Shown one piece after another: positions 1 through 64,000 of a stretch of DNA of 64,000 nucleotides. The stretch's first letter is position 1, and every line of letters begins with the position of its first letter. The stretch is from Alphaproteobacteria bacterium. GTDB lineage: Bacteria > Planctomycetota > Phycisphaerae > UBA1845. Both the position numbers and the translations under genes were made by a program. Below the pieces are notes generated by a model, which did no database searches, was not told where the DNA came from, and saw nothing but the letters and a program-made list of their open reading frames with translations. The stretch spans positions 372,001 to 436,000 of the forward strand of contig JANQQE010000024.1 of the NCBI GenBank assembly GCA_028285105.1, read 5' to 3'.

Positions 1-1
1 C

Positions 2-706
2 ATCTTTGGCGATGGCAATGCGGTATATGGCGCGTCAGGTAAGACCCTTGAACTGAACGGTACGACCGCGATCGTGAGTGAGGCTACGCAACTTCCGGTC
101 GAATCAGGTTTTCGATACAGATTGGCAACAACCATTGTTGATAACCGTGCATTTCAAATGATCGTGTTTGGCGTACCAGCCAATTTTGAGAAGGCATCGA
201 AGCAAGCGTATCAAGCGATCGAGGCTTTCAGTTTTCCAGGAGCTACGATGGTTCCGACGGAGGCTGCCTTGCCTACATTTCGCGACAACAGGACGGGGTT
301 CGCCATTACCGTTCCCGGTTCGGGTTGGTCGCTTAAGCAGAACATCCAACCCGCCCTCGAGCCGATCGGGACCACCATTCAGTTTACGCGAAACAATCAA
401 GAGATTCTCGTCATGGCACTTACGATGCTTGAACCGGGCCAGGACATTTCGTGGGCGTCCGACACAATGACCAATGTAATTTCTGCCAATTTGTCGCGCA
501 TGATCGATTCAAAACCCAAGACAACTCAAAAGTCGTTTGCCGGCATTCAGTGGCAAATGCAATCGTGGCAGAAGCGCCGCGACACGGTGCATTTACTGGT
601 CGGCGTTCGCCATCGCACCGTGTATACACTGGTGGTCACTGGTCCGGATGGCGGTGGAGATATTCTTCTGACCCAAATCACGAAGAACTTTCGTTTGCTC
701 GATTAG
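2..706 (+). CDS. hypothetical protein, C-terminal part (5' end outside window)
   Basis: The reading frame is open from the left edge to a TAG at 704-706, so the N-terminus lies outside the window. About 234 residues are visible. An internal GTG at 74 could be a start, but the frame continues upstream without a stop. The visible part has no clear membrane segment and no motif I recognise. It alternates short beta-like stretches with polar turns, and a segment reading FRDNRTGFAITVPGSGW suggests a stress-protein or lipoprotein-type beta fold. Its 3' end overlaps the convergent zinc-ribbon gene by 29 bases. Function unknown. Confidence 0.7.
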   Translation: MFGDGNAVYGASGKTLELNGTTAIVSEATQLPVESGFRYRLATTIVDNRAFQMIVFGVPANFEKASKQAYQAIEAFSFPGATMVPTEAALPTFRDNRTGFAITVPGSGWSLKQNIQPALEPIGTTIQFTRNNQEILVMALTMLEPGQDISWASDTMTNVISANLSRMIDSKPKTTQKSFAGIQWQMQSWQKRRDTVHLLVGVRHRTVYTLVVTGPDGGGDILLTQITKNFRLLD

Positions 707-1130
707 CATCGTCGCAACCCAACGATGCGGCACCCTTCGCGCGGCGGGCATTGGACCGACTTTCGGTCCAATCGCGCCACTCTCGACGAACTTCGTCAAT
801 CCGGTACTCGATACCGCATTCGGGGCAATGGTATTCATCCGGCAGTCCTTCGAAGCTGTATGCGCATTCAAGACAGAGCGCACCGTTCTTCGATTCGACG
901 AGTGCTCTTCTTTTCCTTTGCCGCGACAGAATGATTCCCAAAGCGACAAACGAGCCCGCGCAGATGGCAAAACTAAAAAATTCCAAACCAGATCGAGTTG
1001 AATTGTGGTGATGGATTTGATGTACGATATCGGTGAACGAGAGAAACAACGGCAATTCCAGAGCAAATATACGTCGGTGTATACGCGACCAAAATCGGCT
1101 ACATCGGCGCAGAAGTAAGATTTGCAGCAC
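678..1130 (-). CDS. small membrane protein with zinc ribbon
   Basis: A 150-residue protein with a hydrophobic stretch near residues 50-68 (FFSFAICAGSFVALGIIL), a basic RQRKRR stop-transfer segment, and a zinc ribbon CLECAYSF...CPECG at about 86-106. The C-terminal tail is charged. It is a diverged member of the zinc-ribbon membrane protein group that is abundant at 47-64 kb. The start at 1130 is GTG and has no clear ribosome binding site, so the true N-terminus may be shorter. The 3' end overlaps the preceding convergent gene. The zinc-ribbon call is secure; the biological role is unknown. Confidence 0.65.
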   Translation of the reverse strand: MLQILLLRRCSRFWSRIHRRIFALELPLFLSFTDIVHQIHHHNSTRSGLEFFSFAICAGSFVALGIILSRQRKRRALVESKNGALCLECAYSFEGLPDEYHCPECGIEYRIDEVRREWRDWTESRSNARRAKGAASLGCDDANRANESSS

Positions 1131-1183
1131 CTCGCGGTGGGCGCTTGGGCCATGATTTCATGTCATGCCGTTTGCATAGATGT

Positions 1184-1870
1184 TTACGACATCAGTTGCT
1201 TGAACTGCGATTCGAGCGATTCCACCCTTGCTTGCAAGCTCGCGATTTCGCTCTTGAGTTGATTTACTGATTCCTCGGTTACGGAACTCTTGGCAACGAC
1301 AGGTTTGGGCGTCGAAACGGTTGTTGCACTTTGAGACTCAACCGCCTTAAGCGACGGCGCTTCGTCGTCATCGTCGGCATATAGCAGATGGGCGTGTCGA
1401 ATTGCTGACCGGCCCGGCTCGCGCGGTAGGGCTTTTATCATTGGCGTTTCTGCGCTTGCCAGGCAGTCGAGAACGATGGTGACGGCTGCGATGTCATCGA
1501 AGGGTACGAAGCGTGAGCATCGCGTCCGAAGTTCGCCGACCGTTTGTGGGCCGCGGAGGAGCAGTTCCGTCATCACCGCCCGTTCGCGTTTCTGCCAGCC
1601 GTAATGTTGCTCGACTTCGTGTTTGAATTTCTTCGACCGCGAGCCGGCACCGGGCAGCAACATGGTCACCAGCCCCTTTTCGCGCAGTGACTCGAGTGTT
1701 TCCCAGACGGCATCCTCGTCGAGTTCCATGACCGGGTCGCGGTTCTGCTTTTGATTGCACGCCGCAACGATGGCCTTCTCGGTCATCGGATAGTAGTCCG
1801 GCTGAGCCATTGACTTTTCGAGCAACGAACCCAACACCCGCCGCTCCAACGAATCCAAAGACATATGCAT
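1184..1870 (-). CDS. yceH: YceH/DUF480 family protein
   Basis: 228 residues. Residues 3-165 match the DUF480/YceH family: LERRVLGSLLEK at the start, then YYPMT, LVAACNQK-like (IVAACNQKQNRDPVMELDE) and RGPQTVGELRTRCSRFVPF. The family folds as two winged-helix domains, and its biological role is poorly known. The last ~30 residues form a predicted coiled coil (SVNQLKSEIASLQARVESLE), joined by a low-complexity linker. The ATG at 1870 has a GAGG 7 bases upstream; a second ATG lies two codons in. The gene is convergent with nothing and is separated by 171 bases from cpaE upstream. Confidence 0.9.
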   Translation of the reverse strand: MHMSLDSLERRVLGSLLEKSMAQPDYYPMTEKAIVAACNQKQNRDPVMELDEDAVWETLESLREKGLVTMLLPGAGSRSKKFKHEVEQHYGWQKRERAVMTELLLRGPQTVGELRTRCSRFVPFDDIAAVTIVLDCLASAETPMIKALPREPGRSAIRHAHLLYADDDDEAPSLKAVESQSATTVSTPKPVVAKSSVTEESVNQLKSEIASLQARVESLESQFKQLMS

Positions 1871-2041
1871 GACCGCACCTCAAGGTGTCATCCGACCAGA
1901 TCGCCAGCGCGCAACCACCGGCTGCAATGCAACGAGGCATCAGGTTATCCTTGGGGTTTGCAGCGCGTCAAATCCCAACGGTACACGGGACGTGCTGCGT
2001 GCAACCTTGGAAGAATGAGTAGCTTCTGCCGGAAATCGAAA

Positions 2042-3232
2042 CTAGCCACGACGGAGAATGCGACTCAGCAATCCACCGGACTGCGACGCACTTGAGTTGT
2101 CGGCTGACGTTTCGTCATTGAAGAGCCGCTTTGCGATTCCGTGGATGGCCTGCCGCGCCGGGCTGTCGGGCGACTCGGAACACATGGGAGCGCCGAGGTC
2201 GAGAGCAGCTTGCACATGGCGATAATCGTTCGGAATCGTTGCGAAAATCGGGCGCTGAAAGTGTGCTTCGACCTCGCTGGGCGTGATTCGTTCAAAATTG
2301 GCTTTGTATCGGTTGAGGACGATCTCAATGTGTTCTGAAGGCACACTCATCTGCTGTAGGATCTGGAAGATACGTGTCGCATTGCGAATTGACGACACAC
2401 TGAGTTGCGAAATCACCAGCACGCGCTCTGCCGCCTGGACGGCGGCAGCGCTCAGGAAACTGAACGTTCGCGGTAGATCAACGACAACGAACGGGTACAT
2501 CTCGTTGAGAATTTGGAACGTCTGCGTGGTTGATTCTGGAGACACAGACCTTGCGCCTTCAACATCATTGGGTCGCGCATAAAGTGCGATGTTGTCGTGA
2601 ACGATCTCAGCCGCTTTCGACAGGAACTCCTTATCGATCTGCTGACCATCGACGCAGATATCCGCCAGCGTGTATTTCGGTTCACTGTCAAACGCGCAGG
2701 CCACATCTCCGAACTCAAGGTCCATATCGACAAGTGCGCTCTGCGACTCGGTCAGTGCGGCCAACTCCATCGCCAGATTGCACGAAACGGTTGTCGCACC
2801 CACGCCACCCGACGAGCCGATCACGCAAATGCGTTTACCAGCCGGCGCCGACACCTGTCGGTTCGCCGCGATACGATTGACAGCATCGCGAAGGTCTACA
2901 TCATCGACTGGCCAATGTACGAACTGATTGCATCCGGTGCGCATCGCCCGAATAATTTTCGCAGGATCGGCGTCGCTGCTGACACCAATGATTCCGCAAG
3001 CGGGCTGTGCTTTGTGCGAGTACTCAACGGCTTCAAAACCAAGTTCGCCTTCGTCATCAAGATTGATCGCAACTGCATCGACGGCTGTGGTTCGCATCCC
3101 TTCATGAAACTCTTCGATGTCGGGCGTCTCACCAAGAACAGTCACTTGATCCAATGCTTCAAAGGGCGCCGCGAATGGCACATCGCCCTGGGGAGTCGCT
3201 GAGAACAGACACAATTTTAGTTTCTGAGCCAT
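2042..3232 (-). CDS. CpaE-like pilus assembly ATPase (receiver-like domain plus MinD/ParA ATPase)
   Basis: 396 residues. The N-terminal ~120 residues resemble a degenerate response-regulator receiver (VDAVAINLDDEGELGFEAVE, then SSDADPAKIIRAMRTGCNQFVHWP). Residues 135-375 are a MinD/ParA-type P-loop ATPase with the deviant Walker A GSSGGVGATT at 139-148, VDMDLEFGD as Walker A' and FVVVDLPRT as Walker B. CpaE proteins help localise and assemble tad/Flp pili at the inner membrane. No other tad gene (cpaF, tadB/C, rcpA) is visible nearby, so this copy is isolated. The ATG at 3232 has a GAGG about 8 bases upstream. Confidence 0.85.
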   Translation of the reverse strand: MAQKLKLCLFSATPQGDVPFAAPFEALDQVTVLGETPDIEEFHEGMRTTAVDAVAINLDDEGELGFEAVEYSHKAQPACGIIGVSSDADPAKIIRAMRTGCNQFVHWPVDDVDLRDAVNRIAANRQVSAPAGKRICVIGSSGGVGATTVSCNLAMELAALTESQSALVDMDLEFGDVACAFDSEPKYTLADICVDGQQIDKEFLSKAAEIVHDNIALYARPNDVEGARSVSPESTTQTFQILNEMYPFVVVDLPRTFSFLSAAAVQAAERVLVISQLSVSSIRNATRIFQILQQMSVPSEHIEIVLNRYKANFERITPSEVEAHFQRPIFATIPNDYRHVQAALDLGAPMCSESPDSPARQAIHGIAKRLFNDETSADNSSASQSGGLLSRILRRG

Positions 3233-3377
3233 TGCTTAACCTCATGGTAAGTCTGCCGATCTCGCCTCAAATCCGAAGCGAAGCCCGCGCCTACATTTGT
3301 GAATATCGGTCAGTGGCAGCCGAGCATGGGTTAAAAAGCCCAACATTCTGACGGACCGATAATCGTCCGATCTCGCC

Positions 3378-3405
3378 TTGACCTTCGTCGGGATGCTTCT
3401 ACCAT
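3378..3405 (+). promoter_or_regulatory. candidate sigma-70-type promoter for gap
   Basis: TTGACC (3378-3383), a 16-base spacer and TACCAT (3400-3405), about 70 bases upstream of the gap start. The same TTGAC-16-TACCAT layout precedes the histone-like gene at 43.8 kb. Matched by eye only. Confidence 0.4.
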
Positions 3406-3475
3406 CGCCGATAAATCGCGGGATCGCGCGTATCCCTGGCGACAAGCACTACCCCGCTTGCGAGGAGATCACATC

Positions 3476-4504
3476 ATGGCGGTGACAGTTGGTATCAACG
3501 GATTTGGACGAATTGGAAGACTGGCATTTCGAGCGATGTTTGCGCGTCCCGACGATTTCAAAATCGTCGCGATCAATGACCTGGGCGACGCCAAGGCATT
3601 ATCGCTTCTACTCAAATACGACACAGTGCATGGCCGCTTTCCCGGCTCGGTTCATGCAGAAGGCGAAACGCTCATCGTCAGCGGACAAAAGATCGAAGTC
3701 CTGACCGAACGCAACCCGGCCAATCTGCCGTGGGCAAGGATGAACGTTGACATCGCATTGGAATCGACCGGCGTGTTCACCAAGCGCTCGTCCGATAAAG
3801 GCGGTTACGGCGATCATCTCACTGCGGGCGCGAAAAAAGTCATCCTCAGCGCTCCTGCAAAAGACGAACCGGACATGACCGTGGTGTTCGGCGTCAATGA
3901 AGACCAACTCACGCCTGAACACAAGTGCATCTCGAACGCAAGCTGCACGACGAATTGCCTCGCACCGATTGCCAAAGTGCTTAATGACAGTTTCGGCCTC
4001 AAAGAAGGTTTGATGACCACGATCCATGCGTATACAAATGATCAGCAGACGGCTGACCAACTTCACAGCGACCCACGGCGTGCCCGGGCGGCGGCGATGA
4101 ACATCATCCCGACAACCACCGGTGCAGCGAAAGCGGTCGGTAAAGTCATCCCCGAACTCAACGGCAAGCTCAACGGTTTCTCGTTACGCGTTCCCGTTCC
4201 GGATGGTTCATGTACCGACCTTGTCGCGACGCTGGACATGAGCGTGACAGCCAACGAAGTCAACGACGCGCTGCGGGCAGCGGCTGACGGTCCGATGAAA
4301 AATTACCTGGAATATTGTGAAGACCCGATCGTCAGCAGCGACATCGTCGGTAACCCGCACAGTTCCATCGTCGATTCGCTCTGCACCATTACGATGCCGG
4401 CTGACCGCGGAAACATGGTCAAAGTCATTTCCTGGTACGACAACGAATGGGGTTATTCGACTCGGACCGCCGACCTGATCAAGCTGGTCGCGGACATGGG
4501 CTAG
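3476..4504 (+). CDS. gap: glyceraldehyde-3-phosphate dehydrogenase, type I
   Basis: 342 residues. It catalyses the NAD(P)-dependent phosphorylating oxidation of glyceraldehyde 3-phosphate in glycolysis or gluconeogenesis. The Rossmann motif INGFGRIGR is at the N-terminus. The catalytic Cys157 lies in [12 protein letters not shown] and the catalytic His in [10 protein letters not shown]. The C-terminal [10 protein letters not shown] is typical of the family. The ATG at 3476 is preferred over the in-frame TTG at 3458 because GAGGAG (3462-3467) sits 8 bases upstream and the protein then starts as [11 protein letters not shown], as usual. It heads a same-strand run gap-pgk-rpe-accD, with 40 bases to pgk. 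Confidence 0.97.
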
Positions 4505-4544
4505 AACGGGATCCAATGACCTGAATAGCATCGAGGGCAGCGCG

Positions 4545-5774
4545 TTGAATAAAAAAACGATCGAGTCGGTGGATGTAAAGGATCAGCGCGTGTTGATGCG
4601 GGCGGACTTTAACGTCCCGCTGGATGACAATCTCGCGATCACCGACGATCGACGCATCCAAAGCGCCCTGCCCACCATCCGAAAAATCCTCGAAGGCGGC
4701 GGAAAGCTGATCTTGATGAGCCACCTAGGCCGCCCAAAAGGAAAACCTGAAGACAAGTATTCGCTCGTACCGGTGGCGAAACGCCTGGGCGAATTGCTTG
4801 AGCAAAATGTCCCCCTTGCTTCGGACTGTGTGGGCGATGTCGCCGGCGCACTGTCCGAAGGCGTCAAGTCTGGCGAATGCCTGCTCCTTCAGAATCTGCG
4901 GTTTCATGCGGCTGAGACGATCAAGGATAAAGAGGCCAAGCAGGATGCCGAGAAGCGAGCGATCAAAGACGAGTTCGCATGCAGCCTGGCCGACATGGCC
5001 GACATCTACGTCAACGATGCATTCGGAACGTGCCATCGCGACAACGCCAGCATGTTTACCGTCCCGCAAATGATGAAGGGCAAACCCCGGGTCATCGGAT
5101 ACCTCGTCAAGAAGGAACTGGAATTTTTGGGTAGCGCCCTTACCGATCCGGGCCGCCCATTCGTTGCGGTGCTGGGTGGCGCAAAGGTCTCCGACAAGAT
5201 TGGCGTCATCGACGCCCTGCTGCCCAAGTGCGACCGAGTGCTGATTGGCGGCGCGATGATGTACACATTTTTCGCAGCCCAGGGTATCAAGACGGGCAAA
5301 AGCCTCGTCGAACCCAACTTTGTCGATGAAGCAAAGCGACTGATGGAAGTCGGTGGCGAAAAGTTGCTGCTGCCAAGCGATTCGGCCGTCGCGGCGAAGA
5401 TCGCAGCCGAAGCAGAGACGCAAACCGTCGAAGGCAGCGTACCGGAAGACATGATGGGTCTGGACATCGGACCCGCATCAATCGGCGCGTTTTCCGACGT
5501 CATCAAAAATGCCAAAACAATCATTTGGAACGGACCGATGGGCGTGTTTGAAACGCCACCTTTCGATCGAGGAACCATGGCCATTGCCCAAGCCATGGCC
5601 AATGCGACCGCAAATGGCGCGACGACGATCATCGGCGGAGGCGACAGTGCGGCTGCCATCGACCAAGCCGGTTTGTCCGATCGGATGACGCACATTTCAA
5701 CGGGCGGTGGCGCATCGCTCGAATACCTCGAGGGCAAACCGTTTGTCGCACTTGAAGTCATCGACGATGCCTGA
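4545..5774 (+). CDS. pgk: phosphoglycerate kinase
   Basis: 409 residues, slightly longer than the usual ~395. It makes ATP from 1,3-bisphosphoglycerate. It has RADFNVPLD near the N-terminus, LMSHLGRPKG, LQNLRFH for substrate contact, NDAFGTCHR, VLGGAKVSDKIGV, and the C-terminal nucleotide-binding loops WNGPMGVFE and IIGGGDSAAA. The start is TTG at 4545, supported by GAGGG at 4533-4537 and by the N-terminus NKKTIESVDVKDQRVLMRADFN; no ATG fits. It lies directly behind gap and ahead of rpe, consistent with a central-carbon operon. Confidence 0.97.
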   Translation: MNKKTIESVDVKDQRVLMRADFNVPLDDNLAITDDRRIQSALPTIRKILEGGGKLILMSHLGRPKGKPEDKYSLVPVAKRLGELLEQNVPLASDCVGDVAGALSEGVKSGECLLLQNLRFHAAETIKDKEAKQDAEKRAIKDEFACSLADMADIYVNDAFGTCHRDNASMFTVPQMMKGKPRVIGYLVKKELEFLGSALTDPGRPFVAVLGGAKVSDKIGVIDALLPKCDRVLIGGAMMYTFFAAQGIKTGKSLVEPNFVDEAKRLMEVGGEKLLLPSDSAVAAKIAAEAETQTVEGSVPEDMMGLDIGPASIGAFSDVIKNAKTIIWNGPMGVFETPPFDRGTMAIAQAMANATANGATTIIGGGDSAAAIDQAGLSDRMTHISTGGGASLEYLEGKPFVALEVIDDA

Positions 5775-5800
5775 GTCTTAAAACAGGCATTGGCAAACCC

Positions 5801-6520
5801 ATGAATGAACCGTCACGCAACGAAGCTGACCGTCTCACCGATTTGAAGTCGAAGAAACTGCGCGTCGCGCCATCGTTGTTGGCCGCCGACTTCCGCAGGC
5901 TCGAAGAACACGTCGCCATCGTAGAACGCGCCGGTGCCGAAGTTTTGCACCTCGACATCATGGACGGGCACTTTGTGCCGAACTTGTCATTCGGTCCGGG
6001 AGTCATCGCCCAACTTCGACCCGAAAGCAAGATGTTCTTCGATACGCATTTGATGATAGAAGAACCGGCGCGCTACGCCGAAGCCTTCGCCAATGCCGGC
6101 AGCAACCTGATCACCTTTCACATCGAAGTCACCGACAACCCCGGCGAAGTCATCGACGAAATCCGCAAACACAGTTGTGCTGTGGGCGTTTCCATCAACC
6201 CCGCAACCGAGGTCCGTTCGATCGAAGCGATTCTTGAGAAGGTCGATCTCGTTTTGGTCATGAGCGTGTGGCCGGGGTTCGGAGGTCAGTCGTTTATTGC
6301 GGACGTCCTCTCCAAGGTCGAACAGCTGCGAGATCGAATGCGCGACGATCAGCGATTGGAAATTGACGGTGGCATCGGGCCGAAGACCATCGCGTCGGCT
6401 GCCCGCGCGGGTGTCGATACGTTTGTGGCGGGGACTTCCATATTCGAACAACCTGACCCAGCCGCTGCATTCGAAAAACTGACGCAGTTCGCCCAAAAGG
6501 CCATTTCCACGCCGATATGA
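5801..6520 (+). CDS. rpe: ribulose-phosphate 3-epimerase
   Basis: 239 residues, TIM barrel. It interconverts ribulose 5-phosphate and xylulose 5-phosphate in the pentose phosphate pathway. Family signatures are VAPSLLAADF, LHLDIMDGHFVPNLSFGP (metal and substrate residues), FDTHLMIEEP, VMSVWPGFGGQSF and LEIDGGIGP. The N-terminal ~20 residues before RVAPSLLA are an extension relative to E. coli Rpe. The stop overlaps the proposed accD start by 4 bases (ATGA), indicating translational coupling if that accD start is used. Confidence 0.96.
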   Translation: MNEPSRNEADRLTDLKSKKLRVAPSLLAADFRRLEEHVAIVERAGAEVLHLDIMDGHFVPNLSFGPGVIAQLRPESKMFFDTHLMIEEPARYAEAFANAGSNLITFHIEVTDNPGEVIDEIRKHSCAVGVSINPATEVRSIEAILEKVDLVLVMSVWPGFGGQSFIADVLSKVEQLRDRMRDDQRLEIDGGIGPKTIASAARAGVDTFVAGTSIFEQPDPAAAFEKLTQFAQKAISTPI

Positions 6521-7467
6521 GCAGCAATCGCAACGCCAAACGCCCGACGAGTACGCAGCATTCTTTCGTTGTCCCAGAGATCAACTTCGCTAGAATACGC
6601 CTCAGATCGGCAGATGATTTGGATAAGAATATCGGTGCCCGAAAGGCAAGCAACATGATCGATCGAAGCGAGCGAATTGACGTACCCAAGGGGACGTGGG
6701 ACCGGTGCGAAGGGTGCGGCCACATGCTTTTTCACCGCGAATTGCAGGAGAATCTTTTCACCTGTCCGAAGTGCGACCACCATCGACGCATTGACGCCCG
6801 CACGCGCATCCAACAACTGTGCGACCCGGATTCGTTTGAAGAATTTCTCGAAGATCTGATCCCGACCGATCCGCTGAAATTCAAAGATCGCGTCCCCTAT
6901 CCCGAACGCATCAAAGCCCAGCAGGACAAAACCGGCGAGACCGAAGCCGTCGTCGTCGGCAAGGCGTACGTCCGCGGTCGGCCGGTCATTCTCGCAGTCA
7001 TGAATCCGGCATTTATCATGGCGTCGATGGGTTCGGTCGTCGGTGAGAAGATCACCTCAGCCATCGAGCGTGCGACGGACGAAGCATTGCCCTTCTTGAT
7101 GGTGGCGGCATCCGGTGGAGCGCGCATGCAGGAAGGCATGGTCTCGCTGATGCAGATGGCCCGAACATCGGCAGCGCTCGCGCGGTTTGACGATGCGGGC
7201 GGGTTGTACATCGTCGTCTGCACCGATCCGACCACGGCTGGCGTGGCTGCAAGCTTTGCAAGTCTTGGCGATTTGATCTTAGCCGAACCGAAAGCCATGG
7301 TCGGGTTCGCCGGACCGCGCGTGATTGCCAACACTGTCAAGCAGGAACTTCCCGAAGGTTTTCAATCGGCAGAATTCATGCTCGATCATGGATTCGTCGA
7401 CCGCATCGTTTCGCGCACCGATCTGCGAAAAGAGATCGGCCGTATCATCGATTACTGCGGCAAATAA
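6517..7467 (+). CDS. accD: acetyl-CoA carboxylase carboxyltransferase subunit beta
   Basis: 316 residues from the ATG that overlaps the rpe stop. AccD pairs with AccA to transfer the carboxyl group from biotin to acetyl-CoA, giving malonyl-CoA for fatty acid synthesis. The N-terminal zinc finger is C64-x2-C67...C83-x2-C86. The crotonase-like core carries SGGARMQEGMVSLMQMA and PTTAGVAASFASLGD. The first 46 residues do not look like AccD. An internal ATG at 6655, with AAAGG upstream, gives MIDRSERIDVPKGTWDRC and 270 residues, so the true start may be there. No accA is visible in the window. Confidence 0.93.
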   Translation: MSSNRNAKRPTSTQHSFVVPEINFARIRLRSADDLDKNIGARKASNMIDRSERIDVPKGTWDRCEGCGHMLFHRELQENLFTCPKCDHHRRIDARTRIQQLCDPDSFEEFLEDLIPTDPLKFKDRVPYPERIKAQQDKTGETEAVVVGKAYVRGRPVILAVMNPAFIMASMGSVVGEKITSAIERATDEALPFLMVAASGGARMQEGMVSLMQMARTSAALARFDDAGGLYIVVCTDPTTAGVAASFASLGDLILAEPKAMVGFAGPRVIANTVKQELPEGFQSAEFMLDHGFVDRIVSRTDLRKEIGRIIDYCGK

Positions 7468-7702
7468 GACTTCGCCCAACCACCCCAGATTAAGATTACA
7501 CCAGCGTTACGTTCGGATCGTCGTCATGGCGCGACGAACCGCCCACATTCCAATTGCACTGCATAAGATCATCTGACAATTGGTACGTTTGCGTCAACGG
7601 TTGTTCAGACGGTTGGCGCGATATACCATCTCCACTGAATTCATGGATGAATTCGCCGTTTCGAAACTTATACGAAACCGCCAACGAGAGGAGAACGCTC
7701 AA

Positions 7703-8173
7703 ATGAAATCCAAACAACACAAATCATACTCACATGCTCCGATTGCTTTTGTCGGAATGGCTTTGACGTTTGTCGCCTTCGCAGGGTGCGGCTTGGTGGG
7801 AACCATCGGTAACATCATCGGCTCGAATGAGGTGACGGTGCGACTGATCAACACGTCCGATGATTTTGATGTCGAGGTGCAGGTGCGATATGGGGATGAA
7901 AACCTGGAAACCAAGGACCTGATCAAGACATTGGGTGAAGAAGTCAACCGAACGTTGTCACCGGGTGAAGTATCGGAATTCACGCGCGATTGTGACGAGT
8001 TGGAATCGATCTTCATCGACGAAGCCGAACTTCAATCGCCATTGGTCAGCCCCAAGGAGGACACCGACGTCATCGTAGACGGTGATAACTTCGGGTGCGG
8101 CGACACCATCACCTACACCTTCAGCCACTCGGACATCATCGTCGATTTCGATATTGCGACGTCGATTCAATAA
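7703..8173 (+). CDS. putative lipoprotein
   Basis: 156 residues. The ATG at 7703 is preceded by GAGAGGAG (7686-7693) and gives a lipoprotein signal peptide: basic start, hydrophobic core FVGMALTFVAF and lipobox AFAGC. An in-frame upstream ATG at 7580 would bury the signal and is not used here. The mature part is acidic, with TVRLINTSDDFDVEVQVRYGD suggesting an all-beta domain, and has two further Cys near the C-terminus. It is probably anchored in a cell-envelope membrane and exposed outside the cytoplasm. No function recognised. Confidence 0.75.
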   Translation: MKSKQHKSYSHAPIAFVGMALTFVAFAGCGLVGTIGNIIGSNEVTVRLINTSDDFDVEVQVRYGDENLETKDLIKTLGEEVNRTLSPGEVSEFTRDCDELESIFIDEAELQSPLVSPKEDTDVIVDGDNFGCGDTITYTFSHSDIIVDFDIATSIQ

Positions 8174-8178
8174 CTTGG

Positions 8179-8226
8179 GCGGGGATTCGCCGGTCGCAAT
8201 GGTTTTCCTTGTGACGGCGAATCGCC
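8179..8226 (+). terminator. hairpin downstream of lipoprotein gene
   Basis: An inverted repeat built on GATTCGCCGGTCGCAA and TTGTGACGGCGAATC with one bulge and a 9-base loop, 6 bases after the stop. It has no U-tract, so it may be an RNA-stabilising hairpin, not an intrinsic terminator. Confidence 0.4.
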
Positions 8227-8402
8227 TTCTGTAGCATATCCACTGTCGAGATTCTCAATTCAGCTTCGTGTCGCTCGGCCAACATTCTGCCCAAAATTTT
8301 GGGTGGACCTGATTCGCTATGTGTCAGGCTCCTGTACAGTCCGCCAGCGCAGACCGTGCCATAGCTTTCGAAACGTCCAACGTAACCTTGAAAGGATCGC
8401 CC

Positions 8403-9398
8403 ATGTCGCCGACCAAACTGTTTGCATTGGCTGCTTGCCTGTGTGTCGCATGTATTGTCTCGACTGGCTGCACACCGACGACCGGGGGCGATGGCTCGGG
8501 CAACGGTTCCGGTGACATGAATACCAATGGTGCTGGCGATGGAGGGGCGGGTGACGGTGGAACCACGCAAAGCAAAGCGACGGCAGAATCAACTGCGAAC
8601 GCTGCGTTTTCGGTCATCATCGTTCGAAACGAGGACAACCGTGCGTCCAACGAAACTTCACGAGTGCGAGGTGTCGATCCGGTGGCGTGCCCATTCGGTG
8701 GTTCGCGCCTTACCGGTACCGACAACATCACCCAATTCACGGACTGTGTGGTCATTCCCGGTGTAGCGCTCAACGGTGGACTTCGATACACGCCGAACGA
8801 TCAGGGCGGTCGCATCGAATTCGTCAACCTAGTGACAGAATCCGGCGACGACAACGTTTTTATGGCCGACGGTTCCATTGAGGAAACTGAAAACGCCGAC
8901 GGCACACTGTCGTTTGCGGTGGATTTTCGGTCGGTATCGACTGGCGACGGCGATACGGACTTCTTCAACATGACGGGGGAGTTGACGGTTGACGACGACG
9001 GACTGATGGCCGGCATGATGGACATCGACAGCGGTAACGGCGCTGGCTCCCAAAATACCTGCGATCTTAACGGCGTGAACATATTCGCATTTGAAGATGA
9101 CCCGTCCACCATCGATGCGGCATGTGGATTCGATGAAGAGGATCCAGACTTTCCCGAACAGAGTTGCGATTGCCCTGAAGGCCAAGACTGCTTGCCCATT
9201 GAAGGTGACGACGGCGTATTCTTTGACCTATGCAACAATTGTGAAACGGACGAAGATTGCCTGGAAAGCGGGCTGGGCAACGAGTGCGCGTTTGGGTTTG
9301 GTTGTATGATGTTCGAGTGTTTCTCTAGCGCCGATTGCGACCCTGGCTTTGAATGCGTCAGCACCGTAACGCGCGGCGGCGACTGCGAACCAATATAA
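8403..9398 (+). CDS. putative Cys-rich lipoprotein
   Basis: 331 residues. The ATG at 8403 has AAAGGA (8391-8396) upstream. The signal peptide LFALAACLCVACIVSTGC ends in a lipobox. A Gly/Asn/Thr-rich linker follows (about 22-50), then a roughly 200-residue acidic beta-rich region with no recognised fold. The C-terminal ~90 residues carry 15 Cys in short spacings (CDCPEGQDC, CNNCETDEDC, CFSSADCDPGFEC), resembling the disulfide-rich extracellular repeats common in planctomycete and myxobacterial surface proteins. Probably exported and cell-surface attached. Role unknown. Confidence 0.75.
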   Translation: MSPTKLFALAACLCVACIVSTGCTPTTGGDGSGNGSGDMNTNGAGDGGAGDGGTTQSKATAESTANAAFSVIIVRNEDNRASNETSRVRGVDPVACPFGGSRLTGTDNITQFTDCVVIPGVALNGGLRYTPNDQGGRIEFVNLVTESGDDNVFMADGSIEETENADGTLSFAVDFRSVSTGDGDTDFFNMTGELTVDDDGLMAGMMDIDSGNGAGSQNTCDLNGVNIFAFEDDPSTIDAACGFDEEDPDFPEQSCDCPEGQDCLPIEGDDGVFFDLCNNCETDEDCLESGLGNECAFGFGCMMFECFSSADCDPGFECVSTVTRGGDCEPI

Positions 9399-9420
9399 TC
9401 GAGGGCGCAGTTCTAGAGTC

Positions 9421-10194
9421 ATGAATGAAGCGAACGCAACGGTAGTATCGAGTGCAGAGGGTGGGGTCACGACGATTCTGCTTAATCGGCCTGACCGTTT
9501 GAATACGATCACCATCCCGATGATGCAGCGATTGCGCGATGCGCTGGAGGCGGCTGAGTCGTCGGGTGCGCGGGCGGTTATCTTGATGGCTACTGGCAGA
9601 GGTTTTTGCGCCGGACAGAATCTCGAAAACCTGGCTGCGACGTACAGGCATCATCCACCAACCGTCCTCGGAAAAATCATCGCCGAGCATTACAACCCGG
9701 TCATCGAGCGCATCCACAACCTGACGATCCCCGTCATCGCAGCCGTTCAGGGTGTGGCTGCTGGCGGAGGATTCTATCTGGCGATGGCATGCGACATTCG
9801 CATCGCGGCGAAGAGTGCTCGATTTGTTCCGGGTCTCGCCAAGTTGGGGCTTGCACCGTGTTTGGGCGGTAGTCGCGCTTTGGTCGATGCCCTTGGGTAT
9901 TCCCGCGCGTTGGAAGTAGCCCTCGGTGTCGATGAGATTATCGCTCCCGAAGCCTACGCGGCTGGCCTGGTCAATCGATGCGTTGATGACGACGACTTGC
10001 TATCGACCGCTTGCGCCCTAGCTGACCGAATTTGCGCACTTCCGCAGAATAGCGTGCGTCTGACCAAGCAATTGCTTCGTCAGGCGTCGATGGATGCGTC
10101 GAGACCGTCGCCAAAAACCGAAGCATGGATTCAATCGATCGCAGCCAGCGACCCGCAGCACGCCGAGCGCGTGCAACAATTCCTGTCCCGCTAA
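9421..10194 (+). CDS. enoyl-CoA hydratase/isomerase family protein
   Basis: 257 residues with the crotonase fold. The oxyanion-hole segments are GRGFCAGQNLENLA and AAVQGVAAGGGFYLAMACDIRIAA. LGLAPCLGGSRALVDALG and the C-terminal SVRLTKQLLRQA are typical. The G-F-C-A-G and GGG-F motifs resemble the PaaG/PaaZ-type phenylacetate isomerase group more than FadB, but the exact substrate cannot be told from sequence. It starts 22 bases after the preceding lipoprotein and may share its transcript. Confidence 0.85.
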   Translation: MNEANATVVSSAEGGVTTILLNRPDRLNTITIPMMQRLRDALEAAESSGARAVILMATGRGFCAGQNLENLAATYRHHPPTVLGKIIAEHYNPVIERIHNLTIPVIAAVQGVAAGGGFYLAMACDIRIAAKSARFVPGLAKLGLAPCLGGSRALVDALGYSRALEVALGVDEIIAPEAYAAGLVNRCVDDDDLLSTACALADRICALPQNSVRLTKQLLRQASMDASRPSPKTEAWIQSIAASDPQHAERVQQFLSR

Positions 10195-10258
10195 CATTTT
10201 CGCAGCGATTTTCGGATCGATCGGGAATCGGCATCGATGCCCCGCACGCAGTTGGTTC

Positions 10259-10286
10259 TTGTTTGAGGTGGCCTTCCGGCTATAAT
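10259..10286 (+). promoter_or_regulatory. candidate promoter with consensus -10
   Basis: TTGTTT (10259-10264), a 16-base spacer and a perfect TATAAT (10281-10286), 53 bases upstream of the gene at 10340. It suggests that the pair 10340/10838 is transcribed separately from the hydratase. Confidence 0.5.
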
Positions 10287-10339
10287 CTTTAGTACCGTCT
10301 GGCAGCGGATTTACGTCACTGTTCGAATGGACCGGTACC

Positions 10340-10804
10340 ATGCCCAACAGCGATTCAAATAGTAAAATCATCGATGGGTGTGCGAATGAATCTCAGCCGA
10401 CTCAAACGGTTTACATTCACGCGGCTCGCCCACATCCGTTGTGGTGGGTGATCGCTACGAGTCTCGCGGTGATCGCCGGTTCGATGGTGTTGCGGTTCGA
10501 AGGTGGAATGAGTCGGCCCGCGTTCGCCCAGTCGGGAGTCTCGGCTGGCGCTCATGGCGTGTTCGCGTTTTCGGGGCAGGTTTCCAAGAACGCCTATGGT
10601 CTGTTCATGGTGGATGTCGATGCGCAAACGATCTGGTGCTACCGGTTTGATCAAGGTGGCGACAAGCTTAAACTCGTGGCGGGTCGAAATTGGAACTTCG
10701 ATCGATACCTCGAAGAACATTCGACAGAGCCATCGCCAGATTTCATCAAGTCCCAATTGGAAAAGAAACGACACGCCAGGCAGCAAGCTGGCGGTCAGCC
10801 GTAA
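10340..10804 (+). CDS. hypothetical single-pass membrane protein
   Basis: 154 residues. A polar N-terminus of ~33 residues is followed by one transmembrane segment (WWVIATSLAVIAGSMVL, about 35-51), then a soluble domain. The segment YGLFMVDVDAQTIWCYRF suggests a small beta-domain, and the C-terminal tail is charged. No family recognised. The following helix-turn-helix gene begins 33 bases later on the same strand, so the two are likely co-transcribed from the promoter at 10259-10286. Confidence 0.7.
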   Translation: MPNSDSNSKIIDGCANESQPTQTVYIHAARPHPLWWVIATSLAVIAGSMVLRFEGGMSRPAFAQSGVSAGAHGVFAFSGQVSKNAYGLFMVDVDAQTIWCYRFDQGGDKLKLVAGRNWNFDRYLEEHSTEPSPDFIKSQLEKKRHARQQAGGQP

Positions 10805-10837
10805 CGGACGTTAAGCAAAACCTAAAAGGCGAATCCC

Positions 10838-11983
10838 ATGGCCAAGTCATTCTACAATCAGGAAGAAGCGTGCGAAAAGCTTGAGATGAATCCGGCTCAG
10901 CTTAAGGACCTTGTGCAGAATGGATCGCTCCGCGAGTTTCGCGACGGCGGCAAGGTGACCTACAAAGTTGACGAGGTTGACAAGATCGCTGCTGCTACTG
11001 ATTCGATCGACTTGGCTGGCTCGTCGCTCTCCGGTTCGCTGGGTGACTTCGACATGCTCAGTACGGCTGAACTGACCCTTGAAGACACATCGGCCAATTC
11101 GTCAGCCGGTGGCGAGTCGATGGAAATCAAATTCGCCGACGATGACGACACCGTCACCGATGCCAACGCAGGTTCGAAACCCGACGGCACTGTTGGCGGA
11201 TCGGGCACGCTCTCGCTTGATGCAGACGAATCGCTGGGCGGCTCACCGGCGGAGAGCATGGGCAGTGGCGATTTGATTTTGGAACCGCTTGAGGAATCCA
11301 GCGGATCGGGTCTGAGTCTGGGTGACGGGTCCGATTCCGATGCCATCAGCCTCGACGACACAACCGTCGAACCCGCCAAAGAGGACGACAAGGACGGTAC
11401 GGTCGTCACTTCGGTTGGCGTCAGCGTTTTCGACGACGATGAAGTGGAAGCCGACGCCGATCCTTTGGCACAAACGGTGGTTTCCGGCGGAACCGGCGCA
11501 TTGGGTATCGACGGTGTGGGCAGCGGCTCGGGCCTGCTCGATCTCACGCGTGAAAGCGACGACACCTCGCTTGGCGCGGAGTTGCTGGACGAAATCTACC
11601 CGGATGATGCCCCTGGCGGCGAGATGGGCGACGCCACCCGCGCGGGTTTGGAAGCCGGTATCTCCGATTCGGAAGACAGCGGCACCGGATTCATGCCCAC
11701 CGTGGCTGAAGAAACCGCCGCACCGGCAGGACAACCGGTTCAAATCGTGAGCTATGCCGAATATCCGCCAGATGCCGTTTCCACCGGTCTGACCGGAATG
11801 ATGTTCGTTGGCGTGCTTACAATGTGCATCGCTGGTTTGGCATCAGCCGCTGCAGTCAAAGGTGTCTTTCCGGCGATCCTCGATACGTTGGCGCAAAACA
11901 ACTGGATTGTTGGCGCTGCGTCGGCTGGCGCTGCGATCATTGCCTTGGGCATTGGCATTATGATCGGCAAGAAATCCGGTTAA
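10838..11983 (+). CDS. helix-turn-helix (excisionase/MerR-like) protein with two C-terminal membrane segments
   Basis: 381 residues. Residues 5-50 (FYNQEEACEKLEMNPAQL, then a wing with FRDGGKVTYKVDEVDKI) match the excisionase/MerR-type helix-turn-helix domain. Residues 55-300 are acidic and Ser/Gly/Asp-rich, hence probably disordered. Two hydrophobic segments near 318-338 and 355-375 form a C-terminal membrane hairpin (LTGMMFVGVLTMCIAGLASA and IVGAASAGAAIIALGIGIMIG). A DNA-binding head tethered to the membrane by a long acidic linker is an unusual layout. Whether it really binds DNA is inference. AAAGG precedes the ATG. Confidence 0.8.
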   Translation: MAKSFYNQEEACEKLEMNPAQLKDLVQNGSLREFRDGGKVTYKVDEVDKIAAATDSIDLAGSSLSGSLGDFDMLSTAELTLEDTSANSSAGGESMEIKFADDDDTVTDANAGSKPDGTVGGSGTLSLDADESLGGSPAESMGSGDLILEPLEESSGSGLSLGDGSDSDAISLDDTTVEPAKEDDKDGTVVTSVGVSVFDDDEVEADADPLAQTVVSGGTGALGIDGVGSGSGLLDLTRESDDTSLGAELLDEIYPDDAPGGEMGDATRAGLEAGISDSEDSGTGFMPTVAEETAAPAGQPVQIVSYAEYPPDAVSTGLTGMMFVGVLTMCIAGLASAAAVKGVFPAILDTLAQNNWIVGAASAGAAIIALGIGIMIGKKSG

Positions 11984-12358
11984 CCCCTTTCACACAGAAC
12001 GCTTAGCAGCCGACAACCGGCTGTGATTATTTCAGACGACAGTTTGTGACAAAAATGCGCTGTTGCACTGAAGCGGTATAAGCGTGTAAATAAGTACTAA
12101 AGGCTCGAAATGATGCGGGCTTGATCATCGTTGTTGAAACAGCTTGGTTGACACCTTTGGCGTCGACGCTGGGTTGATTCGACGAGCGATACCGTAAAGA
12201 TCGGTACAGTAACGATCGGTACAGGGACGTACGCGAACGACATCTCATCCTCGCAACATCGCCCTCTGTTCCCAATCCATCAATAGAAAATCGCAATCAC
12301 GTGGCAGGTGGCTGTTGCTGATCGCGGTACTCAGAGCAACTTGCAAAGGAGGCATGCG
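11984..12358. other. intergenic region with 15-base tandem repeat
   Basis: No convincing gene lies in these 375 bases. The only structure seen is a three-unit, 15-base tandem repeat at 12187-12231, with units close to CGGTACAGTAACGAT. A minus-strand reading frame over it (12027-12296) has no start signal or recognisable product. Confidence 0.5.
12187..12231. repeat. three-copy 15-base tandem repeat
   Basis: Units CGATACCGTAAAGAT, CGGTACAGTAACGAT and CGGTACAGGGACGTA are contiguous at 12187, 12202 and 12217. They lie 128 bases upstream of the OmpA-type lipoprotein start. They could be an iterated operator or a slippage product. Confidence 0.6.
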
Positions 12359-13252
12359 ATGAGAAATTTCCGTTTGTTAAGTGTATGGGTTGCAGGTTGC
12401 GTTGCCGCGATCTCTTCCGGATGCGTTTCATTGGACGACCATCGTCAGTTACAAATGGCCCACCGAACGCTTGAAGCCGAAAAGGCGCAGCTCGAACAAG
12501 AGTTGTACGACTTGCGCAATTCAAACAGCAACCTGCAAACGCGACTCTCCTCGACCGAGCAACACATTCGCTCCAAAGAAAGTCTCGCGTCGAATCTGCA
12601 AGCAGAGAATTCCCGACTGCAGCAAGCCGTCGGATCAGCACAGCGCACTGTCGAAGAACTTGCCCGGCAAAACGTCCTGCAAGACCCGATCATCATTGAA
12701 TCGACGAAGCTCCCCGAAGCGCTCGATACCGCCCTTCAAGATTTCGCCGCCAAACATCCGGGCAGCGTCACTTACGATCCGAATAATGGCATGGTCAAAT
12801 GGACGTCCGACCTGCTTTTCGCGCTGGGCAGCGACATCGTCAAGGATTCCGCGAAGCAGTCGCTCGACGGGTTTGCGTCGATCATGAAGTCGTCAGCCGC
12901 TCAGGGGTTCGACGTGATGGTCATTGGCCATACCGACGACCGCCCGATCAAACGCGCCGAGACGAAGCGGAACCACCCGACCAACTGGCACCTCTCATCA
13001 CACCGCTCGATTTCTGTGTCCAATGTGTTGCGTGATCGGGGCATCTCGGAAGACCGCATTGGCGTGATGGGATATGGCGACACCCGCCCGATCGCTTCCA
13101 ACAGCACCGAAGCCGGTCGCGGTCAAAATCGTCGCGTCGAAATCTTTGTGGTGCCAAGAGGCTCAGTTGCAGGCCAAATGGCCAATCAATCTCCGTCGAG
13201 TCCGAGCGACGTAGCCTCCCGCCGCCCAGCGAACAGGGACTTTACGAAATAA
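12359..13252 (+). CDS. OmpA/MotB-domain lipoprotein
   Basis: 297 residues from the ATG at 12359, which has AAAGGAGG (12345-12352) upstream. A lipoprotein signal peptide ends in ISSGC. Residues ~30-110 are a coiled coil (LEAEKAQLEQELYDLRNSNS), and the C-terminal half is an OmpA-like peptidoglycan-binding domain: FALGSDIVKDSAKQSL, VIGHTDDRPIKR and GDTRPIASNSTEAGRGQNRR, with the NRRVEI signature. The family links the outer membrane or flagellar stator to peptidoglycan. The Lys/Arg-rich insertion around ETKRNHPTNWHLSSHRS is seen in MotB/LafU types. The signal peptide argues for a lipoprotein, not MotB. Confidence 0.88.
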   Translation: MRNFRLLSVWVAGCVAAISSGCVSLDDHRQLQMAHRTLEAEKAQLEQELYDLRNSNSNLQTRLSSTEQHIRSKESLASNLQAENSRLQQAVGSAQRTVEELARQNVLQDPIIIESTKLPEALDTALQDFAAKHPGSVTYDPNNGMVKWTSDLLFALGSDIVKDSAKQSLDGFASIMKSSAAQGFDVMVIGHTDDRPIKRAETKRNHPTNWHLSSHRSISVSNVLRDRGISEDRIGVMGYGDTRPIASNSTEAGRGQNRRVEIFVVPRGSVAGQMANQSPSSPSDVASRRPANRDFTK

Positions 13253-13298
13253 TTCGTGCAACGCCAAACGATTGCTCGTTGCGCGTAATTGAAACAAG

Positions 13299-13336
13299 AA
13301 CCGGCGATATTGAATTCACGTTCAACATCGCCGGTT
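13299..13336 (+). terminator. strong stem-loop after OmpA-type gene
   Basis: A 16-base stem (AACCGGCGATATTGAA with TTCAACATCGCCGGTT, one mismatch) and a 6-base loop, 47 bases past the stop. The U-tract on the plus strand is short. Reading the minus strand, TTCTTGTTTCAATT follows, so it could act on either strand. Confidence 0.55.
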
Positions 13337-13420
13337 CTCTGCGCGCCCGGGTCGCATTTTGGGCCGATGCGACTATGATCTTTTCAACCCACGGACAAGC
13401 CCCATGCGTTACAAATCCGG

Positions 13421-15802
13421 GTGTCTGGGCGTGTCCTCAATCAGGCTGAGTTCAAAAGTATGCAAGATACAATCACTTCTGCACGCCCTTCATTCAATCC
13501 GTTCCGCGCGATTTACGATCTGATCAGCAGCATCTGGTTCGGCATCTTTATGATGGTGCTGCTCTTTATTTACATGAGCATCGCGTCGGCTGGCATTCTC
13601 TATCCGCTCAGTATCACCGACCCGTACGGGCCCTGGATTCGTTGGATCGTTCGCGAAGATTTCAACAAGACCGAAATGGAAGTCTTTGCGTGGTGGCCCT
13701 TCAATCTGCTCATGGGACTGTTCACGCTCAACATGATTGTCGTCACGTTGCGACGCATTCGGCTGACGGTTTTGAACCTTGGCGTCTGGATGATTCACTC
13801 GGGAATTGTGATCCTCACGCTGGGCAGCGTCTACTATTTCGGCAACAAACTTGAAGGCGACGCGCCGGTCTTTCGTCGAAGCATCGCGATCAAGGTACCA
13901 GGCGCGGAAGATCCCAGGCGCATGATCGTGCGGCCAGAAAACCGCGCGTTCGTGACTGGCGAACGAGGCGAATACAGTTTTGCCATTGCAAGTATCAACC
14001 CAAGTTGGCCCCTCTTGAGCGGTGACGACAAAGGCAAGACCGCGTGCAGTGTCAACGTGGCGGTTCAGACCCCTTCGCAAAATTTCATCCGCCAGATGCT
14101 CATCGGTTATCCGCAGTACACCGAAGACATCATTCCCGGTAAAGGCCGCGCGGTAAAATCGACCGGAAAGAAACTGCTCGATGATGAACTCGAACTGTCG
14201 TTCATCTACGAACCGCAAACCGAATACTACATCAAAGACTCAGCCGCTTTATACGTACGCGAGGTTGGCGATACTCAATGGGTTGAACGGCCCATCGAAG
14301 GGCTGCCCCACTACTCCGACAACATCGCCCAGCGAAAAGATGTGTGGCTCACCCGAAGCGATCAAAGCATCGACATCGACCCCATCGACATCGTCGTTCC
14401 GAAAATCAAAGATAACGACCCCCTCGGCGACATCGGTGTTCATGTGACGGGACGACTTCACTACTCGACCGGAAACGAAACCCGTTGGAATCCAAACGGC
14501 AACCAACTCAACCCGATGATGAAAGTTGCGTTTGACGGCAATGGCGTCAATCAGGAATTCTCGCTCTTCGCGTTGAACCCGAGGTTTGGCGGCGTCGATC
14601 CGAGCATGATTACCTACCATTGGGCGCAGAACGAGGCGCAACGAACCGAGTTCGGCGCGTCCACCGGCAACCAACTCACCCTGCGCATTGTGGAAGCCGA
14701 CAAATCGATCCGATTTTCGGTGGAGCCCGAGAATACGTTTGATCGCAACAAAAACATCGGGTTCGTAGAAATCGAAGGCACCGACTGGTCTTATCGGGTC
14801 AAGACGTTTCATCGCTCGTTTCCGATTGGCGAAGGCCAGAACGTCCCCATCGTTGTCGTGGAATTCAAGTCGCCCGAGCGCTCGATCACACGATGGGTCA
14901 CCGACGACCCGACCCGTGCGCAGGACTTAATGGGCGCGCAAAAATTCGCCCCACCCGATCCTGCCGTTGAAGCTGTCTTCAACCCGGGCGCCTTGATCAC
15001 GCTGGTAGCCGGCCCCGATCCGAAAGACATCGATGTGTTCGTCGGCAGTCCGGACGATCGCCGCGAAGCTGTGATCGGCGAAATGATGACAATGGGTTCC
15101 GGGATTCGCATGACGATCCTCGAAAGCCATTCTCGCGTTTCCGCAGAAACCCGGCCCATCCTGGTCGCCAAACGCGATCGCAACCCAAAAGCCGAAAACA
15201 AATTCTCGCGCATCAAGGTGGAAATGACATCGGATCAGTGGAGTTTCTCCAGATGGCTCCCCTATCACCACTATCCGCTCGTCAATGAGCATTATTCCGT
15301 TCCCGATCGGTTGGAGTTTCATTACCAACCGACGCGCTGCATGTTGCCCGACGGAACCGAAATCGAAATGTTGTATTCGCGGAGTCGCCAGTCGCTGCCC
15401 TACGCACTGGCGCTGGAGGACTTTGAACTCAAGGTTCATACGGGCGGGTTCGTGTCCGGGAATACCGCAAGCGTGCGTGACTTCATAAGCCGGTTACGCC
15501 CTTTTGAAGAAGGCGAATGGCAATCCGAGATCACCACGAGTCTCAACGACCCCGCCACCTATGCCGACTTGTATTATTTTCAAGCAGAATGGGACCCGGG
15601 CAACATGGCTTTCACCGGTCTGGGCGTGGGCAATCGCGACGGCGTGTACATCCAATTGCTGGGCACCTGCATCGCCGTCTTCGGCATGATCTACGTATTC
15701 TACATCAAGCCCATCATCAAACGCAGAAGGCAGCAAGCGGTTTGGGCACAGGTTGAAAACGCCAAGCAATCGACAACCAGCAGTGAACCGATCACCGTTT
15801 AG
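13421..15802 (+). CDS. ResB-like cytochrome c biogenesis protein
   Basis: 793 residues. It has N-terminal membrane segments (IWFGIFMMVLLFIYMSIASA, FNLLMGLFTLNMIVVTL, LGVWMIHSGIVILTLGSVYYF), a very large extracytoplasmic region from about 145 to 735, and a last membrane segment (LGTCIAVFGMIYVFYI). ResB/Ccs1 works with CcsA/ResC to carry haem across the membrane and attach it to apocytochrome c (System II). The N-terminal hydrophobic layout and the adjacent ccsA-like gene support the call. The start is uncertain: GTG at 13421 and ATG at 13460 both lack a clear ribosome binding site. The stop is followed after 29 bases by the CcsA gene. Confidence 0.82.
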   Translation: MSGRVLNQAEFKSMQDTITSARPSFNPFRAIYDLISSIWFGIFMMVLLFIYMSIASAGILYPLSITDPYGPWIRWIVREDFNKTEMEVFAWWPFNLLMGLFTLNMIVVTLRRIRLTVLNLGVWMIHSGIVILTLGSVYYFGNKLEGDAPVFRRSIAIKVPGAEDPRRMIVRPENRAFVTGERGEYSFAIASINPSWPLLSGDDKGKTACSVNVAVQTPSQNFIRQMLIGYPQYTEDIIPGKGRAVKSTGKKLLDDELELSFIYEPQTEYYIKDSAALYVREVGDTQWVERPIEGLPHYSDNIAQRKDVWLTRSDQSIDIDPIDIVVPKIKDNDPLGDIGVHVTGRLHYSTGNETRWNPNGNQLNPMMKVAFDGNGVNQEFSLFALNPRFGGVDPSMITYHWAQNEAQRTEFGASTGNQLTLRIVEADKSIRFSVEPENTFDRNKNIGFVEIEGTDWSYRVKTFHRSFPIGEGQNVPIVVVEFKSPERSITRWVTDDPTRAQDLMGAQKFAPPDPAVEAVFNPGALITLVAGPDPKDIDVFVGSPDDRREAVIGEMMTMGSGIRMTILESHSRVSAETRPILVAKRDRNPKAENKFSRIKVEMTSDQWSFSRWLPYHHYPLVNEHYSVPDRLEFHYQPTRCMLPDGTEIEMLYSRSRQSLPYALALEDFELKVHTGGFVSGNTASVRDFISRLRPFEEGEWQSEITTSLNDPATYADLYYFQAEWDPGNMAFTGLGVGNRDGVYIQLLGTCIAVFGMIYVFYIKPIIKRRRQQAVWAQVENAKQSTTSSEPITV

Positions 15803-15831
15803 CCGCTGTTGTGTAAGAGGTATCGAAAATC

Positions 15832-17580
15832 ATGAATCGCAAGTTTGCCGTTCGCATCGTTGACCTTTCGCTCGTCGCGTTCGTTGCGTGGTTCGCGTGG
15901 AAGCAGTACGACCAGCGCGCTCCCAGCGCCGAACCGGATGCATTCGCAGCCAACGTCGAACTCGAACCGCTTCGCAACCTTGCGATCCAGGATGTCGGTC
16001 GCATCAAGTCTTTCGATTCGTTCGCACGCGGCAAAATGAAAATGGTGGGCGGTCCATACAACGTCGATGGCAAGGAACCCGTGTTCGCCTATCTCGATTT
16101 GATGCTGAATCCCGGAAAGTATCAGGACAAAGCGATCATATATGTCAAGCGTGCGATCCGTGATGACTTGGCGCGGGCCATGCGGGAATCGGGTGTTTCA
16201 TCCGAAGCGATTGCGAAGTTTGTCAAGTCAGGGCTGATGGCCCCCGGGTTGTATTGGGCGCCTGCGATGCAAGCCGAATTCAAGCGACTGGAGCAGGACA
16301 TCATCCGTACGCAGAAGTTCGTCAACTTCATGTCCTGGGCGATGGCGTCGGCTGATGCCCATCGTTTGTCGAACGACTTTGCGGTCATACCCGCCCCGAA
16401 TGGCAACGACAAAACGCCTTGGTTTGCAGGCGAACAGCTGTGGGGTCTCGGGTTTATGCAGGACGGCCACAACCACGGCAATGATACCGTTGGCATCCCC
16501 GGTCTGGATGACTCTTCGAAGGCCAACATCACCGGCGATTGGAACAAACTGGTCGAAACCTGGCGGGCACAAGACCCTTCCGGTGCTTCGGCAGCCATCG
16601 CGTCATTGGCCGAACATCTCAAAGCGATCAACCCGTCGCTCTATCCGGAAACCGAAAAGCTGAATCTCGAAAGCACATATTTCAAACTGAAGGCGTTCGT
16701 CTGGGTTTGGGTGGTGTATGCGTTGGCTGCGATTCCGCTGGGAATGTTCATTGCATATCGCATCGAAGGCGCCCTGCTTGTTGGCAAGATCGGACTACTT
16801 GTTGCCTTTGGCTTGCACACGTTGGCAATTGGCTTGCGATGGTACATTTCCGGGCGTATCCCCAATGCGAATATGTTTGAAGCGATACTCGCGTCGGTCT
16901 GGTTCGGCGTACTCGGTGCGTTTGTATTGGAGTTTTTTGCCCGCAAGACCAACATGCGGGGATTGTTCTACTTCGGTTCAGCGATCTGCGCGATGGTCGC
17001 GATGATGTGCCAGCAGTTCATGCCCACCGTACTCAAGAGCGACATCGACAACGTCATGCCGGTGCTCGACGATATGTGGCTTTACATTCACACGAACATG
17101 ATTATCTGGAGCTATGCCCTGATCGGCATCGCCGCCATCATTGCATTGCTTTATCTGCGGTATCGTTTGGGCGGTGGCGACCCGTCGACCGCACGGGTTG
17201 GCGGTGCGGGCAGTTTGATCCTGGAAGGCTCAACGCCCAAAGGCGATCGTTTTCTCGTCGATGAAAAAGGTTCCACGGGTAAGGTCCTCGACGCTGCCAC
17301 CATGGTGATTCTGGAACTCGCGTTCGTGACGCTGTGGGCGGGATTGGTGATGGGTGCGATCTGGGCCGATCATTCCTGGGGACGCCCCTGGGGTTGGGAT
17401 CCGAAAGAAGTCTTCGCACTATGCACGTTCGTGATTTTCATTATTCTGGTTCACGTTCGCATCAAAGTTCGCGACAAAGGATTGTGGACCGCGATCCTTG
17501 CGGTGGTCGGATGCGCGGTGATGCTGTTCAACTGGATTGTGATTAACTTTAAGATAACCGGACTGCACAGTTACGCTTAA
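15832..17580 (+). CDS. ccsA: CcsA/ResC-like cytochrome c biogenesis protein
   Basis: 582 residues. An N-terminal membrane anchor is followed by about 250 residues of soluble extracytoplasmic domain, then eight or so membrane segments. The tryptophan-rich haem-handling signature WADHSWGRPWGWDPKEVFAL (WWD-type) lies near residue 510, with conserved His in the flanking helices (LHTLAIGLRWY, IHTNMIIWSY). CcsA presents haem for attachment to cytochrome c in System II. The long soluble N-terminal domain is unusual compared with the ~320-residue plastid and Helicobacter-type core. Co-directional with the ResB-like gene. Confidence 0.9.
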   Translation: MNRKFAVRIVDLSLVAFVAWFAWKQYDQRAPSAEPDAFAANVELEPLRNLAIQDVGRIKSFDSFARGKMKMVGGPYNVDGKEPVFAYLDLMLNPGKYQDKAIIYVKRAIRDDLARAMRESGVSSEAIAKFVKSGLMAPGLYWAPAMQAEFKRLEQDIIRTQKFVNFMSWAMASADAHRLSNDFAVIPAPNGNDKTPWFAGEQLWGLGFMQDGHNHGNDTVGIPGLDDSSKANITGDWNKLVETWRAQDPSGASAAIASLAEHLKAINPSLYPETEKLNLESTYFKLKAFVWVWVVYALAAIPLGMFIAYRIEGALLVGKIGLLVAFGLHTLAIGLRWYISGRIPNANMFEAILASVWFGVLGAFVLEFFARKTNMRGLFYFGSAICAMVAMMCQQFMPTVLKSDIDNVMPVLDDMWLYIHTNMIIWSYALIGIAAIIALLYLRYRLGGGDPSTARVGGAGSLILEGSTPKGDRFLVDEKGSTGKVLDAATMVILELAFVTLWAGLVMGAIWADHSWGRPWGWDPKEVFALCTFVIFIILVHVRIKVRDKGLWTAILAVVGCAVMLFNWIVINFKITGLHSYA

Positions 17581-17657
17581 CCGGGTGTTTCGGTCAATCG
17601 CCACTGCTGCAATTCATGCTTGGTTAGCGATTGCAAATCGACAGGATACCCATCGAT

Positions 17658-19364
17658 ATGAGTGACCCGTCCGCCAAATCAAAACCGCCTGCATTGGCTC
17701 AACCCTACCCGCAGGAAACCGTTCGCGAAACGTTCGATTCCATCGTCATCGCGTTCATCCTTGCGTTTGTGTTTCGGGCATTCATCATCGAAGCGTTCGT
17801 CATCCCCACCGGGTCGATGGCGGCAACCCTCAACGGCGCCCATGGCAACATGGTCTGCGAAAACTGCGGGTGGGAATTTGCCTACGGTCTTAACGACCCA
17901 GCCAACGCCCCACGCGGAGCGACGCCATTCGACGAGCAAAGCCTGGCCGTCTGCCAGAACTGTCGATATCGCAACGATACCCGCGAGACCAACGATACCC
18001 GTCGCAACCAGAAAAGCGGCGACCGCATCCTCGTATTCAAATGGCCCTTCGACATCGGCGGCGAGTTGCTGGGGCCGAAACGGTGGGATGTGGTGGTTTT
18101 CAAAACACCGAGCGACGGTACGACAAATTTCATCAAACGGTTGGCAGGCCTGCCCGACGAAGTGCTGCAAATCGTCGATGGCGACGTCTACACCGTTTCG
18201 ACCGATAAGCTTTCCGAAGAAACCATACAATCGCTCGATGATGCCCGCCACCTCAAATACCTTCGCCGCACCAACGGCGATCCGACGGAAATCGCCGAAC
18301 TCAACCAACACGTCAGCGAATCGGTGGGAACCGTTCTCGCGGAACTCGACCAGAAGATGCACATTGCTCGCAAGACAGAGTTGGCCCAGGAAGTACTCTG
18401 GAAAGTCGCGTACGACCACGACTATCCGCCAAAGGAACTCGACGACGATCAGCCGCGATGGGTGGTGACAGATGGCGACAGCGCCTGGACCGTCGGCAAT
18501 CGAACGCTTTCGTTCAACGGAGTCGAGCAGCCCGAGCAGCGCGTCGAACTACATGCTCAACTCAACGGAATGTGTTCGTACAACACGCTTCGCAGATGGA
18601 TCAGTCGCACCCAAAGTCGCCACTTCCCGGTGTCGGACTTGCGGGTGCGGTTCGTACTCGATTTCAAAGAGGCGTCCGGTTCGGTTCGCGTCGGACTGAC
18701 CAAGCGCAGCGAATTGTTCATCGGCGAAATTTCGCCCGACGGCACCGCCCGCATCCTGAAGGCATCGACGGAGCATCCGACGGAAACGACCGAGCTTTGC
18801 TCAACCAACATTCCCAACTTCGACGTCGAGCGAAAGATCGAATTCGAATTTCGAAACGTGGACTATCGCGCGTCGATGCACATCGATGGCGAAACGATTC
18901 TGGCAACCAACGACAATCAGTACGCCCCCGACCTGGCAGAACTTCGCCGGTCGCATCCGCCGAAGACCACGCCACCATACATTGAAGCGGCTGACACCAA
19001 CGTTGAACTTGCGCATGTCGTGGTCGAATTGGATCAGTATTACATCTCGAACAGCGCCCGCCTGCCCTTGGTAACCAACTGGGGCACGCAAAACAATCCG
19101 ATCCTGTTGCGAGACAACGAGTTCTTCATGCTCGGCGACAACACCGCACAGAGCAAAGACTCGCGACTGTGGAACTACGAAGATGTGGGTCCGCACCTGC
19201 AAGTTCGAGGTGAGGGCTATCAGCAGGGAACCGTCCCCCGCGATCAATTGATCGGGCGGGCGTTCTTCGTATACTGGCCCAGCGGACTCAGGACGTCGCT
19301 GATCCCGTTTCTAAAAGACACGGGGTGGATTCCCAATTTCGGAAACATGCGCTGGATTCGGTAG
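17658..19364 (+). CDS. lepB: signal peptidase I with zinc-ribbon and central insertions
   Basis: 568 residues, about twice the usual length. It cleaves Sec/Tat signal peptides outside the cytoplasmic membrane. One membrane segment (FDSIVIAFILAFVFRAFII) precedes the catalytic Ser53 in IPTGSMAATL. The general-base Lys160 is in NFIKRLAGLPDEV. The C-terminal box NEFFMLGDNTAQSKDSR is intact. Between Ser and Lys lies an inserted zinc ribbon, C67-x2-C70...C99-x2-C102. Between Lys and the last box lies a ~300-residue insertion, part of which looks beta-sandwich-like. The ATG at 17658 with AGGA upstream is preferred over the TTG at 17631. Confidence 0.9.
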   Translation: MSDPSAKSKPPALAQPYPQETVRETFDSIVIAFILAFVFRAFIIEAFVIPTGSMAATLNGAHGNMVCENCGWEFAYGLNDPANAPRGATPFDEQSLAVCQNCRYRNDTRETNDTRRNQKSGDRILVFKWPFDIGGELLGPKRWDVVVFKTPSDGTTNFIKRLAGLPDEVLQIVDGDVYTVSTDKLSEETIQSLDDARHLKYLRRTNGDPTEIAELNQHVSESVGTVLAELDQKMHIARKTELAQEVLWKVAYDHDYPPKELDDDQPRWVVTDGDSAWTVGNRTLSFNGVEQPEQRVELHAQLNGMCSYNTLRRWISRTQSRHFPVSDLRVRFVLDFKEASGSVRVGLTKRSELFIGEISPDGTARILKASTEHPTETTELCSTNIPNFDVERKIEFEFRNVDYRASMHIDGETILATNDNQYAPDLAELRRSHPPKTTPPYIEAADTNVELAHVVVELDQYYISNSARLPLVTNWGTQNNPILLRDNEFFMLGDNTAQSKDSRLWNYEDVGPHLQVRGEGYQQGTVPRDQLIGRAFFVYWPSGLRTSLIPFLKDTGWIPNFGNMRWIR

Positions 19365-19776
19365 AGCCGGGAAACACCGGCTGCCTGGCGGTCTAATGTT
19401 TCCAAACCATGTATTCACGGGGTTTTCCACAAGCGCTTGATCCAAAGTGTCACAATTCGACACTGCTTAGCCAGTCTTTCCGATTTGGTGCCCAATCAAA
19501 TGATTCAACGCATCGCCGATTCACCGCCTGTTAGTAAGTCGGTATTCACAATCGAGTTAGATCGAATGGTCAACGCCGAATCAGAACTTGCCTGTCTTAA
19601 ACCCAATTTGCCGATCCACGTGAATCTAGATCGAATCGTTCAACTTGGCGAGCAACTGCCGAAATGTTTTCCACAGACTATCCACAATCGGAAGCCGGCG
19701 CGGCTGGGGTATTCCGCTTGGATCGATGTCGGGTCAGCCCGCTTGCCCGTATGATGGCCCGCGACTTGTAGGAGAT
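19365..19776. other. intergenic region with DnaA-box-like 9-mers
   Basis: In 412 bases without a convincing gene there are TTTTCCACA at 19423-19431 and 19667-19675, GTATTCACA at 19542-19550, CTATCCACA at 19678-19686 and the weaker GTATTCACG at 19411-19419. All are in the same orientation, and three differ from TTATNCACA by one base. A 10-mer TAGATCGAAT recurs at 19558 and 19627. A reading frame at 19437-19754 (105 codons) has no start signal or familiar features. Confidence 0.5.
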
Positions 19777-20532
19777 ATGCATTTGTCTGACCGCCCTTTG
19801 TTGGAATCCAGGAAACTCGTCAAGCGATACAACGGCCGCCCGGTCGTCAACGAGCTTGGCTTTTGCGTACATCCGGCTGAGATCGTGGGCCTTTTGGGTC
19901 GCAACGGTGCCGGCAAAACGACCAGCTTTCGCATGACTGTGGGCATGATCGACCCCGACGGCGGGCAGGTGTTCTTTGACGGCGAGGACGTCACGAACCT
20001 GCCCATGTACAAGCGGGCCCAACGGGGTATGGGATACCTGTCACAGGAACCGAGCGTCTTTCAGCGGCTGACGGTTCGACAAAACCTCCTGGCGATCCTC
20101 GAAACACTCAAGCACCTGTCCAAGTTTGAACGCAACGAGCGAGCAGACCAGCTGGTGGACCAATTCGGTTTGACTCGCCAAGCCCATCAGGAAGCACGCA
20201 CACTATCCGGGGGCGAACGGCGGAAGCTCGAAATCGCGCGGGCCCTCGTCACCGACCCAACACTCATCATGCTCGACGAACCGTTCAGCGGTGTCGATCC
20301 GATTGCGGTCGAGCAGTTGCAAACCGAAATCCTGCGACTCCGCGAAGAAGCTGGCATCGCGATTCTGCTGACCGATCACAACGTCCGCGAGACGCTGGCA
20401 GTTACCGATCGCAGTTACATTATCGATGACGGTAAGGAATTGCGTTCAGGTTCGCCGGCAGAATTGGTGCGCGATCCGCTTGTCAGAAAAACATACCTGG
20501 GCAGCACGTTCCAAGGCGACGAGTTCGATTGA
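19777..20532 (+). CDS. lptB: ABC transporter ATP-binding protein, LptB-type
   Basis: 251 residues. The Walker A GRNGAGKTT is at 41-49, the Q-loop is in YLSQEPSVF, the signature is LSGGERRKLEIARAL, the Walker B is LIMLDEPFSGVDP and the switch His is in LLTDHNVRE. The LSGGERRK-x-EIARAL and DHNVRETL segments are characteristic of LptB, the ATPase that powers LPS extraction from the inner membrane (LptB2FGC). No lptA/C/F/G is nearby. AGGAG at 19770-19774 is only 2 bases from the ATG, so the TTG at 19783 (8 bases away) is an alternative start. Confidence 0.9.
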   Translation: MHLSDRPLLESRKLVKRYNGRPVVNELGFCVHPAEIVGLLGRNGAGKTTSFRMTVGMIDPDGGQVFFDGEDVTNLPMYKRAQRGMGYLSQEPSVFQRLTVRQNLLAILETLKHLSKFERNERADQLVDQFGLTRQAHQEARTLSGGERRKLEIARALVTDPTLIMLDEPFSGVDPIAVEQLQTEILRLREEAGIAILLTDHNVRETLAVTDRSYIIDDGKELRSGSPAELVRDPLVRKTYLGSTFQGDEFD

Positions 20533-20561
20533 CCGAACATCATCTCAAAATGACCGCGCCT

Positions 20562-21281
20562 CTATAGTGCGAAGAGCCATAGCGAAAACGCCGCGACAAA
20601 CAGCACGATCGCCAACCACCCGAGTACAACCCGAAGTCGCAACTGAATGCGCGTAAACGGACGGTCGAGCAATTCCAATACGACGCAGACCGCGCGGGTT
20701 ACCGGTTCGAGACGCTCGCACATCATCGCAAACTTCTTGTTGAGTTCAGCAACCCGTCGCGACGGTTCCTTCACTTCAATGGCTGGCTCGGTTGTCTTCG
20801 CCGCTACGAGCGATTCGGTCTTGGTTGCGGCACCGGCAGCCGGCAACGAGATCGAACTCTTCGACTTTGGCGATTCTGATTTCGATGATGCCGAATCGGA
20901 TGTTGCGGTGTCCGATTTTTTGGGAAGTGAAATCGATTTTGCCGGTGGTAGTTTCAGCCCTTTGCCGGGCGTTTTCTTTTTCTCGCCGCCCAACTCTTCG
21001 GTCGCTTCGTTGAGGGCGTGCTCGGCTTCCTGCATATGCAGTTCGGTGGTCGCTTCGACGTCGGTCTCGTCGCCAAAGTAATCTGGATCCTCAAACTGCG
21101 ACGGTGGTTCTTCACCGATCTCTTCCGACAATTCGCTGGTCAATGCCTCGGCTTCTGCCAGCAGTTCGCCGATCTCCGAAAGCGGATCGGATTCTGAAGA
21201 ACCGGGATCTGCGGAACCCGAATTCGGAGAACCCGGGTCCGGTGAACCGGGATCTGGATTTTTGTTTTGGTCGTCGGACAT
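20562..21281 (-). CDS. hypothetical acidic protein with C-terminal membrane anchor
   Basis: 239 residues. The first ~30 residues are a Pro/Gly/Ser/Asp repeat (PDPGSPDPGSPNSGS). Acidic and Ser/Lys-rich low-complexity stretches follow to about residue 165 (SDSASSKSESPKSKSS), then a helical segment RRVAELNKKFAMMCERLEPVTRAVCVVLELL, and the protein ends with one membrane segment (WLAIVLFVAAFSLWLFAL). The layout is of a tail-anchored, largely disordered cytoplasmic protein. No family recognised. It is convergent with lptB and divergent from rsmE. Confidence 0.7.
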   Translation of the reverse strand: MSDDQNKNPDPGSPDPGSPNSGSADPGSSESDPLSEIGELLAEAEALTSELSEEIGEEPPSQFEDPDYFGDETDVEATTELHMQEAEHALNEATEELGGEKKKTPGKGLKLPPAKSISLPKKSDTATSDSASSKSESPKSKSSISLPAAGAATKTESLVAAKTTEPAIEVKEPSRRVAELNKKFAMMCERLEPVTRAVCVVLELLDRPFTRIQLRLRVVLGWLAIVLFVAAFSLWLFAL

Positions 21282-21387
21282 TTCCTGATCGCTGCGCTCT
21301 ATCGCTTGGCCAATACGTAGGTTATCGGAATCTCATGCTGACCAACTTGGGATTGTTCAGCCCCCCAAACCTGCAATAATAGCCCTC

Positions 21388-22119
21388 ATGGCCGCCCACC
21401 GCTTTTATGTCCCCGATCTGCAAGATGGAATTGTCGATCTTTCCGCAAACGAAGCCCATCACGCCAACTCGGTCATGCGCCTCAAAATCGGCGATGCGGT
21501 CGAACTTTTCGACGGAAACGGGACCATGGCAGCCGCTTCGATCCAAGCCATCGGTAAGCGAAAATGCTCAATCGAAGTGGGTGACATCCGGAAAGTAAGC
21601 CGCCAAAGATCGAACCATCTGACGCTCGCTATCGCAATACCGAAAGCGCCGCGACAATCGTTTCTGTTCGAAAAATGTACCGAACTTGCCGTCGATGCCA
21701 TCCTGCCGGTGACATTCGAACGCAGCGTCGTGAAAGCCTCGTCGTCGAGCGTCGCAAAGTGGCAGCGAACCGTCATCGAAGCCGGCAAGCAATGTCGCAC
21801 CGCTTACCTGCCGAAAATCCTCGATCCGGTCTCGTTCGGTACAGCAACCCATTCATTCGCCTCCAACGAAGTGCAATGGACCTGCGACCCGACAGCCAGC
21901 AAAACCATCGCGGATCAAATCGCACAGTTGAGCGCCGAGCAACCCTGTCGCGTATGGATCGGGCCGGAAGGCGGGATGACCGACGACGAAATCGACGTGC
22001 TTTCTAAACACGGGGCGATCGGCATTGGCCTTGGCAGCAACATTCTTCGGATCGAAACGGCCGCCCTCGCAGTAGCTGCTGCCTTCACATTTCATCGCCG
22101 CAAAATTACTGCCACCTGA
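21388..22119 (+). CDS. rsmE: 16S rRNA (uracil-1498-N3)-methyltransferase
   Basis: 243 residues. A SPOUT-fold methyltransferase that modifies U1498 of 16S rRNA using S-adenosylmethionine. The N-terminal PUA-like domain starts HRFYVPD and has ANEAHHANSVMRLKIGDAV-type sequence. The SPOUT domain holds FLFEKCTELAVDAILP, the cofactor loop IGPEGGMTDDEID and the knot segment LGSNILRIETAA. All family signatures are intact and the length is normal. It is followed by the tRNA-Gln gene on the same strand. Confidence 0.95.
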   Translation: MAAHRFYVPDLQDGIVDLSANEAHHANSVMRLKIGDAVELFDGNGTMAAASIQAIGKRKCSIEVGDIRKVSRQRSNHLTLAIAIPKAPRQSFLFEKCTELAVDAILPVTFERSVVKASSSSVAKWQRTVIEAGKQCRTAYLPKILDPVSFGTATHSFASNEVQWTCDPTASKTIADQIAQLSAEQPCRVWIGPEGGMTDDEIDVLSKHGAIGIGLGSNILRIETAALAVAAAFTFHRRKITAT

Positions 22120-22182
22120 ATCGCTAAATCCCAGCATCCGCTCTGGCCGAAATAAATCCAGACAAAGCATTCTGCCGGCAAT

Positions 22183-22211
22183 TTGGCAGAAATGAACGGC
22201 TATGCTAGGAT
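22183..22211 (+). promoter_or_regulatory. candidate promoter for tRNA-Gln
   Basis: TTGGCA (22183-22188), a 17-base spacer and TAGGAT (22206-22211), placing the start of transcription roughly 20 bases upstream of the tRNA. Confidence 0.4.
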
Positions 22212-22236
22212 TGTCTCGTCGCACAAAAACCAAACT

Positions 22237-22309
22237 TGGCCCGTGGTGCAATTGGTAGCACGTCTGACTCTGGATCAGAAGGTTCTAGGTTCGAGCCCTA
22301 GCGGGCCAG
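22237..22309 (+). tRNA. tRNA-Gln (anticodon CTG)
   Basis: A complete cloverleaf: acceptor TGGCCCG pairs with CGGGCCA, D arm GTGC/GCAC, anticodon stem TCTGA/TCAGA with loop CTCTGGA (anticodon CTG), T stem CTAGG/CCTAG with loop TTCGAGC. The discriminator base is G and the CCA is not encoded. The U1-A72-type first pair is typical of glutamine tRNAs. A strong terminator follows 9 bases later. Confidence 0.95.
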
Positions 22310-22318
22310 TTAGTTAGG

Positions 22319-22370
22319 AGCCTATCCGAATAACCATTAAATCGCCGATGGTTGTTCGGATAGGCTTTTT
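22319..22370 (+). terminator. intrinsic terminator after tRNA-Gln
   Basis: A 19-base stem: AGCCTATCCGAA plus TAACCAT pairs with ATGGTTG plus TTCGGATAGGCT, with one wobble, a 10-base loop and a T run. It closes the tRNA transcript. Confidence 0.9.
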
Positions 22371-22807
22371 GTCACATGCAGATCTGCAGTTTCCGCTAAC
22401 TTGCAAATTCCAAGTTGGAGGCAACTCACCGAAGACGCTTGAGACAGGCTTGTTTGAAATTCTCGTCTCCATCCCTAGAGGATGGTGTATGCGATGTGTT
22501 CGGAGAGTGATGCGAGTTTTCGCCGAGTATTTCGTTGTCCTACTAGCTTGTTTAATTGGCGGTATTTGAAGAGTACTCGCAAAAAACCATCGCGCCACCA
22601 CTCGAAACGGACTCAACAGGTGTTCGCTAAGACCCCTGTCTAACTTGGCGTGTCCAAGATGAAATGAGCCCGCACCCACGCCGCGGTGGCGATCGTAAAT
22701 GCCGTCCGCCGCATGACCCTTTGTCGAACCGAAATGACCGATCGCGGCCAGGACAGTAAAGTGCTTTGGGTTATTCTCTACGAAAGTGGATACTCACGAT
22801 CGTTGGC
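22371..22807. other. intergenic region, no gene seen
   Basis: There are 437 bases between the tRNA terminator and the broken methyltransferase. Short open frames exist but lack start signals and family features, and I see no repeat. Confidence 0.4.
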
Positions 22808-23745
22808 TCAACCACCTGACTTCTGCAACACAAGCCCGGAAGCATACAACGGATTATCGGCATGTCGATGACTCGTCATATACCATCGCAAGACCGGAAA
22901 TACTCCCGGCGTGTATAGACATGCCGCTTTTAGGACGTTCCGCAAACCCGATCGCCCTTTAACCTTGAATCGCTCGCGACTGAACGTCAGCTTCGGTTGC
23001 CATTTTCGCTCACGATGCACAAGATCATAATCAAGCTTCTTGGCATAATGCTCCATTGTATGTTCGCCAAGAAAATAAAGGTGATCTCCAAGGTTCCAAT
23101 TGAATTGATGGTGTGGAAGTGCTCCCGGTCCCACCTCGCTGGTGTGCAGGACAGCCACCCCACCCGGAACGAGGATGCGTCGAATGCATTCGAGTGTCTG
23201 CGTCGGCGAGGTTATATGCGAGAACACGTTTGTCAGGATCACGTCCGTCTAAGAATCAGACGGCAAATCCAGATCTTCAAGTGGTTCGCCAAAGATCTGC
23301 GCCTGCGTCGTTTGTCGTGCCATCGCTAGGCGATCATTAGTCAGTTCAATGCCCTCGGCCTCGATACCGCATTCTTTGGCCAAACGTATTAGCGTCCCGG
23401 CACCACAACCGATATCAAGCCACTTACCTTGAGGTGCAAACTTTCGCGTCAGATTAATGCAATCTAGCAGATGTTTCGCCGCCCCCCTCCGCTTACTTCT
23501 CCTTCCAACTGCAACTCCGCACTGTTGACTGATTCACCATCGCCCATTTTGCCATGGTGGATTTCTGTGATTCGTTGATCTCGTGACGGCATCGGAGAGA
23601 AATAATAAAGACCACAATCTTTACATCGTCCGAGATCGACATTTGAATCGGTAAATGCATATTCCCAGTCGGTCTTGCCGCGACAGTCGCACGCGACGAC
23701 ATCACGGCCTAACTTAATGTTACTTGTCGCCGTACTTGAAACCAT
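22808..23745 (-). pseudogene. SAM-dependent methyltransferase with N-terminal zinc-binding domain, broken
   Basis: Three pieces of one class I methyltransferase are visible. The first (23745 to about 23485) has a zinc-binding start CDC...CKDCGL and ends at a stop after the frame is lost in a run of six G on the minus strand (plus-strand C run near 23480-23486). One extra G there would continue into the second piece, which holds the SAM loop WLDIGCGAGTLIRLA. That frame ends at a TAG (23249-23251) within PSDS-stop-TDVILTNVFSHI and resumes to 22808 with the C-terminal half. So there is one frameshift and one nonsense codon. Either lesion could in principle be a sequencing error, but two make decay more likely. 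A GTG at 23242 could start the last piece alone, without the cofactor site. Confidence 0.8.
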
Positions 23746-24036
23746 TGCCTCGCTCCTGGAATCAGATGGGAGGGCACCTCAGTGCCCAATTGATCCCGTT
23801 TTCGCACACTCTAGGTTGAAATACTACGAACCAGCAATTCTGATCAGTTGCGCTCGGTCAAGACCATTGCCAACGCCATTTATCGACGCATTGGCATGAT
23901 TCACAATTTGGTAACCGACACGAAATGCCATGGCAGGAATAGTCGTCGAATGACATCGTACACTTGAATTCGCAAGGAATTCAATAGGCCATTTTCCAGC
24001 TATTGGGAGATGGCGTTTGAACCCGAACAACACCAG

Positions 24037-25257
24037 TCACTTCACAAAAGCAAAAGCCTGTGTAGCCAGTTCTGCAATGTGCTGCCCTATGGCGATGGAC
24101 GCGGTGGCCGCTGGCGATGGTGCGTTTAATACGTGAATGAATTGGTTGCTTTCGATGATGCGAAAGTCGTCTACGAGCGAACCATCCGGTTCAATGGCTT
24201 GAGCGCGGACACCGCAGCCGGCTGGCTTCAAGTCTTTGGCGGTGACACTAGGGATGAGTTTTTGCAGTCCAGAGACGAAGGCTTTTTTGCTCAACGATCG
24301 ATGCCACTCGCCGAGGCCCATCCGCCAGTGTTTGCCGATGAGTTTCCAGAGTCCGGCGTAGGTGGCCATATCAAGGCAGTCGCGCGGTGAGCAACTGAAC
24401 TTGTCGTACCCTTCGCGTTTGAACGCAAGCACCGCGTTCGGACCGGCTTCCACGCCGCCGTTGACCATGCGCGTGTAATGCACACCGAGAAACGGAAACT
24501 GCGGATCGGGCACGGGGTAGATCAGGTTGCGTACGAGATTGCATCGCGACTCGACGAGTTCGTAGTACTCGCCACGAAATGGCACGATCCTAAGCTTCGG
24601 ATTGACGCCGCACATCCTGGCAACGCGATCGGATTGCAGCCCGGCACAATTGATAACGTGCTTGCAGCGCTTCAACCCGCGCGACGTCGTCAGCGTGATG
24701 CCATCGCCAACGGCACGAACATCGGTCACCTTCGCATGCGTATCGATCTGGTGGCCGGCATCGCGAATGACTTTGGCATACGCCTGAGCCACCGCGACGT
24801 AATCGACAATACCCGTCTGCGGAACCCACAAGCCAGCCACGCCAGTAACGTTCGGCTCGCGTTCGCGCAATTGCGCGGGATCGAGCCATTCAAGACCATC
24901 AAGACCATTCGCCTCACCGCGTTCAGCCAGCATCTGAAGCGTCGCCACTTCCGCATCGCTCGTAGCCACCACAACCTTGCCGCAGCGCTCATGGGTAATC
25001 CCATGCTCTTCGCAAAATGCGTAAAGCTGCGTTCGCCCCGAGGTGCAAAGACGGGCCTTGAGCGACCCGGGTTTGTAATAAAGCCCCGAATGAATCACCC
25101 CGCTGTTGTGCCCAGTCTGATGCTGAGCCAACCGCCCCTCGGCTTCCACTACGATAAGCCGGAGCCCACCAAAGCGCGACAGCGCCATAGCAGTAGCAAG
25201 GCCGACAATCCCCCCGCCAATGATCGCCACGTCATAGGTTGTCGAATTGCTCGGCAT
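24037..25257 (-). CDS. lhgO: L-2-hydroxyglutarate oxidase
   Basis: 406 residues. An FAD-dependent oxidoreductase (DAO family) converting L-2-hydroxyglutarate to 2-oxoglutarate. The dinucleotide motif VAIIGGGIVGLATAMAL is at the N-terminus. HNSGVIHSGLYYKPGSLKA and the C-terminal SPAATASIAIGQHIA are characteristic of LhgO. The ATG at 25257 (MPSNSTTYDVAIIGGG) gives a normal start; a longer frame reaching 25314 would add 19 residues without family support. It stands alone between the broken methyltransferase and ruvC, divergent from ruvC. Confidence 0.92.
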   Translation of the reverse strand: MPSNSTTYDVAIIGGGIVGLATAMALSRFGGLRLIVVEAEGRLAQHQTGHNSGVIHSGLYYKPGSLKARLCTSGRTQLYAFCEEHGITHERCGKVVVATSDAEVATLQMLAERGEANGLDGLEWLDPAQLREREPNVTGVAGLWVPQTGIVDYVAVAQAYAKVIRDAGHQIDTHAKVTDVRAVGDGITLTTSRGLKRCKHVINCAGLQSDRVARMCGVNPKLRIVPFRGEYYELVESRCNLVRNLIYPVPDPQFPFLGVHYTRMVNGGVEAGPNAVLAFKREGYDKFSCSPRDCLDMATYAGLWKLIGKHWRMGLGEWHRSLSKKAFVSGLQKLIPSVTAKDLKPAGCGVRAQAIEPDGSLVDDFRIIESNQFIHVLNAPSPAATASIAIGQHIAELATQAFAFVK

Positions 25258-25390
25258 TTGAAGGCTCTCAGTGATTCGGAAGGCTCTTCTCTGATGTCGG
25301 CTTTCGTTGCGCAATGCCTTTAGAACAACGTCTGTAGCTGGGTTTTGGAATTTGCCTTGTCCCGATACACTGTGATGGTACGTTTAACTG

Positions 25391-25897
25391 ATGCAAGACG
25401 GTGAAGCGACAGACATTTGCGGAATCGACCCAGGTTTGGGCACCACCGGTTATGCGATTGTTCGCGTGACCGGCGGGCGGCCCCGCATTGTCGATGCTGG
25501 CGTGTTTCGGGCAACGGCTACTTTGCCGCTTTCTGAACGCCTCGTGCAATTGACCGACGACTTCTCTGCCGTCATTGAGCAATACCGCCCGTCGATGGTT
25601 GGCGTTGAGAAATTGTATTCGCACTACAAGCATCCGAAGACCGCAATACAAATGGGTCATGCACGCGGTGTGCTGCTGTCGGTGGCTGGCCGATCGCAGA
25701 TTCCGATCATCGGGATGGCCGCTACCCGCATCAAACGATTCCTCACCGGAAATGGCCGAGCCAGCAAAGTGCAAATGCAGGCCGCGATCCAGGCGACGTT
25801 CAATCTGCCCGCCCCCCCCGAGCCCAACGACGTCGCCGACGCCATCGCCATTGCCTATTGCTGCGCCGCAGAATCGGCTGCGACGATGACACGATGA
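25391..25897 (+). CDS. ruvC: Holliday junction resolvase RuvC
   Basis: 168 residues, RNase H-like fold. It cleaves Holliday junctions processed by RuvAB. Catalytic acidic residues are visible in GIDPGLGTTGYAI (N-terminal Asp), VGVEKLYSHYK (Glu) and PNDVADAIAIAYC (C-terminal Asp pair). Length is normal for the family. It opens a same-strand cluster with ruvA and ruvB, interrupted by a thioredoxin-like gene. Confidence 0.95.
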   Translation: MQDGEATDICGIDPGLGTTGYAIVRVTGGRPRIVDAGVFRATATLPLSERLVQLTDDFSAVIEQYRPSMVGVEKLYSHYKHPKTAIQMGHARGVLLSVAGRSQIPIIGMAATRIKRFLTGNGRASKVQMQAAIQATFNLPAPPEPNDVADAIAIAYCCAAESAATMTR

Positions 25898-26085
25898 TGC
25901 CCGCAATTGCAACGCATGTGGGCACAATTCGCCGGCTATGTAACACCGAAGTACCCAATGGGCATGTTTCAAAGTCGAAATTAGCATTGCGGCATTCGGC
26001 GCGATACGATGCGGAAAACCGGATGGTTGGGGAAATCCATCCAAGACCGATCGCCTCGAACAAAAAGAACAACCGGAGACGCAAA

Positions 26086-26787
26086 ATGAAATTTCAAACC
26101 CGTTGGATTGTCGCCTTGCTGGCCGCCGCATTCTTGATTCCTAGCCCAACTCCGGTTGCCGCTGACGAAACCCAGGATGAAATCAAAGCTGAATTGGCTG
26201 CCGTTCGAAAAGACCTGACCGAACTGCGTAAGGAAATGAAGCAAGTCCTTGCCCAACTCAAAGCCATCAAAGCCGGTCAAAACAAAAAAGCACCCACGCG
26301 AACTCGCCCTGCAATGCAAATGCTCGGCAAACCCGCGCCGGAAAAATCCTTCGTCACGACCGACAACACCGAGCGCAAACTCGGCGGTAAAGACGAAAAG
26401 GTTAAGCTGGTATGCTTCTACGCCTCATGGTGCGGATACTGCAAACGCACACTGCCGAAATTCCAGAAGCTTCAGGAAAAATACAAAGACAAAGATGTCG
26501 AATTCATCGCCATCAGTCTCGACGATCGCACCGGCAAGCGCAAGAAAACCGAACAGCAGGTGATCGACCATTACTCCAAAATGGGAATGGAAATGCCGCT
26601 CTTCCTTGACGGTAAGAAGGATATCGGCAAGGCGTACAAGGTGTCGAGTTTCCCGACGTCATTTGTCGTGGGTAAAGACGGCGTGATCGAAGCCGTTCAC
26701 GTTGGCGGCCCGACCGACATCGACGACCGCGTTGCCAAGCAGCTCGACACGCTTCTATCGGGCAAGTCGCTGGTTAAGAAGTCCTAG
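26086..26787 (+). CDS. TlpA/ResA-like secreted thioredoxin
   Basis: 233 residues from the ATG at 26086, with GGAG (26074-26077) 8 bases upstream. Signal peptide WIVALLAAAFLIPSPTPVAA. A coiled coil spans ~30-62 (ELAAVRKDLTELRKEMKQVL). A thioredoxin-fold domain from ~80 holds the redox site CGYC at 116-119 in YASWCGYCKRTLP and the cis-Pro loop SFPTSFVV. The family reduces or oxidises disulfides outside the cytoplasm, for example in cytochrome c maturation, matching the System II genes at 13-17 kb. It is inserted between ruvC and ruvA. Confidence 0.88.
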   Translation: MKFQTRWIVALLAAAFLIPSPTPVAADETQDEIKAELAAVRKDLTELRKEMKQVLAQLKAIKAGQNKKAPTRTRPAMQMLGKPAPEKSFVTTDNTERKLGGKDEKVKLVCFYASWCGYCKRTLPKFQKLQEKYKDKDVEFIAISLDDRTGKRKKTEQQVIDHYSKMGMEMPLFLDGKKDIGKAYKVSSFPTSFVVGKDGVIEAVHVGGPTDIDDRVAKQLDTLLSGKSLVKKS

Positions 26788-26862
26788 GTCTTAAGCGAGT
26801 CGCAGCCATCCGAAGGTGTGTGGCTCAAAATCAAAATCCAGTTCTCACGGACGAGTGTTGGC

Positions 26863-27501
26863 ATGATTGTACGACTGACCGGAAACGTTGTTGACGTCAC
26901 CGAAGAGTCGGCCATCCTCGAACGCGACGGCGTTGCCCGCGAAGTGCTGATCCCCGGATTTGCCGTCGGCGAACTGACCGCATGCAGAGGCATGGAGATG
27001 TCGCTGCACACCATCGAATTCATCGAGGCCAACCAATCCGGCGGAAACATGACGCCGCGATTGGTTGGCTTTGTGCATCCCGAAGACCGCGTATTCTTCC
27101 GGCATTTCATTTCGGTCAAAGGAATCGGACTGCGCAAAGCCATGAAGGCATTGGCCGAACCCATCCGTAAAATCGCCGACTGGATCGAATGCGGCGACAA
27201 GAAATCGCTCACCACGCTTCCGGGCATCGGTGGGCGGGCGGCGGAGATGATTATCGCCGAACTCAAGGGCAAACTCGAAGCATTCGCGCTGGGTGGCAGC
27301 AGCACCAACGGTCATACCGTCGACGTAGCCCGCTTCAACGATGCCCAGCGCGACGCCTTGGAAGTACTGACCGCATGGGGCGATCCGCGTCAGGACGCCG
27401 AACGCTGGCTTGAGCGAGCAGCACAGTTGCATCCGGATACGCAAATCGCAGAAGATTGGGTCAAAGCCGCCTACCGAATCAAGACCGGCGCAGAAGGTTA
27501 A
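26863..27501 (+). CDS. ruvA: Holliday junction branch migration protein RuvA
   Basis: 212 residues starting at ATG 26863 (MIVRLTGNVVDV), the normal RuvA start; an upstream in-frame start at 26818 adds residues not seen in the family. It has an N-terminal OB domain, then helix-hairpin-helix repeats (VKGIGLRKAMKAL and LTTLPGIGGRAAEMIIAELKGKL), a flexible linker and the C-terminal RuvB-binding domain (DALEVLTAWG). The last region is rather divergent. ruvB starts 15 bases downstream. Confidence 0.93.
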   Translation: MIVRLTGNVVDVTEESAILERDGVAREVLIPGFAVGELTACRGMEMSLHTIEFIEANQSGGNMTPRLVGFVHPEDRVFFRHFISVKGIGLRKAMKALAEPIRKIADWIECGDKKSLTTLPGIGGRAAEMIIAELKGKLEAFALGGSSTNGHTVDVARFNDAQRDALEVLTAWGDPRQDAERWLERAAQLHPDTQIAEDWVKAAYRIKTGAEG

Positions 27502-27515
27502 ACTCAAGAACAAAC

Positions 27516-28577
27516 ATGGCACGCGAACGAGTCATTTCATCTGAAACGCAGACCAAAGACCGCGACGTCTCCAGCGTCAGCCTGCGCCCGCAAACCATCG
27601 ACGAGATGGTCGGCCAACGTGCTGTCATCGAACGCATCTCCATCGCCATGCAAGCCGCCAAGCAGCGCGGCGAACCGTTGGAACACATCCTGTTCGACGG
27701 TCCGCCCGGTCTCGGCAAGACCACCCTCGCCCACGTCATCGCGAAGGAAATGACCGACAAGCCGCCGCGCATCACATCCGGTCCGGCACTCACCAAGCAA
27801 GCCGACCTGATGCCTTTGCTCACCAACCTTGAACGCGGCGACATATTGTTCATCGATGAGATCCACCGCCTGCCAAAAATTGTCGAGGAATTTCTCTATT
27901 CGGCGATGGAAGATTTTCGGGTGGACGTCACCATCGAGGGGGGACTGAGAGGCCGCGTGGTCAATTTCAACTTACAACCGTTCACGCTGATCGGCGCAAC
28001 GACGCGCGCGGGCTTGCTCGGCGGCGCGATGCGCGATCGATTCGGTTTGCAATTTCATTTGGCCTATTACGAAAACGAAGACCTCGCCACCATTTTGAGT
28101 CGCTCGGCCAGCAAACTCGATCTCAAACACGAAGACAATGCCCTCACGACAATTGCATGCCGAAGTCGCGGAACCCCGCGCGTGGCCAATCGGTTGCTTC
28201 GACGCGTTCGCGATTATGCACAAGTTTGCGGCGACGGATCGGTAACCGACGCATCAGCCACTCAGGCCCTCGCAGTACAAGAGGTAGACGAGTTGGGTCT
28301 TGATGAACTGGACCGGGCGTTCCTCACGACACTCATCAAGGTCTACGGCGGCGGACCTGCCGGTATCGAAGCACTTTCCGCAAGCATGGGCCAGGAGCGC
28401 GACACGCTCGAAGACGTCGTCGAACCCTACCTGCTGCAAATCGGCTTTGTCACCCGAACACGCCAAGGTCGCCAAGCCACCCAGGAAGCCTACGGCCACA
28501 TGAACATCGAAAAACCGACATCGACCGCGTCCCCCCAAAATGGCGAACCCACCCCCTTTTCCGAACGCAACGACTGA
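27516..28577 (+). CDS. ruvB: Holliday junction branch migration helicase RuvB
   Basis: 353 residues, AAA+ ATPase that drives branch migration with RuvA. Walker A is DGPPGLGKTTLAH, Walker B is ILFIDEIHRL, sensor 1 is LIGATTRAGLL, the arginine finger region is GAMRDRFG and the C-terminal winged helix contains GGPAGIEALSASMGQERDTLEDVVEPYL. The start ATG at 27516 gives MARERVIS. The last ~20 residues are Pro/Thr-rich and outside the core. It follows ruvA directly. Confidence 0.97.
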   Translation: MARERVISSETQTKDRDVSSVSLRPQTIDEMVGQRAVIERISIAMQAAKQRGEPLEHILFDGPPGLGKTTLAHVIAKEMTDKPPRITSGPALTKQADLMPLLTNLERGDILFIDEIHRLPKIVEEFLYSAMEDFRVDVTIEGGLRGRVVNFNLQPFTLIGATTRAGLLGGAMRDRFGLQFHLAYYENEDLATILSRSASKLDLKHEDNALTTIACRSRGTPRVANRLLRRVRDYAQVCGDGSVTDASATQALAVQEVDELGLDELDRAFLTTLIKVYGGGPAGIEALSASMGQERDTLEDVVEPYLLQIGFVTRTRQGRQATQEAYGHMNIEKPTSTASPQNGEPTPFSERND

Positions 28578-28869
28578 TACTCAATCTGACGAATACTCAA
28601 TCCAAAGTTCTTTTGGGTGGCATTCACCTCTGACCGTCATTTCCGGCGCACGCGGAAACCCAGATTCCAGAAAAATTCTCGCTTCGCAACGTCCGAATAT
28701 CGTTTGTAGCGGCAGCTGGAGACGGGACCGAATCAAAGCTTTTAGCTCTGTGAAACGGTCCAGCCGCAGGTGACGATTGACTCGCCATTTTCCTGGCGCT
28801 ACGTTAAACTGTCCCCCTAACTATAAACGTAAGTTTACGGGCCGACCGAGGCCGATTCGGGCATTGTCC
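28578..28869. other. intergenic region, no gene seen
   Basis: There are 292 bases between ruvB and the repeat lipoprotein. A short frame over the ruvB end has no supporting signals. It probably holds the promoter of the next gene, but I cannot place it. Confidence 0.35.
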
Positions 28870-30756
28870 ATGCAGCGACCCCAATTCACTTCGAGATTCG
28901 CCAGACTCAGCGGAATTTTTGCGCTTATGCTGTGCGTCTCACCCGGGTGTTTTGAAGAAAAAGGCCGAGGCAACGGAGGTACGGTTGGCGATGTGCTCGA
29001 TGTCAACACTTCGGGCGTGGGCGACAACCCCGGCCAGGACTTCCCGAACTCCGGCGCGTTCGACGCCCGTGTGGTCAACGATAGCTCGACGACGGCCAAC
29101 GTACTGTTCGAATTCTTCCTCGGCGAGACGATCGTTCACCAGACGAACCTCATTGGCGTGGCTCCGGGCGAGTCCATTCCGATCGCTGGCCCGGAAGTCG
29201 CGGGTCGTCTGATTGTTGCTGGCGTTCGTGCGTCAGGTGAAGACCTGCCGACTGAAGAATTCGTATTTGGCATCGATATCACCAGCGGGCAGGAAGCCGT
29301 CTACACGATCACCGATCCGGTGGTGACCCCGCCATTACCCCCACCCGATAGCGGAACCAACGGTCCGCCAGACATGGGCACCAACGGCCCACCCGATCCC
29401 GGCACAAACGGTCTGCCGGAAGTTCCACCACCCGGTGGTGGTGGAGGCGGCGGTGGCGGTCCGGTCGATCCGCCGGAGACAACCGATTGCAACAACAACG
29501 AAATTGACGACGCCGTCGAATTGGCATCGGGGTCTGCGGCTGACTGCAATGGCAACGACATCCCTGACGAGTGCGATATCTCATCGGGTGAAGACAACGA
29601 CTGTGACGAAAACGGCGTGCCCGATCGATGCGACGTGGCTCAGAACATTGGTATCGATTGCAATGTGAACGGCGTGCCCGACGAATGCGATATCGCTGAA
29701 GGCACGAGTACCGATTGCGACGAAAGCGGCACGCCAGACGAGTGCGAGATCAATCCCGAAGAGGTCTGGGACTGCAACAACAATGACATTTTCGACGATT
29801 GCGACTTGGTCTTCGGGACAAGTGCAGATTGCAATGACAACGGGCGGCCTGACGAGTGCGACCTGAATGTTGAGTCGTCATTTGACTGCAACAACAACCA
29901 GACACCCGATGAGTGCGATATTGCCAGCGGTACCAGCAACGATTGCAATGAAAACACTCGCCCCGATGAATGCGATCTGTTCAGCACACCGGACTGCAAT
30001 GAGAACGGTATTCCCGACGATTGCGACATTGCCAGCGGAACAAGTGACGATTGCAACAACAATGACACGCCAGATCAGTGCGAGTTTGACGGCGAGACCG
30101 AATTCGACTGCAACGACAATGGCGTCCTCGATGAGTGTGACGCTATCAATCCGGAAATCGGCGACTGCAATTCGAACGGTGTTCCCGACGATTGCGACCT
30201 TGAATCGGGCGAATATTTCGATTGTAACGAAAATGGCGTGATCGATACTTGCGATGTCGATTCAGGAGAATTCCCGGATTGCAACAACAATAATCGCCCG
30301 GACATCTGCGACATCGACGGTGAGGTCTACACCGATTGCAACGAAAACGGGTTCATCGACCGCTGCGAAATTGAAGACGGACTTGCGCTGGACTGTGATG
30401 GCAACAGCATCATCGACGAATGCGAAATTCCGATCGATTCTGCAATGGACTGCAATCTGAACGACCAGATCGACGCCTGCGAATTCGACTGCAACGACTC
30501 GGGCTTGCCCGACGACTGCGACATCCTGTTCGGCAAGAGCATCGACAAGAACGGCAACAATGTCCCGGACGAATGCGAATGCCCAATCGAAGGCAACGCC
30601 TCACCGGGAACCTACACACGGTTCGCCGAATGCTTCACCGGCCCGGCGAGTGACGGCCAGATCCCGAGCGGATGCGGCTGCTACGATTTCGACGTCGATC
30701 AGGACATCGACCTAATCGACTACGGTTTATACAGCCGAGCCCTGTTCGGCGACTAG
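28870..30756 (+). CDS. lipoprotein with 20 DCN-type (EF-hand/thrombospondin type 3-like) repeats and dockerin-like end
   Basis: 628 residues. A signal peptide ends in a lipobox (LMLCVSPGC). A beta-domain spans residues ~50-150 (ARVVNDSSTTANVLFEFFLG), followed by a Pro/Gly/Thr linker including a run of eight Gly. Twenty units of about 19 residues with the pattern DCN-x-NG-x-PD-x-CD-x3-G then follow. The regular Asp/Asn and Cys pairs resemble calcium-binding thrombospondin type 3 repeats. The protein ends with DFDVDQDIDLIDYGLYSRAL, a dockerin-like EF-hand. It is probably surface exposed and stiffened by calcium. The start ATG at 28870 fits the signal; the upstream ATG at 28777 does not. Confidence 0.85.
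   Translation: MQRPQFTSRFARLSGIFALMLCVSPGCFEEKGRGNGGTVGDVLDVNTSGVGDNPGQDFPNSGAFDARVVNDSSTTANVLFEFFLGETIVHQTNLIGVAPGESIPIAGPEVAGRLIVAGVRASGEDLPTEEFVFGIDITSGQEAVYTITDPVVTPPLPPPDSGTNGPPDMGTNGPPDPGTNGLPEVPPPGGGGGGGGGPVDPPETTDCNNNEIDDAVELASGSAADCNGNDIPDECDISSGEDNDCDENGVPDRCDVAQNIGIDCNVNGVPDECDIAEGTSTDCDESGTPDECEINPEEVWDCNNNDIFDDCDLVFGTSADCNDNGRPDECDLNVESSFDCNNNQTPDECDIASGTSNDCNENTRPDECDLFSTPDCNENGIPDDCDIASGTSDDCNNNDTPDQCEFDGETEFDCNDNGVLDECDAINPEIGDCNSNGVPDDCDLESGEYFDCNENGVIDTCDVDSGEFPDCNNNNRPDICDIDGEVYTDCNENGFIDRCEIEDGLALDCDGNSIIDECEIPIDSAMDCNLNDQIDACEFDCNDSGLPDDCDILFGKSIDKNGNNVPDECECPIEGNASPGTYTRFAECFTGPASDGQIPSGCGCYDFDVDQDIDLIDYGLYSRALFGD
29485..30582 (+). repeat. 20 in-frame repeats, about 57-base period
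   Basis: Coding repeats begin with GACTGCAA or GATTGCAA, mostly every 57 bases and sometimes shorter. They lie wholly inside the lipoprotein gene and keep the reading frame. Confidence 0.85.
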
Positions 30757-30787
30757 TATTGTTCACGTCACGCCAGAACGATTCGGT

Positions 30788-31240
30788 ATGCGCGGAATCC
30801 CTCAAATCGCAATCGCCTTGAGCATTCCGTGGTGGATTTGCGCTTGCGGTCCCGAAACGGGAACGGACTTTACAACCAAGCTCGAAACAAAGATTCGAAG
30901 AGCGGATCGAATTGTCATTTATCGCATTGACGAAGACAAATCTTCAGATGAAAAGCCAAGCGCTTACGAGAGTTCGGACAAGTCCAAAATCAGAGATTTG
31001 TTCACCACCATAGACTTAAATGAAAGGCTCCTACCTTACTGCAAGTGTTACGGCGAAATCCGGATGGAACTCTTCGACGGTAATAGCACGATCGCTGAAA
31101 TGAGTTTGCATCATGGCAGTTGCATCAGATGGCACAACAGCCCATTCCAAGAGCAGGCGAAAATGACAGACGAGTCGCGCAAGCAGTTTCAAGCGTGGCT
31201 CGCAATTCACATCGACGGAGGATCAAATTCAGATGAATGA
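30788..31240 (+). CDS. putative small lipoprotein
   Basis: 150 residues. The N-terminus MRGIPQIAIALSIPWWICAC looks like a lipoprotein signal with lipobox ICAC. The mature part is charged and lacks a recognised domain; CKCYGEIRMELFDGNSTIAEMSLHHG suggests a beta-sheet. It starts 31 bases after the repeat lipoprotein and may be in the same transcript. Codon use looks less GC-rich than its neighbours. Confidence 0.6.
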   Translation: MRGIPQIAIALSIPWWICACGPETGTDFTTKLETKIRRADRIVIYRIDEDKSSDEKPSAYESSDKSKIRDLFTTIDLNERLLPYCKCYGEIRMELFDGNSTIAEMSLHHGSCIRWHNSPFQEQAKMTDESRKQFQAWLAIHIDGGSNSDE

Positions 31241-31481
31241 GTGCGGAAGTACACGAAACCCTTGATCTTTCTGCAGACTAGAGACACTCTTTTGTGCTGT
31301 TTTGTTGTTCATGCGGTTTGGTGCTTGGAATGAAATTTGTAAAGTCGGGGTATCGATACGACCAGCACTATCGCCAATCAAGGATTTGTGGGGCCAATCG
31401 TCAGACCAACGCGGCGTTATCTCCGGTTGGTTTGGGATCTCAGAGTTGCATCAGGAGTTGTGCTACACGGAACAAATAGGC

Positions 31482-31769
31482 ATGTATCTAATCATTGCCG
31501 GATTAAAGGAAGTGATCGATCGCCAGGAGTTCGGGCAGTTCTTCTGTCAGGTCTGCGACGATTGGTGCGAATATGAACTGCGTGTGACCAGCAATGTCTT
31601 TACACTGTTCTTCATCAATACGCACGTTCCGTGGGGCGATCCCGTCGAGCGCGTGATCTGCCAATCATGTGGGCGGGAGTTCAACACGGACGCCCTTCGC
31701 TATCACCCAAAGAATGCCATCCCGCGGCCTTCGCCCCACAAGGCGCGATTGGGTGACAATCAACCGTGA
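31482..31769 (+). CDS. small zinc-ribbon protein
   Basis: 95 residues. Two Cys pairs, CQVC (FFCQVCDDWCEYEL) and CQSC (VICQSCGREFNTDAL), frame a hydrophobic middle strand, a zinc-ribbon layout. The ATG at 31482 is preferred because the longer frame to 31302 adds 60 residues without recognisable features. No family name known to me. It may be a metal-binding scaffold like the other zinc-ribbon proteins here, but it lacks a membrane segment. Confidence 0.55.
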   Translation: MYLIIAGLKEVIDRQEFGQFFCQVCDDWCEYELRVTSNVFTLFFINTHVPWGDPVERVICQSCGREFNTDALRYHPKNAIPRPSPHKARLGDNQP

Positions 31770-31793
31770 TGCTCCCTATACGAATGTGAATCC

Positions 31794-32222
31794 TTGGACT
31801 GGGAATCGGCCAATCTTGTTGGGCACGCTGTTTGCACGATCGCGATGTTTGGGCTGATCTGGTTTGTGCAGATTGTTCACTATCCACTTTTTCATTGGGT
31901 GGGGCGCGACGGGTTTTGCGAATACGAGCGGCGACATCAACGGCTTACTACTTGGGTGGTTGCGCCTCTGATGATTGGCGAATTGGTTTCGTCGGTATTG
32001 CTCCTATTTCAATTGGATGGCGTTCGATGGACTTGGGCATTCGTCGGTTTTTGCCTGGTTCTTTTGAACTGGTTGTCTACGATTTTCTTGCTGGTGCCAT
32101 GCCATCGCAGTCTGCAAGACGCCTACGATGAGGCTGTCGTTTGCAGGCTTGTACGTGCCAACTGGATTCGCACTTTTGCCTGGACAGCTCGCGTTTATGT
32201 TGCGGTGTACCTCTTGACATAA
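31794..32222 (+). CDS. four-helix integral membrane protein
   Basis: 142 residues with four hydrophobic segments (VCTIAMFGLIWFVQIVHYPLF, TWVVAPLMIGELVSSVLLLF, WTWAFVGFCLVLLNWLSTIFLL, FAWTARVYVAVYLL). Conserved-looking His and Pro-Cys-His (VPCHRSL) lie near membrane ends. The start is TTG at 31794 with no clear ribosome binding site; an ATG at 31845 would remove part of the first helix. Function unknown. Confidence 0.6.
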   Translation: MDWESANLVGHAVCTIAMFGLIWFVQIVHYPLFHWVGRDGFCEYERRHQRLTTWVVAPLMIGELVSSVLLLFQLDGVRWTWAFVGFCLVLLNWLSTIFLLVPCHRSLQDAYDEAVVCRLVRANWIRTFAWTARVYVAVYLLT

Positions 32223-32238
32223 GCGCGAGTGCCAAGCG

Positions 32239-34404
32239 TCATGGTTGCGGCTGTGTCTGGTTCGGTGCGGGCAGGTTCAAGTTTGCGGCGATGGCGGTGG
32301 CTTCTTCGATTCGACCGGCGACGGCTAACAGATACATCAACTTGAATCGGGCAATGCGATCGTTGGCCGGTTTGTCAGCCCATTTGGCGATCGCCGCATT
32401 TATGTCTTCGGTTTGCCTAACCAACTCTGCCCAAAACTTTGTATATGTCGCATTAAGCGGTTCGCGGTTCAGGGCTTTGTCGAGGTGATCGATGCCCTCG
32501 CGCGTCAAGCCCTCGCGAAGTTCCAGCGTTGCCAGCAGGAAGTGCGGACGCCCAAGATCCCCGTTGATTTCAATCGCGCGAGTCAGCAGCCGCCGAGCTT
32601 CCGATTCCTCGCCGATCCTAACGAGTGCGGTGGCCAGAAAAATATGAGCCTCCGCGTTATCGGGGTGGCGTTCGACCAGAAAGCGGGCGAGGTTCATGCA
32701 CTGCCGAGAATCGCCCGCGACGTGATAAGCCGTTGCAAGGGCTAAACCCACATTGCAGCTTTGCGGACGCCGGGCGAACAGTTCATTCAAAATCGAAACA
32801 GCCGCCTCCGGTTTGTTCTGGCGGACGAGTACCGCCCCGAGCAACTTCGCCGCATCTCCGAATTCCGGATCGCGATCGACAATTTCGCGAAGTTGCTGCT
32901 CACCCTCGATCGGGTCATTGGCCCGGATGGCGTAGCGCGCGATCTCAAGCTTCGCCGCGAGAAACCTTGGAGAAATCTGAACGGCTCGTCGACAGCAAGC
33001 GTCGGCATCGTCCAGCTTTCCGAGGGTCCTAAATGCCTTAGCCATCTCCCATTCGTAACGGGCCATCGGGAGCAGACCGATCCGGTTGCCAAGCGCTAAA
33101 AGGTCAATACCCGATTCGATGTTGGCTTGGTCGGCGGCGTCAATTTTGGCCGGAGTGTTACCGGCGGGCTGCGCCAGTTGAACGCGGCGTGTGCCGACAA
33201 ATGCAATCGCCTTCGCTGTCGCCGCCTGGGCAATGACGAATACGGATCCGACGGCTGCGATGGCAATCATCACGCCAAACGGTGTGGTCCTTCCGGATCG
33301 CCGAATATGATGTTGACCAAACCGCAGCGTCGCGTGCTTCCGCATCCGTAGCGCCGTCATGATCAGATACGTACTGATGACTGCGAGCCCCAGCGCGAGA
33401 AGCGACGGAATTTTATCGTACATGCCCCAATAGACAACGATCGCCACAGCGAAGATCGCGGCCATCATTGATTCTTCCTTCCACGTGTAGTCGAAGCGGA
33501 CCGTCTTCTTCTTTTCGATTTCGTCCTTTTTCAGAAGTGCTGGTTTGCCGAATCCGAAGTAAAGAGCGTCCTTTGGACATACACTGACGCAGTCGAGGCA
33601 CTTCATGCAACCGGGATCAACGACCATGCCGAATCGTCGCACTTCTTCGTGAACGCGAACGTTCGACGTGCAACGGGCGGTGCAGTGGCCGCAGCCTTCG
33701 CAATCGTCGGTGACGCGAATCTTCCCTGGAGCGGCTGTATCAACCAACCCGAAGATGCCGCCATACGGGCAGCCGTAGGTGCAAAAACCCTTGTTGCCCA
33801 AAACGTAAACAATCAGGAAACCGCAAACGAGAAATGTCATCGCTGCGATGGGCCAATCGGGAAACCGTTCCCAGAAATCTTCTGTTGTCAAATGCATTGA
33901 GTACGGATCTTTGCTGCCCTTCATCGAAAGGCGCACGATCGTCGGCACGACGAACATGAAAATCGCGGCCAGCAACGGCACAAATACCAAGAGCCTGGAT
34001 CGAAACGGCTTCGGTTGAATGCCGAGTTTCTTGAGAAGCCACGTACACATGTCCTGAAGTGCCACGATGTGGCATCCCCATCCGCAGAAAAACCGCCCGA
34101 AAACAAGCGTCGTGAGAATGGTAATGGCGAAGAAGATGAACCCGGCATTGATCAGACTTTTGCTACCGAGCGTCTGCATGGCCTCACTGGGTTCAACCGG
34201 TGTGAGCGTCGATCCGGTCGCGTACCAATGGGCGAGGTGAGCGGCGAAGACAAGATGCACACCCAACAGTGTGAGCGCCCGCCATTTGCTATTTCGAGAA
34301 CGGCGGATTCCGGACGAACTGTCCGAAGATTTGCAGCCAGATTTCGCGGACCGATTTTTTACCGGCAGGGCAATGGATGTCTCGGTTTTATTCCGCGATC
34401 CCAT
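32239..34404 (-). CDS. membrane polyferredoxin (NapH/CcoG-like) fused to TPR domain
   Basis: 721 residues. The N-terminal membrane part has the cysteine motifs FCGWGCHIV and FCTYGCPYG found in NapH/RdxA/CcoG-type electron-transfer proteins. Two [4Fe-4S] ferredoxin motifs follow, CEGCGHCTARC and CMKCLDCVSVCPKDAL, then further membrane segments around residues 300-390. From ~430 to the end there are tetratricopeptide-type repeats (ISPRFLAAKLEIARYAIRAN, QSCNVGLALATAYHVAGD). It likely moves electrons across the membrane; the TPR tail may bind a partner. It is convergent with the four-helix protein. Confidence 0.88.
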   Translation of the reverse strand: MGSRNKTETSIALPVKNRSAKSGCKSSDSSSGIRRSRNSKWRALTLLGVHLVFAAHLAHWYATGSTLTPVEPSEAMQTLGSKSLINAGFIFFAITILTTLVFGRFFCGWGCHIVALQDMCTWLLKKLGIQPKPFRSRLLVFVPLLAAIFMFVVPTIVRLSMKGSKDPYSMHLTTEDFWERFPDWPIAAMTFLVCGFLIVYVLGNKGFCTYGCPYGGIFGLVDTAAPGKIRVTDDCEGCGHCTARCTSNVRVHEEVRRFGMVVDPGCMKCLDCVSVCPKDALYFGFGKPALLKKDEIEKKKTVRFDYTWKEESMMAAIFAVAIVVYWGMYDKIPSLLALGLAVISTYLIMTALRMRKHATLRFGQHHIRRSGRTTPFGVMIAIAAVGSVFVIAQAATAKAIAFVGTRRVQLAQPAGNTPAKIDAADQANIESGIDLLALGNRIGLLPMARYEWEMAKAFRTLGKLDDADACCRRAVQISPRFLAAKLEIARYAIRANDPIEGEQQLREIVDRDPEFGDAAKLLGAVLVRQNKPEAAVSILNELFARRPQSCNVGLALATAYHVAGDSRQCMNLARFLVERHPDNAEAHIFLATALVRIGEESEARRLLTRAIEINGDLGRPHFLLATLELREGLTREGIDHLDKALNREPLNATYTKFWAELVRQTEDINAAIAKWADKPANDRIARFKLMYLLAVAGRIEEATAIAANLNLPAPNQTQPQP

Positions 34405-34736
34405 AATCAGTACGCCAGTTGAAGATGCCCATACGGACAGCCAAGTATCGCAATGTGTCGTTGAAATGCAGGATCGGTACCGCTATTGCTGCCAGCCAGA
34501 TTCAGTTTACCCAATTCGTGGCGACAACTCACGCCTGCCTAATTTAACCCGCTGGCAGAGACGAATCATTGTCGGAGATTGTTCGAACCCGTCGAAAATA
34601 GAGGTCTCCATCGATTGTTCATCTGAAGCCGGCATAGAATGATCGTGTTATAAACATGGGAAATCCGATATGCTGGATCATACAGTAAGAGTGTCGGCCA
34701 CTTTGACCAATACGCACTTCTGATCGGATTGATTCG
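34405..34736. other. intergenic region between divergent genes, no gene seen
   Basis: There are 332 bases between the divergent polyferredoxin and DUF2339 genes, expected to carry both promoters. No confident -35/-10 pair, hairpin or small gene was found. Confidence 0.35.
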
Positions 34737-36995
34737 ATGAAATGCCCGCGATGCAGCAACGAATCAGAGACAGTCGGTAGCGCGTGCGAACGCTGCGGAT
34801 TGGACTACAGTGTGTTGGCCGCCCTCGACGATCTGCGCCGAGCGGTTGGAGAAGCACGCACCGAATCCGAATCGACGGCGGGCCGCCTGCGACGTCTGGA
34901 AGAGCGGATGCTCGCACTCGAACCGCAAATCTACCACCAGATCACAGCAACCGAGTCACCGAAAAAAGAGGTGCTTCCTGCGGTTGAATCGTTTACACCA
35001 CCTGTCGAAGAATCAACAATCGATGAATTAACTGAGGGCAAATCAACAGCGGACGATTCGGCAGTCGAAGAATCGACAGAAGCGCCGGTCGAATCCGAAT
35101 TCGTTGCAAGGGTTACGGAGGCCCTCGAGCCGCAACAACAATCTGCACAAAAACCCAATACACCTACGCCTTCTATTCCCACTCCATCGGTCGAAGCGCG
35201 TACACCGTATAGGGCGTCGGGAGGGAGCGATATCGCCAATGAACCGCACCTGGCTTCGATGCTTCTCAGACGTCGCGGTCCATCGACACAGAAGGAGGAA
35301 TCCCCTGCAAAGGCGGTTGCCGATTGGGGCGAGATTCAGCTGGGACAAAAGTGGCTGCTGATTGCCGGCTTGGCGATCACGGTGCTGGCTGTCGGTTACT
35401 TTCTCAAGTACTCGTTCGATCGCAACTGGATCGGACCAACAGCCCGAGTGGCGCTGGCCTACTTAACGGGAGTAGGCATGTTGGGCTTGGGTGAATTCTG
35501 CCGTCGCCGAAAGTTCGACGTTTTCGGATTGTACGTCATCGGCGGTGGGATTGCCGTTCTGTACTTTGCTAGTTACGCAGCGTTTCAGATCTATCATTTG
35601 TTTGGGCAAACGCCGGCATTTGCATTAATGGCGTTGGTGACGGGTTTGGCTGGATGGTTATCGCTTTACTACGACACGATGTGGCTGGCGGTGTTGGGTA
35701 TCATCGGTGGATTTCTCACACCGATCGTCCTCAGCACGGGTACGGACAACCAGATCGCCCTGATGACATACATCGCCATTCTCAACGGTGGTATCCTCGC
35801 AATTGCGACTTCCAAGCAATGGAATCTGCTGAATTATCTGGGACTGACTCTGACGTGGTTGTTGTTTGCAACGTGGCATTTCAAGTACTACGATGCGTCC
35901 AAGTTCTGGGCCACCACCCTATTCCTAAACATTTTCTTCCTGACCTACGCGCTCATTCCGTTCATCTATTACTTTGTTCGCACTGAGCGGCGTGACCTTG
36001 TTGGTTTCACGATCACTGTTCCCAATGCGTTTACGGCATTCGGTTACTCCTTCGCCATGATCCGCGAACGCTTTTCGCTTGAGGCGGTCAGCATCGTTTC
36101 GATTTCGTATGCCGTGTTGTTCTTCGCGATGGCCGCCTACCTCTACAAACGCAATCGCGAATCCATCGATGCCATCGTGTTGCTCCTGGCCAAGGGACTA
36201 CTCTTCCTGGTCATCACCGTTCCGATATTGTTCTCCGAACATTGGATCACGGTGTTCTGGACGGTTCAGGGCGGCGTATTGATGTGGGCGGCGGCGCGAC
36301 TTTCCAATGCCCGGTTGCGCAATGGAGCATTGCTTCTCGTTTCGATGGGGATTGCAAAGTTTCTGCTGCACGACTACGTCAATGTGTTTCGGCTGAGCGT
36401 GCTGTCCATGAAGTTCAAGGAGCAATACGGTTCCATGCTTGTCGAGCGCTGGATTGCAACCGCCGTTGTGTTGGGGACGACATTCTTTTCAGCTTGGTTG
36501 CTGGGCCTCAAGAAACCCAATGAAGAACAACAAAGCGACTCAGACGATCGTGAGAATGACGGCGATATCTGGAACATTCTCGGAGAGCGGAAGTCGAAAC
36601 GTGCGTGGCGCGATTGGGCTGGTATCTTCTACGGTGTGTTCGGTTCATTGCTGTTTGTCGTTGCCAACATTGAGGTCATCACGTACTTTAACGAATCCGC
36701 CCCGCGAGCTGTTTTCGCGACGATTTCTGTCCTATGGGCCCTGTTTGCAGCCGCCTTGATGGTCCTTGGATTCGTAAGAAATCTTTCCATTCTTCGGCGA
36801 TGCGCGATCCTGCTTTTTGCGGTGACGATTATCAAAGTGTTCGCCCACGACATGGCCAACGTGGATACGCCGTTTCGCATCCTTTCATCCCTTGTGCTCG
36901 GGCTTATGCTTGTGGGCGCATCGTATCTGTACCACCGCTTCACAACGCGCATACTCGACGACGAGGCCGATACGGTTGATGTCGAGTCGATGTGA
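34737..36995 (+). CDS. DUF2339 family multi-pass membrane protein with N-terminal zinc ribbon
   Basis: 752 residues. The N-terminus is a zinc ribbon (MKCPRCSNE...CERCGLDY), then a coiled coil (RRLEERMLALEPQI), then an acidic low-complexity linker to ~190. From ~205 on there are roughly 18-20 membrane segments, beginning GQKWLLIAGLAITVLAVGYFLKYSFDRNWIGP, typical of DUF2339. The function of the family is unknown; members are large inner-membrane proteins. No clear ribosome binding site precedes the ATG. Confidence 0.85.
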   Translation: MKCPRCSNESETVGSACERCGLDYSVLAALDDLRRAVGEARTESESTAGRLRRLEERMLALEPQIYHQITATESPKKEVLPAVESFTPPVEESTIDELTEGKSTADDSAVEESTEAPVESEFVARVTEALEPQQQSAQKPNTPTPSIPTPSVEARTPYRASGGSDIANEPHLASMLLRRRGPSTQKEESPAKAVADWGEIQLGQKWLLIAGLAITVLAVGYFLKYSFDRNWIGPTARVALAYLTGVGMLGLGEFCRRRKFDVFGLYVIGGGIAVLYFASYAAFQIYHLFGQTPAFALMALVTGLAGWLSLYYDTMWLAVLGIIGGFLTPIVLSTGTDNQIALMTYIAILNGGILAIATSKQWNLLNYLGLTLTWLLFATWHFKYYDASKFWATTLFLNIFFLTYALIPFIYYFVRTERRDLVGFTITVPNAFTAFGYSFAMIRERFSLEAVSIVSISYAVLFFAMAAYLYKRNRESIDAIVLLLAKGLLFLVITVPILFSEHWITVFWTVQGGVLMWAAARLSNARLRNGALLLVSMGIAKFLLHDYVNVFRLSVLSMKFKEQYGSMLVERWIATAVVLGTTFFSAWLLGLKKPNEEQQSDSDDRENDGDIWNILGERKSKRAWRDWAGIFYGVFGSLLFVVANIEVITYFNESAPRAVFATISVLWALFAAALMVLGFVRNLSILRRCAILLFAVTIIKVFAHDMANVDTPFRILSSLVLGLMLVGASYLYHRFTTRILDDEADTVDVESM

Positions 36996-37014
36996 GCAAG
37001 CCACTCTTCTGCGC

Positions 37015-38448
37015 CTATCCTTTCGACTTCCGTATCTTGTCGTAGGCGGTCAATGCACGTTGACGGGCGTCTGAGTGATCGACCATCGGCTTAGGATAGG
37101 TCTTGCCCAATTGCACACCCGCATCACGCAACACCGAGTCGGACGCTTCCCACGGTTTGAATATGTGCGGAGTTGGCATCGCTTCTATTTCCGGAATCCA
37201 TTGGCGGATGTAGTTGGCGGCAGGGTCGAACTTTTCTGCCTGAGTGACCGGATTGAAAATTCGAAAGTAAGGCGCCGCATCTGCACCACAGCCAGCAGTC
37301 CATTGCCAGCCGAGCGTGTTGTTGGCCAGGTCGGCATCGATCAGTGTATCCCAGAACCATTTCGCCCCTTCCTGCCAGGAAATCAGCAGGTGCTTGGTGA
37401 GAAACGAGGCAACGATCATGCGGGCGCGGTTGGGCATCCAGCCCGAATACCAAAGGTCGCGCATCGCGGCATCGACAATGGGATAACCGGTCATCCCTTT
37501 CTGCCAATTGTGAAGTGACCGCGCGTCGCGCGCCCAAGGGAATTCCTTGAAGTTGTCGCGTAAGGGCTCGCTCGTTGTATCCGGAAAATGATATAGCAGA
37601 TGGTGGGCGAATTCGCGCCATCCGATCTCTGCGAGAAAGATGCTGGCAGATTTCGAATCGGCTACATTACTCTTGTCGACGGCGTGCCAGACTTGCCGCG
37701 GACTGATCTCTCCAAAATGCAGGTGGGGCGAAAGTCGCGAGCTGCCGTCGAGGTCGATCTGATTGCGCCCTTCGCTGTAATTACCGAGTCCGTTGGATGC
37801 GAAGTATCGCATGCGCTTTTTTGCGGCACCGCTACCTGCTGTCCACGTCTCGCGTATCCCGCCGGCCCAGTCGATTTTCGGTTCCAGTTGCAGATCTTTG
37901 AGTGCGTCGCAGCGCGGCCACTTAGCCGGTGCGGGAATGATTCGCGGTGTCGCTACGGTGTCTTCGACGCTGTGTTTCAAACATTCCTTCCAAAATGACG
38001 TGAAGACCTTGTACGGCTGATCGGTCTTGTTGAGAATCGTTCCCGGTTCAAAGAGCAAGCCGCCGTTGAACGCTTCGTTTTCGACGCCTTCTTTGGCAAA
38101 GCATTTTTCGACTTGCGATTCAAGCGCTAGGCTCGCAGGTTCATAGCGACGGTTCCAGAAGATACCGTGGGCTTTCGTTTCGCTGGCGAGTTCTTCGAGG
38201 CAATCGCACGTCGAACCTTGCCGGATGACGAGCTTCGAGCCGCGTTGACGCAGTTCGTTGTCAAGATCGATCAGCGAATGGTGCAGCCACCAACGACTCG
38301 CCCCGCCGGGCGGCCAATCGCCGTCGTCTTCGGGTGACCAGATGAAGCACGGAACCACCACACCGCGATCGACGGCGCATCGAAGCGCGGGGTTTTCGTC
38401 GATGCGCAGGTCGCGCCGAAACCAGACGATGAATGTTGGTTTGCTCAT
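37015..38448 (-). CDS. phrB: deoxyribodipyrimidine photolyase
   Basis: 477 residues. It repairs cyclobutane pyrimidine dimers with light using FAD. It starts IVWFRRDLRIDENPAL (antenna domain) and contains LSPHLHFGEISPRQVW, the FAD-binding segments EIGWREFAHHLLYHFP and LHNWQKGMTGYPIVDAAMRDL, and the C-terminal WTAGCGADAAPYFRIFNP with QAEKFDPAANYIR. Length and motifs fit class I photolyases. It is convergent with the DUF2339 gene, with 19 bases between stops. Confidence 0.95.
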   Translation of the reverse strand: MSKPTFIVWFRRDLRIDENPALRCAVDRGVVVPCFIWSPEDDGDWPPGGASRWWLHHSLIDLDNELRQRGSKLVIRQGSTCDCLEELASETKAHGIFWNRRYEPASLALESQVEKCFAKEGVENEAFNGGLLFEPGTILNKTDQPYKVFTSFWKECLKHSVEDTVATPRIIPAPAKWPRCDALKDLQLEPKIDWAGGIRETWTAGSGAAKKRMRYFASNGLGNYSEGRNQIDLDGSSRLSPHLHFGEISPRQVWHAVDKSNVADSKSASIFLAEIGWREFAHHLLYHFPDTTSEPLRDNFKEFPWARDARSLHNWQKGMTGYPIVDAAMRDLWYSGWMPNRARMIVASFLTKHLLISWQEGAKWFWDTLIDADLANNTLGWQWTAGCGADAAPYFRIFNPVTQAEKFDPAANYIRQWIPEIEAMPTPHIFKPWEASDSVLRDAGVQLGKTYPKPMVDHSDARQRALTAYDKIRKSKG

Positions 38449-38493
38449 GATGCTCGGTAGGAAATCAAGAATTCATTGGATTCGATTAGCGAT

Positions 38494-38850
38494 TCACCCG
38501 CCTGCAAGTTTCGCACGATAGCCAAGCTCGTTGAGGAGTTTGAGCGTGACATCACGATGGTCACCCTGAATCTCGACATTGCCTTCGCTGATCGATCCGC
38601 CGGCAGCGCAAGCGGATTTGAGCTTTTTCAAAATCTCGTTAACGTTTGAGGCGCTGGGATCAAGTCCGGTGATGACGGTGGCAACTTTACCGTTCCGCCG
38701 CTTCTCTCGACGTATTCGTACGTTTTGATCTTTTGGATGCAACACATCGCCCGATGCATCTCGCGGGCATGCGCAAGCATCCATCGGCGCGTTGCAGACA
38801 CTGCAAGTCACAGGGCGTTCAAGTGGCGTTCCATCGAATAAGCCGGACAT
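38494..38850 (-). CDS. SUI1/eIF1-like translation factor (YciH family)
   Basis: 118 residues from the ATG at 38850. A short Cys-rich N-terminus (CSVCNAPMDACACP) is followed by the SUI1 domain: VRIRREKRRNGKVATVITGLD, LKKLKSACAAGGSI and GDHRDVTLKLLNELGYRAKLAGG. Bacterial members such as YciH can influence initiation fidelity and may bind the 30S subunit. Longer frames to 38886 or 39075 overlap the divergent lipoprotein promoter region and are less likely; a GAAAG lies upstream of 38850. Confidence 0.88.
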   Translation of the reverse strand: MSGLFDGTPLERPVTCSVCNAPMDACACPRDASGDVLHPKDQNVRIRREKRRNGKVATVITGLDPSASNVNEILKKLKSACAAGGSISEGNVEIQGDHRDVTLKLLNELGYRAKLAGG

Positions 38851-38935
38851 GTCTGGCAGTATACTTTCAATCTTGATGAGTTGCATCGTGCGCGTCGCAG
38901 TCAGCGGCGACAGTTGGAAAGGAACGATCGACAAA

Positions 38936-39556
38936 ATGAATTCAACACGATTCTTGAATCGGGGAATTGTTATCGCGTTGCTTACAGCCGTTTGCCTGGT
39001 GCAGGCAGGTTGTTTTGCTGCCGCTAGCGTTGGAATTTCGTTGGTGGGGCGCGTCGTTGACGATGCTGATGTCAAAGATCACGCCAAAGTCCTCATTGGC
39101 AAGGATATATCAGCCGCCGACGAACGATTCGGCGAACGGATCGATGTCAATCGCGAGGTGAATGGTTCGCGGGCGTGGTACATCTATCCGGTTACCCATC
39201 TCAACTTCTTCGGAAAAGACCGTTACGTGGTTGAGGTCGAGGGCAACAAGATCGTTGCGATCACCCGTGCGGAAAAGACCAGCGATCCGAAAACCGACAT
39301 TCCACGCGCTTTGATTATCGCGGCTTCAGTCGATGGCAAATCGCCAGCAGCATGCGAGGAGGAACTTGATTTGGGCAAACCGCTCCTGACTGCCCGCAGT
39401 GATTCGACTGGATTGCTCAGTCAAACGTACGACGCACGCATAATCGAAGAACTGGGCCGCCCGCGCTACTGCGTCCTGCGATTCGACGAAAATGAAAAGT
39501 GCAACAAAGTCGAGTTCTTAGGGGTCGGCGCTTCGACGAAAGAAAATCCGATTTAG
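38936..39556 (+). CDS. putative lipoprotein
   Basis: 206 residues. The ATG at 38936 opens a signal peptide with core IVIALLTAVCL and lipobox VQAGC. The mature part starts FAAASVGISLVGRVVDDADV and has mixed alpha/beta character; no domain recognised. It is divergent from the SUI1 gene (85 bases between starts). Probably anchored in the envelope. An upstream in-frame ATG would bury the signal. Confidence 0.72.
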   Translation: MNSTRFLNRGIVIALLTAVCLVQAGCFAAASVGISLVGRVVDDADVKDHAKVLIGKDISAADERFGERIDVNREVNGSRAWYIYPVTHLNFFGKDRYVVEVEGNKIVAITRAEKTSDPKTDIPRALIIAASVDGKSPAACEEELDLGKPLLTARSDSTGLLSQTYDARIIEELGRPRYCVLRFDENEKCNKVEFLGVGASTKENPI

Positions 39557-39937
39557 GTCGAGTTTGAATGATCGATGAGCGCTTTCGGGATCGGCGTCCA
39601 ATTTGCAAATCACAACTGAGTGAATTCCCCTAGCCGGCGGCTTGGTGATGAACGTCCGAGAAGACCAACATGTCACTCGCATTGAAACAACGATGGGTAA
39701 TCTGAGTTTCTGAATCGCCGAACCGAATCTGACAGCCCATAGATTCTAAACCATTGATAAGAATAAAGTTACAGCAATGAGCCGCCGGATTAGTGCCCGT
39801 CTGATGCAAAGCAGCGTCTCGAACCTCTTTGAAGCGGCTGACAGCTTGTAGTGGTTTTCGATGTTGGTATACTGGTCGGTTCGACGCTGTTGGGCGTCTG
39901 AGGTGCTGGAAGGCGTGTAATTGCAGGAGTTTATGTC
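39557..39937. other. leader region of rpsP, otherwise empty
   Basis: The 381 bases hold the candidate promoter at 39846-39873 and about 60 bases of rpsP leader. The rest shows no gene or repeat. Confidence 0.4.
39846..39873 (+). promoter_or_regulatory. candidate promoter for rpsP-trmD-rplS
   Basis: TTGTAG (39846-39851), a 16-base spacer and TATACT (39868-39873), 65 bases upstream of the rpsP start codon. Confidence 0.4.
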
Positions 39938-40222
39938 TTGTCTGTCAAGATTCGATTGTCGAGGTTGGGTCGTCGTCATCGACCGTTTTATCGAATGGCC
40001 GCTGTCGAATCGCGCAATGCGCGAAACGGTCGCGTCATCGAAGAGCTTGGATTCTACGATCCCCTTGCAAAAGATGAGGAATCGGGTCTTAAGGTCAACA
40101 CCGAACGCGCTGAGTATTGGCTCAGTGTCGGCGCACAACCTTCCGATACGTGTCGCTCGCTGTTGCGCAAAAGCGGAGTCACGGTAAAACCGCGCCGAAT
40201 CGGTTCCAGCGAAAAGAAGTAA
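39938..40222 (+). CDS. rpsP: 30S ribosomal protein bS16
   Basis: 94 residues. Structural protein of the 30S subunit. MSVKIRLSRLGRRHRPFYRM, FYDPLA and the C-terminal LKVNTERAEYWLSVGAQPSDT are standard. The start codon is TTG at 39938, fixed by AGGAG at 39925-39929 and by the family N-terminus. An ATG five bases earlier is in another frame. First gene of the rpsP-trmD-rplS group, in the usual bacterial order but lacking rimM. Confidence 0.97.
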   Translation: MSVKIRLSRLGRRHRPFYRMAAVESRNARNGRVIEELGFYDPLAKDEESGLKVNTERAEYWLSVGAQPSDTCRSLLRKSGVTVKPRRIGSSEKK

Positions 40223-40230
40223 ACTAATTG

Positions 40231-40253
40231 GCAACGCCTAGGCGTTGCTTTTT
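40231..40253 (+). terminator. palindromic terminator or attenuator between rpsP and trmD
   Basis: A perfect 18-base palindrome (GCAACGCC-TA-GGCGTTGC) at 40231-40248 followed by five T. It starts 8 bases after the rpsP stop and ends 13 bases before the trmD start, so read-through would set the level of trmD. Confidence 0.75.
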
Positions 40254-40266
40254 GCGTTTATCAGCC

Positions 40267-40956
40267 ATGCGAATTGATGTCCTGACGTTGTTTCCCGCAC
40301 TGATAAACGCTTTTGCCGAGACAAGCATCGTAGGACGCGCTTGTGCGGCAGAGTTGGTGAGCATTGTCCCGACAGACATTCGGGACTTCACGCACGACAA
40401 CCATCGCTCGGTGGACGACAAGCCGTTCGGCGGTGGTCCTGGAATGGTGATGGCGTGCGGTCCGGTGTTCGAGGCGTTTGAGCATCTGGTCGGACCTGAT
40501 GGCCACAAGAACGACGAAACCGAATTGATCATGTTGACCCCCCAGGGAGAAACATTCGATCAATCGAAGGCCACCGAGTTGGCCAAGTATCGTCGGCTGA
40601 TTCTCTTATGCGGACATTACGAAGGGTTCGACGAGAGGATTCGCGAAGGACTTTCGCCACGCGAGATTTCGGTTGGCGATTATGTCCTGACCGGTGGCGA
40701 GGTGGCTGCGATGGTGTTGATGGACGCGGTAATCCGGATGTTGCCCGGTGTGTTGGGAAACGAGATGTCTGCCGGTGACGAGTCGTTTTCGAGCGGGTTG
40801 CTGGAGTATCCGCAGTACACGCGGCCCAGAGATTTTCGCGGGCTAAAGGTCCCCGATGTATTGCTGTCGGGCGATCACGCGAAGATCGAGGCTTGGCGGA
40901 GGGCACAATCGATGGAGCGGACGAAGAAGCGACGTCCGGATCTGCTGGAAGGTTAG
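40267..40956 (+). CDS. trmD: tRNA (guanine-37-N1)-methyltransferase
   Basis: 229 residues. SPOUT methyltransferase making m1G37 in tRNAs, needed for reading-frame maintenance. It starts [10 protein letters not shown] and contains [25 protein letters not shown] and [18 protein letters not shown] (cofactor knot), plus the C-terminal [15 protein letters not shown] and [14 protein letters not shown]. The ATG at 40267 is the family start, but no ribosome binding site precedes it, because the hairpin occupies that space. Confidence 0.97.
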
Positions 40957-41052
40957 GGCCAACCGGTCGAATGAGATTGAAATTAGCATTGAGCGGTGTC
41001 CGCTTTGTGCATCAAGTTTTGGGTTTGGGTTCTTGTTAAGACGATCAGTTTC

Positions 41053-41075
41053 AGCCGGCGGTTAAACCGTCGGTT
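41053..41075 (+). promoter_or_regulatory. leader hairpin upstream of rplS
   Basis: AGCCGGCGGTT and AACCGTCGGTT can pair with two wobbles, 18 bases before the rplS start and just ahead of its TGGAG. It could be a control element for L19 synthesis. Weak evidence. Confidence 0.3.
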
Positions 41076-41092
41076 GGGTTTGGAGTACAGCG

Positions 41093-41533
41093 ATGAGTCA
41101 GCAACTTATGGAAATGGTGGAACAGCGTTATCAGAAGGAAAGCCTCCCCGAATTTCGAGTTGGTGACACGGTCGATGTACACCAGAAGATCGTCGAGGGT
41201 AACAAGACCCGCACACAGGTTTTTAACGGCGTGGTCATCGCCCGCAAGGGTCGCGGGATCAACGAAGTTTTCACCGTCCGACGCATCGTCAACAACGAAG
41301 GTGTCGAACGTGTCTTCCCAGTGCATTCGCGCCTGATCGGCAAGATCGACGTGAAGCGTCGGGGCAAGGTCCGTCGCGCCAAGCTCTACTTCCTGCGCGA
41401 TCGCGTCGGAAAAGCCCGCAAGCTGCGTGAACTGCGTAGCGGCAAGGCCACGACCAAGTCACAGAAGACTGCGGCTGCACCGAAAGCGGCTCCTGACGTC
41501 GAAGCCAAGGACGCCGAGCCGGTTGGCGTCTAG
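41093..41533 (+). CDS. rplS: 50S ribosomal protein bL19
   Basis: 146 residues. Located at the 30S-50S interface. [54 protein letters not shown] and [20 protein letters not shown] are typical. The last ~30 residues (Ala/Lys/Pro-rich) extend past the ~115-residue norm. TGGAG precedes the ATG. A 136-base gap from trmD carries the hairpin at 41053-41075. Confidence 0.97.
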
Positions 41534-41627
41534 TCCTTCGGCGATAGCTGGAGTTTGATGCGGGCTCAGCGTCGTGACGTCAGGGTAGTTCGCGAGCGTT
41601 CCCGTAGATATTCAACCGTACATTCAA

Positions 41628-42032
41628 ATGCGATGGCCCTTTAAGAGTCTGCCCAATCCATTCCGGCGGTTTGTCCCGCTAGGGGATCGTGGCGAACGGC
41701 TCGCCCGCCGATTCCTGAAGCAAGCCGGTCTTAGGATTCTCCAAAGCAATTACACCTGCCCGATCGGCGAAATCGACATCATCGCTGCCGACGGCGATGT
41801 CCTGGTGTTCGTCGAAGTCAAAACGCTGACAAGTGACGAAGAAAACGATCCTGAGCGAGCAGTCAATCGGCAAAAGAAGATCAAACTCACCAAAGTCGCC
41901 AAATACTTCATCAATCAAAAAAATGCCAACAACATGACGGCACGTTTCGACGTCGTTGCGGTCGTTGTTCCCGATAAGGGCAAACCGGTCATCACCCATT
42001 TCGTCGATGCGTTTTCGCCGAAGACGCGATAA
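41628..42032 (+). CDS. yraN: YraN/UPF0102 family nuclease-like protein
   Basis: 134 residues. An N-terminal basic stretch is followed by the Holliday-junction-resolvase-like fold: GERLARRFLKQAGLRILQSNY, PIGEIDIIAADGDVLVFVEVKT (catalytic-type E..D..ExK) and a C-terminal ARFDVVAVV. The family sits widely beside rplS/rnhB in bacteria. Its biological role is not established. No ribosome binding site is evident at the ATG. Confidence 0.92.
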   Translation: MRWPFKSLPNPFRRFVPLGDRGERLARRFLKQAGLRILQSNYTCPIGEIDIIAADGDVLVFVEVKTLTSDEENDPERAVNRQKKIKLTKVAKYFINQKNANNMTARFDVVAVVVPDKGKPVITHFVDAFSPKTR

Positions 42033-42077
42033 ACTTGAACATGTTGCCCTACGCGACCCGCAAGACTTGGTTTGCAC

Positions 42078-42851
42078 ATGAACCTGATCGATTCACATGC
42101 TCATCTTACCAGCGATGCATTGGCGGCTGACGTTGATGCCGTGATGCAGCGGGCTCACGATGCGGGCGTGTCGAAGGTGATTACGATCGGTTGCGATGCG
42201 GCTGACTCACGGGCGGCGGTCCGGTTGGCCAACTCGCGCGACGACGTGGATTGTTCAATCGGCGTACACCCGCACGAAGCCGCCAAGGTGTCAGAGGAAG
42301 ACTGGGATCGGTTGGCCGCAATGGCAAGCGAGGACTGCGTTGTCGCGATCGGTGAGTTGGGGCTGGATTACCATTACGATTTCAGCGACCGCGATTCGCA
42401 AAAGCGCGTATTGAATCGACAACTGGCGTGGGCCGCGACGACGGAATTTCCGATCATCGTGCATTGTCGCGAAGCCTATGACGATGTGGAACCGGCGCTT
42501 GTCGAACATGGCTTCCGAAACGAGCCGGTGGTTTTCCATTGCTTTACCGGAACCGAGGACGAAGCCAGCCGCATAGCATCGAACGGTTGGCGGATTTCGT
42601 TCACGGGGATTGTGACATTTAAGCGATCTACAGAATTGCAAGCGATCGCCAAGGCGTACCCCGCCGACAAGCTCATGCTCGAAACGGATGCGCCGTATCT
42701 TTCACCCACGCCCGTCCGTCATGTGCGACCGAACGAACCGGCACACGTCGCCCACACCGCGCGATTTCTTGCTGAGCTTCGCGGCGTATCCATTGAGGCA
42801 TTTGCCGAACAGACGTCACGCAACACTTCTGCGTTTTTTAACCTTCTATAG
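42078..42851 (+). CDS. tatD: TatD family metal-dependent hydrolase
   Basis: 257 residues, TIM-barrel hydrolase with DNase activity in characterised members. Metal ligands are in LIDSHAHLT, SIGVHPHEA, IGELGLDYHYD, PIIVHCREAYDD, VVFHCFTGT and LMLETDAPYLSP. The ATG at 42078 is preferred over the TTG at 42072. It ends 52 bases before the convergent folE. Confidence 0.95.
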   Translation: MNLIDSHAHLTSDALAADVDAVMQRAHDAGVSKVITIGCDAADSRAAVRLANSRDDVDCSIGVHPHEAAKVSEEDWDRLAAMASEDCVVAIGELGLDYHYDFSDRDSQKRVLNRQLAWAATTEFPIIVHCREAYDDVEPALVEHGFRNEPVVFHCFTGTEDEASRIASNGWRISFTGIVTFKRSTELQAIAKAYPADKLMLETDAPYLSPTPVRHVRPNEPAHVAHTARFLAELRGVSIEAFAEQTSRNTSAFFNLL

Positions 42852-42903
42852 TCTGCAGATTTTCGAGTTCTGCGGACCGCGTACTCACATGATGGTTTCG
42901 GTA

Positions 42904-43467
42904 TTACCGGTGCAGAAGGGTCATTACTTCCGATCGGGTGCGGGCATCGCTGCGACACAGGCCGCGGACGGCTGACGTGACCATAACGCTACCGGATTTT
43001 TTGATGCCACGGCATGTCATGCAGGTGTGGGTGGCTTCCAGAACCACCGCGACCCCTTTGGCTGCGGTGCAGTGGATCATGCTGTCGGCGATCTGTGTGG
43101 AGAGTCGTTCCTGCACCTGCGGGCGGTGGGCGAACTCGTCAACGACGCGGGCCATTTTGGACAATCCCACGACTTTTCCATCGGGCAGATAGGCGACGTG
43201 GGCTTTGCCTTCGAAGGGCATGAGGTGGTGTTCGCACATCGAGTTGAAGGAAATATCCCTCAAGACGACGAGTTCGTCGTACGTTTCGGTAAAAAAAGTT
43301 TCGAGGTGCCGGCACGGATCGAGGTGCAATCCACTGAATAATTCGGCATACATTTTTGCGACGCGGCGCGGTGTCTTTTGAAGGCCTTCGCGGTCGGGAT
43401 CTTCGCCGACTGCGGACAAGATTTCGCGAACGGCGTGTTCGATACGGTCCAAATCAACGTTTTTCAT
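42904..43467 (-). CDS. folE: GTP cyclohydrolase I
   Basis: 187 residues. First step of tetrahydrofolate (and possibly queuosine) synthesis: GTP to dihydroneopterin triphosphate. Zinc ligands are in [16 protein letters not shown] and [14 protein letters not shown]. The substrate region is [22 protein letters not shown], and the N-terminal [19 protein letters not shown] is typical. Normal length. Convergent with tatD. Confidence 0.97.
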
Positions 43468-43868
43468 GACTCATCTCACAATTAGAAAAGAGCGCAACTC
43501 AATTCGTGTCTCATTATTGGTTTCGGATGCAAAAACTTGGTTTCTAGTGTAGTGATCGACGTTAACGGGTGTACACCGAGTTGGTTCATAACGCAAAAAA
43601 GATGTGTCCGATTCACTTGCATCATCGAAATTCGTCATTCAATTGATAAATGGGTAAGTTTTGATTGAAGACCATTCGCAATTCCGTTTTGCATTGTTCA
43701 AATTCAATTCGCGCAACCAAAATTCGTCAACAAGATGGCGCACCGACTGAAGATGCGCGCGTCGAAATGCCGAGAATCGTGCAAGAACTTTTTTCATTTT
43801 TTTAGAAAAATTTTTTGACACGGGTTTTCGCACAGTTACCATTTCTTTCAAGAAAGGAGGTCATATCA
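43468..43868. other. AT-rich intergenic region upstream of the histone-like gene
   Basis: The 401 bases are clearly more AT-rich than the surroundings, with runs of A and T near 43790-43815. The promoter at 43815-43842 lies here. A 70-codon minus-strand frame (43639-43851) with many basic residues exists, but it has no start signal I trust. Confidence 0.45.
43815..43842 (+). promoter_or_regulatory. strong candidate promoter for histone-like gene
   Basis: A perfect TTGACA (43815-43820), a 16-base spacer and TACCAT (43837-43842), preceded by an A/T-rich UP-like stretch. The predicted transcript start is only about 20 bases ahead of the gene, leaving room for the AAGGAGGT ribosome binding site at 43854-43861. 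Confidence 0.6.
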
Positions 43869-44210
43869 ATGGCCAAGAAACGTAAAGTCGCAAAACGCAA
43901 GAAATCCACAAAGAAGAAATCAGCCACAAGGAAGAAAGCGCCTAAGCGCAAAAAAGCAACCAAGAAGAAAGCGGCAAAGAAGAAAACCGCAAAGCGTAAA
44001 ACAGCGAAGCGGAAAACAGCCAAGAAGAAAACCGCAAAGCGCAAAACAGCAAAGCGGAAAACCACGAAGAAAAAAGCCGCGAAAAAGAAAACCGCTAAAC
44101 GCAAAACCAAAAAGCGGAAAACAACCAAGAAGAAAGCCACAAAGAAAAAAGCTACAAAGAAGAAGAAAGCTGCTCCGAAGCGCAAGAAGCGTAAAGCCAA
44201 AAGAAGGTAA
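43869..44210 (+). CDS. histone H1-like Lys/Arg/Thr/Ala repeat protein
   Basis: 113 residues, nearly all Lys, Arg, Ala and Thr, in degenerate repeats of KKKTAKRKTAKR type. It resembles the C-terminal domain of eukaryotic histone H1 and bacterial H1-like proteins (Hc1/Hc2, HctB, AlgP), which bind DNA without sequence specificity. There is no hydrophobic or folded part. AAGGAGGT 7-8 bases upstream and a consensus-like promoter suggest high expression. It is probably a nucleoid-compacting protein; no partner gene is adjacent. Confidence 0.85.
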   Translation: MAKKRKVAKRKKSTKKKSATRKKAPKRKKATKKKAAKKKTAKRKTAKRKTAKKKTAKRKTAKRKTTKKKAAKKKTAKRKTKKRKTTKKKATKKKATKKKKAAPKRKKRKAKRR

Positions 44211-44607
44211 CGCCAAAAGGCGTCGCTGACTTTTCGCTGGCGTCTGGCGATGTTTCGGGGCTTTTTGATTAGAGTCGCGTCGAAACTCGCCCAAACGCAG
44301 CTATGCAGCAAAACCAGAAGGGAAGGTGCTACTCGCCACGGCGGCACCTTCCCTTTGGCATTTTTACGCAGTTGAAGTCGCCTCAAAACGACATGGTGCT
44401 CTGAGAGGTGCCGTGGTCGTAACTTCCGCACTGCACTGGAGTTCAGAGGCAGAGGGTGACTATATCAACAGGATGGCGCGTATCTGGTGACAAACATGTG
44501 TACTCGAAGTCTTGGTTGAATCTGGCATTCTGGCCCAAAGAAATAGCGACTTTGAATGTGAGTCGTATACCAAATACCGCTTTAAGCCTTCGTCTGCGTC
44601 GCGGGGC
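44211..44607. other. intergenic region with terminator
   Basis: Contains the strong hairpin at 44318-44356 and otherwise no gene. A short CGCC-AAAA-GGCG hairpin lies just after the histone-like stop (about 44210-44226). Confidence 0.45.
44318..44356 (+). terminator. intrinsic terminator-like hairpin
   Basis: A perfect 12-base stem, AAGGGAAGGTGC with GCACCTTCCCTT, and a 14-base loop. A T run (CATTTTT) follows a few bases downstream. It is 108 bases after the histone-like gene. Confidence 0.7.
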
Positions 44608-45705
44608 CTATTCTGACTCAAAAAGAAAGAGTCGCTCCGGCGTTTGCAGGGTGTCTGCTTCGTTGATGAAGCCGGAAACAACTTCGCCGCTTTCCAATTG
44701 GCTGACCTCTGCGATGCTGTAGATCTGATTGAGATCGCGGTCGGCTGCGTAGAGGCGATCGTTGGAATCGATCACGGCTGAATCGATACGACTTGCACCT
44801 TGGATCGTCAATTCCAAATCCGGTGCCGGGCTGCCGTCTACGCTGGCAGCATCATTCCAGATGCGCACCGTATCGTCGCTATTGGTGACGACGAGCCTGC
44901 CATTGGGATCGATTGAAATTCCTGGTTCGTCGATCAGAGGGCTGCTCAGGATGCGATCGGCGACGAAGTCCAGCGTGTCCAGCGTGCTGGCATTTTCAAA
45001 AATCAAAATGTCATCGCGACTGACGACGTAGAGTGCGCCATCAAAGAATCGCATTTGCTCGGCATCGAATGAATTATCGTCAGTCCCGATGGTTCGATCG
45101 GGTCGAGGATCGCCTTCAAATACCACGTTTGACACATCGTCAAATACAAAAATTTCGTCGCTGTTGACGTTCTCGCTGACGAACAGGACGTCATTGACGG
45201 GATCGTACGCGACATCCACCGGAGAGTTGATGCCCGAGTCCAGCCCTTCGAGGATGCGGTTCGCTGGCCTTGGTCCTGATGCCGTGAAAGCATTCTCGAA
45301 GAACGAAACGCCCGCAGCATTTGCAACGATCAAAATTCCCCCGGGTGTGACCACGGCATCGTTGGGGCTGACCAATTGACCGTTGATCCCCAATTCCAGT
45401 TCGGTACTTGGCAAAACGCTTGAGCCGTCCAGCAAACCGGGATCATCGAAACTCAAGAGATTCGTATTTGGCGACACAACGAATAGCGTCCGACGGTCCG
45501 TCGTGTCTTGATCTTCGTCGTTGTCATCTGGCGTGTCGCCATTCTGGCCGTCATTGTTGCTATCAGGATCGTCAGTGTTGTTGGTATTGTCACCATCTCC
45601 GCCGCCACCCGGTACAACCGGAGTGCAACCCGATCCGACGAAAAGAAACGCACCCAGCAACCCAACCACGAGATTCATCAACACGATACGCGAATGACTC
45701 GACAT
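44608..45705 (-). CDS. lipoprotein with beta-propeller-like (NHL/SMP-type) repeats
   Basis: 365 residues. Signal peptide LMNLVVGLLGAFLFVGSGC with lipobox. An Asn/Asp/Gly-rich linker spans ~25-70 (NNTDDPDSNNDGQNGDTPDD). Repeats of about 40-45 residues follow, with segments such as VDVAYDPVNDVLFVSENV, SIDPNGRLVVTNSDDTVRIW and VIDSNDRLYAADRDLNQIY, as in six-bladed beta-propellers. Likely a surface-attached binding protein. No catalytic motif seen. Its upstream flank is a 515-base gap. Confidence 0.78.
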   Translation of the reverse strand: MSSHSRIVLMNLVVGLLGAFLFVGSGCTPVVPGGGGDGDNTNNTDDPDSNNDGQNGDTPDDNDEDQDTTDRRTLFVVSPNTNLLSFDDPGLLDGSSVLPSTELELGINGQLVSPNDAVVTPGGILIVANAAGVSFFENAFTASGPRPANRILEGLDSGINSPVDVAYDPVNDVLFVSENVNSDEIFVFDDVSNVVFEGDPRPDRTIGTDDNSFDAEQMRFFDGALYVVSRDDILIFENASTLDTLDFVADRILSSPLIDEPGISIDPNGRLVVTNSDDTVRIWNDAASVDGSPAPDLELTIQGASRIDSAVIDSNDRLYAADRDLNQIYSIAEVSQLESGEVVSGFINEADTLQTPERLFLFESE

Positions 45706-46220
45706 GACAGTATCCCCACGGCTAAACCAATTGTAATCCCAAAGTCATCGTTTAACGTCAAAAGCCGAAACGCAAAAGCGCGTTCGGCTACGACGAACGA
45801 AAGCCTTCATTGTGAACCAGATGACGAGACCAAGTCGGCAACATGATAATCACGATGGGAAGACATCGCGAGAAGCGTTCGTCATATAAAGGATTCGAGG
45901 GTATCCCCAACATCCAGAGGAGGAATGCGAAGCTTGACCATACTGCGTATATTCGACAATTTCACCAAGTATCGTGGGGAATACAGCGTCATGAAAATGG
46001 AACGGAATGTCGTGGAAACGGCTGTCACGGGCCACAGATCGTCCCGAAAGCCGTCACACCACCCACGCGTTTGTCGGTAAGGGTATTGCCCTCGGAACAG
46101 ACTTCACATCGGTTGCCGGTTAGGTAACAAATTTGAATTCAACCGTTTCGGATTCGAGGCCATCCCTGACGGAATTGACGATTGCGGTTGCAAAGCGAAC
46201 GAACGATGTTTTTTTGAGAA
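45706..46220. other. intergenic region, no gene seen
   Basis: There are 515 bases between two minus-strand genes. All open frames are short and without family features, and no clear repeat or terminator was found. Confidence 0.4.
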
Positions 46221-47066
46221 CTATCGCCTTCCTTTGCGAATAACGCTTGCCGCAAGCAGCATCAAAACCAAGCTGCTTGGTTCCGGGATGATCGCAAATC
46301 CAAACGAGCCCTGCCCGGGGGCAAATGGATCAAGATCAACCAACTCGGTCGCCAACCCTGAATTCGTGTCGATGGTGTAAACTCCGACGGGCCGATTGTT
46401 GGGTGAACCTCCCAAGGCGAGTAGTCCATACAGGGTGTTTGATTGAGTATGAAAATCCAAACCGCCGCCACCATCGGGAGACAAGCCCAAGGCACCGATC
46501 AACGTTGCGCTGGGATTACTGCCATTTTGCAACTGCCAGTCAACGGCTGACAATTCGGCAGTGGCTCCATCCATTGCATACATTGCCCCAGAGACTTCAT
46601 CGACCGCAATTCCGCCGATCACTGCATTGGTGGAACCTGTCACGCCAACGGGCGTTTGTGCACCCGTCACCGGATCGAGGGTCCGCAAGAAGCTGCCCGA
46701 ACTCGGACTACCCTCACGCTGTACGGCATAAAGCGTTTGATCGATCCATTGCAATGAAGTAGTCGTGCTGATAATCGGGCTGGAAAAAACCTGCGCGGTC
46801 GGTGTCCCGAATGGATCGGCGATCGTATAAACGCGATAATCAGAGCCGCCCGGGCTCACACCGGTACCCCAAAGGACGCCATTCATGTCGAAGTCCAATG
46901 CCGAGATCTCAACCCCGACATCAAACGATTCGACCGCGCTTCCTGAAATACGAAATAGCTTTGTTCCGGTTGAAGCGAACATGGAAACATCTGCCATCGC
47001 CTGGCTTGTAAACAAACAACAAGCAACCGCGACAACAGGCCCGATGATTTTTTTCGTACACAACAT
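46221..47066 (-). CDS. PEP-CTERM sorting domain protein
   Basis: 281 residues. The ATG at 47066 has AAAGGGG 8 bases upstream; an in-frame start 9 codons earlier is less likely. Signal peptide IIGPVVAVACCLFTSQAMA. The body (~35-250) has repeating strands of beta-propeller type (ISALDFDMNGVLWGTG, GGIAVDEVSGAMYAMDGA, GLDFHTQSNTLYGLLALGG). The C-terminus is a classic PEP-CTERM: IPEPSSLVLMLLAASVIRKGRR, that is PEP box, membrane helix and basic tail. It should be sorted to the surface by an exosortase, which is not in this window. Confidence 0.85.
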   Translation of the reverse strand: MLCTKKIIGPVVAVACCLFTSQAMADVSMFASTGTKLFRISGSAVESFDVGVEISALDFDMNGVLWGTGVSPGGSDYRVYTIADPFGTPTAQVFSSPIISTTTSLQWIDQTLYAVQREGSPSSGSFLRTLDPVTGAQTPVGVTGSTNAVIGGIAVDEVSGAMYAMDGATAELSAVDWQLQNGSNPSATLIGALGLSPDGGGGLDFHTQSNTLYGLLALGGSPNNRPVGVYTIDTNSGLATELVDLDPFAPGQGSFGFAIIPEPSSLVLMLLAASVIRKGRR

Positions 47067-47564
47067 GGCAAGCCCCTTTTTCAATGACAGCAAGTGTCTT
47101 GAAGAAACCTTCCGTTTTCTGCGTTCTCGCTTACTCTAGCTTACACGATGCGGATGCATTCCGTAGGATCCAATCTTCAGAAATGGCGCGAAAATAAGTC
47201 CAATTCGATCTTAGTTAGTGAGTCACTTCAAAACATTCAGAGCCAAAACTACTACTCATGACACAACGAATGCAATTCAAAACATCCAAACGCGATTCTT
47301 GTCGCGAACTACTGGTCTAAACGATTTTGAATGCTCTGAGCCGGGGATGGCTCGCCACGAACTCGATTGGTTGGCTGATTCATAGACCCGTTGAACCGGA
47401 GCGATGAACATCGACCTACGGTATCGCAAATCATCCGCCATCAAACTCCGACGACAATCGCCTTTCAGTGCCTGACCCAGAAGAAGCATGCGATTGCGCT
47501 GGCCAACCAAAACATGCATTTGCGAATGCAATCGTCGCACATCCCAGAATTACGGTTTTGCGAA
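47067..47564. other. intergenic region containing a hydrolase remnant
   Basis: Within 498 bases the only recognisable item is the hydrolase-like fragment at 47319-47408. The rest holds no gene. Confidence 0.5.
47319..47408 (-). pseudogene. fragment of alpha/beta hydrolase C-terminus
   Basis: Translated, the fragment reads FIAPVQRVYESANQSSSW then RAIPGSEHSKSF, matching LIPIAQGQQVYKSANQPKQW and RAIPGAGHCETIG near the end of the intact hydrolase at 48979-50259. At DNA level GCCGGGGATGGCTCGCCA is identical on the plus strand of both. The catalytic His position (GAGHCE) is now SEHSK. No other part of the hydrolase is present, so this is a decayed duplicate. Confidence 0.7.
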
Positions 47565-48086
47565 TCACAATTTCGTCCCGCATTCTGGACAATCACCGCT
47601 GACATTGCCCGTCAGATTGTAACCGCACTGCGTACACCGATCGTTGCGATAACGATGCCAACGTCGGAGCGGCCCATGTAAGAAACAGAAAACGGGCCAT
47701 GCCGCAAACACGCCTAGGAGAAACCAGAATGGCACATACGCATAAGTCAGCATCAAACCACCATTCCGCATCCTGGTCATTGAGAAATAGAAATCACCTT
47801 TCTGCCAATGCCAATGACCTGAAGTTGTCGCGTCGCTGGAATGCGGGCAGTACGCCCATCCAGCCAACATCTCAAGTCGGCCGAACTGACCGCTGCATAT
47901 CACGCCGATCTTGTCCCCGAGATCAAAATTCACTTTAAAGCCTTTGTGTTCCAATGGCCCCTGACCCGATTGGGAACACACCCAACGATCTGGCTGAGTG
48001 TAGGCATGCGAAACGCTGAACCACCAAAGTAGCACAGTTCCGATTGACAAGAGCGTCAAGAACGAGATAGCAAACTTTCGAATCAA
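47565..48086 (-). CDS. membrane protein with C-terminal zinc ribbon
   Basis: 173 residues. One N-terminal membrane segment (ISFLTLLSIGTVLLWWF), an extracytoplasmic middle part with CSQSGQG and ICSGQFGRLE, and a second membrane segment (LTYAYVPFWFLLGVFAAWPVFCF). The C-terminal zinc ribbon is CTQCGYNLTGNVSGDCPECG. The start is TTG at 48086, overlapping the TGA of the upstream gene (TTGA), which implies coupled translation. The ribbon probably faces the cytoplasm, by analogy with the related proteins. Function unknown. Confidence 0.75.
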   Translation of the reverse strand: MIRKFAISFLTLLSIGTVLLWWFSVSHAYTQPDRWVCSQSGQGPLEHKGFKVNFDLGDKIGVICSGQFGRLEMLAGWAYCPHSSDATTSGHWHWQKGDFYFSMTRMRNGGLMLTYAYVPFWFLLGVFAAWPVFCFLHGPLRRWHRYRNDRCTQCGYNLTGNVSGDCPECGTKL

Positions 48087-48670
48087 ATCTCAACTCCGCA
48101 CTCTGGACAAAGGCCGCTCTTGTTGCCTCTCAAATCGTAACCGCAATGATTGCACTTACCGATGGCGGCAAGTCTCTTGCGCTCTGCCGCGATTCGTTTT
48201 CGACGTTTGATTCGCAAGACGGTGATGACGTTCCATACGCCGAAGAACAAAGGAATTGTTGCATGGTCTAAGAGTACCGAGATGGAAAGGGCCTTTATTC
48301 CTTTTTGCGGAATGACTGGGTATAGAAATAATGCTAACAGAATGAAACACAGCAGCATGCCGCTTGCGATTGCAGCTATCCAGTCAATGTTTGACAATCG
48401 CAGCGCAGGATTGGTTTCGCGAGGTGACCGGGAATACCGAAATGCCGCACGCGCAGAATGAAAGCCAACGCCAATTGCTGCAATGGCTATCACCAAAATG
48501 ACCCCCCAATGCATCAATGTGACGCGAAAGAACAATGAAGAAAGCAAAGCCGCAAAGAAACCAATGACAGTCCAGTAGAAGACTACTCCAACAACAAATG
48601 TAGCCAACGCCAACAGGATCGAAGTTGTCGTTGAGAATCGTGGTCGTTCATTGCCTGTGCTTTCATTCAT
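48083..48670 (-). CDS. four-helix membrane protein with C-terminal zinc ribbon
   Basis: 195 residues. Four membrane segments (ILLALATFVVGVVFYWTVIG, WGVILVIAIAAIGVGF, WIAAIASGMLLCFILLALFL, HATIPLFFGVWNVITVL), then a basic stretch KRRKRIAAERKR and the ribbon CNHCGYDLRGNKSGLCPECG at the very end. The ATG at 48670 overlaps the stop of the upstream gene by 4 bases (ATGA). Middle gene of a coupled trio (48936 down to 47565). Confidence 0.78.
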   Translation of the reverse strand: MNESTGNERPRFSTTTSILLALATFVVGVVFYWTVIGFFAALLSSLFFRVTLMHWGVILVIAIAAIGVGFHSARAAFRYSRSPRETNPALRLSNIDWIAAIASGMLLCFILLALFLYPVIPQKGIKALSISVLLDHATIPLFFGVWNVITVLRIKRRKRIAAERKRLAAIGKCNHCGYDLRGNKSGLCPECGVEI

Positions 48671-48936
48671 TTTTCCGCTTCGCAGTCCGAGCACAGTTTT
48701 GGAAGGTAGGTCGGCAACTCTTTACCGCAGCGTGGGCAGCGTGCCTTTTGAGCGCCTTGACGGCACGCTTTGCGCATGAGTTGAACAAAGCATCCGATCA
48801 TGATCATCGTGACGACGGCGATCCACCACGGTTTGGGGTACAGGGTCGCCGAGATGAGCAAAATGAATAGCCCCCAAAACAGTACCTCGATCTTGAGCAC
48901 CATCTTGAGGATTTCTGACACGAGTTTCCAGTCCAT
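48667..48936 (-). CDS. small two-helix membrane protein with zinc ribbon
   Basis: 89 residues. Two membrane segments (IEVLFWGLFILLISATLY, WWIAVVTMIMIGCFVQLM) and a C-terminal ribbon CPRCGKELPTYLPKLCSDC, which diverges from the usual YDLTGN type. First gene of the coupled trio. No ribosome binding site of note. Confidence 0.68.
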   Translation of the reverse strand: MDWKLVSEILKMVLKIEVLFWGLFILLISATLYPKPWWIAVVTMIMIGCFVQLMRKACRQGAQKARCPRCGKELPTYLPKLCSDCEAEK

Positions 48937-48978
48937 GACGCATTACACGGCTTGCAATTTTGCCTTCACCTTACGTTA

Positions 48979-50259
48979 TTAATCAATCTTACCACCAATC
49001 GCATCTAGGAATGCAATCATCTTGGCTTCATAATGAGGCGAATCGATACCGATGGTCTCGCAATGGCCGGCGCCGGGGATGGCTCGCCATTGTTTGGGCT
49101 GGTTGGCTGACTTGTAGACCTGTTGGCCCTGGGCGATGGGGATCAGGGTGTCCTTTTCGCCGTGGACCAACATGACTGGGCATGACACTTTTTGGATCGC
49201 TTCGGTTACGTCGAGGCTGAAGAGATTGATGCCGGACTCCATACATGCGAAGACCGTCGCGACGTATGGCGTTACCTGACGGTACACCGGTGGGGCTCCA
49301 GCAGGCAGAATCCTGGCCATGTCCATCGCCGTTGCGAAGACGGCATCGAGGTGCAATCCTTCGATGCGGTCGTCTTCGGCGGCGGCAAACACGAGCGACG
49401 CAGCCCCCATGCTCCAGCCAACACCCAAGACGTGGTTCGAGCGGGCAGGGTGCTTGCGTTTTAGAAAATCGATACCGCTGACGATATCCCACTTTTCTTT
49501 CGGCCCATAGCTGACGGTGTATCCGCCACTTGCACCGTGCCCGCGAAAATCCGGCATCAAAACCGTATACCCACCATCATGCAGCGCCAACGCGAAGTCG
49601 AGCATGTCGGACTTGTCAGCCCCCATGCCATGACACAGAATCACCGCGCGGTCTGAATCTTCTTTGGGGATATACCAGCCAGCAATCCGAACGCCATCGC
49701 GCGACGAGAACGAAACGTCCTCAAACGACAAGCGAACTTCCGCAGGTGTGCGATCGCCCGTTCGCTTGGGAACATGTGTTTGCAGAAACGAAAGCAGATA
49801 CGCATAGATCACGAAGGAAAAGACAACCATCCCTATCGTGCGAATCGCGATCCGCTGCCATTGATTATCCGCGAATCTTTTGGATAGTCTGCGAACAGCA
49901 GCAGCCACCGGAACGTAAAGCCAAGTCGACGTAATCACCACCGCAACCAACCCATAGGCACAAACAGTGCGCCCAAACGAACCGAATGCGTTACTCGGCG
50001 ACAACCAATCCGCACTCGCAGCAACAATGACACCCGATATGGCAATCGCTATAAAGGCGATTCGCGTCCGCCCCTCACGTTTATCACGGGACCAGACTGC
50101 CAACCCACGAACCAGAAAGACCATCGGAATCGCTAGGTAGAACTGCTCCGACCATCCCAAATGCCAAACCGCACCGAGGCCAAGCATGATTGCGATGATC
50201 GCACAATAGGCACAAATAAATCGTTTCCAAATGTTCAACAGTTGCTCCGAGAACCGCAA
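48979..50259 (-). CDS. membrane-anchored alpha/beta hydrolase
   Basis: 426 residues. About five N-terminal membrane segments (residues 15-165) precede an alpha/beta hydrolase domain with the nucleophile elbow GVGWSMGAAS, acid HGEKDTLIP and His GAGHCETIG, and an oxyanion-type AVILCHGMGADKSD. Similar to BAAT/YqkD-type serine hydrolases; substrate unknown. The start is TTG at 50259. A second TTG at 50238 with GGAG 6 bases upstream may be the real start. A broken copy of its 3' end lies at 47319-47408. Confidence 0.85.
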   Translation of the reverse strand: MRFSEQLLNIWKRFICAYCAIIAIMLGLGAVWHLGWSEQFYLAIPMVFLVRGLAVWSRDKREGRTRIAFIAIAISGVIVAASADWLSPSNAFGSFGRTVCAYGLVAVVITSTWLYVPVAAAVRRLSKRFADNQWQRIAIRTIGMVVFSFVIYAYLLSFLQTHVPKRTGDRTPAEVRLSFEDVSFSSRDGVRIAGWYIPKEDSDRAVILCHGMGADKSDMLDFALALHDGGYTVLMPDFRGHGASGGYTVSYGPKEKWDIVSGIDFLKRKHPARSNHVLGVGWSMGAASLVFAAAEDDRIEGLHLDAVFATAMDMARILPAGAPPVYRQVTPYVATVFACMESGINLFSLDVTEAIQKVSCPVMLVHGEKDTLIPIAQGQQVYKSANQPKQWRAIPGAGHCETIGIDSPHYEAKMIAFLDAIGGKID

Positions 50260-50414
50260 TTTGAAGACATGAATTCACCGACTTTCAAGCAGTCGTCGTA
50301 ATCAAGGCTGTATGCCTTCAGGCATCCTCTATTCGCACCATTTCCCGGGATATTCGCCCGCAAAGCACAACGACTGCGATAATGCATCGCCCGTGAATCA
50401 GCGATCGCCCTGCA

Positions 50415-50729
50415 TCAATCAATTGGCGTTCCACACTCAGGGCAAACACCGCTGACGTTGCCCGTCAGGTCATAGCCGCAATTCAAACACTTGCCCTCGG
50501 GCCGATTGTTCACCCACCAAAACCAGTAGGTGGTGAGTCCAACCGGTACAAACATGATCGATAGCGGCACCAAGATCAATTCGAGTAGACCATAACCGGC
50601 ATGCATCAGCAGTTCGAGTTTGTAAAGCAATTGAAGGTAACCGCGATCCAGGCAAATGGTCACAAAGACTACGAGTACGACGATCCCAACTCGCAATGCA
50701 ATTTTTGGGGTTTGAGTGCGCCGACTCAT
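50415..50729 (-). CDS. two-helix membrane protein with C-terminal zinc ribbon
   Basis: 104 residues. Two membrane segments (VGIVVLVVFVTICL, LLELILVPLSIMFVPVGLTTYWF) and the terminal ribbon CLNCGYDLTGNVSGVCPECG. It stands alone, 156 bases upstream of the hydrolase and divergent from the gene at 50823. Role unknown. Confidence 0.75.
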   Translation of the reverse strand: MSRRTQTPKIALRVGIVVLVVFVTICLDRGYLQLLYKLELLMHAGYGLLELILVPLSIMFVPVGLTTYWFWWVNNRPEGKCLNCGYDLTGNVSGVCPECGTPID

Positions 50730-50822
50730 ACCGAATTATTGCTCATGCGTGCGACACAATCCATTGTGACGTACAATCTTCATCCGTTGTCTGGGTTCCA
50801 TGTGTCTTTTGCAGGGATATCA

Positions 50823-51323
50823 ATGACCACGCAGCCCAATGTGAAGCTCGATTTTCGGCGACCGCCTCCGACCGGCAAGGTATTCTTGATGTACATCCCG
50901 GTCGCAATCGTCGGTGTAGGCGGCTGCTTCTTGTTGATTTGGCCGACGCACGGGACCGACTACGAGACGGCTGGCTTCCTCGCATCGTGTGCGCTTGTTC
51001 TTGCGGTGGGCGGATTATTTGTGTGGTGGATGTTTACAACGATGACGCCGATGACAATTGAAGCCCATGCGGATGGGCTGGTAATCATTGATCGCAAGAG
51101 CGGCGACGAGCATCGCGTGGCGTGGGATGAAGTGTCTTATCAATTCATCGAAGGTGGACACAAGGAGGTCACGTTCGTTCACGTTCCCGATGACTTTCTC
51201 GTCGTCGATCAACACCCCAAGTATTGCGCCAGCCCGCCGACCTATCTCGAATTTCGCGAAGCATTGATCGAGCGGGCCCATCCATACCAGCGCTCACAAA
51301 ATGCGGATGGACCCGCCGTTTGA
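50823..51323 (+). CDS. hypothetical two-helix membrane protein
   Basis: 166 residues from the ATG at 50823, with AGGGA upstream; longer frames are not supported. Two membrane segments (VFLMYIPVAIVGVGGCFLLIW, FLASCALVLAVGGLFVWWMF) are followed by a soluble domain of ~100 residues (IEAHADGLVIIDRKSGDEHRV) resembling the PH-like C-terminal domains of small bacterial membrane proteins; that resemblance is weak. Isolated between minus-strand genes. Confidence 0.65.
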   Translation: MTTQPNVKLDFRRPPPTGKVFLMYIPVAIVGVGGCFLLIWPTHGTDYETAGFLASCALVLAVGGLFVWWMFTTMTPMTIEAHADGLVIIDRKSGDEHRVAWDEVSYQFIEGGHKEVTFVHVPDDFLVVDQHPKYCASPPTYLEFREALIERAHPYQRSQNADGPAV

Positions 51324-51345
51324 AACAGTTGGCACGGGAAACCCG

Positions 51346-52179
51346 TTACTTTCCATTTCCGGTCCACTGCAAATCGCCAACGATTTGAACGGGCGCCGGT
51401 CGAGTCACGGCCGGGTCGCGCTGCTCCAGTTGCGTCGCGCTGATACTGACCGGCGCACGCGCTGGCGGTTTGCTGTCGGAATCATCGGCCTGGTCGGCAG
51501 ACAACACCCGGACCGGATCGTCGCCATCGCCATCGGGCGATTGCAAATCGTCCACATCGGACAAATCTTCATCCTGCCCGTCGTCGCCCTCCCCTTCAGG
51601 CGCGATGAATTCGAGGTCGTCTGCCGGCCCGGCGACAACTTCAAAGTCCACCTCGACGGTGTTGGTAAACGAATATGCAAGTCCGGTGCATTCCTCAACA
51701 AGATCATCCGTATCGAGAATCGCATACGCGCGATAGCTGCCAGCCGGCAGACCTTCGGCAACGTAAAACTCCTCGTCGCGACACTCGCCGGTTTCGATGT
51801 AATCGGACGGGAAGAATTCGTCCAGAAACGATTCTTCCAGTTCATCGTCCTGAACACTGAAGATGCGTAAGCGCGTCGTAAACGGCTCGCTGATCAGCGG
51901 GTCCTGATTCGTGCCCAGTTCGTAACACGCATTCCAAACCAGACTGAGCGGTTCATATTCGTACACCACACCGTCAACCTGGAAGGCCGCATCCGATTCG
52001 TCGACAACTGAGAGTTCAGTCGGTTCGAGGTCGTAACATCCCAGACCCGGCTGAGCCGGAACACCGGTTCCCTTGGCGTCGAATTGGCAACCCGTAAACA
52101 TCAGCAATGCCAAAACCGGCACGACCGTCGGTTTGCAACTGTGCATATTGCCTTCGAGTTTGTGGGGGTGATTCATCAT
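51346..52179 (-). CDS. putative acidic lipoprotein
   Basis: 277 residues. The start ATG at 52179 has AAAGGCGGA 6 bases upstream; an ATG at 52146 is an alternative. The lipobox is LMFTGC. The mature part has scattered Cys (LGCYDLEP, WNACYELG, ETGECRDEEFY, EECTGLAY), probably disulfides, and an acidic stretch EGEGDDGQDEDLSDVDD. No family recognised. Likely exported to the cell surface. Confidence 0.68.
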   Translation of the reverse strand: MMNHPHKLEGNMHSCKPTVVPVLALLMFTGCQFDAKGTGVPAQPGLGCYDLEPTELSVVDESDAAFQVDGVVYEYEPLSLVWNACYELGTNQDPLISEPFTTRLRIFSVQDDELEESFLDEFFPSDYIETGECRDEEFYVAEGLPAGSYRAYAILDTDDLVEECTGLAYSFTNTVEVDFEVVAGPADDLEFIAPEGEGDDGQDEDLSDVDDLQSPDGDGDDPVRVLSADQADDSDSKPPARAPVSISATQLEQRDPAVTRPAPVQIVGDLQWTGNGK

Positions 52180-52299
52180 GTCAGATCCGCCTTTCTTTCC
52201 AGTCAAAAAACTGAAATTCATTGACCTGAGTAGCAGGGGGCATGCGGTGTGCCATTCGGCGAAAATCGACCCTGACGACATTTAGAAAGCATTCGTTAT

Positions 52300-52349
52300 C
52301 GAATGTGGGAACTATTGCCCACTCAAAATCCCCCGAATGTGGGGACTAT
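52300..52349. repeat. direct repeat of 16 bases, period 34
   Basis: CGAATGTGGGAACTAT (52300-52315) and CGAATGTGGGGACTAT (52334-52349) differ at one base. They lie in the gap between two minus-strand genes and could be a paired binding site or a remnant. Confidence 0.5.
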
Positions 52350-52433
52350 CTTCATTGGAATAGACGAAAGAGAATTCGTGCAGTGTCACAGATTGCGGAG
52401 CGGCGCGGACTGTATTGCGCGGAGAGACACTAT

Positions 52434-53192
52434 TCAACCGAGATTCAACGTCGGATCAACCACAGTCCCGCATTCCGGACAGACGCCGCTTTCATTGCCC
52501 GTTAAATCGTAGTCGCAAATCGGGCAGATGCTCCCGTCGTTGATCACCTTCTTCCATCGGAGCAATTGAAATGCGCGTACCGTCGGATAGAGAACCACCG
52601 GTATGGTCAGCACCAAGTAGATGATGTCGGTTACGACGTTTCCAAAGCGCGATGTGATCAGGATCGAGCCGATCAGCACGGGCATCAGGCATAGCAGAAA
52701 TACCGGAATCGCACCGAGCACCGCAGCCGCGGTCGGCCAACGCTTTCGGCGATAGACTTCGCCTGGTGCGAACGAGCGTTGCTCACCGGCATCCGCAACC
52801 CAGAGAAAACCTGTCGGAATCATCGCAACCATGAATAGACACCAAAGTGGCATCGACATGGTCCAGACGCCCAGCATGTTGTTGTGAAAGCGCGGCCACC
52901 AATGGCGTTTCGCATTGCTGGCGCGGCGCACCGGACCGACACGGAAACCAATCCTTGATCGGCTCGAATACTTGCTGATCGCAAACCGGCCATTCGAGAT
53001 CGCCATCGACAGGCACATGCCATTCTTGACCGGACCGCCCGCCACCACTTGATAAGCATCATTCGGATACGCCAGCCGCCAACTGATCCACCAGCATTCA
53101 CTCAACGGCCAACTAATCAAAAGCAGCGCACATACAGCGAGCATTGACCACTTAGCCACACGTCTAAGTTTCGCCAATGTCGGCCAACTCAT
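52434..53192 (-). CDS. membrane protein with C-terminal zinc ribbon
   Basis: 252 residues. Membrane segments at SMLAVCALLLISWPLSECWW, MSMPLWCLFMVAMIPTGFLW, VLGAIPVFLLCLMPVLIGSI and DIIYLVLTIPVVLYPTV, then the ribbon CPICDYDLTGNESGVCPECG, with 10 residues beyond it. The ATG at 53192 overlaps the stop of the preceding gene (ATGA). Last gene of a coupled trio running from about 54.1 kb. Confidence 0.75.
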   Translation of the reverse strand: MSWPTLAKLRRVAKWSMLAVCALLLISWPLSECWWISWRLAYPNDAYQVVAGGPVKNGMCLSMAISNGRFAISKYSSRSRIGFRVGPVRRASNAKRHWWPRFHNNMLGVWTMSMPLWCLFMVAMIPTGFLWVADAGEQRSFAPGEVYRRKRWPTAAAVLGAIPVFLLCLMPVLIGSILITSRFGNVVTDIIYLVLTIPVVLYPTVRAFQLLRWKKVINDGSICPICDYDLTGNESGVCPECGTVVDPTLNLG

Positions 53193-53677
53193 ACTACCGT
53201 CCCGCATTCCGGACAGATGCCGCTTTCATTGCCGGTCAAGTCGTACTTGCAATTCAAGCACGCATCAGGGTACCGCCACAGAATCCAGCGCTTCCGCAAG
53301 ACAAGATACCATGCCACGATGATCAAAAGGAAAAACGTGGGCGGCCAGAGTGGAATCCTGATTTGAAACAATCCCGATTTATTGATTCCGTAGAAGTGAT
53401 CTGGAAGCCAATGGGTGGATAGGTTAGTAAAGCCATGAACTCTGATCCATGGCCGATCGGGCACCATCACTCCATGTTCCTCTTGCATGGCCGCAACGAT
53501 CATCGACTGCGCATACATTCGAGCTGACGGTTCTGTTCACGAAACATAACCGTGATCGAGGAACACCATGTTGTCGTCGGGCGCAAAAATAAGAATTCGC
53601 CAATAGCTCGCCGTCCAAAGCCCGCAAATTAGAAGCAGCAACACACCGGCAAATCTGAATCGAAAGTTGCGAATCAC
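53189..53677 (-). pseudogene. zinc-ribbon membrane protein interrupted by an in-frame TGA
   Basis: The frame opens with GTG at 53677 overlapping the upstream stop (GTGA). It encodes a signal-anchor (FAGVLLLLICGLWTASYWRI) and hits TGA at 53539-53537 after 46 codons, in LDHGYVS-stop-TEPSARMYAQS. It then continues without another lesion through a membrane segment (PPTFFLLIIVAWYLVL) to the ribbon CLNCKYDLTGNESGICPECG. The part after the stop could restart at ATG 53518, giving 109 residues without the first anchor. The layout matches the intact paralogue next door, so a recent nonsense mutation is the simplest reading; a sequencing error is possible. Confidence 0.7.
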
Positions 53678-54099
53678 GTCAAGGTCCCGCATTCCGGACA
53701 AACACCACTAACGTTTCCAGTTAAGTCATAATCGCACTCAACGCAAATTCCTACTTGTCGCCGCTTTCGCCATATGAATAGATAGCAAACGATCAGCATC
53801 AGAAAAGTCGGCATCCAAAGCGGAATGGTAAATCGAGTCATGCCATTGGGATAACGTTGATGAAAGTCTCTCGGTATCCAATGCGTTTCAAAACCGTCAA
53901 AGCCAGCGAACTTCCATGTCTCGTCAAACGGCCACAGCATGTCGATAGACTTCCAGAGTTGCCGTAGCTTCTCGTCTGGGCGAATCCAATCGATACATCC
54001 ATGGGTCAACCAAATCTGGTCTTGGGAAGGTGGATAGAATCCGATTCGACAATAGCTCGCGATCCATGCCGCACCAAAGATCAGAAGCAAGCCGACCAC
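53674..54099 (-). CDS. membrane protein with C-terminal zinc ribbon
   Basis: 141 residues. N-terminal anchor (GLLLIFGAAWIASY), an extracytoplasmic part rich in Trp/Tyr (DETWKFAGFDGFETHWIPRD), a second membrane segment (WMPTFLMLIVCYLFIW), RKRR and the ribbon CVECDYDLTGNVSGVCPECG. It is a paralogue of the next gene and, more distantly, of those at 59519 and 63274. GTG at 54099 is the only standard start available; comparison with paralogues suggests about 11 more N-terminal codons, up to a stop, so the original start may be lost or non-canonical. Confidence 0.7.
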   Translation of the reverse strand: MVGLLLIFGAAWIASYCRIGFYPPSQDQIWLTHGCIDWIRPDEKLRQLWKSIDMLWPFDETWKFAGFDGFETHWIPRDFHQRYPNGMTRFTIPLWMPTFLMLIVCYLFIWRKRRQVGICVECDYDLTGNVSGVCPECGTLT

Positions 54100-54404
54100 A
54101 ACTCGATTAAGAACTTTGCGAAAAATAACTCAGACCCACATCTCGCAATTTCGACTTAGGCGTTGTCCATTGGATTGTAACCGTAATCGACTAGCTATGT
54201 CTTGGCGATGAATCTGCATTGCTGAACTCAAACACGGCACCTACCGTCTATTTGTTCCATCAGATTGAACCCGCCGATTCCGAACAATCCGTTGGACGCA
54301 TACCTTCAGACGCCCCCCAAAACATCCGAAAGTGCCGATAACGGGCTTCGTCTTTTTGCATAGACGGCTTACAACTGCACTTGGGAAAACGGATTTTCCT
54401 TTCA
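54100..54404. other. intergenic region with a decayed zinc-ribbon cassette
   Basis: Besides the cassette remnant at 54133-54185 I see no gene in these 305 bases. The region separates the divergent zinc-ribbon genes and sugar operon. Confidence 0.45.
54133..54185 (-). pseudogene. decayed zinc-ribbon coding cassette
   Basis: Read on the minus strand, the segment begins TACGGTTACAATCC and aligns without gaps to the ribbon-coding DNA of the gene at 47565-48086, with roughly 60 percent identity by hand. Both share CGGTTACAATC and end TGYGGG. A stop codon lies in the middle and most Cys codons are lost. Confidence 0.45.
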
Positions 54405-55199
54405 ATGAACGATTGCGTCGTCATCCTCGCTGGTGGACAGGGAAGTCGCCTTCGGCCTTATACGACCGTGCTGCCGAAACCTCTGATGCCGGTGGGCGAT
54501 GTGCCGATTCTTGAAGTGCTGGTCAAACAGCTTCGTTCACTTGGATTGAAGCGGCTGATCTTCGCGACGAACTACCGCGACGGACTCCTGCGATCCTACT
54601 TCGGAACGGGCCAAACGCTTGGCGTTGACATCACCTATTGCAAAGAGAACCGCCGGCTTGGAACGGTGGGACCGCTGCACCTGATCGCCGACGAATTACC
54701 GCAATCGTTTCTGGTCCTGAACGGCGACATTCTCACCGACCTGAACTACCGCGCACTGCTCGATGAGCACAAACAATCCGGCGAACTGCTGACGCTTGGA
54801 ACATTTCGCCGCAAGCTGAAAATCAAGGACGGCGTCCTCGACCTCGACGATGCCGGGCGCGTCGCTGCATTCCGCGAGAAACCGACACTTCCATTGACGA
54901 TCTCGCTCGGCGCGTATGCGATGGATCGCGGGATTCTCGATCTTATACCTCCGGATGTACCATACGGCATGGACGAATTGGTGCTTTCAATGCTGGAGCG
55001 CAACCTTCCCGTCAACACGTACCACCACGATGGCCTTTGGCTGGACATTGGCACACCCGGCGACCTTGAGAAAGCCAACGAATTGTTCGCATCCAAAAAA
55101 AGAACGTTCCTCGGAATCAATGCAGTCACCCTGCTCCACTCCAATAGCGACGAGCCACAGAACGAATGTACGCAACCGCTGCAAGGAGTCGTCATATGA
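54405..55199 (+). CDS. sugar-phosphate nucleotidyltransferase
   Basis: 264 residues. It begins CVVILAGGQGSRLRPYT, the nucleotide-binding signature of glucose-1-phosphate thymidylyl- or mannose-1-phosphate guanylyltransferase-type enzymes, followed by LPKPLMPVGDVPILE, VLNGDILTDLNY (metal Asp) and LWLDIGTPGDLEKANEL. It activates a sugar phosphate as NDP-sugar. The nucleotide and sugar cannot be read from sequence. The ATG at 54405 is preferred over 54381. It is translationally coupled (ATGA) to the dehydratase downstream, which probably uses its product. Confidence 0.9.
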   Translation: MNDCVVILAGGQGSRLRPYTTVLPKPLMPVGDVPILEVLVKQLRSLGLKRLIFATNYRDGLLRSYFGTGQTLGVDITYCKENRRLGTVGPLHLIADELPQSFLVLNGDILTDLNYRALLDEHKQSGELLTLGTFRRKLKIKDGVLDLDDAGRVAAFREKPTLPLTISLGAYAMDRGILDLIPPDVPYGMDELVLSMLERNLPVNTYHHDGLWLDIGTPGDLEKANELFASKKRTFLGINAVTLLHSNSDEPQNECTQPLQGVVI

Positions 55200-56185
55200 A
55201 TCTCGCGGGCAAACGAGTCCTCATCACAGGCGGGACCGGATTCATCGGATCGCACCTTGCCGAGATGCTCATCGAAAGTGGCTGCCAGGTGCGTGTGCTT
55301 GCCAACTACAAGAGCATGCCCAGTTGCGGCAACCTCGAACACGCCGATCAATACGTCCGCGACGAAATCGAAGTCGTCTGGGGCGATGTCACCGATCGTG
55401 ATTCCGTTATGAACGTAGTCGATGGTATGTCGGTTGTGTTCCACTTGTCGGCGCTGATCGGGATACCTTATTCGTACATTGCGCCGTCATCGTACGTACA
55501 GACCAACATTGTTGGAACCCTCAACGTGTTGCAGGCGTGTCGGGCGCACAGTGTCGAACGCATGGTACATACTTCGACTTCCGAAACCTTCGGATCGGCA
55601 CAGTACACGCCGATGGACGAAAAGCACCCGCTTGTCGGTCAATCGCCCTACTCAGCCACCAAGCTCGGTGCCGACAAGCTCGCCGAAAGCTTCGCGTGCA
55701 GTTTTGAAATGCCCGTCGTCACCGTTCGGCCATTTAACGTTTTCGGACCCCGTCAATCCGATCGCGCGATCATCCCCACGATCATCGCCCAACGCATTGC
55801 CAGCGAAGATCCCGTACGCATCGGCGATCCATCGCCGCGCCGCGACTTCACGTTCGTCACCGACACCGCCCGAGGGTTCATCGCTGCCGCCCAATGCGAC
55901 GAAGCCATCGGCCAAACGTTTAACATCGGCAGTGGCAAGTCGATCTCCATCGGCGAGTTAGCCGACACGATCTGCGAATTGACGGGCGGTGGGTCATTCA
56001 TCAGCGAGTCGCAGCGCATCCGACCCGAAAAAAGCGAAGTCAATGAACTGCGTTGCGACAGCACGTTGGCGCAATCAGTTCTCGGATGGTCGCCATTGGT
56101 AACCCTGACCGAAGGCCTCACCGAAACCATCGAATTCATGCGGAAACATACCGACATGTTCGCCCCGCTTGAGTATCGCGTGTAG
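55196..56185 (+). CDS. NAD-dependent 4,6-dehydratase, LegB-like (extended SDR)
   Basis: 329 residues. GxxGxxG is in VLITGGTGFIGSHLAEML. The catalytic Tyr-x3-Lys is in SPYSATKLGADKLAESF and the Ser/Thr triad segment in HTSTSETFGSAQY. The stretch VFHLSALIGIPYSY and TNIVGTLNVLQACR is characteristic of LegB-type enzymes, which act on nucleotide-linked GlcNAc at the start of legionaminic or related sugar synthesis. AAGGAG precedes the ATG, which overlaps the upstream stop by 4 bases. Its own stop lies inside the REP-like element at 56180. No legC/G/H/I genes are present, so the end product is unknown. Confidence 0.88.
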   Translation: MNLAGKRVLITGGTGFIGSHLAEMLIESGCQVRVLANYKSMPSCGNLEHADQYVRDEIEVVWGDVTDRDSVMNVVDGMSVVFHLSALIGIPYSYIAPSSYVQTNIVGTLNVLQACRAHSVERMVHTSTSETFGSAQYTPMDEKHPLVGQSPYSATKLGADKLAESFACSFEMPVVTVRPFNVFGPRQSDRAIIPTIIAQRIASEDPVRIGDPSPRRDFTFVTDTARGFIAAAQCDEAIGQTFNIGSGKSISIGELADTICELTGGGSFISESQRIRPEKSEVNELRCDSTLAQSVLGWSPLVTLTEGLTETIEFMRKHTDMFAPLEYRV

Positions 56186-56272
56186 GGTCCGCTGTGCGGA
56201 CCGCTGCGAGCTCCTCGCGCTGCTGGTACTGATGCCCAACGAAACCAATGGTCCGCACAGCGGACCCTACAC
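56180..56272. repeat. REP-like element: 23-base inverted repeat of nested palindromes
   Basis: The arms 56180-56202 and 56250-56272 are perfect inverted copies, separated by 47 bases. Each arm is itself a hairpin: GGTCCGC-TGT-GCGGACC and GGTCCGC-ACA-GCGGACC. The middle holds GCGAG-CTC-CTCGC. This is the layout of paired REP sequences (BIME). It overlaps the stop codon of the dehydratase gene and ends 12 bases before the glycosyltransferase start. Confidence 0.8.
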
Positions 56273-56284
56273 TGGAGCCCTACT

Positions 56285-57301
56285 GTGCCTACCGTTTCCG
56301 TTGTTGTACCTACTTATAAGCGCGTTCAGTACCTTGGTCGAATGATCGATTCTGTCGTCGCGCAGACCCATACCGATTGGGAACTCATCATCGTTGATGG
56401 AAAATCCAATGACGGAACTGCCGAACTGGTAGAAAGCTATCAAAAGTTATTGGGCGACAAAATCGTTTTCATCGAACAAGAGAACGCTGGCTGCTGTATT
56501 GCAAGAAACACCGGAATCGATGCCGCCCGCGGCGATTTTGTTGCATTACTTGATTCAGACGATGAGTTTCTGCCCACCAAGCTTGAGCATCAGATGGAAC
56601 TCTTTGACCGCGAACCATCTCTAGGCTTCGTATTTGGCGACTACTCCTACGTCGATCTGGAAGGCAACTTTGAATCAAGTATGTTCGACACCAAGTCGAA
56701 GGTTCTTCGAACCATCCCAACAAACGAAATCGCACCCAACCTTCACATCTGCACGCCGGACTTCTTCTCGTATCTATTGAAAGAGTACTTCGTCGCCACA
56801 ATTGTCGGTGTGGTTCGCCGCGAGGTGCTTGCCAACGACATACGCTTTTTGGAGCATGACCTTTACGGTTGCGAGTGGATGTTCTATCTGGAAATCGCCA
56901 ACCGCTGTCGTGCGGGTTTCGTCGATGAGCCGCTTTGTTTACACCACTATGTCGATGGCAGCCTCTCGCGCACATCGCGAACGCGCAACACGATTTACCA
57001 TCGCCGATTGCTCAAGACGATTATCGACCGATTCCCGAACTTGACCGAATCGCAGTCAAAGGAAGTAAATCTACAGTTGGCCAACACCTGTAGCCAACTC
57101 GGCTACGAGAGTTACAAGGCCAAAGAATACGGTCCGGCAATGGGTTACTTCCGTGAAGCCATGCAAGCCCGCCCCACCGCAGCATCAGCTGTACACTGGG
57201 CCCAATCGCTCCTCCGCCGCACCGCAGCTCTAGATCGCCCCGGAAACGAGCCCATGCTCCGCAACGACGCTTACCGCAATCCCACAAGTATCACAAACTG
57301 A
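56285..57301 (+). CDS. glycosyltransferase family 2
   Basis: 338 residues. GT-A fold: VSVVVPTYKRVQYLGRMIDSV, ELIIVDGKSNDGTAELV, NAGCCIARNTGID, and the metal motif ALLDSDDEFLP (DxD). It transfers a sugar from an NDP-sugar, likely in surface polysaccharide or glycan assembly with the two upstream enzymes. The start is GTG at 56285. Residues ~255-310 are helical (QLGYESYKAKEYGPAMGYF), like a TPR. The last 20 residues (PGNEP-x-L-x-NDAYR-x-P...) recur at the end of another reading frame at 62463-62525. Confidence 0.9.
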   Translation: MPTVSVVVPTYKRVQYLGRMIDSVVAQTHTDWELIIVDGKSNDGTAELVESYQKLLGDKIVFIEQENAGCCIARNTGIDAARGDFVALLDSDDEFLPTKLEHQMELFDREPSLGFVFGDYSYVDLEGNFESSMFDTKSKVLRTIPTNEIAPNLHICTPDFFSYLLKEYFVATIVGVVRREVLANDIRFLEHDLYGCEWMFYLEIANRCRAGFVDEPLCLHHYVDGSLSRTSRTRNTIYHRRLLKTIIDRFPNLTESQSKEVNLQLANTCSQLGYESYKAKEYGPAMGYFREAMQARPTAASAVHWAQSLLRRTAALDRPGNEPMLRNDAYRNPTSITN

Positions 57302-57532
57302 TACTTCCCTGCAATTCAAAGCATGGATCCACTCTTGCTGTTTCATCATTCGATAAACGCACAAAAAAATCGCAACATAAATGCGGGGTTTTTGAATCAA
57401 CTCTCGCCATACATTAATGGACAGGTGCATTCAATCAAAGGCCACCTGCCCGTCTGATTGATTTCAGTGCATAGGCACCCGGTGCGTTACTGTGGTGTTC
57501 TTGCGCCCAATTTATTGCAAATGGAACTTCAA

Positions 57533-57778
57533 ATGAAAAAACTCTCCAAGACTCAAAGAGTATTCATCGCCATGACAGCAAGCATCGCCGCCCTTGCCGG
57601 CGCATTCTTTATCGCCCAGCCAGCGAAGGCCCGTGGGCCAATCGGCGGACCGCTGTGTGGCCCGACTTATCAATGGAGTTGCAGTAAGGTTGGCGGACCA
57701 AGCAGACTTTTCATTGGAACCGTATGCGATAAGAACGCATTTGAAGCGAAGACCGGATTGACTTGCACTGCGTTCTGA
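57533..57778 (+). CDS. small secreted Cys-containing peptide
   Basis: 81 residues. Signal peptide FIAMTASIAALAGAFFIAQ with a cleavage site near AKA-RG. The mature part (~47 residues) has four Cys (LCGP, WSCSK, TVCDK, LTCTAF). No family recognised. The ATG at 57533 (MKKLSKTQ) is the natural start. It is 154 bases upstream of another small secreted Cys protein. Confidence 0.65.
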   Translation: MKKLSKTQRVFIAMTASIAALAGAFFIAQPAKARGPIGGPLCGPTYQWSCSKVGGPSRLFIGTVCDKNAFEAKTGLTCTAF

Positions 57779-57936
57779 GTGAACGGAACACAAGACCCAA
57801 TTCAAGCACCTGAGTAAATCGCTGCGTCTATACCCGACGTGCGATTCGAACCAGCCGATGGGCAGCCAGAGAGAATGATCTACTTTGGACAGGTCCATTG
57901 GCTAAAACGTAGAGTCAAATACTTGGAGTCGAACGA

Positions 57937-58242
57937 ATGCTGAAAACAGGAATGCTACTCGCTTTGTCGGTCGCCATGAGTGCAGGTGTCATCGCCGATG
58001 GCGCAATGGTCCAAGACGAGACAACCATTGAACGATCAAACGTCAATGAACGACCAGAAGATTGCGTCAGTGAAATGGCTGATACCGAAACATGTGATTC
58101 TGAATCCAACGAATTCTTCGGACTACCGTTTGTTCCTCCCGGCGCATGCGAACTACCAAATGGTGATTGCGTTGTAACGTTGGACACAATCTGCCGAGTT
58201 GCTGGCGGAGAATTCCAGGGTGCAAACACGGTATGTGACTGA
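57937..58242 (+). CDS. small secreted Cys-rich protein
   Basis: 101 residues. Signal peptide MLKTGMLLALSVAMSAGVIA, acidic spacer, then a C-terminal motif C-x4-G-x-C-x7-C-x3-GG-x-FQG-x4-C. This motif occurs as a recurring disulfide unit in planctomycete secreted proteins (from memory, unverified). TTGGAG precedes the ATG. A strong terminator follows at 58332-58367. Confidence 0.7.
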   Translation: MLKTGMLLALSVAMSAGVIADGAMVQDETTIERSNVNERPEDCVSEMADTETCDSESNEFFGLPFVPPGACELPNGDCVVTLDTICRVAGGEFQGANTVCD

Positions 58243-58331
58243 CTCACATCAGCTGAAAATGATCACACAGACACTGATTCATGTAGCCAGCGATTTGATT
58301 TTGGTTGAAGTTCAAGCCGTGTGAAAATAAT

Positions 58332-58367
58332 GCGTTGGGAGGTTCCTTGACCTTCCAACGCTTTTTT
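58332..58367 (+). terminator. intrinsic terminator
   Basis: GCGTTGGGAGG pairs with CCTTCCAACGC (one wobble) around an 8-base loop, followed by six T. It ends the transcript of the small Cys-rich protein and precedes the Kazal-type gene. Confidence 0.9.
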
Positions 58368-58402
58368 GATTCCGTTTACCCAGATCGATAGGAGTATACG
58401 AT

Positions 58403-59353
58403 ATGCCGAACATTTCAGAGACGACTAAAAAAACTTGTTTTGGTCGATTCTTTTCTTTGGTAATTCTATTGTCAGGAACCCATACTGCAGTCGCTGACAT
58501 CGGCTCGGGCCAGATTGATGGTGGCTGCCCGGACTTCACTGTTTCGTGCCCGATGGTTTATGAACCAGTCGTGTGTGACGACGGCAATACGTATTTCAAT
58601 GAATGTGCCGCCACCTATTGGGGATGCACGACAGGTTGCGAATCCGCTGGCGGTGGCGTGCTATTCATGATGGCAGAGAGTGGCGAATCGGTCGTTCGTG
58701 CCGATTCGAACGTACCTACCAGATCATCACCTGAGCAACAGACCAGTTTCACTGAAAGTCACTACACCGGTTCTACATTCGGCGCAGTCGGATCGGGGCC
58801 CGACGAAGGCACCTGCCCGGACTTCACTGTCTTTTGTTCAATGGTCTATGATCCAGTTTCATGTAGCGATGGTAATACGTATTTCAATCAGTGCGCTGCA
58901 ACGTATTGGGGATGTGCCGAAGACTGTCAACCCGCAGGTGGAGAAATCCAGTTCTTCACAACTGACGACAACGGCGAATCAGGAAACAGCCCAGGTGAAA
59001 TTGTTTTGGCGCCCCAAGCAATGGATAGCGACGGAACGCTCGTGATGGCCGCAGCTACACCCGTCAATACCACTGTTGGGTCTGCGAGTCGCAAGTCTAC
59101 CGACGAAGAACTGTTGTCCATTGAAACCTTTAGTACTGCTCATGAATCACTTCATGGTTCAACAGAATTGAACGACAGTGGAACTACATTAATCACGATG
59201 GGAAGCGAGTGCCCTGACTTCACAATATTCTGCCCCATGGTTTACGATCCCGTCATTTGCGATGATGGAAACACGTACTTCAACCAGTGCGCGGCAACTT
59301 ATTGGGGCTGTGCGAGCAACTGTGAATCAACAGGTGGCTTTGAAGTCGAATAA
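58403..59353 (+). CDS. secreted protein with three Kazal-type inhibitor domains
   Basis: 316 residues. N-terminal export signal (FFSLVILLSGTHTAVA). Three near-identical ~42-residue domains begin at residues ~45, ~138 and ~271: each has CPDFT-x2-C, PV-x-C-x-DGNTYFN-x-CAATYWGC and C-E/Q-x2-GG, the six-Cys Kazal pattern with the DG-x-TY-x-N-x-C hallmark. Kazal domains inhibit serine proteases by a loop near the second Cys. The linkers are Ser/Thr/Glu-rich. AGGAG lies about 10 bases before the ATG. Possible defence against proteases of other organisms, by inference. Confidence 0.85.
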   Translation: MPNISETTKKTCFGRFFSLVILLSGTHTAVADIGSGQIDGGCPDFTVSCPMVYEPVVCDDGNTYFNECAATYWGCTTGCESAGGGVLFMMAESGESVVRADSNVPTRSSPEQQTSFTESHYTGSTFGAVGSGPDEGTCPDFTVFCSMVYDPVSCSDGNTYFNQCAATYWGCAEDCQPAGGEIQFFTTDDNGESGNSPGEIVLAPQAMDSDGTLVMAAATPVNTTVGSASRKSTDEELLSIETFSTAHESLHGSTELNDSGTTLITMGSECPDFTIFCPMVYDPVICDDGNTYFNQCAATYWGCASNCESTGGFEVE

Positions 59354-59388
59354 CTTCTAAATCGAGCACGGCAAACACCATCGCTAGC

Positions 59389-59490
59389 TTGTGGCACCAG
59401 TGAAATTCGAAATTCAAGTTTTACGTCAGCAGGCCTGTTAAGCAGACGAGGCTTCATCAAAAAAACCGACGAATCTCGCTGGTGCCACAA
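59389..59490. repeat. imperfect 21-base inverted repeat forming a long hairpin
   Basis: TTGTGGCACCAGTGAAATTCG (59389-59409) pairs with 59470-59490 with two mismatches; the outer 12 bases are perfect. The interior also carries a small GCCT/AGGC dyad. It lies between convergent genes and looks like a REP or short MITE. Confidence 0.6.
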
Positions 59491-59518
59491 CGCAACGATC
59501 ATGATTGATTAGCTTAAG

Positions 59519-59944
59519 CTACCCAATTACTTCAATGGGTGTTCCACACTCGGGACAGATACCACTCTCGTTTCCACTAAGATCATACACACATTTCCAG
59601 CACTTTCCCGGAAGTATTCGGCTGGACCACCAAAGCCAAATCGTCACAGCAAGCGCCGGCATAAATAGCATCCAAAACGGAATCGTTGTGTACCCGCTGT
59701 TCCACTTGTATGAAGGCCAATGCTTCCACACGCCAAGCGGTCTCACGTCAACCCGCAAACCAGATGCCTTGGTCTGCCCATGCGTATAGAATTCAAAGGC
59801 ACCCTGTCGCAGGAACACGTGAAACCGGCGGCTGCCGTACATGACATGATAAACGCTGGAAATGACCCAACCGGTTGCCAAAAGCACGCACAGAACAATG
59901 CCAATCCGCATGAAGATTCGGCGGATAAAGAAGGGTCTTTTCAT
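59519..59944 (-). CDS. membrane protein with C-terminal zinc ribbon
   Basis: 141 residues. Basic start (MKRPFFIRRIFMR), membrane segment IGIVLCVLLATGWVISSVYHV, extracytoplasmic part with RFHVFLRQGAFEFYTHG and WKHWPSYKW, membrane segment FWMLFMPALAVTIWLWW, and the ribbon CWKCVYDLSGNESGICPECG. It is a close paralogue of the gene at 63274-63708. It follows the endonuclease/MAM gene on the same strand after 96 bases. Confidence 0.78.
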   Translation of the reverse strand: MKRPFFIRRIFMRIGIVLCVLLATGWVISSVYHVMYGSRRFHVFLRQGAFEFYTHGQTKASGLRVDVRPLGVWKHWPSYKWNSGYTTIPFWMLFMPALAVTIWLWWSSRILPGKCWKCVYDLSGNESGICPECGTPIEVIG

Positions 59945-60040
59945 TTATCGCTACCAACATTTCGGGAACGTACTGATTGTGCTGCCAGTTATTTCACCGC
60001 CGCAGCGGAGCCACTGGTCCGCGCTTGTAGTAGCACATCG

Positions 60041-62152
60041 TTACCCGGGGCCAACGAGTTCGGAAACAAACATCTGCAAGTCGGACAGGTTGATGATTTC
60101 ATCGCCGGACAGGTTAGCTGGTTCGCATCCGCCGTTGGCAGGCAAACCAAAGCACGCCATGAACATCGCATAGTCCACAAGGTCTACGTCGCCATCTGAC
60201 TCGAAGTCGCCATCTCCCAAAGGAATGCACAGATCGTCGGATTCGCTGCACCACGTTCCTCCGCCGCACGGGGCGCTTCCGGCCACGCAATCTAAAATCG
60301 GATCGCACGTTTCGGGCCCGTTGCAGAATACGCCGTCGTCACAGTCGTTATCAATCGAGCAGCCGGGTATCACGGTCAACTCGATATCGTCGATGGCGAT
60401 ATCGCTGCTCCAACTTGAGCCGGTGACACCCCTGAATCGAATCGTTCTTATTGCACCCACATGCGCCGTGAGATCGACATTCGCTTGAATCCATTGATCC
60501 CCTTGATTCCCCGAAACGCCAAACACATTGCTCCAGTTGGAACAGTCATCAGCGACTTCAACGTTAAGCGTTCCAAGACTGGTCCCGAACATGTGATACC
60601 AGAATGAAAGTGTCGCGGAACTGGAACCGGTCAAATCGATGCAGGGGCTTTGCAGGTTCGCCGTCTTATCCGGACTGCCATTGTTTGAAGTTGACGCTTC
60701 GGTGTACACGTAGAAACCTGAACCAGTGGTGTGATCGCCGGAAGGACCGGTTCCGTTGGAGAGCGTGGCTCCGCTGAGTCGGGTCCAATCGATGTCGTCT
60801 CCACTGGCGTTGTTCCACAACCCGAATCCCGATTCAAAATTTTCTTGGTAAGGAAATGTGTCGATCAACGCTGGGCACTCATGCTGGCAGGCACCGGCAA
60901 CGCAGGAATCGGTCGTGCAGGCATTACCGTCGTCGCATTCGCCGTTGGCTGAGCAGGTTCCACATTCATCAAGCGATTCATTGCACAAATCGCCTGGGCA
61001 AGGATCGATGCCGGGTTGACAGGTATCGTTGCCATCGCAAAATTCCGCACCGTTGCAAAAGTCGCCATCATCGCAATCCGGGTTTGTCGAACAAGCCGCG
61101 CTGGCCATCCGCACGTCCAACACGATCGGAAGATGGTCGGACGTATTCGCCATTAGCGTATCGCCGGCCTGCAAACCGGCAGCCGCCAATGCCGGTGCAG
61201 ACATGGTGTCGGTGTTCAGAATAAAACTGTTGGCGACGGTCACGACGCTGTCCGTGTAAAACATCCGATCGAGCGCCGACGGAGGAAAACTCTGACTACC
61301 CTGCCATGTGAACGTATCGCCTGTAAAGGGGTCTTGCGGCATGAGGTTGGTCATGTCGCTGGCGTCCCAGTCGCCAGAAACGTCTGCGCCATAAGTGGCT
61401 TCGTCTTGAATATCACCGGTGATGAATGTGTTTTCCGGCTGCGGCCCGCCGACCATGTTGAAGTCTCCCAACACAATCATCGGCGTGTCATCCGCCAGAA
61501 CAACATTGTCCCCAGATGCCCTCACGACACCGCGTGCGTCGCCCAGCCAATTGACGATGGCATCCGCGCTGTCCTGGCGACTGGCATCTTCTGATCCGCC
61601 CGGGTCGCCGCAGCATTTCAGGTGAACGCCGAGCAGATAAATGTCGTCTGCAAAGGTTTCGTCGGGTAAGTCAACCAACGCAATGGTCACACCCCGCGAC
61701 GACGAAATCGGAATCGTGTCGATCCGTGTCATAGTCAAGGGAAATCGCGACACCAGCACCGTTCGAATACCGCCTAGCAATCCAAAATGCACCTGCCAAC
61801 CACCCGGTGTGGGCAGAATACTGTCCATGCGATTTGCAACATCGTTGGTCGAAACCGAACTGGTGAATTCCTGAAAGCAAACCACATCGGGGTTGAGGGC
61901 GACTAAGATGCGGTTGAACTCTGCATCGGTGCTGGAATTGTCAATGAAGTTGCGGGCATGGTTGTAAGACACAATGCGCACATCGAGAGAACTGTCTTTC
62001 GAATAGTCGCCTGAAAGCGGATCGAATGCGTGGGTGCTGGTCGTACACGTGCAAATGATCAACGTCATAAACCATGCAACATGACTGCGCCAGATTCGAC
62101 GCGACATACCTTGCGCCATGGTGCATTTCTGTTTTGCGTACGAATGGAACAT
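60041..62152 (-). CDS. secreted endonuclease/exonuclease/phosphatase with MAM-like and dockerin-like domains
   Basis: 703 residues. The signal is HVAWFMTLIICTCTTSTHA after a basic n-region. Residues ~50-350 form an EEP (DNase I-like) domain: NPDVVCFQEF, LVSRFPLT, GVHLKCCGDP, IVLGDFNMVGG and NTSDHLPIVLDV, with the catalytic Asn/Asp/His set intact. A Cys-rich stretch (~355-430; CDDGDFCNGAEFCDG) follows. Residues ~435-605 look like a MAM domain (YQENFESGFGLWNN, ATLSFWYHMFG, IAIDDIEL). A second Cys-rich segment precedes a dockerin-like EF-hand end (GDFESDGDVDLVDYAMFMA). The ATG at 62152 has GAGG 8 bases upstream and a promoter at 62206-62234. Probably an extracellular nuclease or phosphatase. Confidence 0.85.
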   Translation of the reverse strand: MFHSYAKQKCTMAQGMSRRIWRSHVAWFMTLIICTCTTSTHAFDPLSGDYSKDSSLDVRIVSYNHARNFIDNSSTDAEFNRILVALNPDVVCFQEFTSSVSTNDVANRMDSILPTPGGWQVHFGLLGGIRTVLVSRFPLTMTRIDTIPISSSRGVTIALVDLPDETFADDIYLLGVHLKCCGDPGGSEDASRQDSADAIVNWLGDARGVVRASGDNVVLADDTPMIVLGDFNMVGGPQPENTFITGDIQDEATYGADVSGDWDASDMTNLMPQDPFTGDTFTWQGSQSFPPSALDRMFYTDSVVTVANSFILNTDTMSAPALAAAGLQAGDTLMANTSDHLPIVLDVRMASAACSTNPDCDDGDFCNGAEFCDGNDTCQPGIDPCPGDLCNESLDECGTCSANGECDDGNACTTDSCVAGACQHECPALIDTFPYQENFESGFGLWNNASGDDIDWTRLSGATLSNGTGPSGDHTTGSGFYVYTEASTSNNGSPDKTANLQSPCIDLTGSSSATLSFWYHMFGTSLGTLNVEVADDCSNWSNVFGVSGNQGDQWIQANVDLTAHVGAIRTIRFRGVTGSSWSSDIAIDDIELTVIPGCSIDNDCDDGVFCNGPETCDPILDCVAGSAPCGGGTWCSESDDLCIPLGDGDFESDGDVDLVDYAMFMACFGLPANGGCEPANLSGDEIINLSDLQMFVSELVGPG

Positions 62153-62205
62153 AACTTCGGCCTCTTTCCCGCATTCGGATTCCAGCGTGCAAGCTTGATT
62201 GGGTT

Positions 62206-62234
62206 ATTATAGAGAATTGCTACAGTGATTTGAA
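62206..62234 (-). promoter_or_regulatory. candidate promoter for endonuclease/MAM gene
   Basis: On the minus strand, TTCAAA (62234-62229), a 17-base spacer and a perfect TATAAT (62211-62206), 54 bases upstream of the ATG at 62152. Confidence 0.5.
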
Positions 62235-62462
62235 TTAGGACCGGAATCAATGACAGAATGAACTGGAAACCAGTTGCACTTTTCCAATAGCCCAATAAAC
62301 GCGTTCTCCTCAGCCACAAATGAACTATATAGAGCGGGTCGGATGCAAATTGGAAGCAACACAGACGCGCAGGGTGTGATAATCGCATCTCGAAATATCG
62401 CGACTGCGCGATGGCAAATCAATCAGAACCGACAAAATCGATGCGCCGGAACGCGCACCGGC

Positions 62463-62525
62463 CCGGGCAATGAACCGCTGCTCTGCAACGACGCGTACCG
62501 TGACCCGAAGTGCATATCGGTTTAA
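62463..62525 (+). other. 20-codon C-terminal tail shared with the glycosyltransferase
   Basis: PGNEP-x-L-x-NDAYR-x-P-x2-I-x2-stop. 13 of 20 residues match the last 20 of the GT2 protein (57239-57301), and both stop at the same position. Most DNA differences are at third codon positions. It could be the end of a small gene (62274-62525) or a remnant of a lost gene. Confidence 0.6.
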
Positions 62526-62545
62526 TGCGTTTGGGCTACCATTCG

Positions 62546-63277
62546 TCAGTCTTCAAATGTGTACCAGGATTTACCGACTTCGTAGATCATGAATCCGGTT
62601 GGATGATTGGGAAGCGGGTCGTACTCAAACCCAACGGGATCAAGAACGTTTGAGCCCGTTACAAATCCCACAGTCGTTCGCCCCCCTGGCCCCGTGTAAG
62701 TGATTGGGTGCGCATTCTTAACGTAGTACAATCCGACCCATTTCCCGCGGAATGTTGCGCCCATTTGATAATCAGCGACAGCCGCTTCAAACGCAGTTTG
62801 ACTCAATCGAAATCGCAGCAAGAGTGGCCAGGGATAGATCCACGAAGAAACCACAAGAACTGCGCAAATCGGAACAACCCACCATCGCCATCGGCCAGAC
62901 CGTTCGCTGTCGTCCAGCTTGGCCCTTTCCCGATCCAACCAAGTTGCGGCAGTTCGCACGACATATAGGAGTAGTATTCCAAGCCACAACGGAACACCGA
63001 CGAACGCAACCATGCAGATGCTCCCGGCCTCCCACTGCGCCGGTCCGCTGGCGTTAACAATGCCGTAAAGAGACAACACCGCGAAAATTACGCATTGTCG
63101 ACTTGACAGAGAACTAGCCAAACGTCGCCATCCGACCTTTTTGCTTGCTTGCTGATATGTACTTGGGTCCGCGGGATCAAACCAACGTCCACATTCCGGA
63201 CACCGCTGAGTTGGCAAGTTGACAAGCCAATACGCGCAGTCCATGCACATCATTCGTTTTTCGTTATGTTCAGTCAT
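62546..63277 (-). CDS. membrane protein with N-terminal zinc ribbon
   Basis: 243 residues. Here the ribbon is at the front (CMDCAYWLVNLPTQRCPECG, residues 12-31) with WFDPADPSTY after it. Membrane segments follow at QCVIFAVLSLYGIVN, SICMVAFVGVPLWLGILLLYV and WWVVPICAVLVVSSWIYPW, and the C-terminal ~90 residues are extracytoplasmic (TYTGPGGRTTVGFVTG). The ATG at 63277 overlaps the stop of the upstream gene (ATGA). Last of a coupled trio. Confidence 0.75.
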   Translation of the reverse strand: MTEHNEKRMMCMDCAYWLVNLPTQRCPECGRWFDPADPSTYQQASKKVGWRRLASSLSSRQCVIFAVLSLYGIVNASGPAQWEAGSICMVAFVGVPLWLGILLLYVVRTAATWLDRERAKLDDSERSGRWRWWVVPICAVLVVSSWIYPWPLLLRFRLSQTAFEAAVADYQMGATFRGKWVGLYYVKNAHPITYTGPGGRTTVGFVTGSNVLDPVGFEYDPLPNHPTGFMIYEVGKSWYTFED

Positions 63278-63708
63278 GGCTTCGGTGCCAACTGATCAAA
63301 AGTCGTCCCGCACTCCGGACAAACCCCGCTTTCGTTACCCGTCAGATCATATCTGCACTTCCAGCACTTTCCCGGGAATATGCGGCTGGTGCGCCACATC
63401 CAGATCGTCATAAGCAGTGTCGGCGCAAAAAGTATCCAGAAAGGCATCGTGATGTAGTTGCTGCTTCGTTTGTATGACGGCCAATGCCTCCAATAGCCGA
63501 ACGGTTTCATATCAATCCTGAGCCCGGACGGTTTGGTTGGCCCATGCGTGTAAAACTCGGAGTACCCGTGCCGCAAAAAGACATGGAATCGAGTACCGCC
63601 ATACATAGCCCGGCAAACACTTGCTGTAACCCACCCAGCCGCCAGCAAAACGCAAAGCGCCAAGCCGATGCGCATGAAGAGTCGCCGAGTGTAGTAGGGT
63701 CGCTTCAT
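63274..63708 (-). CDS. membrane protein with C-terminal zinc ribbon
   Basis: 144 residues from the ATG at 63708, which overlaps the upstream stop (ATGA). Same layout as the protein at 59519: basic start MKRPYYTRRLFMR, membrane segment, RFHVFLRHGYSEFYTHG, WRHWPSYKR, membrane segment FWILFAPTLLMTIWMW and the ribbon CWKCRYDLTGNESGVCPECG. By eye the two share well over half their residues. Middle gene of the coupled trio. Confidence 0.8.
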   Translation of the reverse strand: MKRPYYTRRLFMRIGLALCVLLAAGWVTASVCRAMYGGTRFHVFLRHGYSEFYTHGPTKPSGLRIDMKPFGYWRHWPSYKRSSNYITMPFWILFAPTLLMTIWMWRTSRIFPGKCWKCRYDLTGNESGVCPECGTTFDQLAPKP

Positions 63709-64000
63709 ACAGTGTCCCCGCATTCCGGGCAGATGCCGGAGGTATTGCAGGTGAGGTCATAGCTGCATGCGGCACAGTAGCGCCCGTCGGGCGTGATCGG
63801 CTGACGGTGAAAGTCGATATAGAAGAAAACCGAGCAAGCGACGGCGATGCATGTTGGCACGAGCAATCCAATCACTTCGATGAGCGTAACACTTAGCGTG
63901 ATGCCATTCGGCGAAATCGCGTCTAACAACGCGGCAACCAGCGTCAACACCACGAGCACAACCGTCCTGACGAGCAGCCAAAAGAACGGCAGAAGAATCA
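63705..64000 (-). CDS. membrane protein with C-terminal zinc ribbon, N-terminus outside window
   Basis: The minus-strand frame is open to the right edge, so the N-terminus is missing; an internal GTG at 63959 is a possible but unneeded start. Visible are membrane segments (LLPFFWLLVRTVVLVVLTLV, VIGLLVPTCIAVACSVFFYI) and the ribbon CAACSYDLTCNTSGICPECG, where the usual Gly is replaced by Cys (LTCN). First visible gene of the coupled trio. Confidence 0.72.
   Translation of the reverse strand, partial: ILLPFFWLLVRTVVLVVLTLVAALLDAISPNGITLSVTLIEVIGLLVPTCIAVACSVFFYIDFHRQPITPDGRYCAACSYDLTCNTSGICPECGDTV

What the first reader, a model, noticed from the sequence alone, without database searches (positions are those of the whole stretch)
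47565..64000. Local expansion of membrane proteins carrying one zinc-ribbon cassette
Eleven genes in 16.5 kb (47565, 48083, 48667, 50415, 52434, 53189, 53674, 59519, 62546, 63274, 63705) encode small membrane proteins with a C-x2-C...CPECG-type ribbon, nearly always at the C-terminus. The ribbon DNA stays recognisable (for example GGCAATGAAAGCGGC and TGTCCGGAATGCGGGAC recur) while the membrane parts differ in length and helix number. This suggests that the 3' cassette spreads or is homogenised independently of the rest. The motif is common in planctomycetes, but its function is not established to my knowledge.
Basis: partly seen in the sequence, partly recalled or inferred. Interest (0 to 1): 0.65.

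Follow-up and report, generated by a model that had tools for sequence, protein, structure and literature searches.

The report
Zinc-ribbon joint shuffles membrane protein genes
A planctomycete genome carries an array of small membrane-protein genes that nearly all end in the same zinc-ribbon segment, and comparison with sister genomes shows that this segment is the joint at which different membrane parts have been swapped between genes, a DNA-level way of making new proteins around one constant tail.

Summary
The array is real. Nine of the eleven listed genes end in C-x2-C-x-Y-[DN]-L-x-x-N-x-S-G-x-C-P-E-C-G; 48667 has a variant, 62546 another ribbon type at its N-terminus; one more member lies just outside the window. 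The genome holds about 30 strong copies, 10 of them in 17 kb. All 40 relatives examined carry it, but no genome outside the class in the phylum sample did.

Homogenisation is not supported: ribbon codons are near-random between paralogues. Decoupling is supported. In five congeneric genomes, ribbon genes that share a downstream flank have unrelated bodies in 14 of 19 comparisons (controls 4 of 33, apparently chance). Identity switches at the ribbon in both directions: pairs with the same body keep body and ribbon but lose the tail; pairs with the same slot keep tail and flank but lose the body. One exchange looks reciprocal (body alpha/beta with tail A/B), each alpha arrangement being seen in two independent assemblies. 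Another genus shows the same pattern.

Best explanation: tandem birth-and-death of membrane genes, with recombination in the ribbon-coding DNA shuffling bodies onto resident 3' ends. Function is inferred only: a cytoplasmic zinc docking module on variable membrane bodies. No Pfam, NCBIfam or PADLOC model covers the proteins.

The parts
47565..48086 (-). Ribbon gene M012: TM1, extracytoplasmic domain, VPFW, TM2, basic linker, C-terminal ribbon CTQCGYNLTGNVSGDCPECGTKL
   Evidence: overlaps 48083 by 4 nt
48083..48670 (-). Ribbon gene M013: four predicted TM helices, C-terminal ribbon CNHCGYDLRGNKSGLCPECGVEI
48667..48936 (-). Ribbon gene M014: two TM helices, variant C-terminal ribbon CPRCGKELPTYLPKLCSDCEAEK
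50415..50729 (-). Ribbon gene M015: two TM helices, C-terminal ribbon CLNCGYDLTGNVSGVCPECGTPID
52434..53192 (-). Ribbon gene M016: long body with a P-L-W/TM segment and a second two-TM segment related to the gene at C1:436062; C-terminal ribbon CPICDYDLTGNESGVCPECGTVV...
   Evidence: ribbon shares 13 of 16 codons with neighbour 53189
53189..53518 (-). Ribbon gene M017; its body is found with another 3' end in G002 (C16:258580)
53674..54099 (-). Ribbon gene M018, TM1-domain-IPLW-TM2-ribbon
59519..59944 (-). Ribbon gene M019, 'alpha' body type
62546..63277 (-). M020: different family, N-terminal ribbon CMDCAYWLVNLPTQRCPECGRWFDPADPSTY then three predicted TM helices; sits downstream of tail A in the window, G001 and G004
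63274..63708 (-). Ribbon gene M021: body alpha + tail A (TTFDQLAPKP). Predicted TM1 3-31, beta domain 33-89, TM2 90-108, ribbon 115-134 (residue numbers)
63705..64000 (-). Ribbon gene M022 (continues to genome C1:436058, 58 nt outside the window); the slot upstream of the alpha gene holds other bodies in G001 and G002
63307..63366 (-). Ribbon-coding segment of M021, an example of the recombination joint (20 codons, CWKC...CPECG)
47580..47636 (-). Ribbon-coding segment of M012 (first to fourth Cys)
52470..52526 (-). Ribbon-coding segment of M016 (first to fourth Cys)
53204..53260 (-). Ribbon-coding segment of M017 (first to fourth Cys)
59546..59602 (-). Ribbon-coding segment of M019 (first to fourth Cys)
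48979..50259 (-). Alpha/beta hydrolase inside the array, conserved at about 69% in G001 and G004
54381..57301 (+). Nucleotidyltransferase, epimerase and glycosyltransferase genes, conserved at 79-89% in congeners; syntenic anchors inside the array

Best explanation
The locus is a lineage-specific array of small membrane-protein genes undergoing birth and death, in which the ribbon-coding 60 bp serve as a recombination joint. A crossover or conversion tract that ends in the ribbon joins the upstream membrane/extracytoplasmic body of one gene to the resident 3' end (later part of the ribbon, tail and downstream neighbour) of another. This gives in-frame chimeras with a new body and a constant C-terminal ribbon. 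Shown by sequence: body/tail discordance and the switch at the ribbon. Inferred: ordinary homologous or homeologous recombination as the cause, with selection keeping only chimeras that have an intact ribbon. Also inferred: in the commonest architecture the protein spans the membrane twice with both ends in the cytoplasm (very basic N-terminus, TM1, small beta domain outside, TM2, basic linker), and the Zn-binding ribbon docks variable bodies to one common cytoplasmic partner. The docking function is a guess at about 0.3.
For: Among 167 C-terminal-ribbon genes of five congeneric genomes, pairs sharing a 200-nt downstream flank have unrelated bodies in 14 of 19 cases; ordinary genes in the same loci do so in 4 of 33, and those four look like chance matches (Fisher p=1.2e-5). 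Nine slots treated as independent: body identity 0.25-0.37 (random), ribbon 5' half 0.64, 3' half 0.74, tail 0.74, flank 0.77. Nine same-body pairs: body 0.75-0.81, ribbon 0.78-0.81, tail 0.40, flank 0.22. The tail, inside the ORF, follows the flank rather than the body, so whole-gene movement alone does not explain it. Apparent reciprocal exchange: G001 has alpha+B and beta+A; G004 has alpha+A and beta+B; the window has alpha+A and G002 alpha+B. Three unrelated bodies carry the same tail next to tRNA-Arg(CCG) in G001, G002 and G004. A second genus shows unrelated bodies with shared ribbon+tail+flank: ribbon 3' half 0.94, body 0.30-0.41. In the nine slots, 3'-half ribbon codons exceed the null (0.57 against 0.467, P=0.025).
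Against: The independent-slot tests of where inside the ribbon the crossover lies are weak (P=0.025 for the 3' half, P=0.048 for the difference between halves); some junctions seem to lie at the very 3' edge of the ribbon. One slot (G002:C30/G004:C96) also changed ribbon type, so its 3' half does not match. Exact shared runs between paralogous ribbons are short (15-17 nt in the words checked), poor substrate for RecA. Pooled body and ribbon codon identities of orthologues are equal. In unsaturated pairs the ribbon excess (0.826 body, 0.705 ribbon) is only partly beyond the control (0.818, 0.764). Controls for tails are on less divergent genes. The congeners compared are MAGs.
Confidence: 0.7

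Rival explanations
1. Ordinary whole-gene tandem duplication and divergence: ribbon and body are inherited together, and the ribbon looks constant only because purifying selection holds its amino acids.
For: Codons of paralogous ribbons are near-random (0.452 against 0.394). Pooled orthologue codon identity is equal in body and ribbon (0.600, 0.607). Some orthologues are concordant throughout (63705 and G004:C69:257; C1:139890 and G002:C30:747722).
Against: 14 of 19 slot-sharing ribbon pairs have unrelated bodies; tails follow the flank and not the body; the tail/body combinations look reciprocally exchanged. Duplication surely supplied the copies, but it does not make these chimeras.
Confidence: 0.15
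2. The 3' end (ribbon + tail + flank) is itself a spreading or homogenised cassette: copies of one ribbon overwrite others by gene conversion.
For: In G007 and G295, adjacent or dispersed genes with unrelated bodies share ribbon, tail and flank. Neighbouring ribbons are slightly more alike in codons than expected (0.507 against 0.455, P=0.0035). 52434/53189 share 13 of 16 ribbon codons.
Against: Genome-wide, ribbons are no more alike within a genome than between genomes (0.448 same genome other contig, 0.446 other genome). In the window's genus the 3' ends stay anchored to conserved neighbours while bodies change.
Confidence: 0.2
3. Bodies enter by horizontal transfer from other strains and recombine into resident slots, rather than moving between slots of one genome.
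For: Many bodies are lineage-specific; the locus ends at a tRNA gene in three congeners.
Against: The incoming body of several chimeras is present at another slot of a congener's same array (M118 body = M082; M121 body = M081). Only one weak relative was found in a viral contig.
Confidence: 0.3
4. Assembly artefact: assemblers joined unrelated contigs at the repeated ribbon.
For: The congeners compared are metagenome assemblies, and the ribbon is a repeat.
Against: Each alpha-tail arrangement (A or B) is seen in two independent assemblies; shared exact runs between ribbons look shorter than usual assembly words (my knowledge of assemblers); tails and flanks have diverged by 10-25% since the joins.
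Confidence: 0.05

Closest known systems
Polymorphic toxin loci (Rhs/CdiA type; PMC3482391)
   Same: A constant coding segment at which recombination attaches variable modules, giving chimeric genes and arrays.
   Different: There the constant part is 5' and the variable toxin cassette 3', with immunity genes. Here the constant part is a 20-residue C-terminal ribbon and the variable part is the N-terminal membrane body. No toxin or defence model matches.
Paralogue families diversified by recombination between conserved ends (Neisseria pil/opa, mycobacterial PE/PPE, Mycoplasma vsa; from my own knowledge)
   Same: Tandem or dispersed paralogues with conserved segments flanking a variable membrane or surface part.
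   Different: No silent cassettes, phase switching or recombinase were seen here, and divergence between alternative states is old (70-95% identity of tails and flanks).
Membrane proteins with a cytoplasmic zinc ribbon (Pfam Zn_Ribbon_1, Zn_ribbon_3, DZR; TcaA-like proteins of Firmicutes, from my own knowledge)
   Same: Two CxxC knuckles next to transmembrane helices.
   Different: C-terminal, with a fixed Y-[DN]-L-x-x-N-x-S-G loop; all Pfam and NCBIfam matches are below their cut-offs.
Paralogisation and domain shuffling described in Gemmataceae (PMC8567305)
   Same: Lineage-specific families with new domain combinations in planctomycetes.
   Different: That work concerns large known families such as kinases, gyrases and BamB; zinc and ribbon do not occur in its text.

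Membership tests
Zinc-ribbon domain proteins | Two CxxC/CPxCG knuckles 11 residues apart | tested here: met
   Nine window genes plus the 436062 gene, and alignment A1
Zinc-ribbon domain proteins | Match to a curated zinc-ribbon model at its cut-off | tested here: not met
   Best Pfam bits 18 against 27 (Zn_ribbon_3) and NCBIfam 19 against 32
Zinc-ribbon domain proteins | Zinc bound by the four Cys | not testable with these tools
   Needs purified protein
Gene-conversion-homogenised multigene family | Paralogues within a genome more alike at silent sites than expected or than between genomes | tested here: not met
   0.448 within (other contig) against 0.446 between genomes; only immediate neighbours slightly raised
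Integron gene-cassette array | A recombination site (attC, roughly 60-140 nt) between successive genes | tested here: not met
   Coupled genes overlap by 4 nt, leaving no room for a site between them; attC was not scanned for elsewhere
Polymorphic toxin / polyimmunity locus | Constant 5' part with variable 3' toxin or immunity module | tested here: not met
   The constant part is the 3' ribbon; no toxin or defence model matches
Known fold for the extracytoplasmic domain | Clear structural match of the predicted TM-beta-TM body | tested here: inconclusive
   Best Foldseek E 0.068 (claudin), best VIA Z 6.5 over 58 residues at 5.8 A

The most novel reading that the evidence does not exclude
In this order of planctomycetes a protein-domain-coding segment at the 3' end of dozens of genes serves as a genome-wide exchange joint, giving a standing system that swaps extracytoplasmic and membrane modules onto one constant cytoplasmic zinc module and so diversifies a class of membrane receptors or interaction proteins.
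Probability: 0.3. Interest if true: 0.72.

Novelty: new variant of a known kind. Interest (0 to 1): 0.52.

Why it matters
The family is large (2 to 90 ribbons per genome in all 40 relatives), confined to one class in the samples searched, and covered by no Pfam or NCBIfam model at its cut-off. It gives a concrete case in which a conserved domain's DNA, not a dedicated recombinase site, appears to drive modular gene assembly. It also predicts a shared cytoplasmic partner of the ribbon that could be pulled down. If the exchange is ongoing, these arrays would be a bacterial diversification system outside the known pathogen examples.

Tried and rejected
Pfam, NCBIfam, PADLOC and PHROGs: no match above a curated cut-off; the PHROG matches are unnamed families at the ribbon or a TM helix. 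PDB by sequence and by fold: no convincing relative. Families I and II of bodies seemed to merge in an iterated HMM search, but hhalign supports only 13 columns around the P-[FL]-W motif, so I do not claim they are one family. A ribbon gene tree was not attempted: 20 codons are too few. Literature searches for this motif in planctomycetes found nothing relevant. tRNA-linked integration was considered: the array ends at tRNA-Arg(CCG) in three congeners, but the window has no tRNA near its end of the array. Integron cassettes were rejected because of the 4-nt overlaps. Whole-gene duplication alone was rejected.
Full report
What is there. The window is C1:372001-436000 of a 4.81-Mb, 36-contig genome. 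A congeneric genome, G001, has a 95,136-base contig, the same length as that of 'Phycisphaerales bacterium UBA1845'; the window's organism is therefore a planctomycete of class Phycisphaerae and, by inference, a relative of UBA1845. The minus strand from 47565 to the window end, and 466 bases beyond it (C1:436062-436466), carries twelve small membrane-protein genes. Ten end in a C-terminal ribbon of the form C-x2-C-x-Y-[DN]-L-x-x-N-x-S-G-x-C-P-E-C-G followed by 3 to 16 residues. 48667 has a variant (CSDCE). 62546 has another ribbon type at its N-terminus. Several genes are coupled by 4-nt overlaps. No Pfam or NCBIfam model reaches its cut-off.

How widespread. The ribbon profile has 67 matches at E<=0.01 in this genome and 2 to 90 in each of 39 others examined as relatives. 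In a sample of the class, 60 of 198 genomes match at 1e-8: 33 of them in the window's own order (up to 43 copies), the other 27 with 1 to 12 copies. In a phylum sample, 6 of 199 match at 1e-5, all within the class and including the window's own genome. So this ribbon type is common in one order and rare elsewhere.

Architecture. The bodies are not one family. A frequent type starts with a very basic stretch (MKRRIRKRRILKW), then TM1, about 60 residues, a [IVM]-P-[FLI]-W motif, TM2, a basic linker and the ribbon. AlphaFold of 63274 gives TM1 3-31, a small beta domain 33-89 and TM2 90-108 (mean pLDDT 80). No solved structure matches clearly. By the positive-inside rule both ends, and so the ribbon, would lie in the cytoplasm (inference). 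Other bodies have two or four other TM helices. Weak similarity between the two commonest body types is limited to the P-[FL]-W/TM2 region.

Is the ribbon homogenised? Where two cluster ribbons share an amino acid, they share the codon in 45% of cases against 39% from codon usage (P=0.01). Across five congeneric genomes the value is 0.448 within a genome (other contig) and 0.446 between genomes. Only immediate neighbours are raised (0.507, P=0.0035); 52434/53189, with 13 of 16 shared codons, is the clearest window case. General homogenisation is therefore not supported.

Are body and 3' end decoupled? Synteny of the array is conserved in the genus: the 1700-aa gene to its right is 85-88% identical, and the nucleotidyltransferase/epimerase/glycosyltransferase genes inside it 79-89%. 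Ribbon genes in between turn over. Pairwise DNA blocks begin and end in ribbons. I collected 167 C-terminal-ribbon genes and about 600 other ORFs from five congeners. Of 19 between-genome ribbon-gene pairs that share the 200 nt after the stop codon, 14 have unrelated bodies, 1 is intermediate and 4 are concordant. For other genes 29 of 33 are concordant, and the four exceptions look like chance matches.

Where is the switch? In nine slots treated as independent, identity is 0.25-0.37 in the body, 0.64 in the first ribbon half (the unrelated baseline is 0.62), 0.74 in the second half, 0.74 in the tail and 0.77 in the flank. In nine same-body pairs it is 0.75-0.81 in the body, about 0.8 through the ribbon, 0.40 in the tail and 0.22 in the flank. 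The same-body pairs were picked for having a different 3' end, so it is the existence of both sets, often as complementary halves of the same genes, that carries the argument. Since the tail lies inside the ORF, this is not whole-gene transposition. In ordinary genes of the same body but different flank, the last 21 nt are conserved at 0.62, against 0.37 for ribbon genes; the controls are less diverged, so this is supporting evidence only.

Clear cases. (1) G001 C18: body alpha with tail B and body beta with tail A; G004 C50: alpha with A and beta with B; the window's 63274 is alpha with A; G002 is alpha with B. (2) At the slot next to tRNA-Arg(CCG), three unrelated bodies in G001, G002 and G004 share the same tail (P-x-YPRQDxNL) and flank. 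(3) G004 C50:16247 has the body of G001 M081 and the tail of M082. (4) In the window, the slot at 63705 holds a different body from the same slot in G001 and G002, and the body at 436062 recurs in G002 with another tail. Independently, in G007 and G295 (another genus), genes with unrelated bodies share ribbon 3' half (0.94), tail and flank within one genome.

Limits. The placement of the crossover inside the ribbon is supported at P=0.025 in the nine independent slots, and some junctions seem to be at its 3' edge. Silent divergence of the ribbon exceeds that of the body in some unsaturated pairs (dS 1.33 against 0.36, and 1.54 against 0.31), but over all pairs the contrast is small. The congeners are MAGs; artefactual joins are unlikely because each alpha-tail arrangement recurs in two assemblies. 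Whether the donor body comes from the same genome or another strain is open. Selection that tolerates only in-frame chimeras with an intact ribbon would also place junctions at the ribbon; this is compatible with the explanation given.

Verdict. The homogenisation idea is not supported. The independence idea is supported in the form 'bodies are exchanged at the ribbon'. Function remains inferred.

Noticed in passing
window 47277-47540 (-): Remnant of the alpha/beta hydrolase gene (77 nt at 74% identity to 49062-49138) just downstream of the array; suggests a segmental duplication that decayed.
   Followed up: partly
L054:8718-8791, L056:10030-10103, L058:4562-4635: tRNA-Arg(CCG) borders the array in three congeners, and the last ribbon gene's ORF runs toward it; the tRNA is absent near the window's end of the array.
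   Followed up: partly
window 56180-56272: Perfect 23-nt inverted repeat (GTGTAGGGTCCGCTGTGCGGACC) with a 47-nt spacer between epimerase and glycosyltransferase genes; each arm is itself partly palindromic.
   Followed up: no
window 57237-57276 and 62461-62500: 40-nt direct repeat, 80% identical, read as GNEP[ML]L[RC]NDAYR at ORF ends; nature unknown.
   Followed up: no
window 58403-59353 (+): Predicted protein with Kazal-type domains, unusual next to membrane-protein arrays.
   Followed up: no
window 60041-62152 (-): Secreted-looking protein with an endonuclease/exonuclease/phosphatase domain and a MAM domain.
   Followed up: no
window 44004-44198: Lysine-rich 15-nt repeat (histone-tail-like coding repeat), nine overlapping registers.
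   Followed up: no
G002:C16:257726-258580, G001:C18:55414-56427: Ribbon genes with two copies of the TM-beta-TM body in one ORF and a degenerate ribbon between them, as expected from fusion of tandem copies.
   Followed up: partly
G003:C133:271-1178: Adjacent genes with bodies only 31% identical share a near-identical 40-nt tract (linker and first ribbon half), then differ in ribbon type (LPEPR against NVSG); possible conversion tract.
   Followed up: partly

Follow-up and report, generated by a model that had tools for sequence, protein, structure and literature searches.

The dehydratase and glycosyltransferase genes in the window (i.e., the whole 64-kb stretch of DNA that was analyzed) are separated by a REPIN, in which a spacer lies between two inverted GTAG-type REPs. 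Very probably, this element was inserted into a gap of ~30 nt in an ancestor of the genus, presumably by a REP-associated tyrosine transposase (RAYT), and has since been inherited vertically, with the TAG of one REP taken as the dehydratase stop codon. The result is a well-documented REPIN/RAYT case, probably from a planctomycete, combining a dispersed repeat family, a cognate transposase encoded by sister species, a copy at an orthologous site that can be dated against gene divergence, and a junction that is free of the element.

Structure of the element and its dispersed family

The features of the junction are as follows:

55196..56185, plus strand: NAD-dependent epimerase/dehydratase, upstream gene (GDP_Man_Dehyd PF16363, 229 bits)
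56180..56272, no strand: REPIN, two inverted GTAG-type REPs and a 47-nt spacer
56182..56202, plus strand: left REP, GTAG tag and 7-bp hairpin (GTAGGGTCCGCTGTGCGGACC)
56183..56185, plus strand: dehydratase stop codon (TAG), part of the left REP's GTAG tag
56203..56249, no strand: spacer, poorly conserved in the orthologous-site comparison with G001, G002, and G004
56250..56270, minus strand: right REP, same sequence as the left REP (GTAGGGTCCGCTGTGCGGACC)
56285..57301, plus strand: family 2 glycosyltransferase, downstream gene, GTG start (PF00535, 128 bits)

The left arm (GTGTAGGGTCCGCTGTGCGGACC, 56180-56202) is followed, after 47 bases, by its exact reverse complement (56250-56272), and each arm is itself a hairpin of the form GGTCCGC-3 nt-GCGGACC, confirming the perfect 23-base inverted arms with 7-base stems noted in a preliminary description. 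GTAG starts at 56182 and is followed by the 7-bp stem with its 3-nt loop, an arrangement mirrored on the minus strand from 56270. Two inverted arms, each with a GTAG tag on its outer side, constitute the REPIN anatomy of the GTAG superfamily. The REPIN is extragenic, sitting between two open reading frames (ORFs), and it occupies 87 of the 99 nt from the dehydratase stop to the glycosyltransferase start. As had also been described, the dehydratase stop lies inside the first arm, its ORF ending at 56185. The dehydratase start codon at 55196 is our choice, the longest ORF beginning at 55166, and a GGAG at 56274-56277 is, from its sequence, a possible ribosome-binding site for the glycosyltransferase. 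With spacers of up to 150 allowed, no other perfect inverted repeat with arms of at least 14 is found in the window, and in 20 first-order Markov resamplings of the window, arms of 16 arose in none and arms of 14 in one.

The preliminary description had called the element REP/BIME-like and had proposed counting its copies, uniqueness in the genome being the result that would speak against this reading. The arm pattern TAGGGTNCGCNNNGCGNACC has 66 matches in the 4.81-Mb assembly of the genome that contains the window (the own genome, G000), 37 forward and 29 reverse, a tally that counts one palindromic place on both strands, compared to 0 for a reversed control pattern. The sequence is therefore not unique, and the call stands, more exactly as a REPIN. 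The window's exact arm (an identical 20-mer) accounts for 56 of the matches, with 4 loop variants and 6 with GCGC stems making up the others; a stricter GTAG/CCGC form gave 60 matches (control, 0). Relaxed matching in the fetched own-genome loci yielded 51 clusters, with at least two arms in 36 and a single arm in 15 (counted by eye), and the spacers across these clusters are ~16-47 nt long, with no obvious common sequence as judged by eye. Six own-genome matches, including C10:360433-360494, C10:572264-572326, C23:108126, and C27:191245, belong to a minor REP family whose stems are of the GCGC type (TAGGGTGCGCTGTGCGCACC).

The family is present in all four congeners, with 47 arm matches in G001, 71 in G002, 220 in G003, and 41 in G004. 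Among relatives, the arm pattern was found in 24 of 59 (25 of 60 with the own genome included), and among other genomes from the class and phylum, the stricter pattern was found in 8 of 293, the own genome again being counted on top in the original tally. The distribution is accordingly common near home and patchy beyond.

The element resembles the head-to-head dimers of the GTAG REP superfamily as set out in the parts of Di Nocera et al. (2013, PMC3733652) drawn on here, which have a GTAG tag, a short GC-rich stem, and GTAG on the outside, and lie near gene 3′ ends. In those parts of the paper, spacers of the dimers are mostly 20-100 bp, the REP termini often give a TAG stop to flanking ORFs, and Planctomycetes are named among the hosts. 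Unlike in the present case, the string GGGTCCGC is absent from the main text of that paper, and the data on how the element persisted at an orthologous site and on which members of this genus have the RAYT go beyond the parts of the paper compared, coming from the present analysis.

The junction in related genomes and the dehydratase stop codon

A REPIN is found at the orthologous junction in three of the four congeners (G001, G002, and G004); in the fourth, G003, a dehydratase match was absent at E 1e-60. Across all six pairings of the own genome with G001, G002, and G004 and of these with one another, the arms agree at 41-42 of 42 positions. The spacers are much less alike, the own spacer sharing 29/48 aligned columns with that of G001, 29/48 with that of G004, and 12/47 with that of G002, and the remaining pairings giving 37/48, 10/48, and 12/48. 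For comparison, identity at the third codon positions of the dehydratase is 57-61% for every pairing except G001/G004, for which it is 88%.

In two other genera, the junction lacks the element. Gene order is kept in G013, which is from another genus and has 0 matches to the arm pattern genome-wide, where a TGA stop is followed by a 31-nt gap, and in G017, which is from a further genus and has 33 REP matches elsewhere, where a TGA stop and a 27-nt gap precede a glycosyltransferase-like start. Because G013 and G017 share this gene order without the element, we infer that it was inserted at the junction. In G018, where the stop is TAG, the next gene after the dehydratase differs.

The preliminary description had also suggested that the insertion may have changed the C terminus of the dehydratase, which was not borne out. 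The REP's TAG is the dehydratase stop in G000, G001, and G004, while in G002, a native TAA ends the gene 15 nt ahead of the left REP. Regardless of the stop codon used, i.e., with the REP's TAG, with the upstream TAA, and in relatives without the element at the stop, the protein ends in ...YRV in seven of the seven genomes read, out of 11 with a match (G366, G007, G010, and G360 are not in the count), so the C terminus is not altered in these seven genomes.

We propose that a non-autonomous mobile repeat, consisting of two inverted GTAG-tagged REP hairpins, entered the gap of ~30 nt that separated the dehydratase gene from the glycosyltransferase gene in the genus ancestor. It would presumably have been mobilized by a RAYT, an HUH/tyrosine transposase recognizing the window's REP; physical pairing of RAYT and REP is seen in relatives (see below). 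Following insertion, the element would have been inherited vertically at the junction, and some lineages may have lost the short stretch that separated the native stop from the REP, such that the TAG of GTAG became the stop while the protein end was unchanged. Insertion followed by loss of the intervening bases is the simplest order of events, and the one that we infer for the direction and order of the stop change. The orthologous spacer of G004 (L133:3381-3473) holds TAACGACG, an octamer equal to the native stop of G002 and the bases after it, which may be fortuitous or may record how the left arm reached the stop.

Placement at gene 3′ ends was also examined genome-wide, with open frames used as an approximation to genes. 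For 76 own-genome arms with an intact TAG, this TAG closes open frames of at least 200 codons in 14 cases, compared to 0 and 2 for the other frames, and for 31 arms in stretches of G002, the corresponding counts are 6, 0, and 1. GTAGGG strings outside REPs in 1.2 Mb of G002 also end frames, with 19 of 236 closing long frames and 3 and 10 in the other frames, so the excess of REPs at frame ends is only modest. Given this enrichment of the control, frames ending in TAG are to be expected anyhow, and REP-supplied TAG stops have been published; a proposal that stop codons are a specific target of REPs was dropped.

To place the junction in context, other own-genome sites were compared with 1.2 Mb of the about 5.4 Mb of G002. 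At least one flank match was obtained for 21 of 50 elements compared, and 15 sites, some with guessed end points, were hand-picked for display. Both flanks could be aligned at nine of these (sites 0, 1, 2, 6, 9, 31, 42, 45, and 49), with one or more arms of the same family in G002 at eight and another GTAG REP family at one; at the other six, an arm is visible at sites 25 and 27, and no clear arm is present in the displayed stretch at sites 11, 13, 24, and 29. Scoring of arm identity at six sites gave 201/210 arm positions and 69/173 spacer columns, with no pair obtained for site 2; site 6 (36/42) was kept in the arm total, although the script probably chose the wrong partner arm there. Vertical inheritance is therefore not peculiar to the focal junction, as far as a small, hand-picked sample can indicate.

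At one gene end common to the own genome (L002:1454-1527) and G002 (C30:25117-25272), the former has a CCGC-family REPIN and the latter a GGGC-family REPIN; the last residues of the upstream frame are kept, one genome using the REP's TAG as the stop and the other using TGA. One REP family may have supplanted the other, or the site may be a hot spot. Elsewhere in the own genome (L072:2187-2251), a single REPIN supplies TAG to convergent open frames of 622 and 175 codons at its two ends, with both TAGs also present in G002.

The cognate RAYT

The preliminary description had proposed searching for a RAYT gene, and the outcome was mixed: REP-flanked RAYTs turned up in congeners and other relatives but not in the own assembly. 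NF047646 (REP-associated tyrosine transposase) genes scoring 178-193 bits have the window's REP on both flanks, one in each of four genomes:

L149: RAYT flanked by the window's REP in G002 (same genus)
L154: RAYT flanked by the window's REP in G001 (same genus)
L144: RAYT flanked by the window's REP in G014 (same family)
L163: RAYT flanked by the window's REP in G038 (same order)

These are 4 of 61 scanned RAYT or Y1_Tnp loci, some of which end at contig ends. The remaining RAYTs of G001, G002, and G038 are flanked by different GTAG REPs (GTAGGGTGGGCCGTGCCCACC; GTAGGGTGGGTTGAGCGCAGC). Six aligned RAYT proteins keep the motifs P-[DE]-HLH and DYIH-NP, which we take to be the catalytic HUH and tyrosine.

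In a scan with a RAYT alignment, 9 of the best 80 of 562 confirmed loci have arms within 2 mismatches of the window's REP. Among these nine, L250, L251, and L263, from Planctomycetota MAGs, have the CCGC form, repeating the RAYT-REP pairing at three named loci, and the other six have ACGC or GCGC stems. Judging by these neighbors, the organism of the own genome is probably a planctomycete. RAYTs of this clade in Methylococcales-type genomes (L254, L256, and L262, with L253 on one side only) are flanked by GTAGGGTACGC...GCGTACC REPs, whose head is identical to that of the window's REP and whose stem differs by one base pair. The sequences suggest that stem and RAYT change together across phyla.

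The arrangement resembles that of RAYT-associated REPs in the portion of Nunvar et al. (2010, PMC2817692) considered here, where rayt lies between oppositely oriented REPs, with REPs near or directly after the rayt stop, and where GTAG-tagged REPs such as GTAGGGTGGGC... are given for Haemophilus. The words planctomycet, Rhodopirellula, and Blastopirellula are absent from that paper, and the window's stem is absent from the table rows examined. In G002 (L149:2067-2070) and G001 (L154:1384-1387), the stop of the cognate RAYT gene itself is the TAG of the adjoining REP.

In the own assembly, which is 97.84% complete, no cognate RAYT was found by a Pfam Y1_Tnp search or by a search with the G002 RAYT protein. 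The Pfam search returned a single match of 23 bits, at the cut-off, at locus L061, which was also the best match of the G002 protein, with 26% identity and a TAA in the matched frame. L061 was rejected as the cognate RAYT on the basis of this low identity, the in-frame TAA, and an ORF without a Pfam match at E 0.001; the window's REP family is also absent throughout its 3.3-kb locus. In both G001 and G002, the RAYT is neighbored by a gene that we read as a CAAX-type protease; the own-genome match of this gene (C1:237123) begins just past the RAYT cassette. On the opposite side of the cassette, sequence is not common to the own genome, G001, and G002, not even between G001 and G002. An intact cognate RAYT was likewise not found in the assemblies of G003, despite its 220 arm matches, or G004, both of which are fragmented; G004 has short RAYT pieces only, up to 58% identical and near contig ends.

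The REPIN population therefore appears to be orphaned in the own genome, and since no cognate RAYT was found in the assembly, current mobility there would require the gene to be within the ~2% that the assembly lacks. The REPIN/RAYT system as presented in the sections of PMC8049555 ("How sequence populations persist inside bacterial genomes") compared here likewise has two inverted REPs and a highly diverse spacer, with RAYT as the duplicator, while its repeat sequence and host lineage differ. According to those sections, Escherichia coli genomes without RAYT still keep many REPINs, resembling the apparent state here, and because such RAYT-less genomes are in print, the absence of RAYT from the own genome does not disqualify the element as a REPIN. 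Both REPs that give TAG stops and REPINs without RAYT are already in print.

Predicted RNA folding and alternative readings

The preliminary description had anticipated a very stable RNA structure between the two genes that could lower expression of the glycosyltransferase. The predicted fold of 56165-56300 agrees with such a structure, with a minimum free energy of -66.8 kcal/mol and z = -5.67 compared to 200 dinucleotide-preserving shuffles. The mRNA would thus carry a long hairpin starting at the stop codon, which might influence either gene. In E. coli, according to the part of PMC12306157 relied on here, REPs at most 15 nt from the stop can lower translation, and by this rule, the predicted effect would fall first on the upstream dehydratase.

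Near-identical arms beside a diverged spacer could reflect either RAYT-dependent turnover, since halted here, or selection on the hairpin. Selection would be expected if the element were a domesticated expression device, in which the hairpin at the stop codon pauses the terminating ribosome, shields the upstream mRNA, or adjusts how strongly the glycosyltransferase is translated, the arms being kept by selection on the RNA. We consider this possible, if doubtful. While the arms at this fixed junction are conserved far beyond third codon positions as the spacer changes, the same uniformity is seen in arms at dozens of unrelated loci, as evident from the identical 20-mer noted above, and recent transposition or turnover suffices to explain this without local selection. 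Domestication would fit the strong predicted fold and the negative search of the own assembly for a cognate RAYT, which could otherwise homogenize the copies, but arm variation is too low for compensatory changes, and the sole change, in the right arm of G004, disrupts a single pair in the long hairpin and sits in the loop of the short one. It is also conceivable, though in our estimation unlikely, that in this genus the transposon-derived hairpin is now a host part, with REP-borne TAG stops being retained at particular gene ends and selection via the terminating ribosome or the message, not the transposase, keeping the arms identical after RAYT loss.

GC-rich inverted repeats in an intergenic gap might also point to an intrinsic terminator separating the two genes. 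This is highly improbable and was rejected, as a hairpin with a T run was not found on the coding strand, there being no terminator-like site on the plus strand and a single consensus match on the minus strand, where shuffles average 0.7; moreover, the sequence is a genome-wide dispersed repeat. To a chance palindrome or an assembly artifact we attach practically no credence, given the 66-match family with its control of 0, the element at the same junction in three other species, and Markov resamplings that rarely give comparable arms; the copy number and resamplings led us to reject a chance palindrome. Our best estimate is that the element is a tolerated, vertically inherited mobile repeat, for which a mild effect on expression is possible. 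With near-invariant arms set against a drifting spacer, and no cognate RAYT found, this case lends itself to the question of whether the transposase is required for the arms to stay identical.

Elsewhere in the window, small ORFs on the minus strand (52434-54099 and 59519-59944) end in a common, zinc-ribbon-like YDLTGNxSGxCPECGT tail and are perhaps a local paralogue family.
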